Assembly (NCBI RefSeq): GCF_003815915.1
Contig: NZ_CP033929.1
Coordinates: forward strand, 744,001-808,000
DNA: 64,000 bases
Source of the DNA: Chryseobacterium indoltheticum
GTDB taxonomy: Bacteria; Bacteroidota; Bacteroidia; Flavobacteriales; Weeksellaceae
Direction of reading: 5' to 3'
The position numbers and the translations under genes were made by a program. Below, piece after piece: positions 1 through 64,000 of this stretch; within the stretch, counting starts at the first letter, position 1, and each line of letters begins with the position of its first letter. The notes beneath the pieces were generated by a model. The model had not been told where the DNA came from, did no database searches, and saw only the letters and a program-made list of their open reading frames with translations.

Positions 1-1
1 T

Positions 2-169
2 TCGAGAGTATTCAAAGGAATGAGAATGGCAGGTAGAATGGGAGGTAAGCAGGTAACTGTACAAAACCTTCAAGTATTAAAAGTGGATCAAGAACAAAAT
101 CTTTTAGTAGTAAAAGGTGCTGTTCCGGGAGCTAAAAATTCTTATGTAATTATCAGAAAATGGAACTAG
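2..169 (+). CDS. rplC: 50S ribosomal protein L3, C-terminal part
   Basis: The window opens inside this gene: 55 codons are readable up to TAG at 167-169. The residues [15 protein letters not shown] and [12 protein letters not shown] match the conserved C-terminal strand region of ribosomal protein L3, which helps start 50S assembly near the 3' end of 23S rRNA. The rplD start codon lies inside the last codons (10-base overlap), suggesting translational coupling. It is the first visible gene of the S10-spc-alpha cluster. Confidence 0.95.
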
Positions 170-789
170 TAGTATTAAATACATCAGGAAAAGAAACCGG
201 AAAAAAAGTAACTCTAGACGAAACAGTATTCGGAATTGAGCCAAATAAGCACGCGGTTTACTTAGAAGTAAAACAATATCTTGCTGCTCAGCGTCAAGGT
301 ACTCATAAATCAAAAGAAAGAAGCGAAATTACTGCTTCTACTAAAAAACTTAAGAAGCAAAAAGGATCTGGTTCTGCTAGATACGGTGATATTAAATCTC
401 CTACTTTTAGAGGTGGAGGTAGAGTATTCGGTCCTAAGCCAAGAGACTACAGATTCAAATTGAATAAAGCTCTTAAGAGATTAGCAAAAAAATCTGTTCT
501 TTCTCAAAAAATGAAAGACAACAGCATTAGAATCGTGGAAGGTTTGAGCATTGCTGCTCCTAAAACTAAAGATTTCGTTACTATCTTGAATGCATTGGCA
601 TTGAACGATAAGAAGTCTTTATTCATTCTTCCTGATACTAACAAGAATGTGTATTTATCTTCAAGAAACTTGCCTAAGACTAAAGTTATGAAATTCAACG
701 AAATTTCTTCTTATGACTTAATCAACGCAGGTGAGATCGTTTTCTTAGAAGGTGCAGTTGAAAAATTCCAGGAAAATTTAAAGAAATAA
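160..789 (+). CDS. rplD: 50S ribosomal protein L4
   Basis: The 209-residue product is the length expected for L4. The internal loop that reaches into the peptide exit tunnel is clear around residues 65-95, with [18 protein letters not shown] and FGPKPRDY. L4 binds 23S rRNA and, in enterobacteria, represses its own S10 operon; nothing here shows whether that holds in this phylum. The ATG at 160 overlaps the rplC stop by 10 bases, and rplW follows after 3 bases, so the genes are almost certainly cotranscribed. Confidence 0.98.
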
Positions 790-792
790 ATC

Positions 793-1083
793 ATGTCACT
801 AATTATTAAACCAGTTATTTCAGAAAAAGCAAACTATCTTACAGATTTAAGAGGTGCTTATTCTTTCTTAGTACAACCTAAGGCGAATAAAATCCAGATT
901 AAAAATGCAATAGAGCAAGCTTACGGTGTGAAAGTAGCAGACGTTAGAACCATGATTTATGCTCCTAAAGTTTCTTCGAAATACACGAAAAAAGGTCTTC
1001 AAGTAGGGAAGACAAACAAATTAAAAAAGGCGGTTATCACTCTTGCTGAAGGAGAAGTAATCGACATTTTTGCTGTAAATTAA
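793..1083 (+). CDS. rplW: 50S ribosomal protein L23
   Basis: This 96-residue protein starts MSLIIKPVISEKA, the L23 signature (xxIIKPxxSEKA). L23 sits at the exit of the peptide tunnel and is the docking site for trigger factor and SRP. Its place between rplD and rplB is the standard S10 operon order. The gap to rplB is 22 bases of A/T with no hairpin. Confidence 0.98.
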   Translation: MSLIIKPVISEKANYLTDLRGAYSFLVQPKANKIQIKNAIEQAYGVKVADVRTMIYAPKVSSKYTKKGLQVGKTNKLKKAVITLAEGEVIDIFAVN

Positions 1084-1105
1084 TTATTAATTATAAATAA
1101 TAGTA

Positions 1106-1927
1106 ATGTCTGTTAGAAAATTAAAACCTATCACCCCAGGACAGAGATTCAGAATTGTAAACAATTTTGAGGAAATTACTACCAACAAACCAGAGAAATC
1201 TCTAACTGTTGGTATTAGTAAGTCAGGTGGACGTAACCAAACTGGTAAAATGACCATGCGTTACACCGGAGGTGGACACAAAAAGAAATACAGAATTATC
1301 GACTTCAAAAGAAACAAGCATGATGTTGAAGCAACGGTAAAAACTGTAGAATATGATCCAAACAGAACTGCTTTCATCGCTTTAGTGGAGTACGCAGACG
1401 GAGAGAAGAGATATATCATCGCTCCAAACGGAATCAAAGTTGACCAAAAAATTATTTCTGGCGAAAGCGTAGAACCGAACATCGGTAACGCAATGAAATT
1501 GAAAAATATTCCATTGGGTACTGTAATTTCTTGTGTTGAAATGAAGCCTGGTCAAGGTGCTATTTTAGCAAGAAGTGCTGGTTCTTCAGCTCAGTTGACT
1601 TCAAGGGACGGGAAATATGCAATCATCAAATTGCCTTCAGGAGAATCTAGAATGATCCTTACTGAGTGCTATGCAATGATTGGATCTGTTTCTAACTCTG
1701 ATCACCAGTTGACTGTATCAGGTAAGGCTGGTAGAAGCAGATGGTTAGGTAGAAGACCTAGAACAAGACCAGTAGTAATGAACCCTGTAGATCACCCAAT
1801 GGGAGGTGGTGAAGGACGTTCTTCTGGAGGTCACCCAAGATCTAGAAACGGTATGCCGGCTAAAGGTTACAAAACTAGAAAGAAAAACAAAGTGTCTAAC
1901 CGTTACATCGTATCTAAAAGAAAATAA
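1106..1927 (+). CDS. rplB: 50S ribosomal protein L2
   Basis: The 273 residues match full-length L2, a primary 23S rRNA binder next to the peptidyl-transferase centre. The motif [15 protein letters not shown] near residue 230 carries the first of the two conserved histidines (HPM instead of the HPH of Escherichia coli). The basic C-terminus [18 protein letters not shown] is typical. Two bases separate it from rpsS. Confidence 0.98.
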
Positions 1928-1929
1928 TT

Positions 1930-2208
1930 ATGGCAAGATCACTTAAAAAAGGACCATTCATTCACTATACTTTAGATAAGAAGGTTCAGGCAAATGTAGA
2001 GTCTGGTAAGAAGACTGTTATCAAAACTTGGTCTAGAGCATCAATGATCTCTCCAGACTTTGTAGGACAAACTATTGCTGTGCACAACGGGAAATCTTTT
2101 ATCCCGGTTTACGTTACAGAAAACATGGTAGGTCACAAGCTAGGCGAATTTTCTCCAACAAGATCTTTCAGAGGTCATGGTGGTAACAAAAACAAAGGAA
2201 GCAGATAA
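1930..2208 (+). CDS. rpsS: 30S ribosomal protein S19
   Basis: The 92-residue product begins [19 protein letters not shown], the S19 signature, and carries the conserved [18 protein letters not shown] near its end. S19 forms a complex with S13 in the head of the small subunit. It lies 2 bases after rplB and 2 bases before rplV. Confidence 0.98.
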
Positions 2209-2210
2209 TC

Positions 2211-2609
2211 ATGGGATCAAGAAAAAGAGAAAGTGCATTAGCACGTAAATTAACAAATCAAGATGTAGTAAAAGCATTACACAACGATTGCCCTTCATCT
2301 CCAAGAAAGATGAGATTAGTAGCTGATATCATCAGAGGGGTAGAAGTTGAAAAAGCTTTAAGCATCCTAAAATATTCGAAAAAAGACGCTTCAAACAAAT
2401 TAGAGAAAGTACTTCTTTCTGCGATGGCTAACTGGCAATCTAAGAACGAAGGTGCAGATATCGAAGAAGCTAACCTTATCGTTAAAGAAATTTTTGTAGA
2501 CAGTGCAAGACAATTGAAGAGACTGAGACCAGCGCCACAAGGTAGAGGGTACAGAATCAGAAAAAGATCAAACCACATTACACTAATCTTAGGAACAAAA
2601 GAAAATTAA
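2211..2609 (+). CDS. rplV: 50S ribosomal protein L22
   Basis: The 132-residue protein has the L22 core ([14 protein letters not shown], then [13 protein letters not shown]) and the tunnel-lining beta-hairpin ending in [20 protein letters not shown] near residues 105-125. Mutations in that hairpin confer macrolide resistance in other bacteria. The N-terminus, about 15 residues longer than in Escherichia coli, is basic. Nine bases separate it from rpsC. Confidence 0.98.
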
Positions 2610-2617
2610 TTCAAGGT

Positions 2618-3355
2618 ATGGGACAGAAGACAAATCCAATTGGTAACAGATTAGGTATCATCAGAGGATGGGATTCTAACTGGTTTGGCGGAAACGATTA
2701 TGGAGACAGAATCGCGGAAGACTACAAAATCAGAAGATACCTTGAAGCAAGATTATCTAAAGGTGGTATTTCAAAAATTTATATTGAAAGAACACTTAAA
2801 TTAGTAACCGTAACAATCACTACTGCTAGACCGGGATTAATCATCGGGAAAGGAGGTCAGGAAGTTGACAAGTTAAAAGAAGAATTGAAGAAACTTACTA
2901 AAAAGGATATTCAAATCAATATTTTCGAAATCAAAAGACCTGAGCTTGATGCAGTATTAGTTGCAGACAGTATCGCTAAGCAAATCGAAAACAGAATCTC
3001 TTACAGAAGAGCCGTGAAAATGGCTATCGCTTCTACAATGAGAATGGGTGCTGAAGGTATCAAAGTTCAAATCTCTGGTAGATTGAACGGTGCTGAAATG
3101 GCAAGATCTGAGTCTTTCAAAGACGGAAGAATCCCATTGTCTACTTTCAGAGCAGATATCGACTATCATATCGGTGAGGCATTAACTCAGTACGGTAAGT
3201 TAGGAGTTAAAGTTTGGATCATGAAAGGAGAAGTTTATGGTAAGAGAGATCTTATGCCGCTAGTAGGACAACAGAAAAAAGGTGGTCCTTCAGGAGGTGG
3301 AAACAGAGGAGATAGAGATAACAGAAGACCTTCAAGAGATAAAAAAAATAATTAA
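2618..3355 (+). CDS. rpsC: 30S ribosomal protein S3
   Basis: The start [22 protein letters not shown] and the KH domain loop [14 protein letters not shown] (around residues 75-88) identify S3, which lines the mRNA entry channel and contributes helicase activity. The protein is 245 residues; the last 30 form a Gly/Arg/Asp/Lys-rich disordered tail. The following 78-base gap before rplP is unusually long for this cluster and holds a heptamer array (see the repeat at 3397). Confidence 0.98.
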
Positions 3356-3396
3356 TAAAATTTTAGAGGATAGTTTTTAAATGACCGTTACTTTTT

Positions 3397-3424
3397 TAAA
3401 ATCTAAATTCTAAAATCTAAAATT
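3397..3424 (+). repeat. Heptamer array upstream of rplP (4 units, TAAAATC-like)
   Basis: Four 7-base units stand head to tail at 3397, 3404, 3411 and 3418. Units 1 and 3 are TAAAATC, unit 2 is TAAATTC and unit 4 is TAAAATT. The array ends 9 bases before the rplP ATG and lies inside the 78-base rpsC-rplP gap. It has the same period-7 make-up as the other arrays in this window. Confidence 0.8.
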
Positions 3425-3433
3425 TAAGAAATT

Positions 3434-3859
3434 ATGTTACAACCAAAAAGAACCAAATTCCGTAGAGTTCATAAGATGAAAATGAAGGGGATTGCTCAGA
3501 GAGGTAATCAACTTGCTTATGGAACTTTCGGAATTAAAGCTAACGAAGGTGCTTGGATCACTGCAAGACAAATCGAAGCTGCTCGTATCGCTGCGACAAG
3601 ATATATGAAAAGAGAAGGTCAACTATGGATCAAAATATTCCCGGATAAGCCTATTACCAAGAAACCAGCCGAAGTAAGGATGGGTAAAGGTAAAGGTGCT
3701 GTAGAATATTGGGTAGCTGTAGTAAAACCAGGTAAAATTATGTTCGAAGTTGGAGGTGTATCTTACGATATCGCTAAAGAAGCTTTAAGACTTGCTGCAC
3801 AGAAATTACCAGTTACGACTAGATTTATAGTTGCTAACGATTTTGTTAAACCTCTTTAA
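3434..3859 (+). CDS. rplP: 50S ribosomal protein L16
   Basis: The 141-residue product begins [21 protein letters not shown] and contains EARRIA-like [13 protein letters not shown] and the [12 protein letters not shown] segment typical of L16. L16 binds at the A-site side of the central protuberance and is needed for peptidyl-transferase assembly. A 7-base-unit array precedes it, and rpmC follows after 12 bases. Confidence 0.98.
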
Positions 3860-3871
3860 TCTCTGAATACA

Positions 3872-4057
3872 ATGAAACAAGCTGAAATTAAAAATCTAAG
3901 CCTTGAAGATGTTCAAGCTAAATTGACTGAAGCTAAAGCTCAATTTTCAAAAATGAAATTGGCTCACAAAATCAGTCCACTTGAAAATCCGATCCAAATC
4001 AGAGATTTGAGAAAAACAATCGCAAGATTAAACACTGAGTTAACTAACAAACAATAA
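3872..4057 (+). CDS. rpmC: 50S ribosomal protein L29
   Basis: This 61-residue two-helix protein has the L29 pattern: [13 protein letters not shown] near the start and [19 protein letters not shown] at the end. L29 lies at the tunnel exit beside L23 and contributes to SRP and trigger-factor docking. The position between rplP and rpsQ is canonical. Confidence 0.97.
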
Positions 4058-4071
4058 TATTCCTTTTTACA

Positions 4072-4326
4072 ATGGATAGAAATTTAAGAAAAGAAAGAAT
4101 CGGAGTGGTTTCCAGCAATAAAATGGAAAAAACTATTGTTGTTAGTGAAACGACTAGAGTAAAACACCCGATGTACGGTAAATTCGTTTTGAAAACGAAA
4201 AAATATACTGCACACGACGAGAACAACGAATGCAACGAAGGAGATACAGTTTTAATTTCTGAAACTAGACCTTTGAGCAAGAGTAAGAGATGGAGATTAG
4301 TAAGAATCATTGAAAAAGCTAAGTAA
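4072..4326 (+). CDS. rpsQ: 30S ribosomal protein S17
   Basis: The 84-residue protein has the S17 OB-fold motifs [19 protein letters not shown] and [19 protein letters not shown]17 is a primary binder of 16S rRNA in the body of the small subunit. It ends 2 bases before rplN. Confidence 0.98.
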
Positions 4327-4328
4327 TA

Positions 4329-4697
4329 ATGTTACAAACAGAATCAAGATTAAAAGTTGCTGATAACACAGGTGCAAAAGAAGTACTAGTTATTAGAGTT
4401 CTGGGAGGAACCAGAAGAAGATATGCTTCAGTTGGTGATAAAATCGTAGTTACTATTAAAGATTCTACACCATCAGGAAACGCAAAAAAAGGTCAGGTAT
4501 CTAAAGCAGTTGTAGTAAGAACAAAAAAAGCAGTAAGAAGAAAAGATGGCTCGTACATCAAATTTGAAGACAACGCTTGTGTTTTACTAAACGCTGGAGG
4601 AGAAATGAGAGGAACACGTGTTTTTGGACCGGTTGCTCGTGAGTTGAGAGACAAAGAATATATGAAAATCATTTCATTAGCTCCTGAAGTACTTTAA
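4329..4697 (+). CDS. rplN: 50S ribosomal protein L14
   Basis: The 122-residue length and the start [19 protein letters not shown] are diagnostic of L14, which forms an intersubunit bridge and is the docking site of the silencing factor RsfS. It also has the conserved FDDNA-like segment ([11 protein letters not shown]) and the [11 protein letters not shown] motif. Confidence 0.98.
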
Positions 4698-4719
4698 TTT
4701 TTAAAATTTTTAAAAGAAA

Positions 4720-5046
4720 ATGTCAAAGTTAAAAATAAAAAGAGGAGATAACGTAATCATTACTACTGGTAAAAAAGATATCAAAGGTAAAACTGGTGAA
4801 GTTATTGAAGTGATCAAAAAAGAAGGAAGAGACCCTAGAGTTATTGTTGCAGGACTAAACATCGTTAAAAAACACGTTAAGCCTTCAGCTTCTAACCCTC
4901 AAGGAGGAATCACTGAGAAGGAAGCTTCTATTCATATCTCAAACGTAGCTTTAGTTGGTAAAGACGGAAAAGCTATCAGAGTAGGTTATAAAATCGAAGG
5001 AGATAAGAAAGTAAGAATCAACAAAAAAACGGGTGAAACTTTATAA
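4720..5046 (+). CDS. rplX: 50S ribosomal protein L24
   Basis: The 108-residue protein carries a KOW motif at its N-terminus (KIKRGDNVIITTGKKDIKGKTGEV written here in parts: RGDNVIITTGK and KGKTGEVIEV) and the HVKPSASNPQGGI segment. L24 is one of the two assembly initiator proteins of the large subunit. It is 22 bases downstream of rplN and 13 bases upstream of rplE. Confidence 0.97.
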   Translation: MSKLKIKRGDNVIITTGKKDIKGKTGEVIEVIKKEGRDPRVIVAGLNIVKKHVKPSASNPQGGITEKEASIHISNVALVGKDGKAIRVGYKIEGDKKVRINKKTGETL

Positions 5047-5059
5047 TTTTAAATAACAC

Positions 5060-5611
5060 ATGGAATATATAGCAAGACCCAAAAAAGCATATAAAGAAAC
5101 GATTGTTCCTGCAATGATGGAAGAATTCGGATACAAATCAGTAATGCAGGTACCAAGACTAGAGAAAATTATTTTATCTCAAGGTTTAGGAGACGCTACT
5201 GCTGATAAAAAGATCATCGATTATGCTGTAGAAGAACTTACAAATATCACTGGTCAAAAGGCTGTTGGTACTATCTCTAAGAAAGATGAAGCTGCTTTCA
5301 AACTAAGAAAAGGTATGCCTGTAGGTGCTAAGGTAACTCTTAGAGCTCAGAAAATGTACGAATTCTTAGATAGATTAACTTCTTCTGCTTTGCCACGTAT
5401 CAGAGATTTTTCTGGTATCAAAGCTGACGGTTTCGACGGTAGAGGTAACTATAACTTAGGTATTACTGAGCAGATTATCTTCCCTGAGATCGTAATCGAC
5501 AAAGTAAAGAAAATCCAAGGTATGGATATCACTTTCGTTACTACTGCGAAAACAGATAAAGAAGCTAAAGCATTATTAACTCACTTCGGTTTACCATTCA
5601 AAAAGAACTAA
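5060..5611 (+). CDS. rplE: 50S ribosomal protein L5
   Basis: The 183-residue product shows the L5 core: [20 protein letters not shown] near residues 25-45, [27 protein letters not shown] and the [14 protein letters not shown] motif. L5 carries 5S rRNA together with L18 and contacts P-site tRNA. Three bases separate it from rpsN. Confidence 0.98.
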
Positions 5612-5614
5612 GAA

Positions 5615-5884
5615 ATGGCTAAAGAATCAATGAAAGCGCGTGAGCGCAAAAGAGAAGCTACTGTAGCTAAATACGCTGAGAAAAGAAAAGCTCTTAAAGA
5701 AGCAGGTGACTATGAAGGACTTCAGAAATTACCTAAAAACGCTTCTCCGGTAAGATTACACAACAGATGTAAACTTACAGGTAGACCAAGAGGTTACATG
5801 AGAACCTTCGGTATTTCTAGAGTAACTTTCAGAGAAATGGCCAACAACGGTCTTATCCCGGGAGTTAAAAAAGCTAGTTGGTAA
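5615..5884 (+). CDS. rpsN: 30S ribosomal protein S14, zinc-free type
   Basis: The 89-residue protein ends with the S14 signature [25 protein letters not shown] in parts ([10 protein letters not shown] and [10 protein letters not shown]). It has a single cysteine and no CxxC pairs, so it is the long zinc-independent form. S14 joins S3 and S10 in the head of the 30S subunit. A 148-base gap with two hairpins follows, the longest break inside the spc part of the cluster. Confidence 0.97.
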
Positions 5885-5906
5885 TAATTACTAATTAAAA
5901 AATCGG

Positions 5907-5975
5907 GACAATTAAGTTGTCGAGATACTAAAGAAAATAAATATCAGACCCAAGATCTTCTGAAGTCTGATATTT
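5907..5975 (+). promoter_or_regulatory. Two RNA hairpins between rpsN and rpsH
   Basis: A 5-bp hairpin (GACAA/TTGTC) spans 5907-5921. A perfect 11-bp stem follows, with arms at 5939-5949 and 5965-5975 and a 15-base loop. No long T-run follows, so a simple terminator is unlikely. In Escherichia coli the spc operon is repressed by S8 binding near rplE; a structured leader just before rpsH could play a similar part here, but this is inference. Confidence 0.5.
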
Positions 5976-6032
5976 TAATCTTCAAGTCTTTTCAATACTG
6001 ATTGTTCTTTAACCAATAATTTAAAACAAGAA

Positions 6033-6431
6033 ATGGTAACAGATCCAATTTCAGATTTCCTAACTAGAGTAAGGAACGCACAAAGCGCAGGCCACAAAGT
6101 GGTGGAAATTCCTGCATCGAAAATCAAAAAGGAGATTACGAAAATCTTATTTGAACAAGGGTATATCTTAAACTACAAGTTTGAAGAAAGCGCTGTTCAA
6201 GGGACAATCAAAATCGCTTTGAAGTATGACAAACAAACAAGCAAGCCAGCTATCAAGTCTATCCAAAGAGCTTCTAGACCAGGTTTGAGACAGTACAAAG
6301 GTTCAGGTGAACTTCCAAGAGTACTAAACGGTTTGGGTATTTCTATCATCTCTACTTCTAAAGGAGTAATGACTGACAAGAAAGCTAGAGAAGAGAAAGT
6401 AGGCGGTGAAGTAATCTGCTATGTTTATTAA
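6033..6431 (+). CDS. rpsH: 30S ribosomal protein S8
   Basis: The 132-residue product starts MVTDPISDFLTRVRNAQ, and ends with the S8 core ISIISTSKGVMTDKKAREEKVGGEVICYVY in parts (STSKGVMTDKKAR, GGEVICYVY). S8 is a primary 16S rRNA binder. It is the first gene after the 148-base gap and is 17 bases before rplF. Confidence 0.98.
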   Translation: MVTDPISDFLTRVRNAQSAGHKVVEIPASKIKKEITKILFEQGYILNYKFEESAVQGTIKIALKYDKQTSKPAIKSIQRASRPGLRQYKGSGELPRVLNGLGISIISTSKGVMTDKKAREEKVGGEVICYVY

Positions 6432-6448
6432 TTTTTAATCAAAGGAAA

Positions 6449-6994
6449 ATGTCAAGAATTGGTAAAGCAATTATAACAATTCCCGCTGGAGTTACAATCA
6501 CTGAGAAAGAAGGTGTAGTAACTGTAAAAGGTCCCAAAGGAGAACTTACTCAGGAGCTTACAGAAGGAATTACTTTAGAACAAAACGAAGGTCAGTTAAC
6601 TGTTAGCAGACCATCAGATTCTAAACAACACAGAGCGCTTCATGGTTTATACAGAGCGTTAATCAATAACATGATTGTGGGAACTACTGAAGGTTTCACA
6701 AAAAAGTTGGAACTAGTAGGGGTAGGATACAGAGCTTCACACGCAGGTCAAAAACTTGAGTTAGCTTTAGGATTCTCTCACGGTATCGTTCTAGAACTTC
6801 CAAAAGAAGTGATAATCGACACATTGACTGAAAAAGGTAAAAACCCAATTATTACTTTAACGTCTCATGACAAGCAACTTCTAGGAATGGTTTCTGCAAA
6901 GATCCGTTCATTCAGAAAGCCTGAGCCATACAAAGGAAAAGGTGTAAGATTCGTAGGAGAAATTGTTAGACGTAAAGCTGGTAAATCTGCTTAA
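6449..6994 (+). CDS. rplF: 50S ribosomal protein L6
   Basis: The 181-residue protein begins [17 protein letters not shown] and ends with the L6 signature [18 protein letters not shown]. Its two related domains sit near the sarcin-ricin loop and the GTPase-associated region. Spacing of 14-17 bases on both sides fits cotranscription. Confidence 0.98.
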
Positions 6995-7008
6995 TAAAAT
7001 TTAAGAAA

Positions 7009-7362
7009 ATGGCACTAAGTAAATTAGAAAAAAGAATAAGAATCAAAAGAAGAGTAAGAGGAAAAATCTCTGGATCTTCTGAATTGCCAAGATTATCTGT
7101 ATACAAGAGTAATAAGGAAATTTACGCTCAGTTAATCAACGATAAAGACGGTAAAACTTTAGCATCAGCTTCTTCTAGAGAGAAAGGTGTAGATGCTAAC
7201 GGAACAAAAAGTGAAATTTCTGCTGCTGTAGGTAAAGCAATCGCTGCTAAAGCACTTGCTGCAGGAATTGAAAATATTGTATTTGATAGAAACGGATTCG
7301 TATACCACGGAAGAGTAAAAGCTCTAGCTGATGGTGCGAGAGAAGGAGGACTTAAATTCTAA
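7009..7362 (+). CDS. rplR: 50S ribosomal protein L18
   Basis: The 117-residue product has the basic N-terminus [16 protein letters not shown], the [15 protein letters not shown] core and the C-terminal [24 protein letters not shown] motif in parts ([20 protein letters not shown]). L18 binds 5S rRNA with L5. It lies 14 bases after rplF. Confidence 0.98.
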
Positions 7363-7380
7363 TCATTAAATTTCGGAAAT

Positions 7381-7902
7381 ATGTTAGGACTAGATAATAT
7401 AGAAAGAGTAAAACCGGGAGGATTAGAACTTAAAGATCGTCTCGTAGCTGTTAATAGAGTAACAAAAGTAACTAAAGGAGGTAGAGCTTTCGGATTTTCT
7501 GCAATTGTTGTTGTAGGAGACGAAGCTGGAACTATCGGTTTTGGTTTAGGAAAATCTAAGGAAGTTGCTTCGGCTATTGCTAAGGCAGTAGAAGATGCTA
7601 AGAAAAACTTGGTAAAAGTTCCTGTAATGAACCATACTATCCCTCACCAGACTACTGCTAGATACGGTGGTGCTGATATCTTCTTGAGACCTGCTTCTCA
7701 CGGTACAGGGCTTATCGCCGGTGGTGCGGTAAGAGCGGTACTTGAGTCTGCTGGTATTCACGATATCCTTTCAAAATCTAAAGGATCTTCAAACCCTCAC
7801 AATGTAGTAAAGGCAACTTTCAAAGCATTGTTAGACATCAGAAGACCAGAAGAAATTGCAAGAATGAGAGGAGTTTCTTTAACTAAAGTGTTTAACGGTT
7901 AA
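7381..7902 (+). CDS. rpsE: 30S ribosomal protein S5
   Basis: The 173-residue protein has the dsRNA-binding-like N-terminal domain with [20 protein letters not shown] (about residues 20-39) and [10 protein letters not shown], plus the C-terminal [22 protein letters not shown] region in parts ([13 protein letters not shown]). S5 is involved in decoding accuracy and mRNA unwinding. Confidence 0.98.
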
Positions 7903-7912
7903 TAATAAAACA

Positions 7913-8089
7913 ATGGCAACAATTAAAGTAAAGCAAGTAAGAAGCGCTATTGGTAGAACAAAAACCCAAAAGAGAACGCTTGAAGCATTAGGATTTAAGA
8001 AACTTCACCAAGTTGTAGAGCACGAAGCTACACCTTCTATTTTAGGGATGATAGCTGCAGTTAGTCACTTACTTGAAGTTCAAAAATAA
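7913..8089 (+). CDS. rpmD: 50S ribosomal protein L30
   Basis: A short reading frame of 58 codons fills the space between rpsE and rplO. It starts ATG at 7913 (MATIKVKQVRSAIGRTKTQK) and contains LEALGFKKLHQVVEH, the L30 signature (TLxALGLxKxxxxVEH). Length and position match L30, a peripheral 50S protein. Ten bases separate it from rpsE and 19 from rplO. Confidence 0.96.
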   Translation: MATIKVKQVRSAIGRTKTQKRTLEALGFKKLHQVVEHEATPSILGMIAAVSHLLEVQK

Positions 8090-8108
8090 TTTTTAAAATA
8101 ATTTTAAA

Positions 8109-8558
8109 ATGAATTTAAACAACATAAAGCCTGCTGCAGGTTCTACATTTAGTTCAAAAAGAATTGGTAGAGGACAAGGTAGTGGAAAAGGAGGTACTTC
8201 TACAAAAGGGCACAAAGGTCAGAAAGCAAGAGCTGGTTATTCTCAGAAAATCGGTTTTGAAGGAGGACAAATGCCTTTGCAAAGAAGATTACCTAAATTC
8301 GGTTTCAAAAACGTAAACAGAAAAGAATATAGAGCTATTAACCTTGATGATATCCAAATTTTAATTGAAAATAAATCTGTAACAGGAGATATTACAAAAG
8401 AAGTTTTGGTACAGCACGGTCTGGCAACTAAAAACGAAATAGTGAAAATTATGGGGAGAGGAGAATTGAAATCTGCGGTTTCAATTACTGCTGACAAATT
8501 CACTAAATCTGCTGAAGAGCTTATTGCTAAAGCAGGTGGAAAAGCAATTACCTTATAA
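8109..8558 (+). CDS. rplO: 50S ribosomal protein L15
   Basis: The 149-residue protein starts MNLNNIKPAAGS and has the glycine-rich arm RIGRGQGSGKGGTSTKGHKG and FEGGQMPLQRRLPKFGF, both characteristic of L15, a late assembly protein of the large subunit. It directly precedes secY (9-base gap), the order found in almost all bacteria. Confidence 0.98.
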   Translation: MNLNNIKPAAGSTFSSKRIGRGQGSGKGGTSTKGHKGQKARAGYSQKIGFEGGQMPLQRRLPKFGFKNVNRKEYRAINLDDIQILIENKSVTGDITKEVLVQHGLATKNEIVKIMGRGELKSAVSITADKFTKSAEELIAKAGGKAITL

Positions 8559-8567
8559 TAATTACTA

Positions 8568-9947
8568 ATGAAAGAATTTATACAAACCCTCAAAAATATT
8601 TGGAGTCTTAAGGAACTTAGAGATAAAATTCTATTTACTTTAGGGATTATCCTTGTGTATAGATTCGCATCTTTCATCTCTTTACCTGCAATTAACCTTG
8701 CAGAAGTAGGAGATCTCTTAGAGCATTATAAAAATCAAGGCGGTAACAAGCAAGGAGCAGGTCTCCTTGGCTTGCTTTCGTCGTTTACGGGAGGAGCTTT
8801 CAGCCACGCTTCCGTAATGGCGTTGGGTATCATGCCTTATATTTCTGCTTCTATTATTGTTCAGTTGATGGGGATGGCAATTCCTTATCTTCAGAAACTT
8901 CAAAAAGACGGAGAGTCTGGTAGAAACACATTGAATCAAATTACTAGATGGTTAACGATTGGGGTTTGTCTCGTACAGGCACCTTCTTATTTAACTTCTA
9001 TTACTCAGTTGTTCCTGCCGTATGCTCAGTTCCAGTCTGCATATTTCATAGATCCAAACTCTATTATGTTCTGGTTACCAAGTATTGTAATCTTGGTTGC
9101 AGGTTCTGTATTTGCAATGTGGCTAGGTGAAAAAATTACCGATAAAGGTATAGGAAATGGTATTTCTATCCTTATTATGGTAGGTATTTTATCTAGATTA
9201 CCAGAAGCATTTGTACAGGAAATTGCAGTACAAAACGGAAAAGGAGGATTAGGTTCTATCATGATTATGATTGAAGTAATATTCTGGATGTTGGTGGTTC
9301 TTTTGGCAGTAGTATTATCTGTTGCAGTAAGAAAAATCCCTATTCAGTATGTAAGCAGAGCTCAAGCAAGGGGAGGTGTAAATAGAAATCTAATGCAAGG
9401 AGCAAGACAGTGGATTCCGCTAAAAGTAAACGCAGCAGGTGTAATGCCGATTATCTTTGCTCAGGCATTGATGTTCGTACCTGGTTTGTTAACCAAAGTA
9501 GATGAGTCTAATACTTTTCTTGCAGGTTTCAAAAATGTTTTTAGCTGGCAGTACAATGTATTGTTTGCACTATTGATTATTATCTTTTCATTTTTCTATA
9601 CCGCAATTACAATTCCGGTAAACCAGATGGCCGATGATCTTAAGAGAAATGGCGGTTTGGTACCAAAAGTAAGACCCGGTAAAGAGACTGCTGACTATCT
9701 AGATGATATTTTATCAAAAATTACCTTGCCAGGTGCAATATTTTTATCTATCTTTGCAGTCCTTCCAGCAATAGTGCATGGAAGTCTTGTTCAGACAGAT
9801 GCGTTCGCCCTATTTTTCGGGGGAACTTCGTTGCTAATTATGGTTGGGGTAGTATTAGATACTGTTCAACAGATTAACACTTATCTGCTGAATCATCATT
9901 ATGATGGCTTAATGCAGTCTAAATTATCAAGATCGACTGGATATTAA
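8568..9947 (+). CDS. secY: Preprotein translocase subunit SecY
   Basis: This is the channel subunit of the SecYEG translocon. The 459-residue protein shows about ten hydrophobic segments, an N-terminal RDKILFTLGIILVYRFAS, the GIMPYISASIIVQLM plug-proximal motif near residue 90, the cytosolic loop YVSRAQARGG, and the C-terminal IKKYRPG-like LVPKVRPGKETADYLD. It is slightly longer than the Escherichia coli protein (443). infA starts 3 bases later. Confidence 0.98.
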   Translation: MKEFIQTLKNIWSLKELRDKILFTLGIILVYRFASFISLPAINLAEVGDLLEHYKNQGGNKQGAGLLGLLSSFTGGAFSHASVMALGIMPYISASIIVQLMGMAIPYLQKLQKDGESGRNTLNQITRWLTIGVCLVQAPSYLTSITQLFLPYAQFQSAYFIDPNSIMFWLPSIVILVAGSVFAMWLGEKITDKGIGNGISILIMVGILSRLPEAFVQEIAVQNGKGGLGSIMIMIEVIFWMLVVLLAVVLSVAVRKIPIQYVSRAQARGGVNRNLMQGARQWIPLKVNAAGVMPIIFAQALMFVPGLLTKVDESNTFLAGFKNVFSWQYNVLFALLIIIFSFFYTAITIPVNQMADDLKRNGGLVPKVRPGKETADYLDDILSKITLPGAIFLSIFAVLPAIVHGSLVQTDAFALFFGGTSLLIMVGVVLDTVQQINTYLLNHHYDGLMQSKLSRSTGY

Positions 9948-9950
9948 TTT

Positions 9951-10166
9951 ATGGCAAAACAAAAACATATCGAACAAGATGGCGTTATAACGGAAGCACT
10001 TTCGAACGCTCAGTTCTGTGTAGAGCTAGAAAATGGGCATGTGCTTATTGCTCATATCTCTGGTAAAATGCGTATGCATTATATTAAACTATTACCTGGT
10101 GATAAGGTAAAATTAGAAATGTCTCCTTACGATCTTTCGAAGGGGAGAATTACATTTAGATATTAA
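9951..10166 (+). CDS. infA: Translation initiation factor IF-1
   Basis: The 71-residue S1-like OB-fold protein has the IF-1 core [39 protein letters not shown] and ends [16 protein letters not shown]-1 binds the A site of the 30S subunit during initiation. The gap to rpmJ is 110 bases and holds a hairpin. Confidence 0.98.
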
Positions 10167-10172
10167 ACAAAC

Positions 10173-10203
10173 GCCAAGTGGAATCTTATGATCTCCATTT
10201 GGC
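10173..10203 (+). promoter_or_regulatory. Hairpin in the infA-rpmJ gap
   Basis: Arms at 10173-10182 (GCCAAGTGGA) and 10194-10203 (TCCATTTGGC) pair over 10 bp with one G-U, leaving an 11-base loop. There is no clean T-run after it. It may be an attenuator or processing site within the cluster; a full terminator would cut off rpmJ-rplQ unless a further promoter lies in the next 70 bases. Confidence 0.45.
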
Positions 10204-10276
10204 TCTTGTTAAAAATAAATATTTTCAAACGAAATCAAGGATTTTGTTTAGTATTGAAAAAATATAAATATTTCAA

Positions 10277-10393
10277 ATGAAAGTTAGAGCATCAATTAAA
10301 AAAAGAAGTGCTGATTGCAAGATTGTACGCAGAAAAGGTGTACTCTTCGTAATCAACAAGAAAAACCCAAAATTTAAACAAAGACAAGGCTAA
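10277..10393 (+). CDS. rpmJ: 50S ribosomal protein L36, zinc-free variant
   Basis: A 38-codon frame with the L36 pattern: [10 protein letters not shown] at the start and PKFKQRQG at the end. The family's four zinc ligands (C11, C14, C27, H32 in the usual numbering) are reduced to one: only C14 remains, with serine, asparagine and phenylalanine at the others. This is therefore the C-minus type of L36. It lies 3 bases before rpsM. Confidence 0.96.
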
Positions 10394-10396
10394 ATT

Positions 10397-10774
10397 ATGG
10401 CGAGAATTTCAGGTATTGATTTACCAAAAAACAAAAGAGGTGTTATCGGTTTAACTTATATTTATGGAGTTGGGAGAAGTACTTCTTCTGAAATCCTTAA
10501 GGCTGCCGGTATCAGCGAAGACAAGAAAGTCAACGAATGGAATGACGATGAATTGGCTGCAATCAGAAACTATATCTCAGAAAACATTAAAGTGGAGGGA
10601 GAGCTTAGATCTGAAGTGCAATTGAACATTAAGCGATTAATGGACATAGGATGCCAACGAGGAATACGTCACAGACTAGGACTACCTTTAAGAGGCCAGA
10701 GAACGAAAAACAACTCGAGAACCCGTAAAGGAAAGAGAAAAACTGTTGCTAACAAGAAAAAAGCAAGTAAATAA
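10397..10774 (+). CDS. rpsM: 30S ribosomal protein S13
   Basis: The 125-residue product begins [24 protein letters not shown] in parts ([23 protein letters not shown]) and ends with the S13 motif [21 protein letters not shown]13 contacts the P-site tRNA and the large subunit. It opens the alpha part of the cluster. Confidence 0.98.
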
Positions 10775-10786
10775 TCGTTAGGAATT

Positions 10787-11176
10787 ATGGCAAAACAAAC
10801 TAAAGTAGTTAAAAAAAGAAAAGTAAAAGTTGAAGCTATAGGAGAAGCGCATATTCAAGCTTCTTTCAATAACATCATCATTTCTTTAACAAATAAAAGC
10901 GGAGAGGTTATCTCTTGGGCATCTGCCGGTAAAATGGGGTTCAGAGGTTCTAAAAAGAACACTCCTTTTGCTGCTCAAATGGCAGCAGAAAATTGCTCTA
11001 CTGTAGCTCACGAGGCGGGTCTTAGAAGAGTAAAGGTGTATGTGAAAGGTCCTGGTGCAGGTAGAGAATCTGCGATCAGAACAATTCACAATTCAGGTAT
11101 CGAAGTTAGCGAAATTATTGACGTTACTCCTATGCCACACAATGGATGTAGACCACCGAAAAGAAGAAGAGTTTAA
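10787..11176 (+). CDS. rpsK: 30S ribosomal protein S11
   Basis: The 129-residue protein has the S11 sequence [38 protein letters not shown] and the terminal [17 protein letters not shown]11 lies on the platform near the mRNA exit. It is 12 bases after rpsM and 19 before rpsD. Confidence 0.98.
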
Positions 11177-11195
11177 TTTTTAGAATTTACCCATT

Positions 11196-11804
11196 ATGGC
11201 AAGATATATTGGACCTAAAACTAAGATTGCTAGAAAGTTTGGTGCTGCAATCTACGGAGATGATAAAAACTTCGAGAAAAGAAAAAACCAACCGCCAGGA
11301 CAACATGGTCCTAACAAAAGAAGAGGAGCAAAGAAATCTGAATATGCTGTTCAGTTAATGGAAAAGCAAAAAGCTAAATATACTTACGGTATTTTAGAAA
11401 GACAATTTGCTAACCTTTTTGAAAAAGCGCACAGAAGTAAAGGTGTAACAGGTGAAGTTCTATTACAGCTTTGCGAATCAAGATTGGATAACGTTGTCTA
11501 CAGATTAGGTTTTGCTAAAACCAGATCTGGAGCAAGACAGTTAACTTCTCACAGACACATCACTGTGAATGGGGAAATCCTTAACATTCCATCTTATTTA
11601 GTAAAAGCTGGTGATGTAATCGCTGTAAGAGAAAAATCTAAGTCTCTAGAGGTTGTTGCTGATGCTTTGGCATCAAAAGCAAACTATGAGTGGTTGCAAT
11701 TCAACGACGAGAAAAAAGAAGGTACCTTCATTTCTGCTCCTGAAAGAATCCAAATCCCGGAAGACATCAAGGAACAGCTTATCGTCGAACTTTACTCTAA
11801 ATAA
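11196..11804 (+). CDS. rpsD: 30S ribosomal protein S4
   Basis: The 202-residue protein has the S4 N-terminal part ([32 protein letters not shown]) and the S4 RNA-binding domain with [20 protein letters not shown] around residues 95-115. S4 initiates 30S assembly and, in enterobacteria, represses the alpha operon. rpoA follows after 33 bases. Confidence 0.98.
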
Positions 11805-11837
11805 TTTTTTAATCAAATTTTTGCTCAACCCAACAAT

Positions 11838-12833
11838 ATGGCAATTTTACAATTCATAAAACCCGATAAAGTAATTCTACTTAACTCTGATGAATTTAAA
11901 GGTCAATTCGAATTTCGACCTCTAGAACCAGGTTTCGGGCTTACAATCGGTAATGCTTTGAGAAGAGTGTTGCTTTCTTCTCTGGAAGGATACGCTATTT
12001 CATCTATCAAAATAGAAGGTGTAGAGCACGAATTTTCAACTATCCCAGGAGTAATTGAAGACGTTACCGAAATTATTCTTAACCTTAAGCAGGTAAGACT
12101 TAAAGCTACAGCAGAAAACCAAGCGTCAGAGCAGGTAGTTGCTAAAGTTTCTGGTCAAACTGTTATTACTGCTGGAGATTTGGGACAGTCTATCAACGGA
12201 TTTGAAATCTTGAATCCAGACTTGATGATCTGTAACCTAAACTCGGATGTTACTTTTGAAATTACGTTCAACATAGAAAAGGGAAGAGGATATGTTCCTT
12301 CTGAACAAAACAAGTCAAACAATGCACCTGTAGGTACTATTGCTATTGACTCTATCTTTACGCCGATCAAAAAAGTACAGTATAGTATTGAAAATTACCG
12401 TGTAGAGCAAAAAACAGACTACGAAAAATTGGTTTTGGATATAGAAACTGATGGCTCAATAAGCCCTCAGAATGCTTTAACTGAAGCTTCTAAGATATTA
12501 ATTTATCACTTCATGTTGTTCTCTGATGAGAGAATCACTTTGGAGACTGAAGCTGTGAAAGCATCTATCCAATACGATGAAGAGACACTTCACACAAGAC
12601 AACTACTTAAGTCTAAATTAGCAGATATGGATCTTTCTGTAAGAGCCCTAAACTGTCTGAAAGCAGCTGAAGTAGAAACTCTAGGTGAGCTTGTTTCTTA
12701 TAGTAAGTCTGATTTGATGAAATTCAGAAATTTTGGTAAAAAATCTTTGACAGAACTAGAAGAATTGGTGCATTCAAAAGGTCTTAACTTCGGTTTCGAC
12801 GTTGCAAAATATAAATTAGACGCTGATAATTAA
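11838..12833 (+). CDS. rpoA: RNA polymerase subunit alpha
   Basis: The 331-residue protein has the dimerisation domain ([20 protein letters not shown] near residue 27, [19 protein letters not shown]) and the C-terminal domain that binds UP elements and activators ([35 protein letters not shown]). The length matches the family. The gene sits between rpsD and rplQ as usual. Confidence 0.98.
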
Positions 12834-12839
12834 ATAATA

Positions 12840-13358
12840 ATGAGACACGGTAAAAAATTCAATCACTTAGGAAGAACTTCTTCTCACAGAAGCGCGTTAC
12901 TTTCTAATATGGCTTGTTCTCTAATTGAGCATAAGAGAATCAACACTACTGTAGCTAAAGCTAAAGCTTTAAGAGTATATGTTGAGCCTCTATTAACAAA
13001 GGCAAAAGAAGATACTACACACAATAGAAGAATTGTTTTTTCATATCTTCAAAGTAAAGAGGCTGTTACTGAACTTTTCAGATCAGTAGCTCCTAAAATC
13101 GCAGAAAGAAACGGCGGGTATACAAGAATCATCAAGACTGGTTTCAGAAAAGGTGATGCTGCTGACATGGCTCTTATCGAGCTTGTTGATTTCAACGAAC
13201 TTTACAATCCTAATGCTGAGGAGAAAAAGACGACAAGAAGAAGTAGAAGATCTACTACTGCAAAAGTAGCTGTTGAAGCTGCTCCTGTAGCAGAAGAAAA
13301 AGTTGAAGAGCCTAAGGCTGAATCAACTGATTCTACTGAAGAAAAAGCTGGAGAATAA
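12840..13358 (+). CDS. rplQ: 50S ribosomal protein L17 with C-terminal extension
   Basis: Residues 1-120 are standard L17 ([38 protein letters not shown]). The remaining 50 residues form a low-complexity tail rich in Ala, Glu, Lys and Thr, making the protein 172 residues against about 120-130 in many bacteria. Extended L17 tails occur in this phylum. It is the last gene of the cluster and is followed by a strong hairpin. Confidence 0.97.
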
Positions 13359-13380
13359 TATTCATCCGGATATAAATAAA

Positions 13381-13410
13381 AAAACCGTTCAGATTTCTGA
13401 ACGGTTTTTT
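13381..13410 (+). terminator. Bidirectional terminator after the ribosomal cluster
   Basis: A perfect 12-bp stem (arms 13381-13392 and 13397-13408, loop ATTT) has A-runs on the left and T-runs on the right, so it can end transcription of rplQ on the plus strand and of the convergent lipoprotein gene on the minus strand. Confidence 0.9.
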
Positions 13411-13417
13411 TATGTTT

Positions 13418-13846
13418 TTAAATTTTAGTTTTTACCAGTTCGATAACATTATTACCCTGATTGATGATTAGGCTGTCTCCTTTTACGGTAGCAGTCATAT
13501 CATCTTTTTTATAAATTGTTTCATTCACTTTAGCTTCAGATTTTTCCAGCACGAATGTTTTCTTATTGTTGGTAATAGAAACGGTTCTGTTTTTAGGATC
13601 ATAGTTAAAAACTACTTTTACCAAAGATTTATCGGTGGCTTTATATACGTAATCTGTTTTGATCGTCTTGTTACCATTAATATCAGTATTATAGGCGATT
13701 GTAGAGTCAATAGCTCCATTATCTGCAAGCACTTCTGTATTTGTAGTATTTGTAGAATCAGATTTTAAAATTCCCTTATTCCCTTCTTTTTTGCATGCTA
13801 TAATAAAAGATGAAATGATACAGACTGCAATAATTTTTTTAATCAT
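13418..13846 (-). CDS. Small lipoprotein, MliC-like C-terminal domain possible
   Basis: The 142-residue product starts with a lipoprotein signal (MIKKIIAVCIISSFIIAC, lipobox IIAC, then KK), so it should be lipid-anchored outside the inner membrane. A Ser/Thr/Asn-rich linker follows to about residue 50. The last 75 residues (YVYKATDKSLVKVVFNYD, TFVLEKSEAKVNETIY, GDSLIINQGN) have the strand pattern of the lysozyme-inhibitor MliC fold (short beta strands around a conserved VxF and xLxxxxSASGxxY-like loop). That match is by eye and could be wrong. It converges on rplQ and diverges from eno. Confidence 0.7.
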   Translation of the reverse strand: MIKKIIAVCIISSFIIACKKEGNKGILKSDSTNTTNTEVLADNGAIDSTIAYNTDINGNKTIKTDYVYKATDKSLVKVVFNYDPKNRTVSITNNKKTFVLEKSEAKVNETIYKKDDMTATVKGDSLIINQGNNVIELVKTKI

Positions 13847-13962
13847 ATTATTTTAAATTTATTTGTTTTAATCAAGTTCTTATCCATGTAAAATTAACTA
13901 AAATTTAACTCATATTTAAATAAATGAACCGCCCAATTAAGCGAAAAAAGTTAAATTTTGAT

Positions 13963-13970
13963 TAAATTTG
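13963..13970 (+). promoter_or_regulatory. Promoter -7 element for eno
   Basis: TAAATTTG fits the Bacteroidota -7 consensus TAnnTTTG and ends 24 bases before the eno ATG. No clear TTG was found 17-23 bases upstream. Confidence 0.6.
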
Positions 13971-13991
13971 TCTAAACTATAAAATAGATAA

Positions 13992-15287
<1,296 letters not shown>

Positions 15288-15298
15288 ATTAAATAAAA

Positions 15299-15332
15299 AA
15301 AACAGCAAACTTTTTTAGTATTGCTGTTTTTT
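15299..15332 (+). terminator. Terminator after eno
   Basis: Arms AACAGCAA (15301-15308) and TTGCTGTT (15321-15328) are flanked by A-run and T-run, with a 12-base loop. Confidence 0.8.
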
Positions 15333-15368
15333 GTGTATTTTTAAGAAATTTAAATAAAATATTATATA

Positions 15369-16655
15369 ATGTCAGACAACAAAGTTATATTGAATTATGA
15401 CGGTAATTCGTATGAATATCCTATCGTAGATAGTACAATCGGAGACAGAGGAATAGATATTTCAAAATTAAGAGACCAAACGGGTCTTATTACCTTAGAT
15501 TTAGGGTACAAAAACACAGGTGCTACATTAAGCGATATCACTTATCTTGATGGTGATCAGGGAGAATTGTTCTACAGAGGTTATCCTATCGAGCAAATTG
15601 CTGAGAAATCAAACTTTACTGAGGTAATGTATCTTTTGCTGCACGGTGAATTGCCTACAACAGAACAATTTAATACCTTCAACGGTAATATCAAAAAATA
15701 TAACTTCGTAGCAGAGGAGATGAAAAAAATCATCGATGCTTTCCCGCGTTCTGCTCACCCAATGGGAGTTTTATCTACTCTTACTTCTGCATTAACAGCT
15801 TTTAATCCTAAAGCAGTTGATGTAAATTCTAAAGAAGAGATGGATCTTGCTGCAGAATTGTTGATCGCTAAATTTGCTCACCTTGCTGCTTGGACGTACA
15901 GAAAAACTTTAGGACTTCCTTTAAACCACGGAGATAATAACCTAAACTATGTAGAAAATTTCTACAAAATGTCTTTCAGACAGCCAAATGCTGATTTCGA
16001 AATCAATCCTGTGGTAGTTCAGGCTTTAGATAAATTATTAATTCTTCATGCAGATCACGAGCAAAACTGTTCTACATCTACGGTAAGAATGGTAGGTTCT
16101 GCTCACACAGGTCTTTTCGCTTCAGTTTCTGCAGGTATTTCTGCACTTTGGGGTCCACTTCACGGCGGTGCAAACCAGGCAGTTATCGAAATGCTTGAAT
16201 TGATCGAAAAAGACGGTGGTGATGTTAACAAATGGGTTGCTAAAGCGAAAGATAAAAACGATAGCTTCCGTTTGATGGGATTCGGACACAGAGTTTACAA
16301 AAACTTCGATCCAAGAGCAAAAATCATCAAAAAAGCTGCTGACGATTTATTAGCTGCTTTAGGAATTGAAGATAAAGCGCTTGATATTGCAATGCAGCTA
16401 GAAAAAGTAGCTCTTGAAGACGAGTACTTCATCGAGAGAAAATTATATCCAAACGTAGATTTCTATTCTGGAATCATCTACAGAGCATTAGGAATTCCTA
16501 CAGAAATGTTTACCGTAATGTTTGCATTAGGAAGACTTCCTGGATGGATCGCTCAGTGGAAAGAAATGAGACTAAAAGGAGATCCAATCGGAAGACCAAG
16601 ACAGGTTTACCAAGGAGCTCAAAAAAGAGATTATATCGATATCACAAACAGATAA
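15369..16655 (+). CDS. gltA: Citrate synthase
   Basis: The 428-residue protein condenses oxaloacetate and acetyl-CoA in the first step of the TCA cycle. It has the small N-terminal beta domain of the hexameric Gram-negative type (LDLGYKNTGATLSDITYLDG), the first active-site histidine in LHADHEQNCSTSTVRMVGSA, the second in GPLHGGANQAV, and the catalytic aspartate in ALGRLPG-flanking KLYPNVDFYSGIIYRALG. It stands alone between two terminators. Confidence 0.97.
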   Translation: MSDNKVILNYDGNSYEYPIVDSTIGDRGIDISKLRDQTGLITLDLGYKNTGATLSDITYLDGDQGELFYRGYPIEQIAEKSNFTEVMYLLLHGELPTTEQFNTFNGNIKKYNFVAEEMKKIIDAFPRSAHPMGVLSTLTSALTAFNPKAVDVNSKEEMDLAAELLIAKFAHLAAWTYRKTLGLPLNHGDNNLNYVENFYKMSFRQPNADFEINPVVVQALDKLLILHADHEQNCSTSTVRMVGSAHTGLFASVSAGISALWGPLHGGANQAVIEMLELIEKDGGDVNKWVAKAKDKNDSFRLMGFGHRVYKNFDPRAKIIKKAADDLLAALGIEDKALDIAMQLEKVALEDEYFIERKLYPNVDFYSGIIYRALGIPTEMFTVMFALGRLPGWIAQWKEMRLKGDPIGRPRQVYQGAQKRDYIDITNR

Positions 16656-16679
16656 TATTGTTTTCTCAAATAAATATAG

Positions 16680-16710
16680 ATCCCAAAGTTTTTTGCTTTG
16701 GGATTTTTTG
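16680..16710 (+). terminator. Terminator after gltA
   Basis: Arms TCCCAAAG (16681-16688) and CTTTGGGA (16696-16703), loop of 7, then six T residues. The 220 bases from here to the next gene hold only a -7 promoter element. Confidence 0.9.
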
Positions 16711-16905
16711 TTTTACATAATAAAAGATTATTTAAAAATTTAACAAAGATATTGTGCTTAAAATTAAGTTGATAATCATTAATTCTATCTGTAAGTTTTC
16801 ACTTCATCAGATGAAATGATTGGAGATTTACAAATGAACAAAAGTTTCGGGAAAAGCCTTATTTATTCTCGATTGTAAAAACTTTCAGCATCACATCGGT
16901 TTGAT

Positions 16906-16913
16906 TATATTTG
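16906..16913 (+). promoter_or_regulatory. Promoter -7 element
   Basis: TATATTTG matches TAnnTTTG and lies 17 bases before the ATG at 16931, implying a leader of about ten bases. Confidence 0.55.
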
Positions 16914-16930
16914 CTTAATTCTCATTATTT

Positions 16931-17845
16931 ATGAAATTAAATATAAAAAACGAAACTGGTAGACTGAGGTCGGTAGTTTTAGGGCAACCCAACTCTATGG
17001 GCGGCGTTCCGACTTTGGAAGAAAGCTATGATGCCAAATCATATTATACGATAGAGCACAATATGTATCCGAAGGAAGCAGACATCATCAGCGAAATGAA
17101 TGCTTTTGAAGCGGTTCTGAAAAAATATGACGTTCAGGTTTTCCGTCCGGATATTATTAAAGATTATAATCAGGTTTTTGCAAGAGATGTAGCTTTTGTG
17201 ATCGATGATAAAATGATTATTTCTAATGTGATTGCAGACAGAGCCGACGAACAGGAAGCGTACAAAAAAGTTTTTGAAGAAGTAGCCTGGAGAAAAATTA
17301 TCAATCTTCCGGAAACAGCTCATATCGAAGGCGGAGATATAATCGTTTGGAATGACTTTCTTTTCATTGGAACGTGTTTCAGTGAAGATTACAGAAGTTA
17401 TAAAACAGCAAGAACGAACGAATATGCCATTGAAATTCTTAAAGAATATTTTCCTAAAAAGAGAATTATCGATCTTGAATTAAAGAAAAATGATAAAGAA
17501 CCTTATAAAGGTATTTTGCATTTAGACTGCACATTCAATCCAATTGGCGACGATAAATGTATTATTTATAAGAACGGTTTTGTAGATGAAAGTGATTACA
17601 ATTTGATCATTGATATTTTCGGTGAAGAAAATTGCTTCCATGTAAACGATGAAGAGATGTTTGAAATGGTACCCAATGTTTTCTCAATTTCACCTGAAGT
17701 TGTGGTTTCAGACCAAACATTTACAAGAATGAACAACCATTTAAGAGATGTTTGGGGAATGACTGTCGAAGAAATTCCTTATAGGGAGATCTCTAAAATG
17801 GGAGGGTTGTTGAGATGTTCTACGATGCCTTTGGTGAGAGATTAA
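16931..17845 (+). CDS. Arginine-deiminase / amidinotransferase family enzyme
   Basis: The 304-residue protein has the pentein-fold signatures of guanidine-modifying enzymes: QVFARDVAFVID (about residues 80-91), the HIEGGD motif near residue 136 (catalytic histidine and substrate-binding acids), HLDCTFNPIG, and the C-terminal catalytic cysteine C296 in GGLLRCSTMPL. The family includes arginine deiminases, dimethylarginine hydrolases and glycine amidinotransferases. The substrate is probably a guanidino compound such as arginine; sequence alone does not say which. A CtlX-type hydrolase lies 630 bases downstream, separated by an IVP element, hinting that both act on arginine/citrulline. Confidence 0.85.
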   Translation: MKLNIKNETGRLRSVVLGQPNSMGGVPTLEESYDAKSYYTIEHNMYPKEADIISEMNAFEAVLKKYDVQVFRPDIIKDYNQVFARDVAFVIDDKMIISNVIADRADEQEAYKKVFEEVAWRKIINLPETAHIEGGDIIVWNDFLFIGTCFSEDYRSYKTARTNEYAIEILKEYFPKKRIIDLELKKNDKEPYKGILHLDCTFNPIGDDKCIIYKNGFVDESDYNLIIDIFGEENCFHVNDEEMFEMVPNVFSISPEVVVSDQTFTRMNNHLRDVWGMTVEEIPYREISKMGGLLRCSTMPLVRD

Positions 17846-17849
17846 TTAT

Positions 17850-17890
17850 GTCGGAGGGTCTTAGAGTTGGAGGGTTTTAGAGTTTAAAAG
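17850..17890 (+). repeat. IVP element A, left octamer array (sense)
   Basis: Four 8-base units stand at 17852, 17860, 17868 and 17876, alternating nGGAGGGT and nTTAGAGT forms. The first 18 bases (17850-17867) recur after the IVP stop codon at 18325-18342 with 16 of 18 identical, so the IVP gene is bracketed by direct copies. Confidence 0.75.
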
Positions 17891-17937
17891 AAAGCTTTTG
17901 TGTTGGTATTTTTGCTATTTTAGTTAAAAATACAGTG

Positions 17938-18324
17938 ATGTCAATAATTAAATTTCATCAGGATCTTAAAGTATATCAGGAGTCCTTTAAAACAGCAATG
18001 GAAATCTTTGAGTTAACCAAGGTTTTTCCTAAAGAAGAGCTTTACTCTCTTACAGATCAGATTAGAAGATCCTCAAGGTCAGTTTCAGTAAATATTAGCG
18101 AAGCTTGGGGCAAAAGAAAATACGAAAAATCTTTTGTGGCCAAATTGACAGATTCTGAAGGTGAAGCAAGAGAAACCCAATCGTGGCTTGAATTTGCTTT
18201 GGCTTGTAAGTATATTAAAGAAGAACAATATAATAATTTAAACAAACAATATAATCACATCATCGGAATGTTGGTGATTATGATGAATCAATCAGAAAAG
18301 TGGTGCTCATTTGTAGGGAAATAA
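17938..18324 (+). CDS. Four-helix-bundle protein (23S rRNA intervening-sequence protein family)
   Basis: The 128-residue protein belongs to the S23/IVP four-helix-bundle family, first seen encoded in intervening sequences of 23S rRNA genes and related to the Avd protein of diversity-generating retroelements. Family marks are LKVYQESFKTAMEIFELT (helix 1), FPKEELYSLTDQIRRSSRSV and NISEAWGKR, then a GEARETQSWLEFAL helix. ATG 17938 is preferred over the adjoining GTG at 17935. It is one of three diverged copies in the window and, like the others, is enclosed by short-unit arrays. Its biochemical function is not known. Confidence 0.85.
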   Translation: MSIIKFHQDLKVYQESFKTAMEIFELTKVFPKEELYSLTDQIRRSSRSVSVNISEAWGKRKYEKSFVAKLTDSEGEARETQSWLEFALACKYIKEEQYNNLNKQYNHIIGMLVIMMNQSEKWCSFVGK

Positions 18325-18477
18325 GTCGGAGAGTTTTAGAGTGGAAGAGTTATTGAGTAGGAATAGAAAAAAGAGAATTCTAAAACTCTAAATTTTCATA
18401 TTTACTTAAAACACGAAAGCCCTCAAACGCTCCAATTCACATACCCTCAAACTCACCAATCCTCAAACTTTAAAACT
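18325..18477 (+). repeat. IVP element A, right facing octamer arrays
   Basis: Immediately after the IVP stop, five sense octamers run from 18327 to 18366 (for example TTTAGAGT at 18335, GGAAGAGT at 18343). From about 18380 the polarity flips: complementary octamers run in exact 8-base phase to 18475 (for example CCCTCAAA at 18420 and again at 18444, TCCTCAAA at 18460). Bases 18330-18340 pair perfectly with the AGAGTTTTAGA complement at about 18379-18390. The array ends two bases before the ctlX ATG. Confidence 0.75.
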
Positions 18478-19401
18478 ATGCAGACAACAGATACAGTATT
18501 AATGATAGAGCCGATTGCATTCGGTTACAATGCAGAAACGGCAGAAAATAATTATTTTCAAGTAGAGCAGAAAGGGGCGGATATTCAGTCAAAAGCTTTG
18601 GCAGAATTTAAAATTTTTGTTGAAAAACTGAGAAATAAAGGAATTAATGTTATCACCATAAAAGATACTATCGATCCTCATACTCCGGATTCTATTTTTC
18701 CAAACAATTGGGTAAGCTTCCACAAAGATGGAAAAGTGGTTTTGTATCCGATGTTTGCTTCAAACAGAAGAGTAGAGCGAAGAGAAGATATTATTGAAAG
18801 TATCAAAAATCAAGGTTTTGAAGTATCAGAAATTGATGACTGGTCTTTGCCTGAAATGCAAGGACACTTTTTGGAAGGAACGGGAAGTATGATCTTTGAT
18901 CATGATAACAAAATCGCTTATGGTTCGGTTTCTTTGAGGCTTGATGAAAATTTATTCAGAGAATTCTGTACCAAATATAGATTTACCCCGGTTGTCTTCC
19001 ACTCGTTTCAAACGGTTGGTGACGAGAGGCTACCAATTTATCATACCAATGTAATGATGTGTGTGGCCGATCAATTTGTCGTGATTTGTTTAGATTGTAT
19101 TGATAGTGAACTGGAAAGAAGCAAAGTAATAGAAACCATTAAAAATTCAGGAAAAGAGATCATTGAAATTTCTGAAGAACAAATGCAGCAATTTGCCGGA
19201 AATATGCTTCAGGTACAAAATAAAGATGGTGAAAAGTTTTTAGTAATGAGCCAAACTGCTTATCAGTCTTTGAATGCTGAGCAAATTTCAAATATCGAAA
19301 AATATTGTGAAATCATTTATTCAGATTTAAATACGATTGAAGTAAACGGAGGCGGAAGTGCACGTTGTATGTTGGCAGAAGTTTTCTTACCTAAAAAATA
19401 A
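18478..19401 (+). CDS. ctlX: Citrulline utilization hydrolase CtlX-like
   Basis: The 307-residue pentein-fold enzyme shows VLMIEPIAFGYNAETAENNY at its start, PNNWVSFHKDGKVVLYPM (about residues 75-92), GTGSMIFDHDNKIAYGS and the terminal catalytic cysteine C297 in GGGSARCMLAE. These fit the citrulline ureidase/CtlX group, which hydrolyses citrulline to ornithine, CO2 and ammonia. It probably works in the same pathway as the arginine-deiminase-like enzyme upstream. The start codon abuts the octamer array, and a terminator follows. Confidence 0.85.
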   Translation: MQTTDTVLMIEPIAFGYNAETAENNYFQVEQKGADIQSKALAEFKIFVEKLRNKGINVITIKDTIDPHTPDSIFPNNWVSFHKDGKVVLYPMFASNRRVERREDIIESIKNQGFEVSEIDDWSLPEMQGHFLEGTGSMIFDHDNKIAYGSVSLRLDENLFREFCTKYRFTPVVFHSFQTVGDERLPIYHTNVMMCVADQFVVICLDCIDSELERSKVIETIKNSGKEIIEISEEQMQQFAGNMLQVQNKDGEKFLVMSQTAYQSLNAEQISNIEKYCEIIYSDLNTIEVNGGGSARCMLAEVFLPKK

Positions 19402-19425
19402 AGTATTTTAAATTAAATAAATTAC

Positions 19426-19458
19426 AACTTCTGGCTTTCTAAAAGTCAGAAGTTTTTT
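19426..19458 (+). terminator. Terminator after ctlX
   Basis: Arms 19426-19437 and 19443-19454 pair over 12 bp with one G-U; six T residues follow. Confidence 0.85.
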
Positions 19459-19493
19459 ATGCTTAGATACGAAGCAAACCGTTTAAAAAACTT

Positions 19494-19501
19494 TAAATTT
19501 G
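19494..19501 (+). promoter_or_regulatory. Promoter -7 element
   Basis: TAAATTTG lies 20 bases before the ATG at 19522 and just after the ctlX terminator, so the next gene is probably monocistronic. Confidence 0.55.
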
Positions 19502-19521
19502 TAGAAATATAAAGTTTGATT

Positions 19522-21279
19522 ATGAGTAAGAGATTATATTTCAGCATGGTAATACTTCTGTGCTTCTTTTCGAATGCGCAGCAAAAAACGTATTGCAATC
19601 CTATTAATATCGACTATGGCTATACGCCTTTTGAAGTTTTTTCAAAACAAGGAAAGCATCGTGCAACCGCAGATCCTGTGATTGTAAATTTTCAGAAGAA
19701 GCTTTTTCTTTTTTCGACCAATCAGGAAGGATATTGGTACAGCGACAATATGCTCGACTGGAAATTTGTGAAAAGAAAATTCCTTAGAGACAATAAATAT
19801 ACTCACGATCTGAACGCTCCTGCAGTTTGGGCAATGAAAGACACTTTATACGTTTACGGCTCTACCTGGGAACAGGATTTCCCAATCTGGAAATCTACCA
19901 ATCCTACAAAAGACGACTGGAAAATTGCAGTAGATACCTTGAAAGTCGGAGCCTGGGATCCTGCTTTTCATTATGATGAGGATAAAAATAAGCTCTATTT
20001 ATATTGGGGATCAAGCAACGAATGGCCTCTTTTAGGAACTGAAGTTAAAGTAAAAAATCTACAGTCTGAAGGTTTTGTAAAGCCTATTTTAAGATTGAAA
20101 CCCGAAGATCACGGTTGGGAAAGATTTGGAGAATATAATGACAATGTTTTCCTGCAGCCTTTTGTAGAAGGAGCTTGGGTGACAAAATATAAAGACAAAT
20201 ATTATATGCAGTATGGCGCTCCGGCAACAGAATTCAGCGGATATTCTGACGGAGTGTATGTCTCTAAAAATCCTTTGGAAGGGTATGAATACCAACAGCA
20301 CAATCCTTTTTCTTATAAGCCGGGAGGTTTTGCGAGAGGAGCGGGGCATGGTGCTACTTTCGAAGATAATTATAAAAACTGGTGGCATGTTTCCACGATT
20401 TTTATTTCTACAAAAAATAATTTTGAGAGACGTTTAGGAATCTGGCCTGCAGGATTTGATAAAGATGATGTAATGTACACCAATACCGCTTATGGTGATT
20501 ATCCGACTTTGCTTCCGCAGTTTGCGCAGGGAAAAGATTTTTCGAAAGGACTATTCACCGGCTGGATGTTGTTGAATTATAACAAGCCCGTTCAGGTTTC
20601 ATCTACTTTGGGTGGTTATCATTCGAATAATGCCGTGGATGAAGATATTAAAACCTATTGGAGTGCCAAAACAGGTAATGCAGGAGAATGGTTTCAGACA
20701 GATTTAGGTGAAGTTTCTACCATTAATGCGATTCAGATAAACTATGCAGACCAGGATGTGGAGTTTATGGGAAAAACGGAAGGCAAAATGCACCAATATA
20801 AAATTCTTGGTTCCAATGATGGTAAAAAATGGAAAGTAATTGTTGATAAAAGTAAAAACACAAAAGACGTTCCTCATGATTATGTTGAACTAGAAAAACC
20901 AGCTGAAGCAAGATTTTTAAAGATGGAAAATCTTAAAATGCCAACTGGGAAATTTGCATTAAGCGGTTTCAGAGTTTTTGGAAAAGGAGCGGGAGCAAAA
21001 CCTGCAAAAGTTCAGAACTTTGTTCCGTTAAGAGCCGATCCCAAAAAATATGGTGAAAGAAGAAGCATCTGGATGAAATGGCAACAAAACTCGGATGCCG
21101 ATGGCTATGTTATTTATTGGGGAAAATCTCCTGATAAATTATACGGGAGCATCATGGTGTACGGTAAAAACGAATATTTCTTCACCGGAGCCGATAGAGT
21201 AGATTCTTATTATTTCCAGATAGAAGCCTTTAATGCTAATGGAGTTTCTGAGAGAACGGAAGTGGTAAAGTCTGAATAA
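19522..21279 (+). CDS. Secreted GH43-like glycosidase with F5/8C carbohydrate-binding domain
   Basis: A 585-residue exported protein. Residues 1-20 form a signal peptide (RLYFSMVILLCFFSNAQ). Residues about 25-340 look like a five-bladed beta-propeller glycoside hydrolase of the GH43 type: HRATADPVIVNFQKKLFLFS holds the likely catalytic aspartate (ADP), VGAWDPAFHYDEDKNKLYLYW a second acid, and later GAPATEFSGYSDGVYVS. Residues about 355-480 resemble an F5/8 type C (discoidin) domain (GYHSNNAVDEDIKTYWSAK, FALSGFRVFG). The end (RSIWMKWQQNSDADGYVIYW) resembles fibronectin type III. Substrate unknown. ATG 19522 is chosen; TTG at 19516 is in frame. Confidence 0.8.
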   Translation: MSKRLYFSMVILLCFFSNAQQKTYCNPINIDYGYTPFEVFSKQGKHRATADPVIVNFQKKLFLFSTNQEGYWYSDNMLDWKFVKRKFLRDNKYTHDLNAPAVWAMKDTLYVYGSTWEQDFPIWKSTNPTKDDWKIAVDTLKVGAWDPAFHYDEDKNKLYLYWGSSNEWPLLGTEVKVKNLQSEGFVKPILRLKPEDHGWERFGEYNDNVFLQPFVEGAWVTKYKDKYYMQYGAPATEFSGYSDGVYVSKNPLEGYEYQQHNPFSYKPGGFARGAGHGATFEDNYKNWWHVSTIFISTKNNFERRLGIWPAGFDKDDVMYTNTAYGDYPTLLPQFAQGKDFSKGLFTGWMLLNYNKPVQVSSTLGGYHSNNAVDEDIKTYWSAKTGNAGEWFQTDLGEVSTINAIQINYADQDVEFMGKTEGKMHQYKILGSNDGKKWKVIVDKSKNTKDVPHDYVELEKPAEARFLKMENLKMPTGKFALSGFRVFGKGAGAKPAKVQNFVPLRADPKKYGERRSIWMKWQQNSDADGYVIYWGKSPDKLYGSIMVYGKNEYFFTGADRVDSYYFQIEAFNANGVSERTEVVKSE

Positions 21280-21327
21280 GGTTAAATTAAAAAGATTACT
21301 GTAGAAATTCCTTTCGAGGACTTTACA

Positions 21328-21371
21328 AAAAGCTGGCGTGCATTTATCTAAAAGCACGCCAGCTTTTTTTA
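21328..21371. terminator. Bidirectional terminator between convergent genes
   Basis: Perfect 14-bp stem (21328-21341 with 21354-21367), T-run on the right and A-run on the left. A third copy of the right arm core (ACGCCAGCTTTTT) follows at about 21399-21411, next to the stop of the minus-strand esterase. Confidence 0.9.
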
Positions 21372-21409
21372 AAATGCAGGCTTGCTTTTTTAAAACGGAC
21401 GCCAGCTTT

Positions 21410-22252
21410 TTATTTTTTGTCAGTATGCATTAGGAATTCACTGATAGAATGAATGACAAAAGGTGCATTTTTCTCATTCGCCCAATCGAGATGCCCACCG
21501 GGAAATTCGAAAGATTGATTAAGAATGCCGTTTTTATTTAAAGCAGAATCTAAAATCTTTTTTTGTGATAACGGAATTACAGTGTCATTATTTCCGTAAA
21601 AAGAAATTGTTGGTGAAGCATTTTTAGTTATCCAGTAAACCGGACTTGCATAATCTTCTATAGAAATTCCCTTAGAAAGTATAGTGGGATCAACCAAATG
21701 ATTTTCAACAAATGAACAATCATAATAACTTTTAAAACTTGGATCTGATAAATCGGCTGGTCCAACGATATTCACCACGGCTTTTACTCTTTTATTAGCA
21801 TCAAACTTATATGAATAAAGCATTGATAAATGACTACCTGCACTGTTTCCCAGAAGAATAATATTAGGTTTATATCTCAATGTTTTCTCTAAAAATAAAA
21901 TTACTTTATCAATATCATCGGTCTGGTTTGGGATTCCGAAACGATTTTCCGAAGCCAATCTGTAATTAATGTTTGCAAAAACACATTGTGGAAACTTATT
22001 CATCATCGACAATGTGAAATAAGTAAGCTGAGATTTGTTTCCTCCTTTCCATCCTCCGCCATGAATGATGATGAATAAGTCTTTATTTTGTTGAGTGTTT
22101 TTGGGAATATATAAATCTAATTTTTGTTCAGAATCATTTCCATAAGAGATATCCATCTGTTTATCGAAAGTAATGTCTTTATTGATATTGATTGTTTTTT
22201 CTTTGCAGTTTAACAGTAAAATGAAAAATAAAAGTGCTAAAAATTTATTCAT
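21410..22252 (-). CDS. Alpha/beta-hydrolase (BD-FAE-like esterase), probable lipoprotein
   Basis: The 280-residue product has an N-terminal hydrophobic stretch ending in LLLNCKEK, a plausible though atypical lipobox. The catalytic domain shows the oxyanion motif IIIHGGGWKGG (about residues 62-72), the nucleophile in LLGNSAGSHLS, the aspartate in FYGNNDTVIP and the histidine in FPGGHLDW. This is the HGGGW type of esterase/deacetylase fold. Substrate is not evident. It lies downstream of the TonB-dependent receptor gene on the same strand but behind a terminator-like hairpin. Confidence 0.8.
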   Translation of the reverse strand: MNKFLALLFFILLLNCKEKTININKDITFDKQMDISYGNDSEQKLDLYIPKNTQQNKDLFIIIHGGGWKGGNKSQLTYFTLSMMNKFPQCVFANINYRLASENRFGIPNQTDDIDKVILFLEKTLRYKPNIILLGNSAGSHLSMLYSYKFDANKRVKAVVNIVGPADLSDPSFKSYYDCSFVENHLVDPTILSKGISIEDYASPVYWITKNASPTISFYGNNDTVIPLSQKKILDSALNKNGILNQSFEFPGGHLDWANEKNAPFVIHSISEFLMHTDKK

Positions 22253-22266
22253 ACTTAAATATAAAC

Positions 22267-22294
22267 GAAACCCACCAATTTCTTGGCAGGTTTC
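22267..22294 (-). terminator. Hairpin after the TonB-dependent receptor gene
   Basis: GAAACC...GGTTTC outer arms and CCAA...TTGG inner arms flank a small internal loop and a TTTC loop. On the minus strand it is followed by TTTCGTTTAT. It lies 32 bases past the receptor stop codon. Confidence 0.6.
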
Positions 22295-22325
22295 TGTACA
22301 AAATAAAATATATGAAGATTGAATG

Positions 22326-24593
22326 TTAACGTGTTCTGCTTTTAATAGCGTCTGATGCGCCTTCGATGTCTCTTACTTTTTTCACTTTCTGGTTTCCGAA
22401 ATTGTAAGTGATGCTGAATGTTCCGCCTCTTCTGAATTGGTCGTTTCTTACGTAGTTATAATTTCCGTTGTCTTGGTAATCTTCAATTTCTACGATGTTG
22501 GTTCTAAGCACGTCGGTAAGATTTAATGCAAAGGTCCAGTCGTTCCAGTTTTTCTTTAAACTTACATCAAGGCTTGAAAGATTCTTAAGCATTCCCAATT
22601 CGATTTGCTGTTTGTCTACGAAGAAATAATTTACGCCCAAAAACCAGGTTTTCTTTTTATCTAAACGAATAGTGTTATTGGTTTGAATCAAGATACTTGT
22701 AGATTTTATATTATTACTATATACAATTTGGTTTCCCTTTTTATCAAGAAAAATATCACCATTCGTAGGGTCTATAGACAAAGAACCATTGTTAACGTTG
22801 TGCTGTACTCCAATATTGAAATTCATCGTTAGATATTGATTAAAAAATGTTTTGTTCATTCCCAACATTGCAGACATTTCCTGTTTGTCACCAAAATTTG
22901 TTCTGATGTAGCGAAGCACGTTTTGCTCAGTGATTTTACCATCCATAGATTTAGCATACCCTTGCAATGGAACCTGAGTAATTTGATCTTTAAAATACGA
23001 ATGATTTAAAATAAGGAAGTAAGAACTTTTATACATGTACGTCAGTTCCTGATTATACGTTGACGAAGCTTTTACAAAAGGGTTGTTTTGAGTGTAATTG
23101 TTTTCGGTAAGAATATTTCTTACAGGATTCAGCTCCCAGAAACTTGGTCTTCTCATTCTGCTTGAAAACGCATAAGAGATATTATTCTTATCGTTAATAG
23201 CATAATTGATGCTTAAATAAGGAAGTAAATTATTATAATTTCTTTCAATCTTTCTGTATTCCGGAGCTGCATTGTCTGACGTTCCTATACTGTTGGTGAT
23301 TTCGTAACGGGTACCAATTTTTCCGGAAAATTTATCAGAGAATTTCTTTTCTAAAGTTAAATAAGCCCCATAAATATTTTCATCATAAATGAAGTGATTG
23401 GGTGTAAATTCGGTTGGTTCACCCGCTTTAAATGTATTGTTTTTTGTATCGTTATCAGTTTTTGTTTTATTAAAATTTCCCCCAACAGCTATTGTAAAAT
23501 CATTTTTAAATTTCTGAATATAATCTACAGTACTAGAAAAGTTATTGATGATTTGTGGCAGATTTTGAGTAATGGTCTGGGTTGGGATTACTCCGGTGTC
23601 ATTTCCTAAAGGATCTGCTGAAAATGTTTTGTTGTCAGTAAACTGAAATCTTTTGTAATTAAGATAAGCAGCATTTACATTTAATTTGCTTCCTAGCGAA
23701 TCTGTTTTTAACTCATAATTTAGGTTAACCGAATTATTGTAAGAACGAGCATCTTCTTTATTTCTAGAATTGGTGTAATTGGTATCAAGAACATTAGTTT
23801 TTTCATTAAAAGAACGAATGGTATTGAATAAATTTACTGTAGAATTATAGCTTTTATTAGCGCTTGAGTTCCACGATAGAGCTAAGTTACTTTTATCTGT
23901 CAATTGATAATCAAAATTCAGATAACCGCCAAGGTATTGGTTAGGGTCATCAATGTTCCCTGTAGATTCATTAGATGATAGATTATTTCCGTTTCGCAAA
24001 ACATAATGCTGCGCCTGAATGTTTTCTCCGCCATACAAATTGGCACTAACTCCCAATTTATCTTTTCTGTAATTGGCAGAAAAACTTGCAGAACTTCCAT
24101 TATATTTATTTTGAGTATTAGACATTCTCATGTTTCCGTTCAGGCCGTCACTCATTTTCTTTTTAAGAATGATATTGATGATTCCGTCTGAAGATTCTAC
24201 CTGAAATTCACTTCCGGGCACGGTAATTACTTCAATTTTCTGAATGTTTTCTGCGGGAGTATTTTTTAGAAACTGAGTAACAGATTCTGCATCCATATTG
24301 GTTTTTCTACCGTTGATGTAGATTAGAGCATTGTTTTTTCCTACGATTTTTAATGTTTTATCATCTGTTGTAGAAAGTAGAGGCGTTTGTCTTAATAGAT
24401 CGAAGGTAGTATTTCCCTTTGTTACCGGCGATGCAGCTACGTCATAAACGAAACGGTCGCTTTGTTTTTTGAAAACCTGTTTTGTCAAAACCACTTCTTC
24501 AATTTTTTGGGTTTTTACTGAATCTGATTTTTTCTCCTGAGCAAAAGCAAATCCGCTTAAGAAAAGTGCTGCGATGAATATTTGAGTTTTCAT
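22326..24593 (-). CDS. TonB-dependent outer-membrane receptor family protein
   Basis: The 755-residue protein starts with a signal peptide (MKTQIFIAALFLSGFAFAQ). A plug-like region spans about residues 45-140 (VTKGNTTFDLLRQTPLL, IYINGRKTNMDAESVTQFL, IEVITVPGSEFQVESSDGII). The rest is a beta-barrel of the kind found in outer-membrane beta-barrel family 3 (SYAFSSRMRRPSFWELNP; C-terminal FSITYNFGNQKVKK). The usual N-terminal carboxypeptidase-like domain of Bacteroidota receptors is missing, so the TonB-box region is close to the mature N-terminus (TQKIEEVVLTK). The transported ligand is unknown. Confidence 0.85.
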   Translation of the reverse strand: MKTQIFIAALFLSGFAFAQEKKSDSVKTQKIEEVVLTKQVFKKQSDRFVYDVAASPVTKGNTTFDLLRQTPLLSTTDDKTLKIVGKNNALIYINGRKTNMDAESVTQFLKNTPAENIQKIEVITVPGSEFQVESSDGIINIILKKKMSDGLNGNMRMSNTQNKYNGSSASFSANYRKDKLGVSANLYGGENIQAQHYVLRNGNNLSSNESTGNIDDPNQYLGGYLNFDYQLTDKSNLALSWNSSANKSYNSTVNLFNTIRSFNEKTNVLDTNYTNSRNKEDARSYNNSVNLNYELKTDSLGSKLNVNAAYLNYKRFQFTDNKTFSADPLGNDTGVIPTQTITQNLPQIINNFSSTVDYIQKFKNDFTIAVGGNFNKTKTDNDTKNNTFKAGEPTEFTPNHFIYDENIYGAYLTLEKKFSDKFSGKIGTRYEITNSIGTSDNAAPEYRKIERNYNNLLPYLSINYAINDKNNISYAFSSRMRRPSFWELNPVRNILTENNYTQNNPFVKASSTYNQELTYMYKSSYFLILNHSYFKDQITQVPLQGYAKSMDGKITEQNVLRYIRTNFGDKQEMSAMLGMNKTFFNQYLTMNFNIGVQHNVNNGSLSIDPTNGDIFLDKKGNQIVYSNNIKSTSILIQTNNTIRLDKKKTWFLGVNYFFVDKQQIELGMLKNLSSLDVSLKKNWNDWTFALNLTDVLRTNIVEIEDYQDNGNYNYVRNDQFRRGGTFSITYNFGNQKVKKVRDIEGASDAIKSRTR

Positions 24594-24642
24594 AATTATA
24601 TTTTTTAGTTTAGAAGCTTGTATATGTTATTATTTTACATTG

Positions 24643-24674
24643 CAAAGATATATAATAAATTTAGTATCATGCAA
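24643..24674 (-). promoter_or_regulatory. Promoter of the TonB-dependent receptor gene
   Basis: On the minus strand, TTG (24674-24672) and TATCTTTG (24650-24643) are separated by 21 bases, a good fit to the TTG-N17-23-TAnnTTTG consensus. The -7 element lies about 50 bases before the ATG. Confidence 0.65.
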
Positions 24675-24780
24675 TACAAAGTAGTGTAAATGTTTTTATA
24701 CTTTTGTTAAGTGGTTGACTGTTAGTGACTAAAATTTATTAATGGAATTTTATAGAATTTTGAGTTTCTACATAATAAGA

Positions 24781-24809
24781 CAACTGTAACAGAAGATATG
24801 TTACAGTTG
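24781..24809 (-). terminator. Hairpin downstream of the DUF3817 gene
   Basis: Perfect 11-bp stem, CAACTGTAACA (24781-24791) with TGTTACAGTTG (24799-24809), loop of 7. The T-run after it on the minus strand is poor (TCTTATTA), so terminator function is probable but not certain. Confidence 0.5.
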
Positions 24810-24833
24810 AAGTGATATTTTTTTAAAAAATAA

Positions 24834-25172
24834 TTATTCTCTATCGAAACGTGCCAGCTTTTTGTCTATCCAAATGGTAGCAAAAGGAAAAAAGGCGGCG
24901 ATTAGAGCGAAGACAGAATCTTCATCATCCCACGCATATATTTTTCTTGTGGAAGGAATAAACAGCAGATAAAGTGTAAAAAACAATCCGTGGATGCTGC
25001 CGATTGTGCTGATGTAAACAATAGGTAAAATACCTTCAGGATCAACTCGGATCCATATCATGGCTGTGAATAGAAAAAACCATGAAATTGCTTCAGCCAA
25101 ACAAATTTGTTTAAACCATTTTATGACCTTTTCCTGAGGATATTTTGAGAAAAAATTTTCGATGAATTCCAT
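24834..25172 (-). CDS. DUF3817 family membrane protein
   Basis: The 112-residue protein has three hydrophobic segments (AEAISWFFLFTAMIW, GSIHGLFFTLYLLF, ALIAAFFPFATIW). The spacing EAISW...GSIHGLFF...FFPFATIWIDKKL is the DUF3817 pattern of small inner-membrane proteins. The function of the family is not known. It ends the recJ-IVP-nadD-DUF3817 minus-strand row. Confidence 0.8.
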   Translation of the reverse strand: MEFIENFFSKYPQEKVIKWFKQICLAEAISWFFLFTAMIWIRVDPEGILPIVYISTIGSIHGLFFTLYLLFIPSTRKIYAWDDEDSVFALIAAFFPFATIWIDKKLARFDRE

Positions 25173-25194
25173 GATACTTAAAAAATAATTTTGC

Positions 25195-25222
25195 CTAACT
25201 TCTAACTTCTAACTTCTAACTT
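25195..25222 (-). repeat. Heptamer array between nadD and DUF3817 (4 units)
   Basis: On the minus strand four perfect AAGTTAG units run directly on from the nadD stop codon TAG (25225-25223), which itself sits in a degenerate unit (AAGTAG). On the plus strand the unit reads CTAACTT at 25195, 25202, 25209 and 25216. Confidence 0.9.
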
Positions 25223-25807
25223 CTACTTATAAAAACTACTCCCATCCAAATATTCAAAAACTTCCGGTGGAAGCATCGGTCTAATGTTTTTGCCCTGCTT
25301 AATCATATTGCGAATTTCAGTTGCAGATAACTCAATAACAGGTGCTTTCACAAGCGAAATATTTTCGTGATTTATATATTTATAATCTTTTTTGTCACCT
25401 TCAAAAACTCTAGGGTAAACAATAATATGATGATTCTTTATCAATAAATCGACATTTTTCCATTTGTGTAAACTTCCAAGATTATCTTCACCCATTATTA
25501 AACTAAAAGAATAGTCTGGATGTTTTTCTTTCAGATATGTCAAAGTGTCAATGGTATAACTAGGCGTAGGAAGTGAAAATTCAACATTCGAAGCCCGCAT
25601 CTCCGGATAATTTTTGATGGCGAGTTCTACCATATCGAGTCTGTTGTGATCATTCAGAAGCGACCTTTTTTCTTTAAACGGATTTTGCGGACTCACTACA
25701 AACCACAATTCATTCATATCCGAATTTTCAAGAATATAATTCGCCAATATCAAATGCCCGATATGAATTGGGTTAAATGATCCGAAAAATAAACCTATTT
25801 TTTTCAA
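25223..25807 (-). CDS. nadD: Nicotinate-nucleotide adenylyltransferase
   Basis: The 194-residue enzyme makes nicotinate adenine dinucleotide from nicotinate mononucleotide and ATP in NAD synthesis. Signatures are GLFFGSFNPIHIGHLILA (nucleotidyltransferase HxGH motif, about residues 5-18), FSLIMGEDNLGSLHKWK and the ISSTxIR-like LSATEIRNMIKQGK. The start is a TTG at 25807-25805; no in-frame ATG lies nearby. It follows an IVP element directly, and the array of that element ends at this start codon. Confidence 0.95.
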   Translation of the reverse strand: MKKIGLFFGSFNPIHIGHLILANYILENSDMNELWFVVSPQNPFKEKRSLLNDHNRLDMVELAIKNYPEMRASNVEFSLPTPSYTIDTLTYLKEKHPDYSFSLIMGEDNLGSLHKWKNVDLLIKNHHIIVYPRVFEGDKKDYKYINHENISLVKAPVIELSATEIRNMIKQGKNIRPMLPPEVFEYLDGSSFYK

Positions 25808-25840
25808 AACTTATATATTAGGTTAAGGTTAATACTAAGG
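25808..25840 (-). repeat. IVP element B, 3' array (antisense)
   Basis: On the minus strand this short array has period 6, with AACCTT at two positions 12 bases apart followed by AACCTA. It includes the last codons and stop of the IVP gene (CAACAACCTTAG) and ends at the nadD TTG start. It complements the 5' array at 26222-26247. Confidence 0.6.
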
Positions 25841-26200
25841 TTGTTGCCTGTTAAGATAAGACGCTATTTTATTAATTTCATGAATTACTTCATCGATTAT
25901 ATTTTTAATTTCTAAGTAATCTGTTTCCTTAAAATATTTAACCCTAACTCCATAAATCAAATGACTTTTAGCTTCAAATGCCGAACCTCTTGAAATATCA
26001 TAAAATCGACTTTTGTCTTTACTGGTACGCCTTCCAAAACCTTCAGCTATATTAGCTGAAATACTTTCTGCAGATCTTCTTAACTGAGAGGTAAGAGCAT
26101 AATCTTCTTTCCGAGGTAAGGTTTCACTAATGTTAAAACATTTTTCAGCAATGTCCATTGCCTTTCGCCAAACTGGCATTTCAGTAAAATCATTTATCAT
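25835..26200 (-). CDS. Four-helix-bundle protein (23S rRNA intervening-sequence protein family)
   Basis: The 121-residue protein is a second, diverged IVP copy: MPVWRKAMDIAEKCFNI (helix 1), LPRKEDYALTSQLRRSAESI, ANIAEGFGRRTSKDK, then GSAFEAKSHLIYGVR. ATG at 26200 is preferred; an upstream in-frame ATG at 26251 would overlap recJ and lacks family similarity. It stands between recJ and nadD on the minus strand, with arrays filling both gaps. Function unknown. Confidence 0.85.
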   Translation of the reverse strand: MINDFTEMPVWRKAMDIAEKCFNISETLPRKEDYALTSQLRRSAESISANIAEGFGRRTSKDKSRFYDISRGSAFEAKSHLIYGVRVKYFKETDYLEIKNIIDEVIHEINKIASYLNRQQP

Positions 26201-26221
26201 TTGTGTGGTTTTTAGCGTTAC

Positions 26222-26247
26222 AATATACCTAAACCTTAGACTTAGCC
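26222..26247 (-). repeat. IVP element B, 5' array (sense)
   Basis: Starting at the base after the recJ stop, the minus strand reads six-base units such as GCTAAG, TCTAAG, GTTTAG and GTATAT. Its complement (CTTAGA, CTAAAC) resembles the 3' array at 25808-25840, so the transcript can pair across the IVP gene. Confidence 0.55.
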
Positions 26248-27963
26248 TCAATTCTCCAAAAACTTCACATCTTTAATATTCAGGCAATGTGTTACATTTC
26301 CTTTCCAGTGATTTTCTTCTAATGTAAAAGCGATATCGAAATTTTTAGTTCTGAAATCATCAGCAAATTGACCCAGTTTAAAACCTATACATTCTATATT
26401 TCTTCCGGTAGATTCTTGTTTGATGTAAAACTTCAGGTGATTGTTATCTTTACCCATCGTTTTTAAATAACCGGAAATTTTTTGATTCCTTAAAACCAAA
26501 TTAGGCTTCATATTTTGAGGCCCGAAAGGAGCCAGCTTTCTGTGGAAATTAATGAAATCTCTATTGATCTCATCAATATGAACGTCAGAATCTATGGTGA
26601 TTGACGGTTCTTTTTGGTGGTCTTTTATCTTTTCACCTACGATTCTCTCAAATTTAATTTTGAAATCCTCAAACTTCGATTTTTCCATAGAAAGTCCTGC
26701 AGCAGCATGGTGACCTCCAAACTTCAGGAAGTATTCTGAGCATAAATCTAACGCTTCATGTACATCAAAATCTGAAACCGATCGGGCAGAAGCTACCATT
26801 TCGCCATTGTTTCCGTCCGTAAAAACCAATGTAGGTTTGTAGTAGGTTTCGGTAAGTCTTGAAGCAACAATTCCTATAACGCCTTTGTTCCATTCGGGAT
26901 GGTAAACAATGGTTGAGAATTTGGTTTCCTGTTGAGATTCTATAATTTGATTCAGTGCTGAAAGAGTAGAATTCATGTCGAGTTCACGTCTTTCATCATT
27001 AAGATTCATAATGTCGCTTACAATTTGGTGAGCGTGTTTCAGATTGTCAGAAACCATCAGTTCAACAGCAGCTTTTCCTTGTGAAATTCTTCCCGCAGCG
27101 TTGATTTTTGGTGCAATTTCAAAAACAATATTTGAAATTTCAAAATGAGAAAGTTTATCTTCAGGGATCAAAAGTCTCAGTCCCATATTTCGGGTTTTTC
27201 TGAGCATCTTAAGACCCATTTTTGCTAGAACCCTGTTTTCTCCGGTCATCGAAACAATATCTGCAGCAATTGAAATTGCCAAAAGATCTGTCAGTTCAAA
27301 CAATTCAGATTCCGGTATTTTGTAAATAGTGTTTAGTCCTTGGCATAATTTAAAACCTACACCACAGCCTGAAAGTTCCTTAAAAGGATACCTGCAGTCG
27401 TTTCTTTTTGGATCTAAAACAGCAACTGCATCAGGAATTTCATCTCCTGGCAAGTGATGGTCACAGATAATAAAATCGATGTCTTTGCTTTTGGCATAAT
27501 TGATCATGTCAGTGGCCTTGATTCCGCAATCTAATGCGATAATCAACGAAAAACCATTGTCCTTTGCAAAGTCAATTCCTTCGGTAGAGATTCCGTAGCC
27601 TTCAGAATTACGATCCGGGATATAATAGTCTAAATATTTTTTTTGAACAATTTTACTCAGATAAAGATACATCAGAGCAACCGCAGTCGTTCCGTCTACA
27701 TCATAATCTCCGTAAACCATGATTTTTTCACCGTTTTCGATAGCTGTTGCAATACGCTCTACGGCTTTTTGCATATCTGCCATCAAAAAAGGACTGTGAA
27801 TATCGGTTACATTAGGTTTGAAAAACTCTCTTGCCTTTTGATAATTGTCAATTCCTCTGAGAACTAATAGTTTAGATTCAAAAGTTCCAAAACCAAGCGA
27901 CGAACTCAATCCATCAACAATTTCTTCATCAGGTTCAGGTTTATAAATCCATTTTTGACTCAT
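26248..27963 (-). CDS. recJ: Single-stranded-DNA-specific exonuclease RecJ
   Basis: The 571-residue protein is a DHH-family 5'-3' exonuclease used in recombination and mismatch repair. Metal-binding motifs are DYDVDG (residues 86-91), ALDCG near 144, DHH at 168-170, and the DHHA1 part with GGHHAAAGLSM and GxIN-like APKINAAGRIS. The ATG at 27963 (MSQKWIYKPEPDEE) is preferred; an in-frame ATG 48 bases upstream adds a non-conserved stretch. The length matches the family. Confidence 0.96.
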   Translation of the reverse strand: MSQKWIYKPEPDEEIVDGLSSSLGFGTFESKLLVLRGIDNYQKAREFFKPNVTDIHSPFLMADMQKAVERIATAIENGEKIMVYGDYDVDGTTAVALMYLYLSKIVQKKYLDYYIPDRNSEGYGISTEGIDFAKDNGFSLIIALDCGIKATDMINYAKSKDIDFIICDHHLPGDEIPDAVAVLDPKRNDCRYPFKELSGCGVGFKLCQGLNTIYKIPESELFELTDLLAISIAADIVSMTGENRVLAKMGLKMLRKTRNMGLRLLIPEDKLSHFEISNIVFEIAPKINAAGRISQGKAAVELMVSDNLKHAHQIVSDIMNLNDERRELDMNSTLSALNQIIESQQETKFSTIVYHPEWNKGVIGIVASRLTETYYKPTLVFTDGNNGEMVASARSVSDFDVHEALDLCSEYFLKFGGHHAAAGLSMEKSKFEDFKIKFERIVGEKIKDHQKEPSITIDSDVHIDEINRDFINFHRKLAPFGPQNMKPNLVLRNQKISGYLKTMGKDNNHLKFYIKQESTGRNIECIGFKLGQFADDFRTKNFDIAFTLEENHWKGNVTHCLNIKDVKFLEN

Positions 27964-28178
27964 TTCACAAAAATAGGTAAAATTTATTTTAAAATCTATT
28001 GAAAAGTCCATCCAAATTCAAATTCTTCCTGATTGTATATTTTAAATTATTGTGAATGTTTATGGTGGTTTTTGATTAAATCATTAAGGAATTTTAATTT
28101 TTTTTACAATTTATTAAAACCAAACTGTTGTGACTCTCGTACATGATTTTAAATATAAACCCATTTAAAAATTATATT

Positions 28179-28889
28179 ATGAAAAAAACAATTCAAGTTT
28201 CTAACCAGGGAGCAACTCTGGATACCGGCAGAAGAAACTTTCTAAAACTGAGCGGCATTGGTATTGCCGTTGCCGGCCTCACGTTGATAGGCTGCGATGA
28301 CGATAATTTTGACTACACACAAAATAACGGAATATTTGATTTGGGAACAGGTGATGTTGGTGTTTTAAACTATGCATATGCCCTTGAGCAGCTCGAGGCC
28401 GATTTTTACACTAAAGTCGTTAATAATTTCTACACCGGCATCTCAAGTGCCGAAAAAGAAATTCTTACAGATCTTTATCACCATGAAGTTATACACCGCG
28501 ACTTTTTCAAGGCAGCTATTTCCGGCGCAACGAATAATGTTTTACCTACTTTAGAATTTCAATATCCAAGTGTAAATTTTAATGACAGAAACTCAGTATT
28601 AGCTACAGCAAAAGCTCTGGAAGATACTGGTGTTGCAGCTTATAACGCAGCGGGCAAATATATTTCCAATCCTGCATATCTGGTACTTGCCGGAAAAATT
28701 GTTTCCGTAGAAGCCAGACATGCCGCAGCAATTAGAGATTTAATTAATCCTGGTACAGCAGCGTTTTCAGGAGATGATGTAATCAATGCCAACGGACTCG
28801 ATGTGGCTAAAGAGCCTAAAGAGATTGTAATGGCAGCAGGTGGATTTATAAAAACTCCGTTCACTTGGAAAGAGCAAGGTATAAACTAA
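28179..28889 (+). CDS. Exported ferritin-like domain protein (Tat lipoprotein type)
   Basis: The 236-residue protein starts with a twin-arginine signal that also ends in a lipobox: RRNFLKLSGIGIAVAG then LTLIGC. The mature part is a ferritin_2-type helical bundle, with ALEQLEADFYTKV, HHEVIHRDFF and SVEARHAAAIRDL providing acid and histidine residues in ferritin-like spacing, and ALEDTGVAAYN. ATG 28179 is chosen over 28143 because the Tat signal starts there. The next gene, 19 bases on, encodes a related protein, so the two likely act together in the cell envelope. The function of the family is unproven. Confidence 0.8.
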   Translation: MKKTIQVSNQGATLDTGRRNFLKLSGIGIAVAGLTLIGCDDDNFDYTQNNGIFDLGTGDVGVLNYAYALEQLEADFYTKVVNNFYTGISSAEKEILTDLYHHEVIHRDFFKAAISGATNNVLPTLEFQYPSVNFNDRNSVLATAKALEDTGVAAYNAAGKYISNPAYLVLAGKIVSVEARHAAAIRDLINPGTAAFSGDDVINANGLDVAKEPKEIVMAAGGFIKTPFTWKEQGIN

Positions 28890-28908
28890 TCAAATTAAAT
28901 CTTTTATT

Positions 28909-29724
28909 ATGAATATTCTTAAATTACTAGATAAACTTTCAGACGATTCTTTTTTTACAAGACAAACGTCTAGATCAGGTTCGCTTTCAGATATTTCAGC
29001 ATTTGGAAAAAAGGCGGCAGTTGCAGCTCTTCCATTAGGCTTGGCAGGTTTAATGACCACAACAGCGAAAGCGGAAACTCTTACAGATACAGTTCCCGGA
29101 ACTACAATGAAAAGTGCACTAACCGATGCGCTGCAGCTAGCACTAACTCTGGAATATTTAGAAGATGAATATTACAGATTGGGTCTTAATGCAGGAACTT
29201 TGATTCCTACAGCAGACCGTACTGTTTTTATGCAGATTTCTAAACATGAAGCAGCCCATGTTGCTTTTCTAAAAAGTACACTGACTTCATTAGGAACAGC
29301 GCCAGCAGCAAAACCCACTTTCGATTTTACAGCTGGAGGAAGTTTCACACCATTTACAAATTATCAGCAGTTCTTGATTTTGGCGCAAGCTTTTGAAGAT
29401 ACCGGGGTGAGAGCCTATAAAGGACAGGCTGGAAATGTGATGTCTAATAAAACAGTTCTTCAGGCAGCTTTACAGATTCACTCTGTGGAAGCAAGACATG
29501 CCTCTCAGGTAAGAAGAATGCGTGCTAATAAAGGGTGGATCGAATTGGCAAATGGCGGTAATATGCCTGCAGCAACCAATGCAGTATATGCAGGCGAAGA
29601 TGTGACATTACAGGCTGGATTTAATACAGCTACTGCCTTTGGAGCAGCAGCAGGATCTGCAGCTTACGATGAGGTTCTTAGCGGAACGGATGCCGCAGCA
29701 ATTGCAGGTCTCTTTATTGTTTAA
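28909..29724 (+). CDS. Exported ferritin-like domain protein
   Basis: The 271-residue protein is homologous to the upstream gene product: LALTLEYLEDEYYRLGL, ISKHEAAHVAFLKS, AFEDTGVRAYKGQ and SVEARHASQVRRMR are the helical motifs with paired Glu/His residues. The signal is unusual: about 33 residues precede KKAAVAALPLGLAGLMTTTAKA, which ends in a signal-peptidase-like AKA, with KK instead of RR. The C-terminus is Ala/Gly rich. A terminator follows. Confidence 0.8.
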   Translation: MNILKLLDKLSDDSFFTRQTSRSGSLSDISAFGKKAAVAALPLGLAGLMTTTAKAETLTDTVPGTTMKSALTDALQLALTLEYLEDEYYRLGLNAGTLIPTADRTVFMQISKHEAAHVAFLKSTLTSLGTAPAAKPTFDFTAGGSFTPFTNYQQFLILAQAFEDTGVRAYKGQAGNVMSNKTVLQAALQIHSVEARHASQVRRMRANKGWIELANGGNMPAATNAVYAGEDVTLQAGFNTATAFGAAAGSAAYDEVLSGTDAAAIAGLFIV

Positions 29725-29746
29725 AATAATTTCTTTTTTTAATATT

Positions 29747-29786
29747 AAAAATCCTTTTTCGGTATTGCCGGAAAAGGATTTTATTT
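29747..29786 (+). terminator. Terminator after the ferritin-like pair
   Basis: A long stem (29747-29762 with 29768-29782, one G-U) around a TATTG loop, ending in TTTTATTTT. Confidence 0.85.
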
Positions 29787-29825
29787 TGAGGAAAAGTATT
29801 ATCTTCACGGCACAAATTATTAATT

Positions 29826-30641
29826 ATGAAAAAAATCTTAGTTTCTGCACTTTTGCTAAGTGCTGCTGTGGGCGTACAAGCTCAGAAAATTAATCTTGGA
29901 AAGGCTGCAGGTGTCGTTTCTAAAGGAGCTTCAGCTTTGTCTTTCTCTAATGCAGATGCTGTAAAATTATCTAAAGAATCGGTCGATTATATGGATAAGA
30001 ATAATCCAGTTGCTGGCCCGAAAGATCCTTACACGGTAAGACTGAATAAACTTTTTGGAAAACACAAATCTCAGGACGGTTTAAACCTGAATTATAAGGT
30101 TTATAAAGTAAAAGATATCAATGCATTTGCTTGCGCAGATGGCAGTGTTCGTGTTTTTTCTTCGTTAATGGATATTATGACTGATGATGAATTATTGGCT
30201 GTAATTGGCCATGAAATTGGTCACGTTAAAAATGAAGATACAAAAGATGCGATCAAGTCTGCTTATCTTAAAGCTGCTGCTTTAGACGCTGCTTCATCGG
30301 CTTCTTCTACAGTAGCCACATTAAATGAAAGCCAAGTCGGGAAAATGGCAAATGAATTTTTGGATGCTTCTCACAGTAAAAAACAAGAATCTCAGGCAGA
30401 TACTTATTCTTACGATTTTATGAAAGCAAATAACTATAATGTTGTTGGAGCTTACACTGCATTTAAAAAGTTGGCGTTATTGTCTGAAGGCGGAACAGCC
30501 CAGTCTGGGTTCCAGAAAATGTTTAATTCTCATCCGGACAGCAATAAAAGAGCAGAAGCTGTGAAAAAACGTGCTGAAAAAGACGGTTTATGGAAAGATC
30601 CGGGAACCGTGACTTTGCCTAAAACAAAACTGACTAAATAA
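29826..30641 (+). CDS. M48 family zinc metalloprotease, exported
   Basis: The 271-residue product has a signal peptide (MKKILVSALLLSAAVGVQAQ). The peptidase core holds HEIGHVKNED (zinc-binding HExxH, about residues 128-132) and the third ligand in ESQADTYSYDFM, as in the M48 family (HtpX, BepA, Loi types). There are no membrane segments after the signal, so it is periplasmic or secreted. FNSHPDSNKRAEAVKK near the end is also typical. BepA-like quality control of outer-membrane proteins is one possible role. Confidence 0.87.
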   Translation: MKKILVSALLLSAAVGVQAQKINLGKAAGVVSKGASALSFSNADAVKLSKESVDYMDKNNPVAGPKDPYTVRLNKLFGKHKSQDGLNLNYKVYKVKDINAFACADGSVRVFSSLMDIMTDDELLAVIGHEIGHVKNEDTKDAIKSAYLKAAALDAASSASSTVATLNESQVGKMANEFLDASHSKKQESQADTYSYDFMKANNYNVVGAYTAFKKLALLSEGGTAQSGFQKMFNSHPDSNKRAEAVKKRAEKDGLWKDPGTVTLPKTKLTK

Positions 30642-30663
30642 TCTTAACTAAATATTTAAAAAT

Positions 30664-30703
30664 AAAACTCCTCAAAGTCTACTTTTTTTTTGAGGAGTTT
30701 TTT
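30664..30703. terminator. Bidirectional terminator between convergent genes
   Basis: Arms AAAACTCCTCAAA (30664-30676) and TTTGAGGAGTTTT (about 30689-30701), with a T-run on the right. Confidence 0.85.
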
Positions 30704-30727
30704 ATGAATTTTAATGTTGTTCTAAAA

Positions 30728-32422
<1,695 letters not shown>

Positions 32423-32468
32423 TTATATGAAAGCAAATTTTGTATATTTCATAACAAAATTTAAGAAT

Positions 32469-32927
32469 ATGAAGATTGAAAAAACAGTCAGGATACTCAA
32501 TAAAAGAGCAAGATTTGAATATGAGATTCTAGAAGAAATAGAGGCAGGAATGGTATTGACAGGTACCGAAATTAAATCTTTACGTTCGTCTAAAGCCTCT
32601 ATTACAGAGTCTTTTTGTCAGTTCATTGATGGTGAATTGTATATCATCAATATGATGATCGACGAATATAAATTGGGTACTTTTTATAATCATAAGACAA
32701 AAAGGGAACGAAAGTTGCTCTTGCACAAAAGAGAATTGTTAAAATTTGAAAAAAAACTTAAGGATGCAGGGAATACAATAATCCCGTTAAAACTTTATAT
32801 AAATGATGGAGGAAAGGCTAAAATTCTAATCGCACTGGGAAGAGGTAAAAAACTCTTTGATAAACGAGAGGCGATAAAAGATAGAGAAAATAAAAGAAAC
32901 CTGGACAGAATATTAAAGAAAAGTTAA
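32469..32927 (+). CDS. smpB: SsrA-binding protein SmpB
   Basis: The 152-residue protein binds tmRNA and brings it to stalled ribosomes. Signatures are EIEAGMVLTGTEIKSLRS, FCQFIDGELYIINMMIDEY, HKTKRERKLLLHKREL and the C-terminal tail RENKRNLDRILK that follows the mRNA channel. ATG 32469 (MKIEKTVRILNKRARFEYEI) matches the family; the ATG at 32427 adds 14 unrelated residues. It diverges from the ABC-F gene, another ribosome factor. Confidence 0.96.
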   Translation: MKIEKTVRILNKRARFEYEILEEIEAGMVLTGTEIKSLRSSKASITESFCQFIDGELYIINMMIDEYKLGTFYNHKTKRERKLLLHKRELLKFEKKLKDAGNTIIPLKLYINDGGKAKILIALGRGKKLFDKREAIKDRENKRNLDRILKKS

Positions 32928-32943
32928 AAATCATCCTGAAAAC

Positions 32944-32975
32944 TTTGTTTATAAAGAAAAATTATATTTATTTTG
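32944..32975 (+). promoter_or_regulatory. Probable promoter of the OmpA-family gene
   Basis: TTTG at 32944-32947 and TATTTTG at 32969-32975 are 21 bases apart; the -7 element has one base fewer than the consensus. Confidence 0.4.
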
Positions 32976-33004
32976 CAATATCAATTATTTAATCATTTAA
33001 TTCT

Positions 33005-34480
33005 ATGAAAAATCTAAAATTAGGAATTTCAGCATTGGCGCTTACGGTTGCCTCTACTGTTTTCGCTCAGACTACCAACAATCCGTGGATGATCGGGGTT
33101 GGTGCTCATGCGGAAAACCATACAGCACAGCGTGATAATTTCAGTAACACGTTTTCTGCTACTAATTTGACGAAGAATATGTTCAATATGAACAATTTTT
33201 CTATTACACCACCACTTTCTAAATTAACAGTTGCTAGAAACATTGGCAAAGGTTTAGTTATTGACTGGCAAACTTCTGTTGGAAATGTTGAGAACAAAAG
33301 ACTTAACATGGGTAAAGAGTTTATGTTAATGACTGGTCTTGGTTTTCAAGCTAAAGCTGCTGGTTTAATTTGGGACGAAGAGTCTTGGTTTGATCCTTAC
33401 TTGAGAGTAGGTGCAAACTATTTAAGACATGATTACACAGCTCTTTCTTTCCCAAGACAAACTTTCATCAACGGAAATCCTGCAGAAATGACTTCTAACG
33501 GAGATAATGGGATGGAAATGGGTAAAGCAAACCACTTTACTGTGTCTACAGGTGCAGGTGTTAACTTCTGGTTAACAAAGAACTTCGGTTTAGGTGTACA
33601 AGGTGATTATGTTTCTACTCCAGGTGATAAAGCGAACTATGCTAATTTCTGGCAAGCTTCTGCTTCTTTGAACTTTAGATTCGGGAACAGAGACAGAGAT
33701 AAGGATGGTATCTTAGATAAAGACGATTTATGTCCAGATACACCAGGTTTACCAGAATTCCAAGGATGTCCTGATACAGACGGTGATGGAGTTCCAGATA
33801 AAGACGATCAGTGTCCAGATGTTGCTGGTCCGGTTGAAAACAATGGTTGCCCTTGGCCAGATACAGATGGTGATGGTATTATCGACAAAGATGATGCTTG
33901 TCCTACTGTTGCAGGTCCTGCAGAAAACAACGGTTGTCCTTGGCCAGATACAGACGGTGATGGTATCTTAGATAAAGATGATGCATGTCCTACAGTTCCT
34001 GGTGTTCCAGAATTCAACGGATGTCCTCCTCCACCAGCTAAGCCAGTTGCTGAAAAAGTAACAGAAGAGTTTAGAGATCTATTATTTGACTTTAACAAAG
34101 CTACTATCAGAGCTCAATCTAATGGTAAATTAGATCAAGCGGCTAGAATTATTAAAGAAGCACCAGCTGAAAACTTTGTGATCGTTGGTATGACTGATAA
34201 AAAAGGTAGCGATACTTATAACTTGAACTTATCTAGACAAAGAGCTGCTGCTGTAGTTGCTGCTTTAGAAGCTAGAGGTGTTAACCCATCAGTATTGAAA
34301 TCAATCGGTATCGGTGAGCAAGAAGCTACTGTTGATGAAACTGCTTCTGATGCTGAAAGACAAGCTGATAGAAGAGTTGTTGTAAGAGGAATCTCTGGTG
34401 CAGAGTGGGATACTTACAAAAAATCTGACTTACCAGCTACTCCTAAGAAGAAAGCTCCGGCTAAGAAAAGAAGAAAATAA
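33005..34480 (+). CDS. OmpA-family outer-membrane protein with thrombospondin-3 repeats
   Basis: The 491-residue protein has a signal peptide (ALALTVASTVFAQ), an eight-strand beta-barrel-like region to about residue 230, then four calcium-binding TSP3 units (DxDxDGxxDxxDxCP; DGILDKDDLCP, DGVPDKDDQCP, DGIIDKDDACP, DGILDKDDACP), a proline-rich spacer (CPPPPAKP) and an OmpA peptidoglycan-binding domain (LLFDFNKATIRAQSNGKL, NLNLSRQRAAAVVAAL, ERQADRRVVV). It ends in a very basic tail (KKKAPAKKRRK). This layout is common among abundant flavobacterial porin-like proteins that tie the outer membrane to the wall. Confidence 0.93.
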   Translation: MKNLKLGISALALTVASTVFAQTTNNPWMIGVGAHAENHTAQRDNFSNTFSATNLTKNMFNMNNFSITPPLSKLTVARNIGKGLVIDWQTSVGNVENKRLNMGKEFMLMTGLGFQAKAAGLIWDEESWFDPYLRVGANYLRHDYTALSFPRQTFINGNPAEMTSNGDNGMEMGKANHFTVSTGAGVNFWLTKNFGLGVQGDYVSTPGDKANYANFWQASASLNFRFGNRDRDKDGILDKDDLCPDTPGLPEFQGCPDTDGDGVPDKDDQCPDVAGPVENNGCPWPDTDGDGIIDKDDACPTVAGPAENNGCPWPDTDGDGILDKDDACPTVPGVPEFNGCPPPPAKPVAEKVTEEFRDLLFDFNKATIRAQSNGKLDQAARIIKEAPAENFVIVGMTDKKGSDTYNLNLSRQRAAAVVAALEARGVNPSVLKSIGIGEQEATVDETASDAERQADRRVVVRGISGAEWDTYKKSDLPATPKKKAPAKKRRK

Positions 34481-34500
34481 TTTAATTTTCTAAATAATAA

Positions 34501-34532
34501 ATACCTCCAGGTTTCTGGGGGTATTTTTTTTG
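34501..34532 (+). terminator. Terminator after the OmpA-family gene
   Basis: Arms ATACCTCCAG (34501-34510) and CTGGGGGTAT (34515-34524), one G-U pair, loop GTTT, then eight T residues. Confidence 0.9.
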
Positions 34533-34546
34533 TTGTTGATTTTAAG

Positions 34547-34554
34547 TAATTTTG
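34547..34554 (+). promoter_or_regulatory. Promoter -7 element for yebC
   Basis: TAATTTTG fits TAnnTTTG and lies 19 bases before the ATG, just past the preceding terminator. Confidence 0.55.
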
Positions 34555-34573
34555 TCAAAATTTAAATTATAAA

Positions 34574-35314
34574 ATGGGAAGAGCATTTGAATATAGAAAA
34601 GCCTCAAAAATGGCTCGTTGGGACAAAATGGCCAAGACTTTTTCTAAAATAGGTAAAGACATTGCATTAGCGGTAAAAGCCGGAGGTACAGATCCTGAAG
34701 CTAACCCTGCATTGAGAAGATGTATCCAGAATGCAAAGGGCGCCAATATGCCGAAAGATAATGTTGAAAGAGCCATCAAAAAAGCAGGTGGAGCCGATGC
34801 AGAAAATTATGAAGAGATCACTTATGAAGGTTACGGACAAGGTGGCGTTGCATTTTTTGTAGAATGTACTACAAATAATCCTACCAGGACTGTTGCTAAC
34901 GTAAGAGCCATTTTCAATAAGTTTGACGGTAACCTTGGAAAAAATGGTGAATTAGCTTTTATTTTCGACAGAAAAGGGATTTTCACTATCGATCTAGCTA
35001 AAGTTACAATGGATTGGGATGATTTTGAAATGGAAATGATTGACGGTGGAGCGGAAGATGTAGAAAAAGATGAAGAAGAAGTAATGATTACAACTGCTTT
35101 TGAAGATTTCGGTTCATTATCTCACAAATTAGATGAGCTAAAAATAGAAGCTAAAAGTGCAGAATTGCAAAGAATTCCGAATAATATAAAAGAAGTTACT
35201 CTAGATCAGTTTAAAGCAAATATGAAAATGCTTGATCGTTTTGAAGAAGATGATGACGTACAAAACGTTTATCATAACATGGAAATTACTGACGAACTTT
35301 TAGAGTCTTTATAA
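34574..35314 (+). CDS. YebC/PmpR family protein
   Basis: The 246-residue protein has the YebC signature MGRAFEYRKASKMARWDKMAK and NPALRRCIQNAKGANMPKDNVERAIKK in parts (LRRCIQNAKGANMPKDN), followed by YEGYGQGGVAFFVECTTNNPTRT and FDRKGIF. The family was named as transcription regulators; recent work links some members to relieving ribosome pausing. Length is normal. Confidence 0.92.
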   Translation: MGRAFEYRKASKMARWDKMAKTFSKIGKDIALAVKAGGTDPEANPALRRCIQNAKGANMPKDNVERAIKKAGGADAENYEEITYEGYGQGGVAFFVECTTNNPTRTVANVRAIFNKFDGNLGKNGELAFIFDRKGIFTIDLAKVTMDWDDFEMEMIDGGAEDVEKDEEEVMITTAFEDFGSLSHKLDELKIEAKSAELQRIPNNIKEVTLDQFKANMKMLDRFEEDDDVQNVYHNMEITDELLESL

Positions 35315-35350
35315 AGATAAAATTGCTGTTTGTAGCAAAGTTTTATTTCT

Positions 35351-35396
35351 TGCCACGAAAACACGAATCCAAGATTTGTGTTTTCGTGGCATTTTT
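35351..35396 (+). terminator. Terminator after yebC, 19-bp stem
   Basis: Arms 35351-35369 and 35373-35391 pair over 19 bp with a single G-U and a 3-base loop (CAA); six T residues follow. The remaining 160 bases to the next gene hold nothing recognisable. Confidence 0.9.
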
Positions 35397-35557
35397 TAAT
35401 GTAGTTTACAATAAAAATAATATAGCATTCATATACAATTCATTTTCAATTAGTTTCTTTGCATAAGAATCAATTGTGCAATCGCCATCTTTGGTAAATT
35501 AAAATACTGACACGTATGGCGATCACTTTTGATCATTAGTAAGATAAATTCTGCAAT

Positions 35558-36382
35558 TTGAAAAGAAACGTTGAACTTGTTATCATTTCGGATGTACATT
35601 TGGGAACTTACGGATGTAAGGCCAAAGAACTTCTACGGTATCTAAATTCTATTCAACCGAAAACGCTAGTTTTAAATGGTGATATCATTGATATTTGGCA
35701 GTTTAAAAAGTCTTACTTCCCTAAGCCTCATTTGAAAGTGATCAAAAAGATCATTTCATTTGCTACGAAAAACACAGATGTCTATTATATTACGGGTAAT
35801 CATGATGAAATGTTCAGAAAGTTTACAGATTTTGAATTGGGTAAGCTCAAAGTCTGCAACAAACTTTGTCTTGAAGTCAATGATAAAAAAACATGGATCT
35901 TTCATGGAGATGTTTTTGATGCATCGGTACAACATTCAAAATGGATTGCCAAACTTGGCGGCAAAGGCTATGACCTTTTAATCGTCATCAACAATGTTGT
36001 CAATTGGTTTTTAGAAAAAATGGGTAGAGAAAAATACTCGTTTTCGAAAAAAATTAAAAACAATGTAAAAAAAGCGGTAAAATATATTGGTGATTTTGAA
36101 TTGACTGCTTCTGAATTGGCCATTGACAATGGTTACGATTATGTAGTTTGCGGGCACATTCATCAGCCGCAAATGCGTGAAGTTGTCACTAAAAAAGGAT
36201 CTTGTACTTATTTTAATTCCGGCGACTGGATTGAAAATCTATCTGCTCTCGAATTTAATCAGAACGAATGGAAAATCTTTCATTACGAAGATCATAAACA
36301 TTTGCTGAAAGACGATGAATCGGAAGAGATTCAGGACATCAATAATTCGGATCTTTTGAAAATTGTAACTCAATTTACGTAG
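35558..36382 (+). CDS. Metallophosphoesterase, LpxH-like
   Basis: The 274-residue protein carries the calcineurin-like metal-binding set: ISDVHLGT (about residues 9-16), LNGDIIDIW, ITGNHDEM, FHGDVFD and CGHIHQPQ. This is the UDP-2,3-diacylglucosamine hydrolase-like subgroup, but the substrate could be another phosphoester. The start must be TTG at 35558, because an in-frame stop lies 18 bases upstream and no ATG is present. The glycosyltransferase gene follows after one base, so the pair probably works together on an envelope lipid or glycan. Confidence 0.85.
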   Translation: MKRNVELVIISDVHLGTYGCKAKELLRYLNSIQPKTLVLNGDIIDIWQFKKSYFPKPHLKVIKKIISFATKNTDVYYITGNHDEMFRKFTDFELGKLKVCNKLCLEVNDKKTWIFHGDVFDASVQHSKWIAKLGGKGYDLLIVINNVVNWFLEKMGREKYSFSKKIKNNVKKAVKYIGDFELTASELAIDNGYDYVVCGHIHQPQMREVVTKKGSCTYFNSGDWIENLSALEFNQNEWKIFHYEDHKHLLKDDESEEIQDINNSDLLKIVTQFT

Positions 36383-36383
36383 A

Positions 36384-37355
36384 ATGGAGATTTTATACGC
36401 ATTTCAGGGAACAGGAAACGGTCATGTTGCACGCGCACAGGAAATCATTCCTATTCTTAAAAAGTATGCTTCTGTTGATACTTTGATCAGTGGTCATCAA
36501 TCTCAATTAAAAGCCGATTTCCCCATTAACTTCCAACATAAAGGTGTTTCTTTGCTTTATAACAAAAGAGGAGGAATTTCCTATAAAAAAATCCTTTTTG
36601 AAAATAACTTTCTCGAAGCTTTTAAAACCATTAAACAAATCGATTTAAGTAAATACGACTTAATTATCAATGATTACGAGCCATTAACAGGTTGGGCTTG
36701 TAAAACTAAAAATTTAAATATGATTGAGCTGAGTCATCAGGCTTCAATGAGTTTTAAAGAAACCCCAAAACCAGTGAACAAAGACTTTTTCGGAGAGTTG
36801 ATTTTAAAATATTACGTTCCGAGTGAAAAGAAGATAGGTTTTCATTTTGAAAATTATCATTCACAAATTAAAAAACCAGTCATCAGAAGAAAAATAAGAA
36901 ACCTGAATCCTGATAAAAAAGGATTTTACGTAGTTTACCTGCCTAGTTTTTCTGACGAAAATATCATCAAAGTTTTAAGTGAGATTCCTGTAGAATGGAA
37001 GGTTTTTTCTAAAAACAGCAAACTTCAGAGAAAAGAAAAAAATGTTGAGATTTTTCCAATTGATGAAATTCAATATTTAAAATATTTCGAAAACTGTGAC
37101 GGAATTTTATGCAATGCAGGATTTGAAACTCCCGCCGAAGCACTTTTTATGGATAAAAAACTGTTTGTAATTCCCATTCATAATCAATACGAACAGGAAT
37201 GCAATGCCTGCGCTTTAGACAAAATGGGAATTCCGAATTCTAAAATTTTAGATGTAGAAGAAATTAAAAACTGGGTAGCTTCGGATCTTCATTTTCAGGT
37301 CAATTATCCTGATGATATTGAAGATATTCTGCTCAATGAAGTTTTAGTTCTGTAA
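36384..37355 (+). CDS. Glycosyltransferase-like protein (GT28-type fold)
   Basis: The 323-residue protein begins ILYAFQGTGNGHVARAQEI, the glycine-rich loop of MurG/GT28-like GT-B enzymes, and has the donor-site stretch DGILCNAGFETPAEALFMDK with IPIHNQYEQECNA near residues 235-275. It fits the group annotated as glycosyltransferase family protein beside a metallophosphoesterase. Acceptor and donor are unknown. Its 3' end overlaps the convergent GNAT gene by 12 bases. Confidence 0.8.
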   Translation: MEILYAFQGTGNGHVARAQEIIPILKKYASVDTLISGHQSQLKADFPINFQHKGVSLLYNKRGGISYKKILFENNFLEAFKTIKQIDLSKYDLIINDYEPLTGWACKTKNLNMIELSHQASMSFKETPKPVNKDFFGELILKYYVPSEKKIGFHFENYHSQIKKPVIRRKIRNLNPDKKGFYVVYLPSFSDENIIKVLSEIPVEWKVFSKNSKLQRKEKNVEIFPIDEIQYLKYFENCDGILCNAGFETPAEALFMDKKLFVIPIHNQYEQECNACALDKMGIPNSKILDVEEIKNWVASDLHFQVNYPDDIEDILLNEVLVL

Positions 37356-37634
37356 AAAAATATCTTGCACATCATTCATTCTTCTCATTACAGCTCTTGC
37401 GTACGAACAATGCGGATAGACTTTCCACTTGTTTTCTCTTGAAAATTTAATAGCTTCTTCAACAAGAAATTTTCCCATCCCACGACCTTCAAATTCGGGG
37501 TGAACCAATACGAAAGAAATAATCAATTTATTGTCTTCAGGGAAAATAGTGTACGTTAATCTTCCTACTTCTTTAATTTCGTTGCTAAGTGTAATCACTC
37601 CGCCATTTCCGGATTTATTGTTTTCTAATTTCAT
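37344..37634 (-). CDS. Small GNAT family N-acetyltransferase
   Basis: The 96-residue protein has the short acetyltransferase core: ISFVLVHPEFEGRGMGKFLV (acetyl-CoA loop EGRGMG) and VYPHCSYARAVMRR. This is the Acetyltransf_CG (YidJ/GtlY-like) subgroup of minimal GNAT proteins. Substrate unknown. It converges on, and overlaps, the glycosyltransferase gene. Confidence 0.88.
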   Translation of the reverse strand: MKLENNKSGNGGVITLSNEIKEVGRLTYTIFPEDNKLIISFVLVHPEFEGRGMGKFLVEEAIKFSRENKWKVYPHCSYARAVMRRMNDVQDIFLQN

Positions 37635-37805
37635 AGTTTAAATTTAATTAAAATAAAACTGCAAAAATTACACCGCAGAAATTTGAATGCAAACTGTGAC
37701 TGGTCAATTCGTTTTGCTTGTCACTTTTATATTCCTCAAAAAGCTGAAATTTTCTTTTAAAACATAATCTTTTAAAAGAAAATATTAAATATTCCGTTTA
37801 ATTCT

Positions 37806-37813
37806 TAAATTTG
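37806..37813 (+). promoter_or_regulatory. Promoter -7 element almost touching the start codon
   Basis: TAAATTTG ends only 4 bases before the ATG at 37818. With a normal distance to the transcription start the mRNA would be leaderless or nearly so. Confidence 0.5.
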
Positions 37814-37817
37814 GCTA

Positions 37818-38294
37818 ATGCGAAAATATCTTTATCTTATCATTTTATCACTTTCTCTTGTGAGTTGCTACACTTATCAGGTTAAAAAAACTGTAGATAC
37901 GGCAACCGACAATAAGCAGGAATCTAAAAACAATGTTGCTCTTGCAAATACGACTTCAGTACAAGCGGAAAGTATAAAGGCTAAGTCTCAAAGTCAAAAC
38001 CTGAATCTACAGCAAACACCTGCGCCAGTTAATATTCAGGAGAAACTTGCACCCAATAAAAATGTTAAAATTGATGTTGATGGTAGAACTTATAAAGTAA
38101 TCGTTGACCGTTGGGAAAATGACAGCCTGGTTGCACATCCGGTTCGTGACCGTGAAAAAGTTCTGAAATTCCATAAGAATCAGATTAATGCTGAAAAAAT
38201 TGCTGAAAAACGCTTTTCTCAACCTATTGCAGATATCATCACTGTTGTAGCTTATGCTGGTATTGGTTTCGGAATTTGGTCTCTTTTGCAGTAG
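37818..38294 (+). CDS. Lipoprotein of unknown function
   Basis: The 158-residue product has a lipoprotein signal (YLIILSLSLVSC, lipobox LVSC). A Gln/Asn/Ser-rich linker runs to about residue 75, followed by a small domain (VKIDVDGRTYKVIVDRWENDSLVAHP) and a C-terminal hydrophobic segment (ADIITVVAYAGIGFGIWSLL). The middle part resembles short beta-domains found in other Bacteroidota lipoproteins, but I do not recognise the family. Confidence 0.75.
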   Translation: MRKYLYLIILSLSLVSCYTYQVKKTVDTATDNKQESKNNVALANTTSVQAESIKAKSQSQNLNLQQTPAPVNIQEKLAPNKNVKIDVDGRTYKVIVDRWENDSLVAHPVRDREKVLKFHKNQINAEKIAEKRFSQPIADIITVVAYAGIGFGIWSLLQ

Positions 38295-38361
38295 TTTTTA
38301 ATTTACAAATATTCTTTCTTACTATTAAGCAGTTAAGAAATCTGCTACAAATGAATTTTAG

Positions 38362-38382
38362 AAATCAATAAATTGATTTTTG
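38362..38382 (+). terminator. Weak A/T hairpin after the lipoprotein gene
   Basis: AAATCAAT (38362-38369) pairs with ATTGATTT (38372-38379), followed by TTT. Stability is low. Confidence 0.35.
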
Positions 38383-38399
38383 ATTAAGCATATTTAAAA

Positions 38400-38438
38400 A
38401 TTCACTATTCACTTGCGAAGCAAAATTCACCATTGATT
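38400..38438 (+). repeat. Heptamer array at the RDD gene 3' end
   Basis: Two ATTCACT units (38400, 38407), an 11-base spacer with the palindrome TTGCGAAGCAA, then ATTCACC (38425) and ATTGATT (38432). The last unit overlaps the RDD stop codon (38437-38439 on the minus strand). Confidence 0.65.
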
Positions 38439-39186
38439 AATTGTCTTTCCCAGTATAATAATTGTAATCTTTAATAATAATTGCGATAAACTGTCTTTCG
38501 GTCATTTTTGTGGGATCGACTTCTAGCTTGAGAATACTTTTTATTTTGTCTGAAAGCTTCGTAATCACCTGTCTGTCGTCAATCCTAAGGGCTTTTAGGT
38601 AATTGTCTTTTATAATTCTCATATCGTTATCGCTCAATCCGATCACTTGTGAAAAAGTGGGGATATAATCGTGGTTGATATTTTCAAGAATAGTATGAGA
38701 AATATTGATGTTGTTTTTAAGCGAAATTACTGCTGTTCCGGAAGCAATATCTCCTAAACGCTGGTTGTTTGTAGAAACGATCATAGATATTAGACCTACA
38801 ATTCCTGCAAAGGTTGTGTCGATCAGCCTAAAGACCCAACGAATAAGATAATCTCCGAAACTTGCCTGATAACCATCGATTTTTACCACTCGTATTTTCA
38901 TTACTTTTTTTCCGGGAGTCTGCCCTTCCATTAAGCTTTCCAAAACAAGCGGATAAAGAGCAACAGGTAGTGTAAGAACGATATAGATTGCGTTTTGTGA
39001 CCAGGAATCTAAACCATCTAGAATATATCCTAAATTGAAAACACTAAAAAATAAATAGAACGTCGCCACAAGATAAGCCACCTTAATGAGAAGATCGATA
39101 ATGTAAGCTACCATTCGTTCTCCGATACTTGCCGTGATAAAATTAATATTTACATTTTGGGAGGTATTAATCGCAATTTGAGACAT
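38437..39186 (-). CDS. RDD family membrane protein
   Basis: The 249-residue protein has the RDD arrangement: ASIGERMVAYIIDLLIKVAYLV in parts (ERMVAYIIDLLIK), a second and third hydrophobic segment, then GQTPGKKVMKIRVVK and FRLIDTTFAGIVGLIS. The C-terminal cytosolic part is about 80 residues. RDD proteins have unclear roles, some as ion transporters. ATG at 39186 (MSQIAINTSQNV) is preferred to an upstream one because only 27 bases separate it from the divergent SpoIIM gene. Confidence 0.85.
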   Translation of the reverse strand: MSQIAINTSQNVNINFITASIGERMVAYIIDLLIKVAYLVATFYLFFSVFNLGYILDGLDSWSQNAIYIVLTLPVALYPLVLESLMEGQTPGKKVMKIRVVKIDGYQASFGDYLIRWVFRLIDTTFAGIVGLISMIVSTNNQRLGDIASGTAVISLKNNINISHTILENINHDYIPTFSQVIGLSDNDMRIIKDNYLKALRIDDRQVITKLSDKIKSILKLEVDPTKMTERQFIAIIIKDYNYYTGKDN

Positions 39187-39213
39187 AATTTTTATTATTT
39201 TAGCCTTACAATT

Positions 39214-40197
39214 ATGAGAGAGGTTTATTTCATTAAACAAAATAAAGAAAAATGGTTGGGAATTGAGCAGGTTGTTCAAGGGAAAATTAAAAAAAATCCT
39301 GATGACCTGTCTTCGTTGTACATCAACCTCGTCAACGATCTTTCTTTTGCACAGACTTATTACCCCAAAAGTAATACAACAGTTTATCTAAACCATCTTT
39401 CTTCTCAAATTTTTCAGAAAATTTATAAAACTAAAAGAGTCGAAGAAAATAGACTTATTTATTTCTTTAAAACAGAAGTTCCTTTGATTGTTTATGAAAA
39501 CAGGAGATATCTAATCTACTCATTTTTGTTCTTCATTTTTTTTATGCTGATTGGCGTTCTTTCGGCAGTTTATGATAAAGATTTTGCAAATCTTATCCTT
39601 ACCGAAGGATATGTAAATATGACTATCGAAAACATCAAAAACGGAAACGCAGTGGGTGTTTATCAGGATGGCTCAACTTGGGGAAGTACAATAGGAATTA
39701 CTTTCAATAATATTATCGTTGGTGCAAAACTTTACATCTACGGAATTTTTGGAGGACTCGGAACTCTATACCTTCTGATGCGAAACTCTGTCATGGTAGG
39801 AACTTTCCAGTATTTTTTCTACGAACACGGAGCTTTAGGTGACAGTGCAAAAGGAATCTGGCTTCACGGAGCATTTGAGATTTTCAGTATGGTTGTGGAA
39901 GGAATGTGCGGTTTGATTCTCGGAACATCTATTCTTTTTCCAAAAACACTTTCAAGATTTAATTCTTTTAAAAACGGATTCAAAAATTCATTCAAAATAT
40001 TTTTAAGTACAGTTCCCTTCACGATATGTGCCGGGATTATTGAAGGTTATGTTACAAGACATGCTCTAAATATGCCTTTATTTCTCAATCTTTTGATAAT
40101 TTTTGGCTGTCTGGGTATTATTGGTTTTTATTATTTTATCTATCCACATATTGTTAACCGCCGAATAAAAAACACTATCAATGATGCAGTTTTATAA
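39214..40197 (+). CDS. SpoIIM-like membrane protein
   Basis: The 327-residue protein (start MREVYFIKQNKEKW; the ORF can be opened upstream but would overlap the divergent gene) has a cytosolic N-terminal half and a membrane half with five or six hydrophobic segments. FNNIIVGAKLYIYGIFGGLGT, GIWLHGAFEIFSMVVEGMCG and the preceding GNAVGVYQDG fit the stage II sporulation protein M family. In non-sporulating bacteria these proteins occur with RDD, MoxR and DUF58 genes, as here. It overlaps the next gene by 17 bases. Confidence 0.85.
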   Translation: MREVYFIKQNKEKWLGIEQVVQGKIKKNPDDLSSLYINLVNDLSFAQTYYPKSNTTVYLNHLSSQIFQKIYKTKRVEENRLIYFFKTEVPLIVYENRRYLIYSFLFFIFFMLIGVLSAVYDKDFANLILTEGYVNMTIENIKNGNAVGVYQDGSTWGSTIGITFNNIIVGAKLYIYGIFGGLGTLYLLMRNSVMVGTFQYFFYEHGALGDSAKGIWLHGAFEIFSMVVEGMCGLILGTSILFPKTLSRFNSFKNGFKNSFKIFLSTVPFTICAGIIEGYVTRHALNMPLFLNLLIIFGCLGIIGFYYFIYPHIVNRRIKNTINDAVL

Positions 40198-41143
40198 AAA
40201 AAGAGATTTCGGAGCATTTATCACCGACAGTTTTACCTTTTTCAAATTATACGGAAAAAACTATTTCAAAAATTATATTCTGCTGAATGGGCTCTTGCTT
40301 ATTCTGATGGTTGCGATATTTATTTTCGGATATCGAGAACTTATTATGCAGATATTCGGCTCAAATATGAGTGGAGAAAGCTATTATTTTGAATCATATT
40401 TTGAGGATAATATCGGAATGTTTGTCGTGATAGGACTGATAACTTTCCTGCTCTTTTTACTCATGATGATTGTCAATTACCTATTTCCTGTGTTTTATCT
40501 TAAAAGACTTGCGGAAGGTGAAACAAAGATAAGGACTGATGATATTCTTGGTGATTTTAAGAGAAATGCAGGCAAAATAGGAAAGCTTTGTTTGGGAATG
40601 ATCTTCATTGTAACGCCATTATCGCTCATTTTGATGGGTATTTCTTATGTGATGATAGTAATTGTTGTCGGGATTTTTCTTATAGTATTAGTTTATCCTG
40701 CATTATTTAATGTGATTACATTTTTAATGTATGATTATTTTAATAGTAAAAGAGGCTTCTTCGAAAGTTTAAGCTATTCTATACGATCACAGTTTTCTTA
40801 CACGAATGGAAGAGAAAAATCTCCTTTCTGGAAATATTGGGGTTCTACCGTTGTTATCTCAATTATTCTTTATGTAATTACGACCATTTTTACGGTAATA
40901 CCAATGATTTTTTTCATGCTTAAAATTACAACGACTGCGCCTGATGCTAATTTCGAACAAAATCCTTTCGCCGGAAGTCTCGGAGTAATGATGTTTGTAA
41001 TGTATGGAATTTCGCTCTTGGTATCATTCTTCTTATCGAATATGCTGTATGTAAATTCGGGATTGATGTATTACGACAGCCGAAGAGATTTTCATCAGAA
41101 AATAGAGTTGGAAGAAATTGAAACGATTGGTATCAATGGATAA
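40181..41143 (+). CDS. Polytopic membrane protein of the SpoIIM/MoxR locus
   Basis: The 320-residue protein has six or so hydrophobic segments (ILLNGLLLILMVAIFIFGY, FVVIGLITFLLFLLMMIVNY, MIFIVTPLSLILMGISYVM, and later ones) and a soluble N-terminus (YKKRDFGAFITDSFTFFK). No enzymatic motif is visible. Overlaps on both sides (17 and 8 bases) show it belongs to the operon. It probably forms a complex with the neighbouring SpoIIM and DUF4129 proteins, which is inference. Confidence 0.8.
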   Translation: MMQFYKKRDFGAFITDSFTFFKLYGKNYFKNYILLNGLLLILMVAIFIFGYRELIMQIFGSNMSGESYYFESYFEDNIGMFVVIGLITFLLFLLMMIVNYLFPVFYLKRLAEGETKIRTDDILGDFKRNAGKIGKLCLGMIFIVTPLSLILMGISYVMIVIVVGIFLIVLVYPALFNVITFLMYDYFNSKRGFFESLSYSIRSQFSYTNGREKSPFWKYWGSTVVISIILYVITTIFTVIPMIFFMLKITTTAPDANFEQNPFAGSLGVMMFVMYGISLLVSFFLSNMLYVNSGLMYYDSRRDFHQKIELEEIETIGING

Positions 41144-41933
41144 ATTTCTGTTTTTTTTACTGATTTTTCTCAATCTTGCGACTTTCAAGTCTCAGGAATA
41201 TGAAGATGACGATTATTCTGAAATGTATATTGAAGATTCTGTGGTGACTTCACATTACAGAAATATGTACGTTGCAGATTCTGTTTTAAAAGCCAATCCT
41301 CAAACCGAGAACACGGTTTTTCCGAGGAAATTTAAAGAAAATCTACCTTCAAGATACAAGGGAAATGACTTTGATTACACCACCTCAAAACCCAGAGAAT
41401 CTTTTTTTGAAAAGCTTCAGCGTAAGATAGCTCAACTTCTTCGAAGTATTTTTGGTGACACCAGTTTAGAGACCTCTTCGCATATTACCAGTGTTGTTAT
41501 CCGACTTTTTGCAATTCTCGTGGTTGGTTTTCTACTTTATTTCATCATTAAGTTTTTAATCAATACAAAAGGAAGCTTATTTTTTGGTAAAAAGAATAAA
41601 AAATTAGAAATCAACGAAGAAGAACTTCATGAAAACATTCATGAGATCAACTTTCCACAAAGTATTGCAAAATTTGAGAATAATGGAGATTACCGTTCTG
41701 CAGTTCGATATCAGTTTTTGTTTATTCTTAAAAAATTAAGTGATAAAAAACTCATTATTTGGAATCCCGAAAAAACAAATAAAGATTATGTCTCAGAACT
41801 AAAAGCCGCGCATCTTAAAAATGAATTTTACAACCTTTCCTATATTTTCGATTATGTCTGGTATGGCGAATTTAGTATTGATGAGCAAAGCTATGGCAAA
41901 TTTAAAAATCAGTTTCACGGATTTAAACCTTAA
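41136..41933 (+). CDS. DUF4129 domain protein
   Basis: The 265-residue product has an N-terminal hydrophobic signal/anchor (FLFFLLIFLNLATFKS), an acidic stretch, one transmembrane segment near residue 130 (SVVIRLFAILVVGFLLYFII), and a C-terminal cytosolic domain with GDYRSAVRYQFLFILKKLSD and NKDYVSELKA, the DUF4129 pattern. ATG 41136 overlaps the upstream gene by 8 bases. DUF4129 proteins accompany MoxR/DUF58 genes in many phyla. Confidence 0.85.
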   Translation: MDKFLFFLLIFLNLATFKSQEYEDDDYSEMYIEDSVVTSHYRNMYVADSVLKANPQTENTVFPRKFKENLPSRYKGNDFDYTTSKPRESFFEKLQRKIAQLLRSIFGDTSLETSSHITSVVIRLFAILVVGFLLYFIIKFLINTKGSLFFGKKNKKLEINEEELHENIHEINFPQSIAKFENNGDYRSAVRYQFLFILKKLSDKKLIIWNPEKTNKDYVSELKAAHLKNEFYNLSYIFDYVWYGEFSIDEQSYGKFKNQFHGFKP

Positions 41934-41948
41934 TTAAACTTCTTTAAA

Positions 41949-43106
41949 ATGAATAAAACTTTCAAAATATATGCTGTTATTTTCATCATTATCATGGTGA
42001 TTTTGGCATTGTTTGAAGTGAATAAAAAGGAAGTTACAGACTGGCGAAAAAACTTTGATGTCAATCAGAAATCTCCTTTTGGGCTCTTTGTTTTTAATAA
42101 AGAAGCAAAAGATTTATTTAAAAATAATCTGACAAAAATTGACGTTGCACCTTACGATTATTACACCGATAAAAACAAAAAGCCACACAATATTCTCATC
42201 TTAGAAAGCGAAATCGATCCTGAATCTTGGAATAAAATTTTAGATGAGGTTTCCAAAGGTTCGGATGCGATGATTATTGCCAACCGACTTCCGAAAAATA
42301 TTTCAGATACGATTGGGTTTTATGGTTCTAAAATCTCTTATGAAAATGAGAATGTTCTGAAACTGACCGATAAAAAATATCAGAATGATTTTATTAAATT
42401 AGATAAATTTCCTTCGGGAAGAGGTTTTTCTTACATTAAACCGAATGTTCAGATTTTAGGAAAAACAGTTGAAGAAAACAATGAAGATCAGGCAAATTTC
42501 ATCAAAGCACCATTTGGAAAAGGGAAAATTTATGTGCATTGCGAACCACTTTTTTTAACGAATTATTATCTTTTACAATCAGGAAATGTAAAATATGCAC
42601 AAAGTGTTTTTTCATATTTAAGCGACAGAGAAACGTTGTGGTTTGTAGAAAGTAACACCAAAGAATCGAGTTCTTTATTGCGATTTATTCTTTCTAATCC
42701 AGCTTTGAAATATGCTTGGTGGGTGTTTTTAGGAGGATTAGTCTTATTTATATTCTTTAATGTAAAACGTAAACAGCGTATAGTTCCAATCATTGAACCG
42801 CTAAAAAATACGTCGGCAGATTTTGTAAAAAGTATAGGAAATCTTTATTTACAGGAAGGAGACTTTCATGATATGATGGCGAAAAAAGCCCAATATTTTT
42901 TAAATAAAGTAAGGCTCGATCTTCTAATCGATACCCAAAATCTAGATGAAGAATTTGCCAAAAGACTTCAACTGAAAACAGGAAAATCTGCAGAAATGGT
43001 CAACGAAGCTATTGTTTTAATTAAAAAAGCGCAGGATCCTTATGCAAGTGTCATGAAAGAAGATTTAGCAAGAATAAATAGTCTTTTGGATGAGATTTTA
43101 AAATAA
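41949..43106 (+). CDS. DUF4350 domain protein
   Basis: The 385-residue protein has an N-terminal membrane anchor (IYAVIFIIIMVILALFEV), a periplasmic domain typical of DUF4350 (SPFGLFVFNKEAKDLF, then GFSYIKPNVQILG and GKGKIYVHCEPLFLTNYYLL), a second membrane segment near residue 255 (KYAWWVFLGGLVLFIFF) and a cytosolic helical C-terminus. It sits between the DUF4129 and MoxR genes, the usual partner order. Confidence 0.85.
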   Translation: MNKTFKIYAVIFIIIMVILALFEVNKKEVTDWRKNFDVNQKSPFGLFVFNKEAKDLFKNNLTKIDVAPYDYYTDKNKKPHNILILESEIDPESWNKILDEVSKGSDAMIIANRLPKNISDTIGFYGSKISYENENVLKLTDKKYQNDFIKLDKFPSGRGFSYIKPNVQILGKTVEENNEDQANFIKAPFGKGKIYVHCEPLFLTNYYLLQSGNVKYAQSVFSYLSDRETLWFVESNTKESSSLLRFILSNPALKYAWWVFLGGLVLFIFFNVKRKQRIVPIIEPLKNTSADFVKSIGNLYLQEGDFHDMMAKKAQYFLNKVRLDLLIDTQNLDEEFAKRLQLKTGKSAEMVNEAIVLIKKAQDPYASVMKEDLARINSLLDEILK

Positions 43107-43155
43107 TTTGAAGAGGAGGATTCCAAATCTTCAAAAACAATAAAAACAAAACAAT

Positions 43156-44196
43156 ATGGAAAATTATGATGATCAGAATTTAGAAAATCAAAATTCTATC
43201 AATTTAAATAAAGAACAAAAAGATCAGAGCCAATTTGAGTCGAGAATTGATATGATCGAGCTTCGTGGAAACTTAAATAAAGTAAAAACGGAGATTGCAA
43301 AAGTAATTGTCGGCCAGGAAGATATGGTCGAACATCTTTTGGCTGCTTTGCTTTCAAATGGTCATGTTTTGATTGAAGGCGTTCCGGGAGTTGCAAAAAC
43401 AATTACAGCAAAATTACTGGCAAAAACCATTGATGTTGATTTCAGCAGAATACAGTTTACGCCGGATTTGATGCCTTCAGATATTTTAGGAACATCAATT
43501 TTCAGCATGAAAAATTCTGAATTTGAATTTAAAAAAGGACCCATTTTCTCAAGCTTCATTCTGATTGATGAAATCAACCGTTCTCCGGCAAAAACGCAGG
43601 CGGCGTTGTTTGAAGTAATGGAGGAGAAGCAGATTACAATTGACGGAACCCGATACGAAATGGATGAACCTTTTCTTGTCGTTGCTACCCAAAACCCAAT
43701 CGAGCACGAAGGAACTTACCGACTTCCGGAAGCTCAGCTTGACCGATTTTTATTCAAAATCAATGTAGGTTATCCTAATCTGGACCAAGAAGTTGCAATT
43801 ATCAAAAATCAGCATGACAGCAGACTTGAAGACAAGACTGAAGCAGTAAATAAAGTGATTACAGCACAACAGTTAAATAATTATCAGAAATTAGTAAAAG
43901 AAATAATTGTTGAGTCTCAACTGATCGAATACATCGCTAAAATTATCATCAATACCAGAGAAAATCAATTTTTATATTTGGGAGCTTCACCAAGAGCGAG
44001 TCTGGCTTTATTAACGGCTTCAAAAGCTTTCGCAGCTTTAAGAGGCAGAGACTTCGTAACGCCTGAAGATATCAAAGAAGCGAGTTACGCAGTGTTAAGA
44101 CACAGAGTAATTGTTTCTCCTGAAAGAGAAATGGAAGGCTTGACTGCTGATGAAATTATCAGACAGACTTTAGAAGGAATAGAGATTCCAAGGTAG
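43156..44196 (+). CDS. MoxR family AAA+ ATPase
   Basis: The 346-residue ATPase has Walker A GVPGVAKT (residues 75-82), Walker B FILIDEINR (about 134-142), the MoxR segment TPDLMPSDILGTSIF, sensor-1 region FLVVATQNPIEHEGTYRLPEAQ and LDRFLFK, and a C-terminal lid. MoxR ATPases act as chaperones for the maturation of complexes, usually with a DUF58 partner. Its TAG stop (44194-44196) is the exact left edge of IVP element C, which separates it from the DUF58 gene. Confidence 0.95.
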   Translation: MENYDDQNLENQNSINLNKEQKDQSQFESRIDMIELRGNLNKVKTEIAKVIVGQEDMVEHLLAALLSNGHVLIEGVPGVAKTITAKLLAKTIDVDFSRIQFTPDLMPSDILGTSIFSMKNSEFEFKKGPIFSSFILIDEINRSPAKTQAALFEVMEEKQITIDGTRYEMDEPFLVVATQNPIEHEGTYRLPEAQLDRFLFKINVGYPNLDQEVAIIKNQHDSRLEDKTEAVNKVITAQQLNNYQKLVKEIIVESQLIEYIAKIIINTRENQFLYLGASPRASLALLTASKAFAALRGRDFVTPEDIKEASYAVLRHRVIVSPEREMEGLTADEIIRQTLEGIEIPR

Positions 44197-44226
44197 GTTG
44201 CTGGTAGGAGATTTTAGGTTATAGGT
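44192..44226 (+). repeat. IVP element C, left heptamer array (sense)
   Basis: Five units in exact 7-base phase, mostly NNNNGGT: GGTAGGT at 44192, TGCTGGT at 44199, AGGAGAT at 44206, TTTAGGT at 44213, TATAGGT at 44220. The first overlaps the moxR stop. GGTTGC (44196-44201) and AGATTTTAGGT (44209-44219) are the exact complements of GCAACC (44652-44657) and ACCTAAAATCT (44641-44651) on the right side. Confidence 0.85.
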
Positions 44227-44253
44227 AATGATTCGAGTTTTAAATTTTTAGGT

Positions 44254-44604
44254 ATGGCTAATTTTAAAGAACTTTTGGTTTGGCAAAAATCGATAAATTT
44301 TGTAACTGAAATTTATGAATTGACAAATGATTTTCCTAAAAATGAAATGTATGGATTGATATCACAAATCAGAAGAGCTTCAATTTCAATTCCGTCTAAT
44401 ATTGCTGAAGGAAACTCAAGAAGAAGTGTTGCTGATTATTTACAATTTCTAAAAATAGCAAGAGGAAGTTGCGCAGAAGTTGAAACTCAATTAATTATTG
44501 CCCAAAATCTTAAATTTTTAAATGAAGAACATTATTTAAAATTAAATCAGGACATCATTGAAATTTCAAAAATGCTAAACGGACTTATCAATTCATTAAA
44601 ATAA
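44254..44604 (+). CDS. Four-helix-bundle protein (23S rRNA intervening-sequence protein family)
   Basis: The 116-residue protein is the third IVP copy: LLVWQKSINFVTEIYELT, FPKNEMYGLISQIRRASISI, SNIAEGNSRRSVADYLQFL and GSCAEVETQLIIAQNL, all family marks in order. It interrupts an otherwise tight moxR-DUF58 gene pair and is enclosed by inverted heptamer arrays. This makes it look like an inserted element rather than a part of the MoxR system. Confidence 0.88.
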   Translation: MANFKELLVWQKSINFVTEIYELTNDFPKNEMYGLISQIRRASISIPSNIAEGNSRRSVADYLQFLKIARGSCAEVETQLIIAQNLKFLNEEHYLKLNQDIIEISKMLNGLINSLK

Positions 44605-44617
44605 CTTAAAACATTTA

Positions 44618-44657
44618 ACGGTATTTAACTGCAACCTAAAACCTAAAATCTGCAACC
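44618..44657 (+). repeat. IVP element C, right heptamer array (antisense)
   Basis: Units in 7-base phase: CAACCTA at 44632, AAACCTA at 44639, AAATCTG at 44646, then CAACC. The array ends at 44657, the base before the TTG start of the DUF58 gene. It is the reverse complement, with a 7-base indel, of the left array. Confidence 0.85.
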
Positions 44658-45980
44658 TTGAAAAACCTATACATCAATACCCGCTTTTTTTTCGCACTGA
44701 TCGGTGTAGGAATACTTTATGTTTTGGCATTTTTCTTTCCGTTTTTTATGATTTTGGGGCATGGCATTTTATTACTGGTTTTCCTTACAGCATTTGTTGA
44801 TTATTTGCTTGTTTTCAGACAAAAAGATGCTGTTTTAGCACAAAGAATTTTACCTGAAAAATTATCAAATGGTGATGAAAATGCTGTGAAAGTTGATATT
44901 AAAAATAATTATAGTTTTAAAATCAATGTAAAGGTGATTGATGAAATTCCTTTTCAGTTTCAGAAGCGGGATTTTTTAATTAAAAAAGAAATTCAGTCCG
45001 GTAAAAATACGCTGTTTCAATATTTTCTGGAACCAAAAGAACGAGGAGAATATAATTTTGGAGCTTTAAATGTTTATGCTTCGTCGCCCATCGGTTTCGT
45101 TTCAAAAAGATTTATATTTCAGAAAGATACTTCTTTGGCTTCTTATCCGTCATTTATTCATTTAAGAAAATTCGAGTTGATGGCGCTTCAGAATGAGTTT
45201 TTGTTAGGAGGCATCAAAAAGATCAGAAAACTGGGACATACGATGGAATTTGAGCAGATCAAAGAATATGTTCCCGGAGATGATGTAAGAACGATCAACT
45301 GGAAAGCGACTTCTAAAACCAATCGTTTGATGGTCAACCAGTTTCAGGATGAAAAATCGCAACGTATTTTTATGTTGATTGACAAAGGAAGAACGATGAA
45401 AATGCCTTTTAACGGCTTAAGTCTTCTTGATTATTCGATCAATGCGACAATGGCGCTTTCTCATATTATTCTGAAAAAAGGTGACCGCGCAGGAATGATG
45501 ACCTTTTCAAAGAAAACCGAAAATAAAATAGCTGCCGAAAATAAATCAGGTCAATTAAGAAAAATTTCTGAAGCGTTATATAATATTAGAACCGATTTTT
45601 TTGAAAGTGATTTCAATAGACTGTATCAGGATGTAAAATACTCAATTAATCAAAGAAGTTTGGTTTTGCTATTTACCAATTTCGAAACATTGGATGGTCT
45701 AAACAGACAGATGAAATATTTGAGAGGTATCGCCAAAAACCATTTATTGGTGGTTGTATTCTTTAAAAATACAGAGATACAGAAACTCATGAATACTCAT
45801 CCCGAAAGTATGCAGGGGATTTATGATGAAATCATCGCTGAGAAATTTGAATTTGAAAAAAAACTCATCATTCAGGAATTAAGAAAATACGGAATTTATT
45901 CAGTTTACACGCTCCCGGAAAATCTTAATGTCGATGTCATTAATAAATATCTTGAGATAAAAGCAAGAGGAATTTTATAA
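44658..45980 (+). CDS. DUF58 domain protein
   Basis: The 440-residue protein has two N-terminal hydrophobic segments (FFFALIGVGILYVLAFFFPF and the next 25 residues), an immunoglobulin-like region, and the DUF58 core with FEQIKEYVPGDDVRTINWKA (about residues 200-220) followed by a vWA-like domain (RIFMLIDKGRTM). DUF58 proteins are the standard MoxR partners. The TTG start at 44658 is forced by the absence of nearby ATG and lies directly against the heptamer array, suggesting that the insertion replaced the original leader and perhaps the original start. Confidence 0.9.
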   Translation: MKNLYINTRFFFALIGVGILYVLAFFFPFFMILGHGILLLVFLTAFVDYLLVFRQKDAVLAQRILPEKLSNGDENAVKVDIKNNYSFKINVKVIDEIPFQFQKRDFLIKKEIQSGKNTLFQYFLEPKERGEYNFGALNVYASSPIGFVSKRFIFQKDTSLASYPSFIHLRKFELMALQNEFLLGGIKKIRKLGHTMEFEQIKEYVPGDDVRTINWKATSKTNRLMVNQFQDEKSQRIFMLIDKGRTMKMPFNGLSLLDYSINATMALSHIILKKGDRAGMMTFSKKTENKIAAENKSGQLRKISEALYNIRTDFFESDFNRLYQDVKYSINQRSLVLLFTNFETLDGLNRQMKYLRGIAKNHLLVVVFFKNTEIQKLMNTHPESMQGIYDEIIAEKFEFEKKLIIQELRKYGIYSVYTLPENLNVDVINKYLEIKARGIL

Positions 45981-45990
45981 AAATAAGCAA

Positions 45991-46491
45991 ATGAAAAAAT
46001 TATTGATTACAGTTTTGTTTTTGTTGATAGCTATTAGCTGCGAAAATAAAAGAGAGAAAGTGCAGAGAGACGGAGAACCCGATGTGGTACTTGTTGAAAC
46101 TGAAGATGACGAAATGAATACTGCTATTGAAAGTGCAAAGAAAACTTTTAAATCAGATTTTCATCAGGCGCTTTTGAGCAAAAACCCAAACTTCTCAAAT
46201 TTCACAATTAAACAAAAGTTTGATACGCCAAGTGGCGGCGGTGAACACATCTGGATTGGCGATATCATTTTTGATTACGGAAAATATCATGGCATTATAC
46301 AAAATGAACCGATGGAACCCATTGGTGTAAAGCTTGGTGATGAGGTCGTTGTAAATGTTGAAAATCTTTCGGACTGGATGTATTACGACAACAACAAAGT
46401 GAAAGGTGCGTATACTGTAAAAGTTTTACGTAAAACAATGAGCGACGAAGAAAGGAAACAAATGGATTCTCAAGGATTGATTTACGAATAA
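45991..46491 (+). CDS. DUF2314 domain lipoprotein
   Basis: The 166-residue protein has a lipoprotein signal (LLITVLFLLIAISC). Residues about 45-150 are DUF2314: GEHIWIGDIIFDYGKYHGII, GVKLGDEVVVN, LSDWMYYDNNKVKGAYTVKVL. The role of the domain is unknown. It starts 10 bases after the DUF58 gene and may be the last gene of that operon. Confidence 0.87.
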   Translation: MKKLLITVLFLLIAISCENKREKVQRDGEPDVVLVETEDDEMNTAIESAKKTFKSDFHQALLSKNPNFSNFTIKQKFDTPSGGGEHIWIGDIIFDYGKYHGIIQNEPMEPIGVKLGDEVVVNVENLSDWMYYDNNKVKGAYTVKVLRKTMSDEERKQMDSQGLIYE

Positions 46492-46517
46492 TTAGTAAAG
46501 CAAGATTTTATAATTTT

Positions 46518-46587
46518 GCAATAAGCAATAAGCAATAAGCAATAAGCAATAAGCAATAAGCAATAAGCAATAAGCAATAAGCAATAA
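46518..46587 (+). repeat. Ten perfect heptamers, (GCAATAA)10, ending at a start codon
   Basis: Ten identical GCAATAA units run without error from 46518 to 46587. The last A of unit ten is the A of the ATG of the OsmC gene. It fills most of the 95-base gap between the DUF2314 and OsmC genes. A perfect tandem repeat of this length should be prone to slippage. Confidence 0.98.
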
Positions 46588-47012
46588 TGAAAATTACACT
46601 AAACAGACTCAACGACGATTTTTTATTTGAATGCACCAATGCACAGGGAAATTCAATTTTGTTAGACAATACATCTCAGCCAGGTGCAAAAGGTGTTTCA
46701 CCAATGGAAAGTGTTTTGATGGCAGTTGCGGGTTGCAGCGGAATTGATGTTGTTTCTATTTTGAAAAAACAGAGACAGGAAATTACAGATTTCAAAGCTG
46801 AAGTAGAAGGCGAAAGAGTTGCTGTAGATGATGCAAAACCATTCAAATCAATTAATGTAAAGTTTTTATTGGAAGGAAATATCGATCCTAAAAAAGCTTT
46901 AAAAGCATCAGAATTATCTTTTGAAAAATATTGTTCAGTTTCAAAAACACTTGAACCTAATGTAGAAATCGGGTACGAAGTTTTTGTAAACGGAGAGAAA
47001 GTTGAGAAATAA
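46587..47012 (+). CDS. OsmC family protein
   Basis: The 141-residue protein has the OsmC/YhfA-like fold: GVSPMESVLMAVAGCSGIDV with the first redox cysteine near residue 50, and SFEKYCSVSKTLEPNVEI with the second near residue 116. OsmC proteins reduce organic peroxides; the YhfA subgroup has unclear function. Its start codon is fused to a perfect heptamer array, so translation or transcription could depend on the repeat number. Confidence 0.9.
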   Translation: MKITLNRLNDDFLFECTNAQGNSILLDNTSQPGAKGVSPMESVLMAVAGCSGIDVVSILKKQRQEITDFKAEVEGERVAVDDAKPFKSINVKFLLEGNIDPKKALKASELSFEKYCSVSKTLEPNVEIGYEVFVNGEKVEK

Positions 47013-47102
47013 AGTGGGAGAGTTTTAGTGTTTGAGAGTTATTGAAAATTTTACTTATTCAATAACTCTCAAACATTATTTCACTCAAACACTCTAACCT
47101 CA
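47013..47102. repeat. Facing octamer arrays between convergent genes (gene-free element)
   Basis: From the OsmC stop to the stop of the convergent glycosidase gene the sequence runs in 8-base units. Left units include GTTTTAGT (47022) and GTTTGAGA (47030); right units are complementary, for example CAAACACT (47086). An 18-base perfect inverted repeat (47029-47046 and 47058-47075, loop 11) forms the core. The first 18 bases (47014-47031) match the IVP element A repeat at 18325-18342 in 16 positions. It may serve as a bidirectional terminator. Confidence 0.85.
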
Positions 47103-49715
47103 TTACGCCAATCTTGGCTTCATTAATTTAGCCACAGTTGCAGTCCATCCTGTTTGGTGAGAAGCTCCGACTCCGCGACCATTATCTCCGTGGAAATATT
47201 CATAAAATGTGATGTAGTCTTTGAAGTTCGGGTCATAATTAAATTTATAATTACCACCGTTAAAAGCGCGTTGCCCGCTTTCATCTTTTAGAAAAATAGA
47301 GCAGAGTCTTCCGCTGATATTTTGAGCAACTTCATCTAAGTTTTTCTTTTCGCCACTTCCGGTAGGGAATTCCACTTTTAAGCTGTTCCCATAATAAAAA
47401 TGAAAACGTTGTAAACTTTCGACAATCAGGAAGTTAATCGGAAACCAAATCGGACCTCGCCAATTACTGTTTCCTCCAAACATTCTGCTGTCACTTTCTG
47501 CAGGCGTATAATAAACGACATTTTTGTTGCCGTGAACTGTAAACACAAACGGGTTTTCTTCATAAACCTTCGACATAGCCCGGATTCCATAAGAACTTAG
47601 AAATTCTTTTTCATCCAGCATTCTGGTCAAAACTTTTGTAAGTCGGTTTTTACGGAGAATACTCATGAGATGTTTTCTGCCGCTTCCTTCTTCGTCCCAG
47701 TGAGAAACTAAAGAAGTTAATTCAGGTTTGTTTTTTAAAACCCAATCCATTCTTTCACGGAAATTAGGCATCTTACTCAGTAAATGGTGGTCGATAATTT
47801 CAACTGCAAACAAGGGAATAAGCCCAACGATACTTCTCAATCTTAAAGAAACACTTTCTCCGTTTGCCAACTGTAAAACGTCGTAAAAGAAACCATCTTC
47901 TTCGTTCCAAAGACCTTCTTTGCCTTCACCCATGTTTTCCATCGCTTCGGCAATATAAAGATAATGTTCAAAAAACTTGATGGCCATATCTTCGTAAACC
48001 TGATAATATTGAGCCAATTCCATAGCAATTCGCATCATGTTTAGCGCATACATCGCCATCCAACTGGTTCCGTCGGCTTGCTCAAGATGTTCGCCATCTT
48101 TCAGTTCCATATTTCGGTCAAAAGCACCGATGTTATCCAGTCCTAAAAATCCGCCACCGAAAATATTTTTACCGTTTTTATCTTTTCTGTTGACCCACCA
48201 AGTAAAATTGAGAAGAAGCTTTTGAAAAACTTTTTCAAGGAATAAAAGATCAGGTTTGCCGTTTGTTTTTTCATCAATTTTAAAAACCCTGAAACACGAC
48301 CATGCATGCACAGGCGGATTAACATCGCTCAAATTCCATTCATAAGCAGGCATTTGTCCGTTAGGATGCATATACCATTCTTTGGTAAGCAAAAGCAATT
48401 GGTTTTTCGCAAAACCGGCATCAATAATAGCAAACGGGACACAATGAAATGCCAAATCCCAAGTCGCATACCAAGGATATTCCCATTTATCGGGCATTGA
48501 GATGATATCTTTATTGTGAAGATGTTCCCATTCCGTGTTTCTTACATAATGATTAAAATCTCTCGGAGCTTCATAATTTGGGTCACCTTTCAGCCATTTT
48601 CCGACATTGTAATGATAGAATTGTTTGTTCCAAAGAAGTCCTGCAAAAGCCTGTCTTTGTACATTTTTTTCATCGTCATTAAATATATCCTGCTGAATTT
48701 CATCATAAAATTCATTCGCTTCATTAATTCTTGCATTAAAAATATCATCAAACTGATAAAAAGCATCATCCATATCGTAAGGCGATAATCTGAATTCAAA
48801 AACTTCAGATTGTCCGGCTTCAATGATCTGATCAATAATAAAAGCGGCTTTTGTACCCTTTTTCTCAGGATTTATAGTGTTTTTCTGATGAATAATATAA
48901 TCGTTGATTCCGTCTTTATAGTAAGTTTTTTCTACAAACGGAGTTCCATGAAGTTTTGGATTATTTGTTTCATTATCACAAAAAACCTGTTCTGCATTTT
49001 TATTTTTTGAATAAAACTTTTTGATGGGAATACTGTCGTGAACAATGTCGATGCAACCTTCTTTTCCCCCTACTGTCTGACCTTTGTATTCATTGTAACC
49101 CCATTTCCAGTTATTTCTAAACCAAGCTGTAGGTAATACAACAATGGGCGCATCTTTGTCGCTTCTGTTGCAGACCGTGACACGTACCAGAATATCATGC
49201 GCATCAGATTTACAGTATTCTATGAAAATATCAAAATATTCATCTTTATCAAAAACTCCTGTATCAAAAAGCTCATATTCAGGTTCCTTTTTGGTGCGTC
49301 TGGCGTTTTCGGCTACAATATCATCATAAGGAAATTCGTTGATCGGATATTTGTACACCATTTTCATATAGCTGTGAGTAGGTGTATTATCCAGGTAATA
49401 GAAAATTTCTTTAATATCTTCTCCGTGATTTCCCTGCGGATTGCTCAATCCGAAGAGGCGTTCTTTTACTCTTTTATCTTTTTTATTCCAAAATGAAAGA
49501 GCAAAACAGAAAATTTGTTTAGGATCTGAAATCCCTGCGATACCTTCTTCACCCCAACGATAAGTGTGGCTTTCTGCAATATCATGGTTGGCAAAATGCC
49601 ATGCATTTCCATTCGGGCTGTAGTCTTCACGCACATTTCCCCATTGCCTGTTGCTTACATAGGGTCCCCAGTTTTTCCAGTCTTTATCTTGTAATCTTTG
49701 CTTTTCGATAGTCAT
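47103..49715 (-). CDS. MGH1-like / GH63-related glycoside hydrolase
   Basis: The 870-residue protein has no signal peptide and looks cytosolic. The C-terminal two thirds form an (alpha/alpha)6-barrel of the mannosylglycerate hydrolase/GH63 type: WYATWDLAFHCVPFAIID, MPAYEWNLSDVNPPVHAWS, FGGGFLGLDNIGAFDRN, ADGTSWMAMYALNMMRIA and NWRGPIWFPINFLIVESL, with the acid residues of the family in place. The substrate is probably an alpha-glucoside or mannosylglycerate-like compound. It is monocistronic and diverges from the methionine regulon. Confidence 0.85.
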   Translation of the reverse strand: MTIEKQRLQDKDWKNWGPYVSNRQWGNVREDYSPNGNAWHFANHDIAESHTYRWGEEGIAGISDPKQIFCFALSFWNKKDKRVKERLFGLSNPQGNHGEDIKEIFYYLDNTPTHSYMKMVYKYPINEFPYDDIVAENARRTKKEPEYELFDTGVFDKDEYFDIFIEYCKSDAHDILVRVTVCNRSDKDAPIVVLPTAWFRNNWKWGYNEYKGQTVGGKEGCIDIVHDSIPIKKFYSKNKNAEQVFCDNETNNPKLHGTPFVEKTYYKDGINDYIIHQKNTINPEKKGTKAAFIIDQIIEAGQSEVFEFRLSPYDMDDAFYQFDDIFNARINEANEFYDEIQQDIFNDDEKNVQRQAFAGLLWNKQFYHYNVGKWLKGDPNYEAPRDFNHYVRNTEWEHLHNKDIISMPDKWEYPWYATWDLAFHCVPFAIIDAGFAKNQLLLLTKEWYMHPNGQMPAYEWNLSDVNPPVHAWSCFRVFKIDEKTNGKPDLLFLEKVFQKLLLNFTWWVNRKDKNGKNIFGGGFLGLDNIGAFDRNMELKDGEHLEQADGTSWMAMYALNMMRIAMELAQYYQVYEDMAIKFFEHYLYIAEAMENMGEGKEGLWNEEDGFFYDVLQLANGESVSLRLRSIVGLIPLFAVEIIDHHLLSKMPNFRERMDWVLKNKPELTSLVSHWDEEGSGRKHLMSILRKNRLTKVLTRMLDEKEFLSSYGIRAMSKVYEENPFVFTVHGNKNVVYYTPAESDSRMFGGNSNWRGPIWFPINFLIVESLQRFHFYYGNSLKVEFPTGSGEKKNLDEVAQNISGRLCSIFLKDESGQRAFNGGNYKFNYDPNFKDYITFYEYFHGDNGRGVGASHQTGWTATVAKLMKPRLA

Positions 49716-49866
49716 TTTCAGCCATTTTCATGGCTAAGTTAATTTTTTTGATAAATAATTCCAATTTTTTTAATCTGAATAATTATTAACAATCTTCCAC
49801 AAACCTCGCTGATATTACGTTTTATGATATTTGTTAATTTTTTTTAATTTTTAAAATAAAAAGTTT

Positions 49867-49874
49867 TATATTTG
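49867..49874 (+). promoter_or_regulatory. Promoter -7 element of the methionine regulon
   Basis: TATATTTG fits TAnnTTTG and lies 30 bases before the 5' side of the SAM-I aptamer, so the riboswitch would begin the transcript. Confidence 0.6.
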
Positions 49875-49903
49875 CACCATTCGTTCATTTACATATTGAA
49901 AAT

Positions 49904-50009
49904 GTTATCAAGAAAGGTTGAGGGATAGACCCTGTGAAACCTTAGCAACCCTTTGCGCAAGCAGAGAAGGTGCTACGTTCTACCAAATAATTTATTTTGG
50001 ACAGATAAC
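49904..50009 (+). ncRNA. SAM-I riboswitch (S-box)
   Basis: The core elements of the SAM-I aptamer are present in order: P1 arms GTTATC (49904-49909) and GATAAC (50004-50009), AGGTTGAGGGATAGACCC, TGTGAAACCTTAGCAACC, then AAGGTGCTACGTTCTACC. It senses S-adenosylmethionine and lowers expression of methionine genes. Two small hairpins follow: AACTT/AAGTT at 50007-50020, overlapping the P1 3' strand, and GCCAT/GTGGC at 50028-50042 with a short T-run. Either could be the expression platform. The regulated gene, metX, starts 64 bases after P1. Confidence 0.93.
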
Positions 50010-50073
50010 TTACTGAAGTTCTTTTCAGCCATTTCTCGTGGCATTTTCAAATTTATTTATAATAATATAAAAT

Positions 50074-51012
50074 TTGAAAACAGAACTGCAACATATTAAT
50101 TTTTTGTACAAAACCGATTCTCAGAGAGAATATCATATCCTGTTAAGCTATCAGCTTTTTGGGAAAGAGCTATTTTCAGCACCCATCATTTTGGTCAATC
50201 ATGCTTTAACCGGAAACTCGAATGTTGCCGGAGAAAAGGGTTGGTGGAAACAACTGATTGGTGAAAATCAGGTGATTGATACAATTAAATATACAGTGCT
50301 CTGTTTCAATATTCCCGGAAATGGATATGACGATTTTTTTATTAATGAATATTCAGATTTTACCCCTTCAGATATTGCAAATATATTTTTGAAAGGTCTT
50401 GAATCTTTACATATTACAAATTTATATGTCCTTATTGGAGGGTCTTTAGGAGGCGCAATTGGCTGGGAAATGCTTTCAAAAAAGCCAGATTTGGCCGAAA
50501 TTTTTATTCCAATTGCCTGTGATTCTAAAACTCATGATTGGTTGCATGCACAATGTCTTGTTCAGAAATTTTTATTAAACGGAAATGATGAACCGATACA
50601 AAAAGCCAGAATTCATGCGATGTTATGCTACAGAACACCTCAGTCTTTAAACGACAGATTTCAAAACAAATACACTCAGGAAAAACAAGCGTTAGAATCT
50701 CAAAACTGGCTTAATTATCATGGGAAATCTCTTGCCGAAAGATTTAGTTTAAAATCATATCAATTGATGAATCATTTATTGATGAATATTAATGCTGATG
50801 AAAATATGATGCAGAAAATTCAGGCACGAATGCACATGATCTCTGTAGATACAGATTTATTTTTTCCTGCCTCTGAAATTAGGAATGGCTTTGAGAAGCT
50901 AAAGGAAAATAAACAAGATGTTTTCTATCACGAGATCAAATCAATTCATGGGCACGACGCCTTCTTAATGGAATACAGTCAATTAAATAATATCATAAAT
51001 AATATTTTGTAA
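50074..51012 (+). CDS. metX: Homoserine O-acetyltransferase MetX-like
   Basis: The 312-residue alpha/beta-hydrolase has VNHALTGNSN, the nucleophile S124 in IGGSLGGAIGWEM, the aspartate in SVDTDLFFP and the histidine in IHGHDAFLMEY, the MetX triad in family order. It activates homoserine with acetyl-CoA (or succinyl-CoA) for methionine synthesis. It is shorter than most MetX (about 350-380), the lid region being reduced. The start is TTG at 50074. The SAM-I riboswitch directly upstream supports the assignment. Confidence 0.92.
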   Translation: MKTELQHINFLYKTDSQREYHILLSYQLFGKELFSAPIILVNHALTGNSNVAGEKGWWKQLIGENQVIDTIKYTVLCFNIPGNGYDDFFINEYSDFTPSDIANIFLKGLESLHITNLYVLIGGSLGGAIGWEMLSKKPDLAEIFIPIACDSKTHDWLHAQCLVQKFLLNGNDEPIQKARIHAMLCYRTPQSLNDRFQNKYTQEKQALESQNWLNYHGKSLAERFSLKSYQLMNHLLMNINADENMMQKIQARMHMISVDTDLFFPASEIRNGFEKLKENKQDVFYHEIKSIHGHDAFLMEYSQLNNIINNIL

Positions 51013-51066
51013 GATAAAAGGAGTTTAAGGTAATTCCGTCTTATAAAAAAATAAAAAAGGTTACAG

Positions 51067-52608
51067 ATGAAAAGTAATGCAAACGAAATAAAATTTTTAA
51101 AGAACAGATCAATCATTAAATTTGAAGGAGAAGATTTTTTAGGTGAAATAGGGATCGATGGAAGAGTATTTAAAGCGCTTACATTCGCCCGTATCAGTGT
51201 TGGGATAATTTCTCAGCAGGCAGTAGAAAACGGATTGTCGATTCTGGTACACGAAGATGATTCTGAAAAAGCGGTAAACTGTCTGATCGAAGAGTTTGCT
51301 GCAGAAAGAAAATCAGGTAAAGTTTCTCAGATTTACAGCATCAACAATGTTTCTGTTATCGGTTTTGTGGCAGAAGATCTCAATAAAATACTTTCAGAAT
51401 TGGCAAGAAATAACGTTTTTCCATTGTTGTTAAACCAGAATTCAAGCGAAAAGCGTATCAATATTGTTGTGACATCTTCTCAGGATGAGAAAACTAAAAA
51501 TATCATTGAATCTGAAATTTTCAAAAAACCAAAAACAGTTCATCTCGCAATTATTGGTCACGGAAATGTAGGAAAGACTTTAATAGAGCAGGTTTTACAT
51601 TCTTCGGAAGAAATTAAAAGAAGAAAAAATATACATCTTAAAGTTGTTGCGGTAGCTAATTCAAGAAAAATAGCTTTCAACAAAAAAGGTTTTGACAACC
51701 AATGGAGCAATGAGATTTTTGCCTCTGAAAAAACTTCAAATGTAGAAGAATTAATTAATTTCTCTAAAGAAAACCAGCTTGAAAATCTAATCGTAGTCGA
51801 TAACACGGCAAGTACAGATTTTGTTAAAAATTACCATGCGTTGGCAGAAAACGGCTTCGATTTGGTTTCTTCAAATAAAATTTTCAACACACTTCCAATT
51901 GAAGAATACCGTAAACTAAGATATACGTTGAATAAAAACAACAAACGTTATTTGTATGAAACCAATGTTGGAGCAGGTTTGCCATTAATCGATACCATAA
52001 AACTTTTACATCTTTCCGGTGAAAATATTACAAGAATCAAAGGTGTTTTTTCAGGAACATTGAGTTATGTTTTCAATAACTTCTCTTTGCGAAATGATAA
52101 ATTTTCTACAATCGTTAATGAAGCGCTTGAAAAAGGTTTCACCGAACCAGATCCAAGAGAAGATTTATCAGGAAATGATGTGGCTCGCAAGTTATTGATC
52201 TTGGCGAGAGAATTAGATTTAATAAATGAATTTAACGATATCAACATCCAAAATCTGGTTCCGGAAGCTTTGCTTTCTATATCAAAACAGGAATTCCTTT
52301 CAAGGTTAGAAGATTTGGATGAAGAATACGATAAAATTAAGAAAAATCAGGAGCCTGGTCACGTTTTAAGATATGTTGGTGATTTGCACGGCGATTTACA
52401 GAAAGAGAAAGGCAATCTTGATGTTAAGCTAATTTCTGTTCCTGCAACTTCCGCTTTGGGACAACTGAAAGGCTCAGATTCAATTTTTGAAATCTACACC
52501 GAAAGTTATGGTGAAAATCCAATTGTCATCATGGGAGCCGGCGCCGGAGCTAAGGTTACAGCAAGAGGAGTTTTCGGAGATATTTTAAGATTAAGTGAAA
52601 CTAAATAA
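51067..52608 (+). CDS. Homoserine dehydrogenase with N-terminal ACT region
   Basis: The 513-residue protein resembles the C-terminal part of the bifunctional ThrA/MetL enzymes. Residues 1-150 form the aspartokinase-type ACT region (SIIKFEGEDFLGEIGIDGRV, ISVGIISQQAVENGLSILV, NNVSVIGFVAEDL) without a kinase catalytic domain. Residues 155-510 are homoserine dehydrogenase: AIIGHGNVGKTLIEQ (NAD(P) loop), VDNTAS, NVGAGLPLIDTIKLL, KGVFSGTLSYVFN and EPDPREDLSGNDVARKLLIL. It supplies homoserine to MetX, 54 bases upstream. The kinase must be encoded elsewhere. Confidence 0.92.
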   Translation: MKSNANEIKFLKNRSIIKFEGEDFLGEIGIDGRVFKALTFARISVGIISQQAVENGLSILVHEDDSEKAVNCLIEEFAAERKSGKVSQIYSINNVSVIGFVAEDLNKILSELARNNVFPLLLNQNSSEKRINIVVTSSQDEKTKNIIESEIFKKPKTVHLAIIGHGNVGKTLIEQVLHSSEEIKRRKNIHLKVVAVANSRKIAFNKKGFDNQWSNEIFASEKTSNVEELINFSKENQLENLIVVDNTASTDFVKNYHALAENGFDLVSSNKIFNTLPIEEYRKLRYTLNKNNKRYLYETNVGAGLPLIDTIKLLHLSGENITRIKGVFSGTLSYVFNNFSLRNDKFSTIVNEALEKGFTEPDPREDLSGNDVARKLLILARELDLINEFNDINIQNLVPEALLSISKQEFLSRLEDLDEEYDKIKKNQEPGHVLRYVGDLHGDLQKEKGNLDVKLISVPATSALGQLKGSDSIFEIYTESYGENPIVIMGAGAGAKVTARGVFGDILRLSETK

Positions 52609-52616
52609 TATTAATA

Positions 52617-52732
52617 TAACAATTTAATAATGTAACAGTTTACCAATGTTTATTACAAGTATCATTCTGATCGAAAAAAAGTGAAGAATCTCATTGTTAC
52701 ATTGCTAAACTGATACATTGTTACATTTCAAA
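52617..52732 (+). repeat. Facing octamer arrays (gene-free element) before metZ
   Basis: Left array: TAACAATT (52617), TAATAATG (52625), TAACAGTT (52633), TACCAATG (52641). Right array, opposite polarity: ATTGTTAC (52693), ATTGCTAA (52701), ACTGATAC (52709), ATTGTTAC (52717), ATTTCAAA (52725). Both keep an exact 8-base phase and are complementary, with about 44 unrelated bases between them. The right array ends 4 bases before the metZ ATG. Confidence 0.85.
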
Positions 52733-52736
52733 CTAT

Positions 52737-53897
52737 ATGGAAAATTTCGAAACCTTAGCTATAAGAACCCAAACTGAAAGATCTCAGTTTGACGAGCATT
52801 CTACGCCTCTATACCTTACTTCAAGCTTCGTTTTTGAAGATGCGGAAGATATGAGAGCGAGCTTTGCCGAAGAAAAATCTAAAAACCTGTACAGCCGATT
52901 TTCAAATCCTAATGTTAAAGAATTTACCGATAAAATCGTCAAGATGGAAGGTGCAGAAGCGGGTTACGCTTTCGCTACCGGAATGGCGGCAATTTATTCA
53001 ACTTTTGCCACTTTATTGAATGCGGGTGATCACATTGTAAGCTGTCAGTCAGTTTTCGGATCTACACATACATTGTTTACCAAGTATTTTCCAAAATGGA
53101 ATATTGAAACGACGTATTTCAAAGCTGAAGATTCTGAAAATGTAGAAAAATACATCAAGCTAAATACAAAAATTTTGTATTTGGAAACGCCAACAAATCC
53201 TGCGATAGAAATTTTAGATTTAGAATTTTTTGGTCAGATTGCTAAAAAACATAATCTGATTTTCATTGTAGACAACTGTTTTGCAACTCCTTATTTGCAA
53301 CTACCTATAAAATACGGAGCAGATGTGGTTGTGCATTCTGCCACAAAACTAATTGATGGTCAAGGTCGTGTTTTGGGTGGAGTAGCAGTTGGTAGAGAAG
53401 ATTTGATTCGTGAGATTTATCTTTTCGCAAGAAACACAGGTCCTGCAATGTCACCTTTCAACGCTTGGGTTTTATCAAAAAGCTTAGAGACTTTGGCAAT
53501 CCGTGTGGAGAGACATTGTGAAAATGCCTTAAAAGTAGCTGAGTTTTTAGAAAGCCATCCGAATGTAGAACTGACGAAATATCCATTTCTTCCATCTCAC
53601 CCAAGCTATGAAGTTGCGAAGAAACAGATGAGATTAGGCGGAAATATTGTAGCATTCGAAATTAAAGGCGGTATCGAAGGTGGGCGAAAATTTTTAGATA
53701 AAATAAAAATATGTTCACTTTCTGCAAACTTAGGCGATACAAGAACGATTGTTACGCATCCCGCTTCTACAACGCATTCTAAATTGACAGATGAAGAAAG
53801 AAACGAAGTGGGAATTACCGCAGGTTTGGTTCGCTGTTCGGTAGGTTTAGAGAATGTGGACGATATTATTGCAGATTTAAAGCAGGCATTAGATTAA
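52737..53897 (+). CDS. metZ: O-acetyl/succinyl-homoserine sulfhydrylase (Cys/Met metabolism PLP enzyme)
   Basis: The 386-residue PLP enzyme shows TPLYLTSSFVFEDAEDM, YSRFSNPNVKEFTDKI, FATGMAAIYSTFATLLNAGD, ETPTNPAIEILDL, the PLP lysine in VVVHSATKLIDGQGRVLGG and THPASTTHSKLTDEER. It belongs to the cystathionine gamma-synthase family; in this setting it most likely makes homocysteine from acylated homoserine and sulfide. Cystathionine synthase activity cannot be excluded from sequence. Confidence 0.92.
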   Translation: MENFETLAIRTQTERSQFDEHSTPLYLTSSFVFEDAEDMRASFAEEKSKNLYSRFSNPNVKEFTDKIVKMEGAEAGYAFATGMAAIYSTFATLLNAGDHIVSCQSVFGSTHTLFTKYFPKWNIETTYFKAEDSENVEKYIKLNTKILYLETPTNPAIEILDLEFFGQIAKKHNLIFIVDNCFATPYLQLPIKYGADVVVHSATKLIDGQGRVLGGVAVGREDLIREIYLFARNTGPAMSPFNAWVLSKSLETLAIRVERHCENALKVAEFLESHPNVELTKYPFLPSHPSYEVAKKQMRLGGNIVAFEIKGGIEGGRKFLDKIKICSLSANLGDTRTIVTHPASTTHSKLTDEERNEVGITAGLVRCSVGLENVDDIIADLKQALD

Positions 53898-53929
53898 ACT
53901 AATTTGGGCAGCTTTATCCGCCTGAATTT

Positions 53930-54085
53930 ATCCTGAGCTTGTCGAAGGACCTCGTTCAAGTCAGGCTGCAGAGATTCAGCGTAAAGATTCGGCAAATAAT
54001 CCTTGTCAAGGTTCAAAACCTTGACAAGGATTAAAATAAAAGTTTGAAATAAAAGTTTGAAATAAATAAAGAGTCCCAAAGGGAC
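53930..54085. repeat. Cluster of palindromic and direct repeats between metZ and metH
   Basis: The 243-base gap has no gene. It holds TCCTGAGCTTGTCGAAGGAC (53931-53950), a REP-like imperfect palindrome known from many genomes; a perfect 16-bp inverted repeat (53998-54013 and 54017-54032, loop CAA) whose arms are themselves near-palindromes of CCTTGTCAAGG; two 13-base direct repeats AAATAAAAGTTTG (54034 and 54047); and GTCCCAAAGGGAC (54073-54085). Confidence 0.85.
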
Positions 54086-54140
54086 GATTTAATAGAGAAT
54101 AGGATGCAATACTATTAAAAAATATGTCATAATAAATAAA

Positions 54141-55151
54141 ATGAAAAATTCAGAACAACTATATAAAGCATTGCAGAAACGTATTCTTATCCTCGACGGA
54201 GCGATGGGAACAATGCTTCAGCGATATAAATTCGAAGAAGAAGATTACCGTGGCGAGCGTTTTAAAGATTGGGAACATCCTGTAAAAGGAAATAATGATC
54301 TTCTTTCTCTTACGCAACCCGAAGCAATTGAAGAAGTTCATAGAAAATACCTACAAGCCGGAGCCGATATTTTGGAAACCAATACATTTTCCGGAACTAC
54401 AATCGCAATGGCAGATTACCATATGGAAGATTTGGTGTACGAACTGAATTACGAGTCCGCAAAAATTGCCAGAAAAGTTTGTGATGAGTTTACCGCTAAA
54501 AATCCTGACAAACCAAGATTTGTTGCCGGTTCTATTGGTCCTACGAACAGAACTGCAAGTTTAAGTCCGGATGTCAATGATCCTGGTTATCGTGCAATTA
54601 CTTTTGAAGAGTTAAGACTAGCTTACAAACAACAATCAGAAGCTTTGTTAGATGGCGGTTCAGATATTCTTTTGGTAGAAACGATCTTTGATACATTGAA
54701 TGCCAAAGCAGCGTTATTTGCGATCGACGAAATTCAGGAAGAAAGAGGAATTGAAATCCCAATCATGGTTTCAGGAACGATTACTGATGCTTCAGGAAGA
54801 ACATTAAGCGGGCAAACCGCAGAAGCTTTTCTAATCTCGGTTTCACATTTGAATTTATTAAGTGTAGGTTTCAACTGCGCTTTAGGAGCCAATCAGTTAA
54901 CACCTTATTTAGAAACTTTGGCTCACAATTCGGAATTCCATGTATCGGCTTATCCAAATGCCGGTTTACCAAATGCTTTCGGGCAATACGATGAATCTCC
55001 AGAGTTTATGGCTGAGCAAATCAGAGAATATGTAGAAAAAGGATTGATCAATATTATCGGCGGATGCTGTGGTACCACTCCAGAACACATTAAAGCAATA
55101 GCTGATTTAGTTGATAAATATGAGCCCAGAAAAGTGAAGGATTTTGTATGA
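54141..55151 (+). CDS. metH: Methionine synthase, homocysteine-binding module (separate MetH N-part)
   Basis: The 336-residue protein corresponds to the N-terminal homocysteine S-methyltransferase barrel of Met[59 protein letters not shown] and the zinc-ligand segments GFNCALG and [11 protein letters not shown]. The other MetH modules are on a second gene at 56312. Together they would methylate homocysteine with cobalamin and methyl-tetrahydrofolate. A desaturase gene lies between the halves. Confidence 0.95.
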
Positions 55152-55215
55152 TTTTTGATTTGGAAATTTAGAGCAAGTATGAAAATACTTTTTTTAAATC
55201 CAAAACAATAATCCT

Positions 55216-56307
55216 ATGGAAAAGCCAATTTACCTAAAAAATCCGGACGACGCCAAACTGTTTAATGAATTAAGAAAAAGAGTGAACCAGCGAGTAGAAG
55301 CACTTCCCCGAAACAGAGATGTTTACATTCAGATCAAAGCGATTATTTTGCCTTTGGTCTATTTTGGCTTGTATGTATTTGCGCTTTTAAATGCAGATCG
55401 GCCTTGGGTTTATATTTCGAGTTTTGTTCTGATGGGCATTTCTCTGGTTTTAATTTATTTAAATTTAATTCACGAGGCAGCTCACAACAATATTTTTAAA
55501 AGTAAAAAACTCAACAGTCTGATCCTGAAAATTTTCGATCTTGTGGGAGCCAATTCTTATATCTGGAAAAAAAGGCACATCGCATCGCATCACGCCTATC
55601 CAAACGTTGATGGTTGGGATACCGACATTGAGCAGAGCGGAATTTTACTCATCGTTCCATGGATTAAAGCTAAAGGAATTCAGAAATTTCAGCATTTCTT
55701 TTTCTTTCTGGTGTATCCGCTTTATTTATTTAACTGGATGTTTATCAGAGATTTCAGGGATTTTTTTGATAATGAAAGAGTAATTTTAAAAACTCAGGGT
55801 AAAATTCCGGTTTCAGAAAAGATTAAAATGATCAGCTTTAAATTATTTTACTTTTTCTATCAGATTGCTATTCCTGTTTTATTTTTTAAAATTTCTCTTG
55901 GTTTGGCTTTGGGTGCTTGGTTTTTGCAGGTGATTGCAGCAAGCATTTTTGCACTTTTTGTGTTGTTGCCTTTACATCCGCTTCCGGATAATGCTTTTCC
56001 GAAATTGGATGAGAAAAATGGGCTTCCGTTCAGCTGGATCCGACATCAATTGGAAGTGACCAATGATTTGAAAGAAAATAACTGGTTTGTGAGAAATGTT
56101 TTGGGAAATTTCAACTTTCATGTGGCCCATCATCTTTTCCCGAACTATAGCTATATGTATTATAACGAAATTACCGAGGAAATCGAGCAGTTTGCCAGAG
56201 AAAATAACTTGAGCTACAAACGATTTCCGATTTTCAATGCTTTGGGCAAACATGTCGATTTGCTGAAGCAAAATGCGAATAACGCCTATTTTATTTTAGA
56301 AGAATAA
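55216..56307 (+). CDS. Fatty-acid desaturase family protein
   Basis: The 363-residue membrane protein has the three histidine boxes of di-iron desaturases: HEAAH (residues 86-90), [17 protein letters not shown] (121 onward) and [15 protein letters not shown] near residue 300. Four hydrophobic segments are visible ([32 protein letters not shown] and two after residue 200). It probably inserts double bonds in acyl lipids, but related enzymes hydroxylate other substrates. Its place between the two metH parts, 4 bases before the second, means it is cotranscribed with them. Confidence 0.87.
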
Positions 56308-56311
56308 ATTA

Positions 56312-58978
56312 ATGAAATATTTAAAATTATCAGGGCTCGAACCTCTGATTATTACTCCGGAAAGTAATTTTATCAATGTAGGTGAAAGAACCAATGTTGC
56401 CGGATCTAAAAAGTTTTTAAGATTAATCAAAGAAGAGAAATTTTCTGAAGCCTTAGATATCGCAAGAGATCAGGTGGATGGCGGTGCTCAGATTCTTGAC
56501 GTCAATTTTGACGACGGTTTGATCGATGGAAAAGCTTCCATGATTAAATTTCTGAATTTGATTGGTTCCGAACCTGATATTTCCAAAATTCCGATCATGG
56601 TCGATTCTTCCAAATGGGAGATTCTGGAAGCCGGTTTACAAGTTGTTCAGGGGAAGTGTGTGGTGAATTCCATCAGTTTAAAAGAAGGAAAAGAAGAGTT
56701 CGTGAAACACGCCAAAGCGATCAAAAGATACGGAGCGGCGGTGATTGTTATGGCCTTCGATGAGGTCGGACAGGCCGATAACTATGAAAGAAGACTGGAA
56801 ATCACTCAACGTTCTTACGATATTTTGGTAAATGAGGTTAAATTTCCTGCTGAAGATATTATTTTCGACTTAAATATATTTCCTGTTGCAACCGGAATGG
56901 ACGAACACCGCCGCAACGCAATCGATTTCATTGAGGCCACACGTTGGGTGAGACAAAATCTTCCTTACGCTTCGGTGAGTGGAGGAGTTTCCAATGTTTC
57001 GTTTTCTTTTCGTGGAAATGATACGGTGCGAGAAGCAATGCACTCGGTTTTTCTTTACCACGCCCTACAAGCCGGAATGAATATAGGAATTGTAAACCCG
57101 GCAATGCTTGAGGTTTATGATCAAATTAATAAAGAACTTCTGGAACTCGTAGAAGATGTAATTCTCGACAAAAGAGAAGATGCTACAGAGCGGCTTTTAG
57201 ATTATTCTGAACGAAATAAATCGGTTAAAAAAGAAAAGGTAGAAGAATTAGAATGGCGTAGTTATCCTTTACAAGAGCGAATTACACACTCTTTGGTGAA
57301 AGGAATCGACCGTTTTATAGAAGAAGATGTAGAAGAAGCAAGACTTCAGTCTGCCAGACCGCTTCACGTTATTGAAATCAATCTGATGACGGGAATGGGT
57401 GTTGTTGGTGATCTTTTCGGAAGCGGAAAAATGTTTCTTCCACAAGTTGTAAAATCTGCTCGTGTAATGAAAAAGGCAGTAGCTTATTTGCAACCATTCA
57501 TAGAAGCTGAAAAAGATGTTGCTCAGAAACCCAACGGGAAAATCTTGATGGCAACCGTAAAAGGCGATGTTCACGATATCGGAAAGAATATTGTGAGTGT
57601 AGTTTTGGGTTGTAATAATTACGATATTGTTGATTTAGGTGTAATGGTTCCTGCCGAGAAAATTATTCAGGCAGCCATTGATCATCAGGTTGATGTAATT
57701 GGTTTGAGTGGATTGATCACGCCAAGTCTGGATGAAATGGTGTATATCGCATCAGAACTGGAACGTCAGAATCTCAATTTTCCTTTATTAATAGGTGGTG
57801 CAACAACTTCTAAAGCGCATACTGCCGTAAAGATTGATTTAAAATATAAAAATGCCGTTGTTCATGTAAATGATGCTTCCCGTGCTGTAAATGTGGTGAG
57901 TTCTCTTTTAGGAGATCGCAATAAAGAATATGTAAACGATCTTAAAAATGATTATTCAGATTTCAGAGAAAAATTTCTGAACAGGCAGGTCGATAAAAAC
58001 TATGTTTCTCTGGAAGATGCACGAAAAGATAAATTTAAAATTGATTGGGAAAACGAAGAAATTTTTACACCCAACAATTTAGGAATTCAGGTTTTTGAAA
58101 ATCAGGATTTGGAAGAATTAGTTCCTTTTATAGACTGGTCGCCGTTTTTCAGAAGCTGGGATCTTCACGGAAAATATCCGAATATTTTTGATGATGAAGT
58201 TGTTGGTGAACAGGCAAAAGAATTATTCAAAGACGGACAGAAAATTTTAAAGAAAATCGTTGATGAAAAATTGTTGGTTGCCAAAGCAATCTTTGGAATT
58301 TTTAAAGCCAATTCAAACGAAACTGATGACATTTTAATTTACGATGAAAATGATCAGGAAAAAGTTAAGTTTTTGACTTTAAGACAACAGGTTCAGAAAT
58401 CAAAAGGGAAAGATTATATCGCATTAAGTGATTTTATAGCACCTAAAAGCTCAGGAAAGACCGATTATATGGGAGCTTTCTGCGTGTGTACAGGTTTTGG
58501 AACCGATGAATTATCTGATCAATATGAAAAAGATAACGACGACTACAATGCGATCATGGTAAAAGCCATCGCCGACCGTTTTGCCGAAGCTTATGCTGAG
58601 TTTTTGCATAAAAAAGTGCGTACAGAATATTGGGGATATGCCAATCAGGAAAATTTGAGCAACGAAGATTTGATTGCCGAAAAATACAAAGGAATTCGTC
58701 CTGCGCCGGGCTATCCCGCATGTCCTGATCATTTGGAAAAACATGCCATTTGGGATTTGTTAAAGGTGGAAGAAAACACTGGTGTTTATCTTACTGAAAG
58801 TTTAGCTATGTTCCCAACAGCAGCAGTTTCCGGATATTATTTTGGAAGTCCGCACGCCAAATATTTTGGTTTAGGAAAAATTTCTGAAGATCAATTGAAA
58901 GAATATTCTGTAAGAAAAGGAATTTCTTTGCAGGAAGCGAGAAAATGGCTGAACCCGAATTTAGCAGATGGGATTTAA
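56312..58978 (+). CDS. metH: Methionine synthase, pterin-, cobalamin- and activation modules (MetH C-part)
   Basis: The 888-residue protein starts directly with the pterin-binding barrel ([36 protein letters not shown]), then the cobalamin cap ([20 protein letters not shown]), the Rossmann cobalamin domain with the ligand histidine in [17 protein letters not shown] and [11 protein letters not shown], and the AdoMet activation domain at about 560-888 ([47 protein letters not shown]). The homocysteine barrel is missing and supplied by the gene at 54141. Confidence 0.96.
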
Positions 58979-59044
58979 TTTTTAGTGGCTTTGTTGTTAC
59001 CGAAACTTGAATACCCTTTAAAAATTAAAACTTACTATTATTAA

Positions 59045-60004
59045 ATGAAAATCACAGACCACATAAAAAACGCCAACGGAAAAGCCTTGTTTTCTTTAGA
59101 AGTTGTTCCGCCCCAGAAAGGAATTGGGATTGAAGATTTATATAAAAATATTGATCCTCTGATGGAATTTAAACCGCCTTTTATTGATGTGACGACTTCG
59201 CGTGAAGAATACATTTACATCGATAAAGGAAATGGCCTGATGGAACGTAGAATTACCAGAATGCGTCCCGGAACTTTGGGGATCTGTGCGGCGATCCAGC
59301 ATAAATATAATGTAGATACCGTTCCTCACTTGCTTTGCGGAGGTTTTACCAAAGAAGAAACAGAATATCTTTTGGTAGACTGTATGTACCTTGGGATAGA
59401 TAATATTATGGCGCTTCGTGGTGATGCGATGAAAGGTCATCAATATTTTGAACCCACTTTAGGAGGTCATGCAAGTGCAATGGATTTAGTTAATCAGATT
59501 AATAATTTAGGACGCGGGAAATATCTTCATAATGATGAGCAGATTTGTGACGAACACAACAAGTTTTGCATCGGAGTTGCCGGTTATCCAGAAAAACACA
59601 TGGAAGCCCCTTCAATGAATTATGACTTGAAATGGCTGAAACAAAAAGTAGATGCAGGTGCAGATTACATCGTTACACAAATGTTTTTTGACAATAAAAA
59701 GTTTATCGAATTTGTTACTAAAGCCAGAGAGATGGGCATCACTGTTCCGATTATTCCAGGGATAAAACCTATTGCGACCAAAAATCATCTGAAACTTTTA
59801 CCACAAGTTTTCAAAATTGACTTACCTGAAGATTTAATCAATGCTGTTGAAAGTGCAAAAAATAACGAAGCCGTAAAGCAAATAGGAATCGAATGGGCAA
59901 TCAGCCAATGCAAAGAACTGCTTGATTTTGGCGTTCCCGTTTTACATTTTTACTCGATGGGAAAAAGCGATAATATTAAAAAAGTAGCTGGAGAGCTGTT
60001 TTAA
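59045..60004 (+). CDS. metF: Methylenetetrahydrofolate reductase
   Basis: The 319-residue flavoenzyme reduces methylene-THF to methyl-THF, the methyl donor for MetH. It has SLEVVPPQKGIGIEDLY, FIDVTTSREEY, PHLLCGGFTKEETEYLLVD, NIMALRGDAM and the FAD/substrate segment KVDAGADYIVTQMFFDNKKF. It ends the methionine gene row, and its stop codon is inside the terminator stem. Confidence 0.97.
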   Translation: MKITDHIKNANGKALFSLEVVPPQKGIGIEDLYKNIDPLMEFKPPFIDVTTSREEYIYIDKGNGLMERRITRMRPGTLGICAAIQHKYNVDTVPHLLCGGFTKEETEYLLVDCMYLGIDNIMALRGDAMKGHQYFEPTLGGHASAMDLVNQINNLGRGKYLHNDEQICDEHNKFCIGVAGYPEKHMEAPSMNYDLKWLKQKVDAGADYIVTQMFFDNKKFIEFVTKAREMGITVPIIPGIKPIATKNHLKLLPQVFKIDLPEDLINAVESAKNNEAVKQIGIEWAISQCKELLDFGVPVLHFYSMGKSDNIKKVAGELF

Positions 60005-60042
60005 TAAAAGAGGCTGTTCATTGGAACAGCCTCTTTTATTTA
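60004..60042. terminator. Bidirectional terminator after metF
   Basis: Perfect 16-bp stem (60004-60019 with 60024-60039, loop ATTG). It overlaps the metF stop and reaches the stop of the convergent membrane-protein gene at 60040. Confidence 0.92.
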
Positions 60043-60525
60043 TAATCCTGTTTGATATTGAATCAATTTATCAAAGACACTTTTTGTTGTGGGTTTTGAA
60101 GAGTTGGTGTTGAATATAAACATTCCACTGTCGATGTTAAAAAAATATTTTTTTGTATTATCTGAAATCGAAAACCACTTTAGCAAACCATTTACAATAT
60201 TTACATCTTCCCACTTTATTGAAGATTCATCTAAGATAAATGTATATGGATTTTGATTTAAAGTGTCTTTAAAAATAATTTTTCGGTCTTCAACATAAAT
60301 AATTCCGCTTCCCTGAAAAGCTTTTACTTTAAAGAATTGGTTTTGAGTGTCTCCCACATTGTATCGTACAAATGCATAATATTCAGGAGTTCCCGTTTGT
60401 TCTAAAAGCACTTGTTGTTTTTTCTTTCGGCTTCTGGCTGCTAAAAATGCAATCAGAAAAATAATTGCCGGAATTGATAAAATAAGAAATAGAAAAAAAA
60501 TAAAAAATAAAATAATTGAATCCAT
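60040..60525 (-). CDS. Membrane-anchored protein of unknown function
   Basis: The 161-residue protein has one strong N-terminal membrane segment (IILFFIFFLFLILSIPAIIFLIAF, split here as ILFFIFFLFLILSIPAII) followed by a basic RSRKKKQQ, so the remaining 130 residues should be cytosolic. That part looks like beta strands (GSGIIYVEDRKIIFKDTL, YFFNIDSGMFIFNTN), similar in feel to small PH-like domains, but I do not recognise a family. It shares a strand with the next minus-strand gene, 17 bases upstream. Confidence 0.7.
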   Translation of the reverse strand: MDSIILFFIFFLFLILSIPAIIFLIAFLAARSRKKKQQVLLEQTGTPEYYAFVRYNVGDTQNQFFKVKAFQGSGIIYVEDRKIIFKDTLNQNPYTFILDESSIKWEDVNIVNGLLKWFSISDNTKKYFFNIDSGMFIFNTNSSKPTTKSVFDKLIQYQTGL

Positions 60526-60542
60526 AATTGATGTTTTAAAAA

Positions 60543-61694
60543 TTATATAATTGGATGTCGCTCAAAATCTTTCTCTTGATCGAACAAATATCTGTAAGTT
60601 GCAAGTTTCCGGGTGACTGTTGTATCGAGATTTTCGGCAATTTTTATCATTTTAGGATTAAAATCACCAATCCATTGCAGCTCGGTGGTTTTAAAATCCG
60701 TATGCATTCTTAGATGTTGAGTGCCTTCCCAAATCATATACCCTTCAATACCTTTTTTCTGCCATTCGGGTATCACACCAAAAACGAGACCAACCATTTT
60801 CTCATTTTTTTTAAACTTTTTAACCCATAAAAATTTTAATTTTTCAATAATTCCAAATTTACCGTCCAGATATTTGAACCATTGGTTGAGGTCAGGAATA
60901 TTCATCCACATTGCAATAGGTTTCTCATTTTCATAAACGAACCATGAAATGTGCTCATTGATGATAGGCTTCATGCCCTTAAACATTTTCAAAACTTTGG
61001 CTTCTTCTATCTGTTTTCCACTTCCGTGAGATGCCCAAGCAGAGTTATAAACTTCTGTAAAATCTCTAGCAAACTTTTCAAGATTATTCTTTTTCAGCGG
61101 TTTAGCAGATATTTTAGCGTTTTTTGAATATTTAGCATGCATTACTGTAAAAACTCTGGATACCTCTGCAAAAATAGGCCTGGAAAAACAAAGCTGTTCA
61201 TAATAAGTTTTAAAACCGTAATTCTCAAAAAGCTCTTTATAATATGGGAAATTATAATTCATGCAATATAAAGGTTCCAAAAATCCTTCTGTTAAAAGTC
61301 CCCAAAATTTATCGCGTTCCCCAAAGTTGATGGGTCCATCTATTGCCTCAATCCCTCTTTTTCGAAGCCAGTTTTTACAATGATTAAAAATAAAATTAGC
61401 GGTTTCCTGATCGTTGATACAGTCGAAAAAGCCAATTCCGCCTGTCGGTTGAATTTGTTCGTAAGATTTATTGATGAAAACTGCAATTTTACCTACAGTT
61501 TCAGATTTATTTTTAAATATAAAACGTGTACATTCTCCGTTTGTGTAAAATTTATTTTTTTCAGGATTAAAAACATCGTTGATGTCTTTATCTAAAGGTC
61601 TGATGTAATTTTTGTCATGCTGATAAAGTCTTGCAGGGAAATTGAGAAACTCCTTTTTTTGCTGGGTATTTTGTACTTCTTCAACAGTAATCAT
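60543..61694 (-). CDS. YghO-like acyltransferase-fold protein
   Basis: The 383-residue protein fits a Bacteroidota group resembling Escherichia coli YghO: PARLYQHDKNYIRPLDKDI, IEAIDGPINFGERDKFWGLL, EPLYCMNYNFPYYKELFENYGF, and a C-terminal GNAT-like region (FGVIPEWQKKGIEGYMIWEG, TELQWIGDFNPKMIKIAENL). Two GNAT-like halves are likely. No substrate is known for this group. It diverges from folE. Confidence 0.75.
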   Translation of the reverse strand: MITVEEVQNTQQKKEFLNFPARLYQHDKNYIRPLDKDINDVFNPEKNKFYTNGECTRFIFKNKSETVGKIAVFINKSYEQIQPTGGIGFFDCINDQETANFIFNHCKNWLRKRGIEAIDGPINFGERDKFWGLLTEGFLEPLYCMNYNFPYYKELFENYGFKTYYEQLCFSRPIFAEVSRVFTVMHAKYSKNAKISAKPLKKNNLEKFARDFTEVYNSAWASHGSGKQIEEAKVLKMFKGMKPIINEHISWFVYENEKPIAMWMNIPDLNQWFKYLDGKFGIIEKLKFLWVKKFKKNEKMVGLVFGVIPEWQKKGIEGYMIWEGTQHLRMHTDFKTTELQWIGDFNPKMIKIAENLDTTVTRKLATYRYLFDQEKDFERHPII

Positions 61695-61768
61695 AAGTTT
61701 TTAGCAGAATAAAACCGAAAGGTAATATTTTTCAGTATAAATTGAAATAGACGAAAAGATTTTATGCG

Positions 61769-61776
61769 TATTTTTG
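61769..61776 (+). promoter_or_regulatory. Promoter -7 element for folE
   Basis: TATTTTTG fits TAnnTTTG; TTG at 61742-61744 is 24 bases upstream. The -7 element ends 16 bases before the ATG. Confidence 0.5.
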
Positions 61777-61792
61777 TTGAAAATTATTTAAA

Positions 61793-62461
61793 ATGGTTGA
61801 TTTTACCGATAACGATGATGATATTTTTACAGGGAAAGAGCATACGCCGATCCGTGAAGATGCTTTTGAGAAATCGCCACAGGAAAAAATAGAAAAAATT
61901 ACCGAACTTTTTGGCGAAATTATGGAAACACTTGGTCTTGATATGACCGATGATTCTTTAAAAGATTCTCCAAAAAGGGTGGCGAAAATGTATGTTAACG
62001 AAATCTTCGGAGGATTGCTTCCCGAAAATAAACCCGGGATTTCTACCTTTTCAAATAAATATAAATACCGCCAGATGTTGGTGGAAAAAGATATTACAGT
62101 TTACTCTTTCTGCGAACATCATTTTTTACCGATTATCGGAAGAGCGCATGTTGCCTATATTTCAAACGGTGATGTTATTGGCTTGTCGAAAATCAACAGA
62201 ATTGTAGATTATTACGCAAAAAGACCGCAAGTTCAGGAAAGATTGACCATGCAGATTGTTGATGCGTTGAAAGATGCTTTGGGAACAAAAAATGTTGCCT
62301 GTATTATCGATGCTAAACATCTTTGCGTAAATTGTAGAGGGATAAAAGATACAGCAAGTTCTACAATTACTGCAGAATTAAGCGGGATTTTTAGAACCAA
62401 TCCTATTACAAGACAGGAGTTTCTGCATTATGTAGGAAGCCATGCAAAACTGGATTATTAA
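61793..62461 (+). CDS. folE: GTP cyclohydrolase I
   Basis: The 222-residue enzyme makes dihydroneopterin triphosphate, the first step to folate. It has the zinc and active-site segments VYSFCEHHFLPIIGRAHVAY (C and H ligands), GLSKINRIVDYYAKRPQVQE and HLCVNCRGIKDTASSTIT. The N-terminus is about 30 residues longer than the core and acidic. The poly-cysteine ORF and cysS follow on the same strand. Confidence 0.97.
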   Translation: MVDFTDNDDDIFTGKEHTPIREDAFEKSPQEKIEKITELFGEIMETLGLDMTDDSLKDSPKRVAKMYVNEIFGGLLPENKPGISTFSNKYKYRQMLVEKDITVYSFCEHHFLPIIGRAHVAYISNGDVIGLSKINRIVDYYAKRPQVQERLTMQIVDALKDALGTKNVACIIDAKHLCVNCRGIKDTASSTITAELSGIFRTNPITRQEFLHYVGSHAKLDY

Positions 62462-62472
62462 AATTTAAAATA

Positions 62473-62550
62473 ATGATAAAATTTAAAAAAGTTTCAAATC
62501 AGATTTTCATCACAACCATTATTTGTTGTTGCTGCGAATGCTGCTGTTAA
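62473..62550 (+). CDS. Poly-cysteine leader peptide candidate upstream of cysS
   Basis: A 25-codon frame, ATG 62473 to TAA 62548-62550, lies 11 bases after folE and 67 bases before cysS. Residues 1-17 are MIKFKKVSNQIFITTII; residues 18-25 are CCCCECCC, seven cysteine codons (TGT and TGC mixed) just before the stop. Ribosomes would slow here when Cys-tRNA is scarce, and the next gene makes Cys-tRNA. This is the classical arrangement of an attenuation leader. No T-rich terminator hairpin is obvious in the 67-base spacer, so the mechanism might be translational coupling or anti-Rho. That it is translated is inferred. Confidence 0.65.
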   Translation: MIKFKKVSNQIFITTIICCCCECCC

Positions 62551-62617
62551 AAGATTATTTCTTTTGATATGTTTGAACAGTAAAATAAATTTTAAAATCA
62601 TTAAATCAAATCAATAA

Positions 62618-64000
62618 ATGCAACTAAAAATATACAATTCGCTTACTGCGGAAAAAGAAATATTCAAACCAATTTTAGATGGAAATGTAGGAATGTACGT
62701 TTGTGGGCCGACCGTTTACAGCAATGTACATTTAGGAAACGTACGAACTTTCCTTTCTTTCGATTTTATTTACAGAAGTTTGACCCATCTTGGGTACAAG
62801 GTAAGATACGTAAGAAACATTACCGATGCAGGTCACCTTACCGATGATGGAGACGTCAATAATGACCGTTTTGTAAAGCAAACCCGTCTTGAAAAATTGG
62901 AACCTATGGAAATTGTACAGAAATATACTGTAGATTTTCACAAGGTTTTAGATATGTTCAATTTATTACCTCCAAATATTGAACCCACAGCAACGGGTCA
63001 TATTGTAGAACAGATCGAATTAACTCAGAAATTAATCGATACAGGTTTTGCTTATGAAAGCAACGGTTCTGTTTATTTTGATGTTTTAGAATATAACGCA
63101 AGAGGTTTGAATTACGGCGAGCTTTCAAAACGTAATATCGAAGAGCTTTTTGCCAATACAAGAGATTTAGACGGTCAGGGTGAAAAGAAAAATCCTCAGG
63201 ATTTTGCATTGTGGAAAAAAGCTTCTCCTGCACATATCATGCGTTGGAATTCTCCTTGGGGCGAAGGTTTTCCGGGATGGCATCTTGAATGTACGGCGAT
63301 GAGCACTAAATATTTAGGTGAAACGTTTGATATTCACGGTGGTGGAATGGATTTGAAATTTCCACATCATGAATGTGAAATCGCCCAAGGAAAAGCTTGT
63401 AACGGAACTTCCCCGGTGAATTACTGGATGCATGCTAATATGTTGACAATGAATTCCCAACGTATGAGTAAGTCGACAGGAAATTACATTTTGCCGATGC
63501 AGTTGGTTTCTGGTGAGAATGATTTTTTTGAAAAATCTTTTCATCCGACGATTGTTCGTTTCTGCTTTTTACAGGCGCATTACAGAAGTGTTTTAGATAT
63601 TTCTAATGATGCGATGTTGGCGAGCGAAAAAGGCTTCACTCGATTAATGGAAGCATTAAAAATATTAAATTCAATTGCTCCGAATGATGAAAAACAATCT
63701 GGTTTTAGTCTGGAAGATTGGAAAACGAAATGTTATGATGCCTTAACAGATGACTTCAATTCGCCTGTTCTTATTGCTCATTTATTTGAAGCAGTGAAAT
63801 TTATTTTTGCTTTAAAAGATGAAAAGGAAACGATTTCTGCGAAAGATCTGGATGATTTAAAATCAACATTAAATGCTTTTGTTTTTGATGTTTTAGGATT
63901 GCAGAATATCGAAGAAAATAATAATGAAAAATTAGATCAGACCTTACAGGTTTTGATTGAATTGAGAAATCAGGCAAGAAAATCTAAAAACTTTGACCTT
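62618..64000 (+). CDS. cysS: Cysteine--tRNA ligase, 5' part (runs off the window)
   Basis: 461 codons are visible, open to the window edge. The class I synthetase motifs are present: [20 protein letters not shown] (zinc ligand C29 and the HIGH-like HLGN at 38-41), further zinc ligands in [10 protein letters not shown] and [10 protein letters not shown], and the KMSKS motif as RMSKSTGN. The enzyme charges tRNA-Cys and has an auxiliary role in persulfide formation in other bacteria. It is preceded by a poly-cysteine ORF. Confidence 0.97.

Follow-up and report, generated by a model that had tools for sequence, protein, structure and literature searches.

Genes of the IVP family (PF05635, the 23S rRNA intervening-sequence proteins), small genes familiar chiefly as rRNA insertions, were found between inverted pairs of short-period arrays, both in the 64-kb window (the whole stretch of Chryseobacterium indoltheticum DNA that was analysed) and among 130 IVP loci spread over about 20 phyla, as these are named in the sequence records. 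We show here the anatomy of these cassettes, the period and polarity of their arms, the co-inheritance of array theme and protein, the co-occurrence of solo arrays, and the presence or absence of cassettes in orthologous gaps. This pattern points to a widespread and unrecognised genetic element in bacteria of many phyla. We think it probable that the IVP gene and its two inverted short-period arms form a foldback element of the REP/MITE type; IVP would be its cognate protein, and the intervening sequence (IVS) of 23S rRNA one of its homes.

The window contains three IVP genes, as the preliminary description had stated, and all of them scored above the curated Pfam cut-off (116–149 bits vs 33.8). 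The copies are intergenic, and none lies within a 23S rRNA gene. The cassettes, together with the arrays and foldbacks that stand alone, are as follows.

3397..3427, plus strand: solo array (TAAAATC)x4.4 before rplP; period p = 0.007
17853..17884, plus strand: upstream arm of cassette 1, 8-nt theme GGAGGGTCTTAGAGTT x2 (TRF), directly past the stop codon of the upstream gene
17935..18324, plus strand: IVP gene 1, GTG start; PF05635 E 3e-34
18325..18363, plus strand: second array of cassette 1, after IVP gene 1, with the theme and orientation of the upstream arm
18378..18470, minus strand: inverted downstream arm of cassette 1, near the start codon of the next gene; aligned, score 24 (L005)
25195..25225, no strand assigned: solo array (CTAACTT)x4.4 at the end of the nadD-like gene; period p = 0.003
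25808..25837, minus strand: downstream arm of cassette 2, whose gene is on the minus strand
25838..26251, minus strand: IVP gene 2, between the recJ-like and nadD-like genes; PF05635 E 1.1e-33
26228..26251, minus strand: upstream arm of cassette 2, TTGAGGCTAAGTCTAAGGTTTAGG as read on the minus strand
38372..38436, plus strand: solo right half (AAATTCACTATTCACTTGCGAAGCAAAATTCACCATTGATTAA) of the dispersed CTTGCGAAG module; the sequence is that of module copy L471
44195..44226, plus strand: upstream arm of cassette 3, AGGTTGCTGGTAGGAGATTTTAGGTTATAGG, overlapping the stop codon of the upstream gene
44254..44604, plus strand: IVP gene 3; PF05635 E 8.3e-44, with a weak bAvd match (E 1.3e-7) under the curated cut-off
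44632..44657, minus strand: inverted downstream arm of cassette 3, adjoining the start codon at 44658
46518..46587, plus strand: solo direct array (GCAATAA)x10, adjoining the OsmC start codon; period p = 0.003
47010..47102, no strand assigned: solo foldback of 8-nt theme without IVP, between OsmC and a convergent gene
52609..52736, no strand assigned: solo foldback of 8-nt theme AATGTAAC without IVP; period and foldback both p = 0.007

Each gap was tested against Markov-1 shuffles, for which the lowest attainable p values are 0.003 for period and 0.007 for foldback. Most of the array gaps reported in the preliminary description are real; those at 17.9, 25.8 and 38.4 kb are weak when taken alone. 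In the arrays at 3397, 25195 and 46518 the unit is repeated exactly or almost so. Complementary arms around the IVP ORF are present as a set: within the window, the pair at 44.2/44.6 kb was clear (score 33, p = 0.004), the pair at 17.9/18.3 kb was weak (p = 0.038), and the pair at 25.8/26.2 kb was not significant alone (p = 0.11; locus L006, score 20). The foldback of the 18.3-kb gap gave p = 0.033 and the period of the 44.6-kb gap p = 0.037. In cassette 2, the listed TTG start of the gene falls within the upstream arm, and the true start is therefore probably further in; the Pfam match begins at residue 24. Several relatives have IVP between TTAGGG-theme arms in the gap orthologous to this site. 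The 38.4-kb gap was not significant by itself (period p = 0.21, foldback p = 0.40), with an RNA folding z of −0.4, and the solo foldbacks at 47.0 kb (foldback p = 0.007) and 52.6 kb gave folding z values of −8.0 and −3.6, respectively. At Rfam gathering thresholds, the only match in the window was a SAM riboswitch.

The flanks of IVP genes were compared at 130 loci: 12 in the same genome (13 rows, one frameshifted gene occupying two), 29 in a phylum set, 10 in a plasmid set (eight cyanobacterial, one from Gemmatimonadota and one from Alphaproteobacteria) and 79 of the 80 loci of a GTDB set. At a threshold score of at least 24, inverted array pairs were detected at 10 of the 12 own loci and at 90 of the 118 others, leaving 30 of the 130 with no arms above threshold; the own loci below it were L003 (score 21, with a 4-nt array downstream) and L006, the 25.8-kb cassette. 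When arms were re-paired between loci, the sum for the true pairing exceeded every permuted value in each set: 409 in the own genome (permuted mean 255, maximum 360), 887 in the phylum set (maximum 689) and 440 in the plasmid set (maximum 409), with 100,000 re-pairings each, and 2707 in the GTDB set (maximum 1549, 20,000 re-pairings). In the GTDB set, 65 of the 79 loci, from many phyla, scored at least 24, vs 4% of mispaired arms. True pairing was also above random-gene controls. The first cross-pairing test, made on 41 own and genus loci, gave no excess (1256 vs a permuted mean of 1379). Its loci lacked a common orientation by gene and included many orthologues, which let mispaired coding flanks match; we therefore regard it as invalid, and its 29 genus loci stand outside the four valid sets. 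In blind controls, several top-scoring genes of the sampled stretches were IVP genes, and the second-ranked gene of the own genome encoded a PDDEXK_3 protein. Arm complementarity came mostly from the shared theme (38.9 vs 31.0 with unit order shuffled, an upper bound), a comparison that weakens perfect stem pairing as a candidate for the main constraint.

In the 100 armed loci, self-identity at lag 7 was 0.584 vs 0.311 after shuffling. The best lag was 7 in 77 of them, 8 in 18 and 6 in only 1, and most lags other than 7 were depleted across many phyla; of the unit sizes originally proposed, 7 and 8 nt hold and 6 nt does not. Tandem 7-nt units occupy gaps here as in STRR heptamers. The statement that the unit is strictly kept within a locus was too strong, since the units of one arm differ from one another. 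A fixed core-plus-spacer layout of the unit, as in TRAP-like ring binding, was disfavoured, as unit identity by rotated position was about that of within-locus permutations. The upstream arm was G-rich in 90 armed loci, C-rich in 5 and tied in 5, and this polarity is bound to the orientation of IVP: the two armed loci with both neighbours reversed were still G-rich upstream.

Nor does the unit merely vary from locus to locus, as first described. Among related IVPs, the array theme tracks the protein across species and sites, and related IVPs have a common theme even when their sites are unrelated and their phyla differ. The tie persisted in the 43 pairs left after every flank-homologous pair had been removed (0.40 vs 0.22, relabelling p = 5e-5), and it was gone below a protein score ratio of 0.6. 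Because the theme follows the protein across species and sites, arms and gene travel together. PDDEXK_3 nuclease genes have similar arms with a period of 9–10, and this difference in period with the cargo protein (7 for IVP) suggests that unit length is set by a protein.

Arrays of 6–8 nt numbered 0 in samples of six IVP-free genomes vs 63 in ten IVP-rich genomes, a comparison uncorrected for kinship, and 56 of the 63 were over 300 nt away from the nearest IVP ORF. Across 17 genomes, in values not corrected for phylogeny, array density correlated with IVP count at threshold 10 (rho 0.78, p = 2e-4), less so when those 300 nt or less from an IVP ORF were removed (rho 0.63, p = 0.007), and at threshold 13 with rho 0.48 (p = 0.053). 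Outside cassettes, G190 (6 IVP) and G249 (15 IVP) had no arrays, G123 (11 IVP) and G161 (13 IVP) had one each, and one array occurred in a genome with a single IVP. The data give strong support to the link proposed between IVP genes and arrays of short period, and neither of the two refuting outcomes named beforehand was seen: IVP genes elsewhere carry such flanks, and arrays are rarer where IVP genes are absent.

The CTTGCGAAG module was detected in 55 of 60 genus genomes, at 0–126 copies per genome; a reversed-pattern control gave 0. G046, the only IVP-free genome of the 60, had no copies, and G003, G035 and G042 had 9, 8 and 5 IVP matches yet no copies. The correlation between module copies and IVP count was modest (rho 0.37, kinship not corrected for). 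No IVP motif was present within 1.5 kb of any of 30 module copies, and only 9 of the 30 folded back better than each of 40 shuffles. States of the DUF58 gap were read by eye in 50 of the 60 genomes, with boundaries blurred by array turnover. The gap was empty (41 nt) in G057 and full in other relatives; it held a truncated IVP in G015, G042 and G047, chiefly the right arm in G046, G024 and G028, and chimeric arrays in G054 and G037, and a solo foldback of a different theme was also among the states. In the orthologous gaps compared, neither a transposition event nor a target-site duplication was seen, and no empty/filled pair was exact to the base.

Given that the arms keep a 7-nt, less often 8-nt, period and the theme of the IVP clade, the IVP ring protein is most likely the reader of the arms. 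In the proposed element, the gene and its arms would be inherited as one unit, at home mainly in the spaces that separate co-directional genes, now and then in 23S rRNA, and the solo arrays and foldbacks would be gene-less derivatives, like MITEs or REPs in relation to transposases. IVP may bind the periodic strand or its hairpin and, together with host replication or repair functions, may promote copying of the arms into other array-bearing gaps; with host functions it would also homogenise both arms. Because the arms can pair in the transcript, RNase III could cut the cassette out, and such cutting of mRNA copies would make insertions in operons and rRNA tolerable. Neither an RVT_1 reverse transcriptase nor a Y1 transposase is needed in every carrier. 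One mechanism building the arrays, as originally speculated, is plausible.

Several other explanations were weighed. The arms could be mainly an RNA device from which RNase III excises the cistron; IVP would then be expendable cargo or would regulate its own mRNA, and nothing would be mobilised in trans. The anatomy is that of the 23S IVS, which is excised by RNase III according to the available part of PMC4990558, and IVP is co-directional with both neighbours at all 12 own loci and at 49 of the 62 GTDB loci that could be classified. In the 47.0-kb foldback, compared in 7 genomes, 3 of the 25 predicted pairs had double compensatory changes, with 8 broken in one or two sequences and a weak covariation term of +0.33. 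The period, the IVP-bound polarity and the themes common to distant elements are left unexplained by such a device, which we regard as unlikely. We are more sceptical of ordinary replication slippage, in which IVP genes would merely prefer array-rich gaps as landing sites. It agrees with the many solo arrays without IVP and with copy numbers that vary among relatives, as for (GCAATAA)n, but slippage makes no inverted partner arm. It also fails to account for a 7-nt period that recurs in many phyla while most other lags are depleted, for the theme that related IVPs have in common across phyla and unrelated sites, and for the lack of arrays in the IVP-free genomes sampled.

It is very improbable that the solo foldbacks are part of a REP system with a RAYT/Y1 transposase and have no relation to IVP. 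Although Y1_Tnp is present in 54 of the 60 genus genomes and one Y1 gene of the control sample (L134) has flanking hairpins of its own, these hairpins are GC-rich, unlike the modules; module copies are uncorrelated with Y1_Tnp (rho 0.18, p = 0.17); and G019 and G024 carry 28 and 12 copies with no Y1_Tnp match. Hardly credible, finally, is the copying of hairpin RNA into DNA by a reverse transcriptase that acts in trans and that IVP recruits, as Avd does in diversity-generating retroelements. The IVP and bAvd profiles are related, with weak bAvd matches under cut-off, but 27 of the 60 genus genomes have no RVT_1 match, whereas only G046 has no IVP; six RVT_1-free genomes (G004, G016, G017, G018, G020 and G037) have 11–14 IVP matches; and RVT_1 is uncorrelated with IVP count or module copies.

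The proposed IVP foldback element is similar to the 23S IVS with an S23p/IVP ORF (Leptospira, Coxiella) in its protein family and in having the ORF in the loop of complementary arms. It differs in that the window copies are in intergenic gaps and rRNA is a rare home in the sampled loci: in a BLAST of 251 loci (about 160 IVP) against the rRNA operon of the own genome, only L221 matched, an Azospirillum IVP within 23S rRNA that has the same 7-nt arms. This locus and the tandem GACAGAT heptamers, variable in number among strains, in the 5′ region of the Coxiella IVS (PMC4990558, in part) corroborate the suggested link to the 23S IVS. The consulted portions of the literature do not describe, for 23S IVS, a 7-nt period as a general rule, the inheritance of themes or derivatives that stand alone, and the IVP/S23 family is without known function in the text available from PMC4990558. 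Solved structures of the family are 2gsc and 2rld.

REP/RAYT families have a cognate HuH (Y1) transposase and dispersed gene-less hairpins. As in REPtrons and REPINs (PMC8266576, in part), a gene lies between inverted hairpins, and the same genomes hold many other hairpins that lack a gene. Here, unlike in REP/RAYT, the gene encodes a PF05635 four-helix bundle and not Y1, the arm sequence is free with only the period fixed, and Y1_Tnp does not track the solo modules. The STRR of cyanobacteria are short tandemly repeated repetitive heptamers. Like these, the Beggiatoaceae TAACTGA arrays, the Xanthomonas/Nostoc GGGAATC arrays and the Nostoc trnL P6b stem, the arms consist of 7-nt units in intergenic or RNA-stem positions. 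We know of no agreed cause of the TAACTGA, GGGAATC and STRR heptamer arrays. Inverted pairs were noted in Xanthomonas (PMC4692102), the theme of the trnL P6b stem was replaced as a unit (PMC4476775), and sets of TAACTGA occur in Cyanobacteria and Bacteroidetes (PMC4679880), each source being available in part. The accessible text of PMC4679880 nowhere mentions intervening, S23 or four helix, and that of PMC4692102 nowhere mentions S23; here, cyanobacterial IVP genes were found between such arrays. Within the accessible open PMC literature, which leaves subscription journals and preprints outside, a tie of IVP to inverted heptamer arrays appears only in the Coxiella IVS note.

The seven-base repeats seen without explanation in many bacterial genomes may come from this element. 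A more far-reaching and tentative proposal, which we hold to be rather less than probable, is that IVP/S23 may represent a new class of array-writing and array-spreading protein, dependent on neither HuH nor RT, that reads a 7-nt pitch and builds, homogenises and disperses foldback arrays, and so would be the source of the bacterial heptanucleotide excess, for long without explanation; the unrelated PDDEXK_3 (GxxExxY-type) nuclease would do likewise at a 9–10-nt pitch. Joining the IVP/S23 family to heptamer arrays gives it a cis partner and a testable activity, the binding or copying of its own arms. The 23S IVS becomes one of the homes of a far more widespread element, and an annotation rule is offered for genes now labelled ‘four helix bundle protein’.

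The window (bases 744,001–808,000 of a 4.25-Mb, single-contig genome) contains three Pfam matches to the IVP family (23S rRNA intervening-sequence protein, PF05635), at 17.9, 25.8 and 44.2 kb, in agreement with the preliminary description. The short-period arrays that it had placed in intergenic gaps were recovered in part: per-gap shuffling supported those at 3.4, 25.2, 44.2/44.6, 46.5, 47.0 and 52.6 kb, gave weak support (p = 0.038) to the 17.9/18.3-kb arms and no significance (p = 0.11) to the 25.8/26.2-kb arms, and was negative for the 38.4-kb gap. Tandem Repeats Finder detected the arrays at 3.4, 25.2 and 46.5 kb. RNA folding gave z = −8.0 for the 47.0-kb gap and z = −3.6 for the 52.6-kb gap. 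For the 47.0-kb foldback, RNAalifold predicted 25 pairs from seven genomes. Double compensatory changes were seen in 3 of these pairs, 8 pairs were disrupted in one sequence or two, and the covariation term (+0.33) was slightly unfavourable. The window also carries a SAM riboswitch (RF00162, 83.9 bits) at 49902–50011, 87-nt tandem repeats at 33773–34027, read by eye as coding for DTDGDGI-type repeats, and a 21-nt sequence (TAAAAGCACGCCAGCTTTTTT) that recurs three times in near-identical form where two genes converge (21349–21411), probably a terminator cluster.

The 13 PF05635 rows of the C. indoltheticum genome correspond to 12 loci, one of them in the groES–groEL gap, and all 12 IVP genes have the same direction as both neighbours. 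At all 12 loci the 200-nt upstream flank was aligned to the reverse-complemented 200-nt downstream flank. The true pairings summed to 409, whereas 100,000 re-pairings averaged 255 and never exceeded 360; the true pair ranked first at nine loci, second at two and third at one, and the score was at least 24, our threshold for the presence of arms, in 10/12 and at least 30 in 9/12. Among 344 control genes in 400 kb of the same genome (mean score, 20.1), 10 reached at least 30, including two known IVP genes and, at rank 2, a PDDEXK_3 (PF13366) nuclease gene. Two of 494 genes of IVP-rich relatives reached 30 (one IVP and one DUF5362 gene), as did three of 409 genes of IVP-free genomes, two of which resemble terminator pairs. 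A stricter control comprised 60 small co-directional genes with a gap on each side, IVP genes left in; four of its top six were checked, and ranks 1, 4 and 6 were IVP genes and rank 2 a Y1 transposase. With gap-trimmed flanks, IVP loci exceeded this control in our own (p = 5e-6), phylum (4e-5), plasmid (5e-7) and GTDB (8e-8) sets. One Y1_Tnp gene (L134:457–1020, minus strand), flanked on both sides by inverted, GC-rich hairpins, was an unplanned positive control and is probably a REP/RAYT unit.

PF05635 is present in 59/60 genus genomes and 157/198 Bacteroidota genomes. The best-scoring loci of 29 Bacteroidota genomes summed to 887 versus a maximum of 689 in 100,000 permutations. Ten of 34 plasmid records (8 cyanobacterial, 1 Gemmatimonadota and 1 Azospirillum) gave 440 versus a permuted maximum of 409, with arm units including GGGAGTA, GGTGACA and GGGAACA. 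The GTDB set comprised the best 80 loci among the matches listed, 79 of which were scored (L262, at a contig end, was dropped); these summed to 2707 versus a maximum of 1549 in 20,000 permutations. The expectation that IVP genes elsewhere have such flanks was borne out, because 65 of these 79 best loci scored at least 24 versus 4% of mispaired arms, and 46 at least 30 versus 1.3%. Going by record titles, the set spans about 20 phyla, with metagenome bins in the majority. One GTDB contig titled Limnohabitans (L277) resembles Flavobacterium loci over the whole locus (L251, 76% over 3.1 kb), and from this resemblance is probably a misbinned Flavobacterium contig. On Pseudanabaena and Anabaena plasmids (L213, L215) the cassette, that is, an IVP gene between two inverted arms, separates cas6 from cas4 in CRISPR operons, and in Nostoc edaphicum (L214) it lies antisense between two ribonucleotide reductase genes.

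Arms selected by inverted similarity alone, ignoring periodicity, were obtained in 100/130 loci. Their lag-7 identity was 0.584 versus 0.311 after shuffling (z = 46); lags 14 (z = 58) and 8 (z = 6) were also enriched, and the remaining lags from 3 to 15 were depleted. The best lag was 7 in 77 of these loci, 8 in 18 and another in 5. On the IVP sense strand the upstream arm was G-rich in 90/100, C-rich in 5/100 and tied in 5/100. This polarity was kept in both armed loci whose two neighbours run antiparallel to IVP and in 9/10 with one neighbour reversed; therefore, it seems to be a property of the element. Arm complementarity averaged 38.9 in 97 loci; selecting the arms by their best alignment biases this measure upward. 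Since shuffling the unit order only lowered it to 31.0, the shared theme (repeat unit sequence) accounts for most of it.

Across all pairs of 98 loci, arm similarity grew with IVP protein similarity (Mantel p = 0.006), from about 0.22 at score ratios below 0.5 to 0.46 at 0.7–0.8 and 0.55 above 0.8, with no significant signal below 0.6. When all pairs with flank DNA or protein homology were excluded, the 43 pairs with a ratio of at least 0.65 still gave 0.40 versus 0.22 (relabelling p = 5e-5). For example, loci from Nitrospiraceae, Dadabacteria, Planctomycetota and Balneola share a CAGGAGT/CAGAAGT theme, and loci from Nitrospirae and Bacteroidota a AAGGCACAGAGGCACAAAG theme. Judged from these sequence comparisons, the IVP gene and its arms travel together.

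Relatives were compared for empty and filled sites at the gap before the DUF58 gene, which holds the third window IVP, and in 50 of 60 genus genomes read by eye several states were seen. Some carry full cassettes; the close relative G057 (94% identical protein) has 41 nt with no visible array; truncated IVP remnants lie between arms in G015, G042 and G047; both arms without IVP occur in G038 and G007, and mainly the right arm in G046, G024 and G028; TTAGGGA-theme solo foldbacks occupy the gap in G022, G048, G043, G012, G050, G004 and G017, and two-theme chimeras in G054 and G037. The groES–groEL gap was IVP-sized in 17/30 loci, and most of the other 13 had other-theme or one-armed arrays. The window nadD locus, which holds the second window IVP, shares 81% and 76% identity with a Chryseobacterium limigenitum locus (L271) over both flanks. 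Among 50 genomes, the close relatives G059, G057, G041 and G011 have a solo array in this gap and no IVP, the theme of the array being that of window 38.4 kb and of the surroundings of another C. indoltheticum IVP locus (L010). The module pattern of this theme occurred in 55/60 genomes (0 to 126 copies; 10 in C. indoltheticum), and the reversed pattern had no match in any of the 60. Copy counts showed a modest correlation with IVP counts (rho = 0.37, p = 0.004, 60 genomes) and none with Y1_Tnp or RVT_1; G046, the only IVP-free genome of the 60, had none. Among 30 sampled copies, 9 gave a better foldback than any of 40 shuffles; no copy had an IVP motif within 1.5 kb.

Arrays of 6–8 nt were surveyed in non-coding DNA of 17 Bacteroidota genomes. 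In the samples from genomes without IVP, where equally frequent arrays would have spoken against a link, none was found (six PF05635-free genomes, threshold 10, 100 kb each; G133 was counted as PF05635-free because the match list does not name it), versus one in a single-IVP genome and 63 in ten genomes with 6–15 IVP matches. For seven of the 63, an IVP ORF was 300 nt away or less, and these may be arms of cassettes; the other 56 were further away. With kinship ignored, IVP count and array density were correlated in the set of 17 (rho = 0.78, p = 2e-4), also without the seven near arrays (rho = 0.63, p = 0.007). Threshold 13 left 0 arrays in IVP-free genomes versus 29, 24 of them away from IVP (rho = 0.48 for all and 0.47 for those away, p about 0.05, kinship ignored). 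Among IVP-rich exceptions, G190 and G249 had no array away from IVP, and G123 and G161 one each. In L151, (TTATCAC)n arrays of unequal length (8977–9077 and 16802–16880) adjoin two rRNA operons whose surroundings are alike in other respects; this pair is a copy-number change inside one genome.

PF13366 (PDDEXK_3, also named GxxExxY) matched in 51/99 Bacteroidota genomes. Its genes are another cargo, after IVP, with this architecture, as in the following locus:

L144:871–1239, minus strand, PDDEXK_3 gene with inverted period 9–10 arrays (CACAGAGAA-like) on either side; also in L302–L331, Bacteroidota

Arms were scored in 28 of 30 loci, two being lost to a length filter, and summed to 891 versus a maximum of 698 in 20,000 permutations, with at least 24 in 22/28. 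With shorter flanks, 21/28 loci were armed; the best lag was 9 in eight, 10 in six and 8, 11 or 12 in seven, and lag 7 showed no excess in these 21. In the DUF58 gap of G011 (L340:1197–1500), inverted CCACAAAAGGCACAAAAG-type arms like those of PDDEXK_3 cassettes surround a stop-bearing stretch. The DUF58 gap may host either cargo type, IVP or PDDEXK_3.

IVP structures (2gsc, 2rld) are four-helix bundles, and PMC4990558, citing Lin et al. 2006, describes a homopentameric toroid. Q34 and E71 are invariant over 122 IVP sequences, and P24, E27 and R37 nearly so (L001 match numbering); an S-N-E-G motif is conserved, although the scan itself selected for it. In Azospirillum lipoferum the IVP locus sits within the 23S rRNA gene, with 7-nt arrays as arms. 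For the Coxiella intervening sequence (IVS), the same paper reports tandem heptamers preceding the ORF, in two or three sets by strain, and excision by RNase III. It is rather probable that IVP and its two arms form one element with gene-less copies in trans, for which REP/RAYT is the best parallel: there too a protein gene lies between its own hairpins and gene-less copies lie elsewhere, but the protein of the IVP element is a four-helix bundle. The IVP ring would read a strand with a 7-nt pitch and would help host enzymes to copy arms from gap to gap and from arm to arm. The window cassettes differ from the 23S IVS in location and from REP/RAYT in protein. In the way they work they seem to resemble both.
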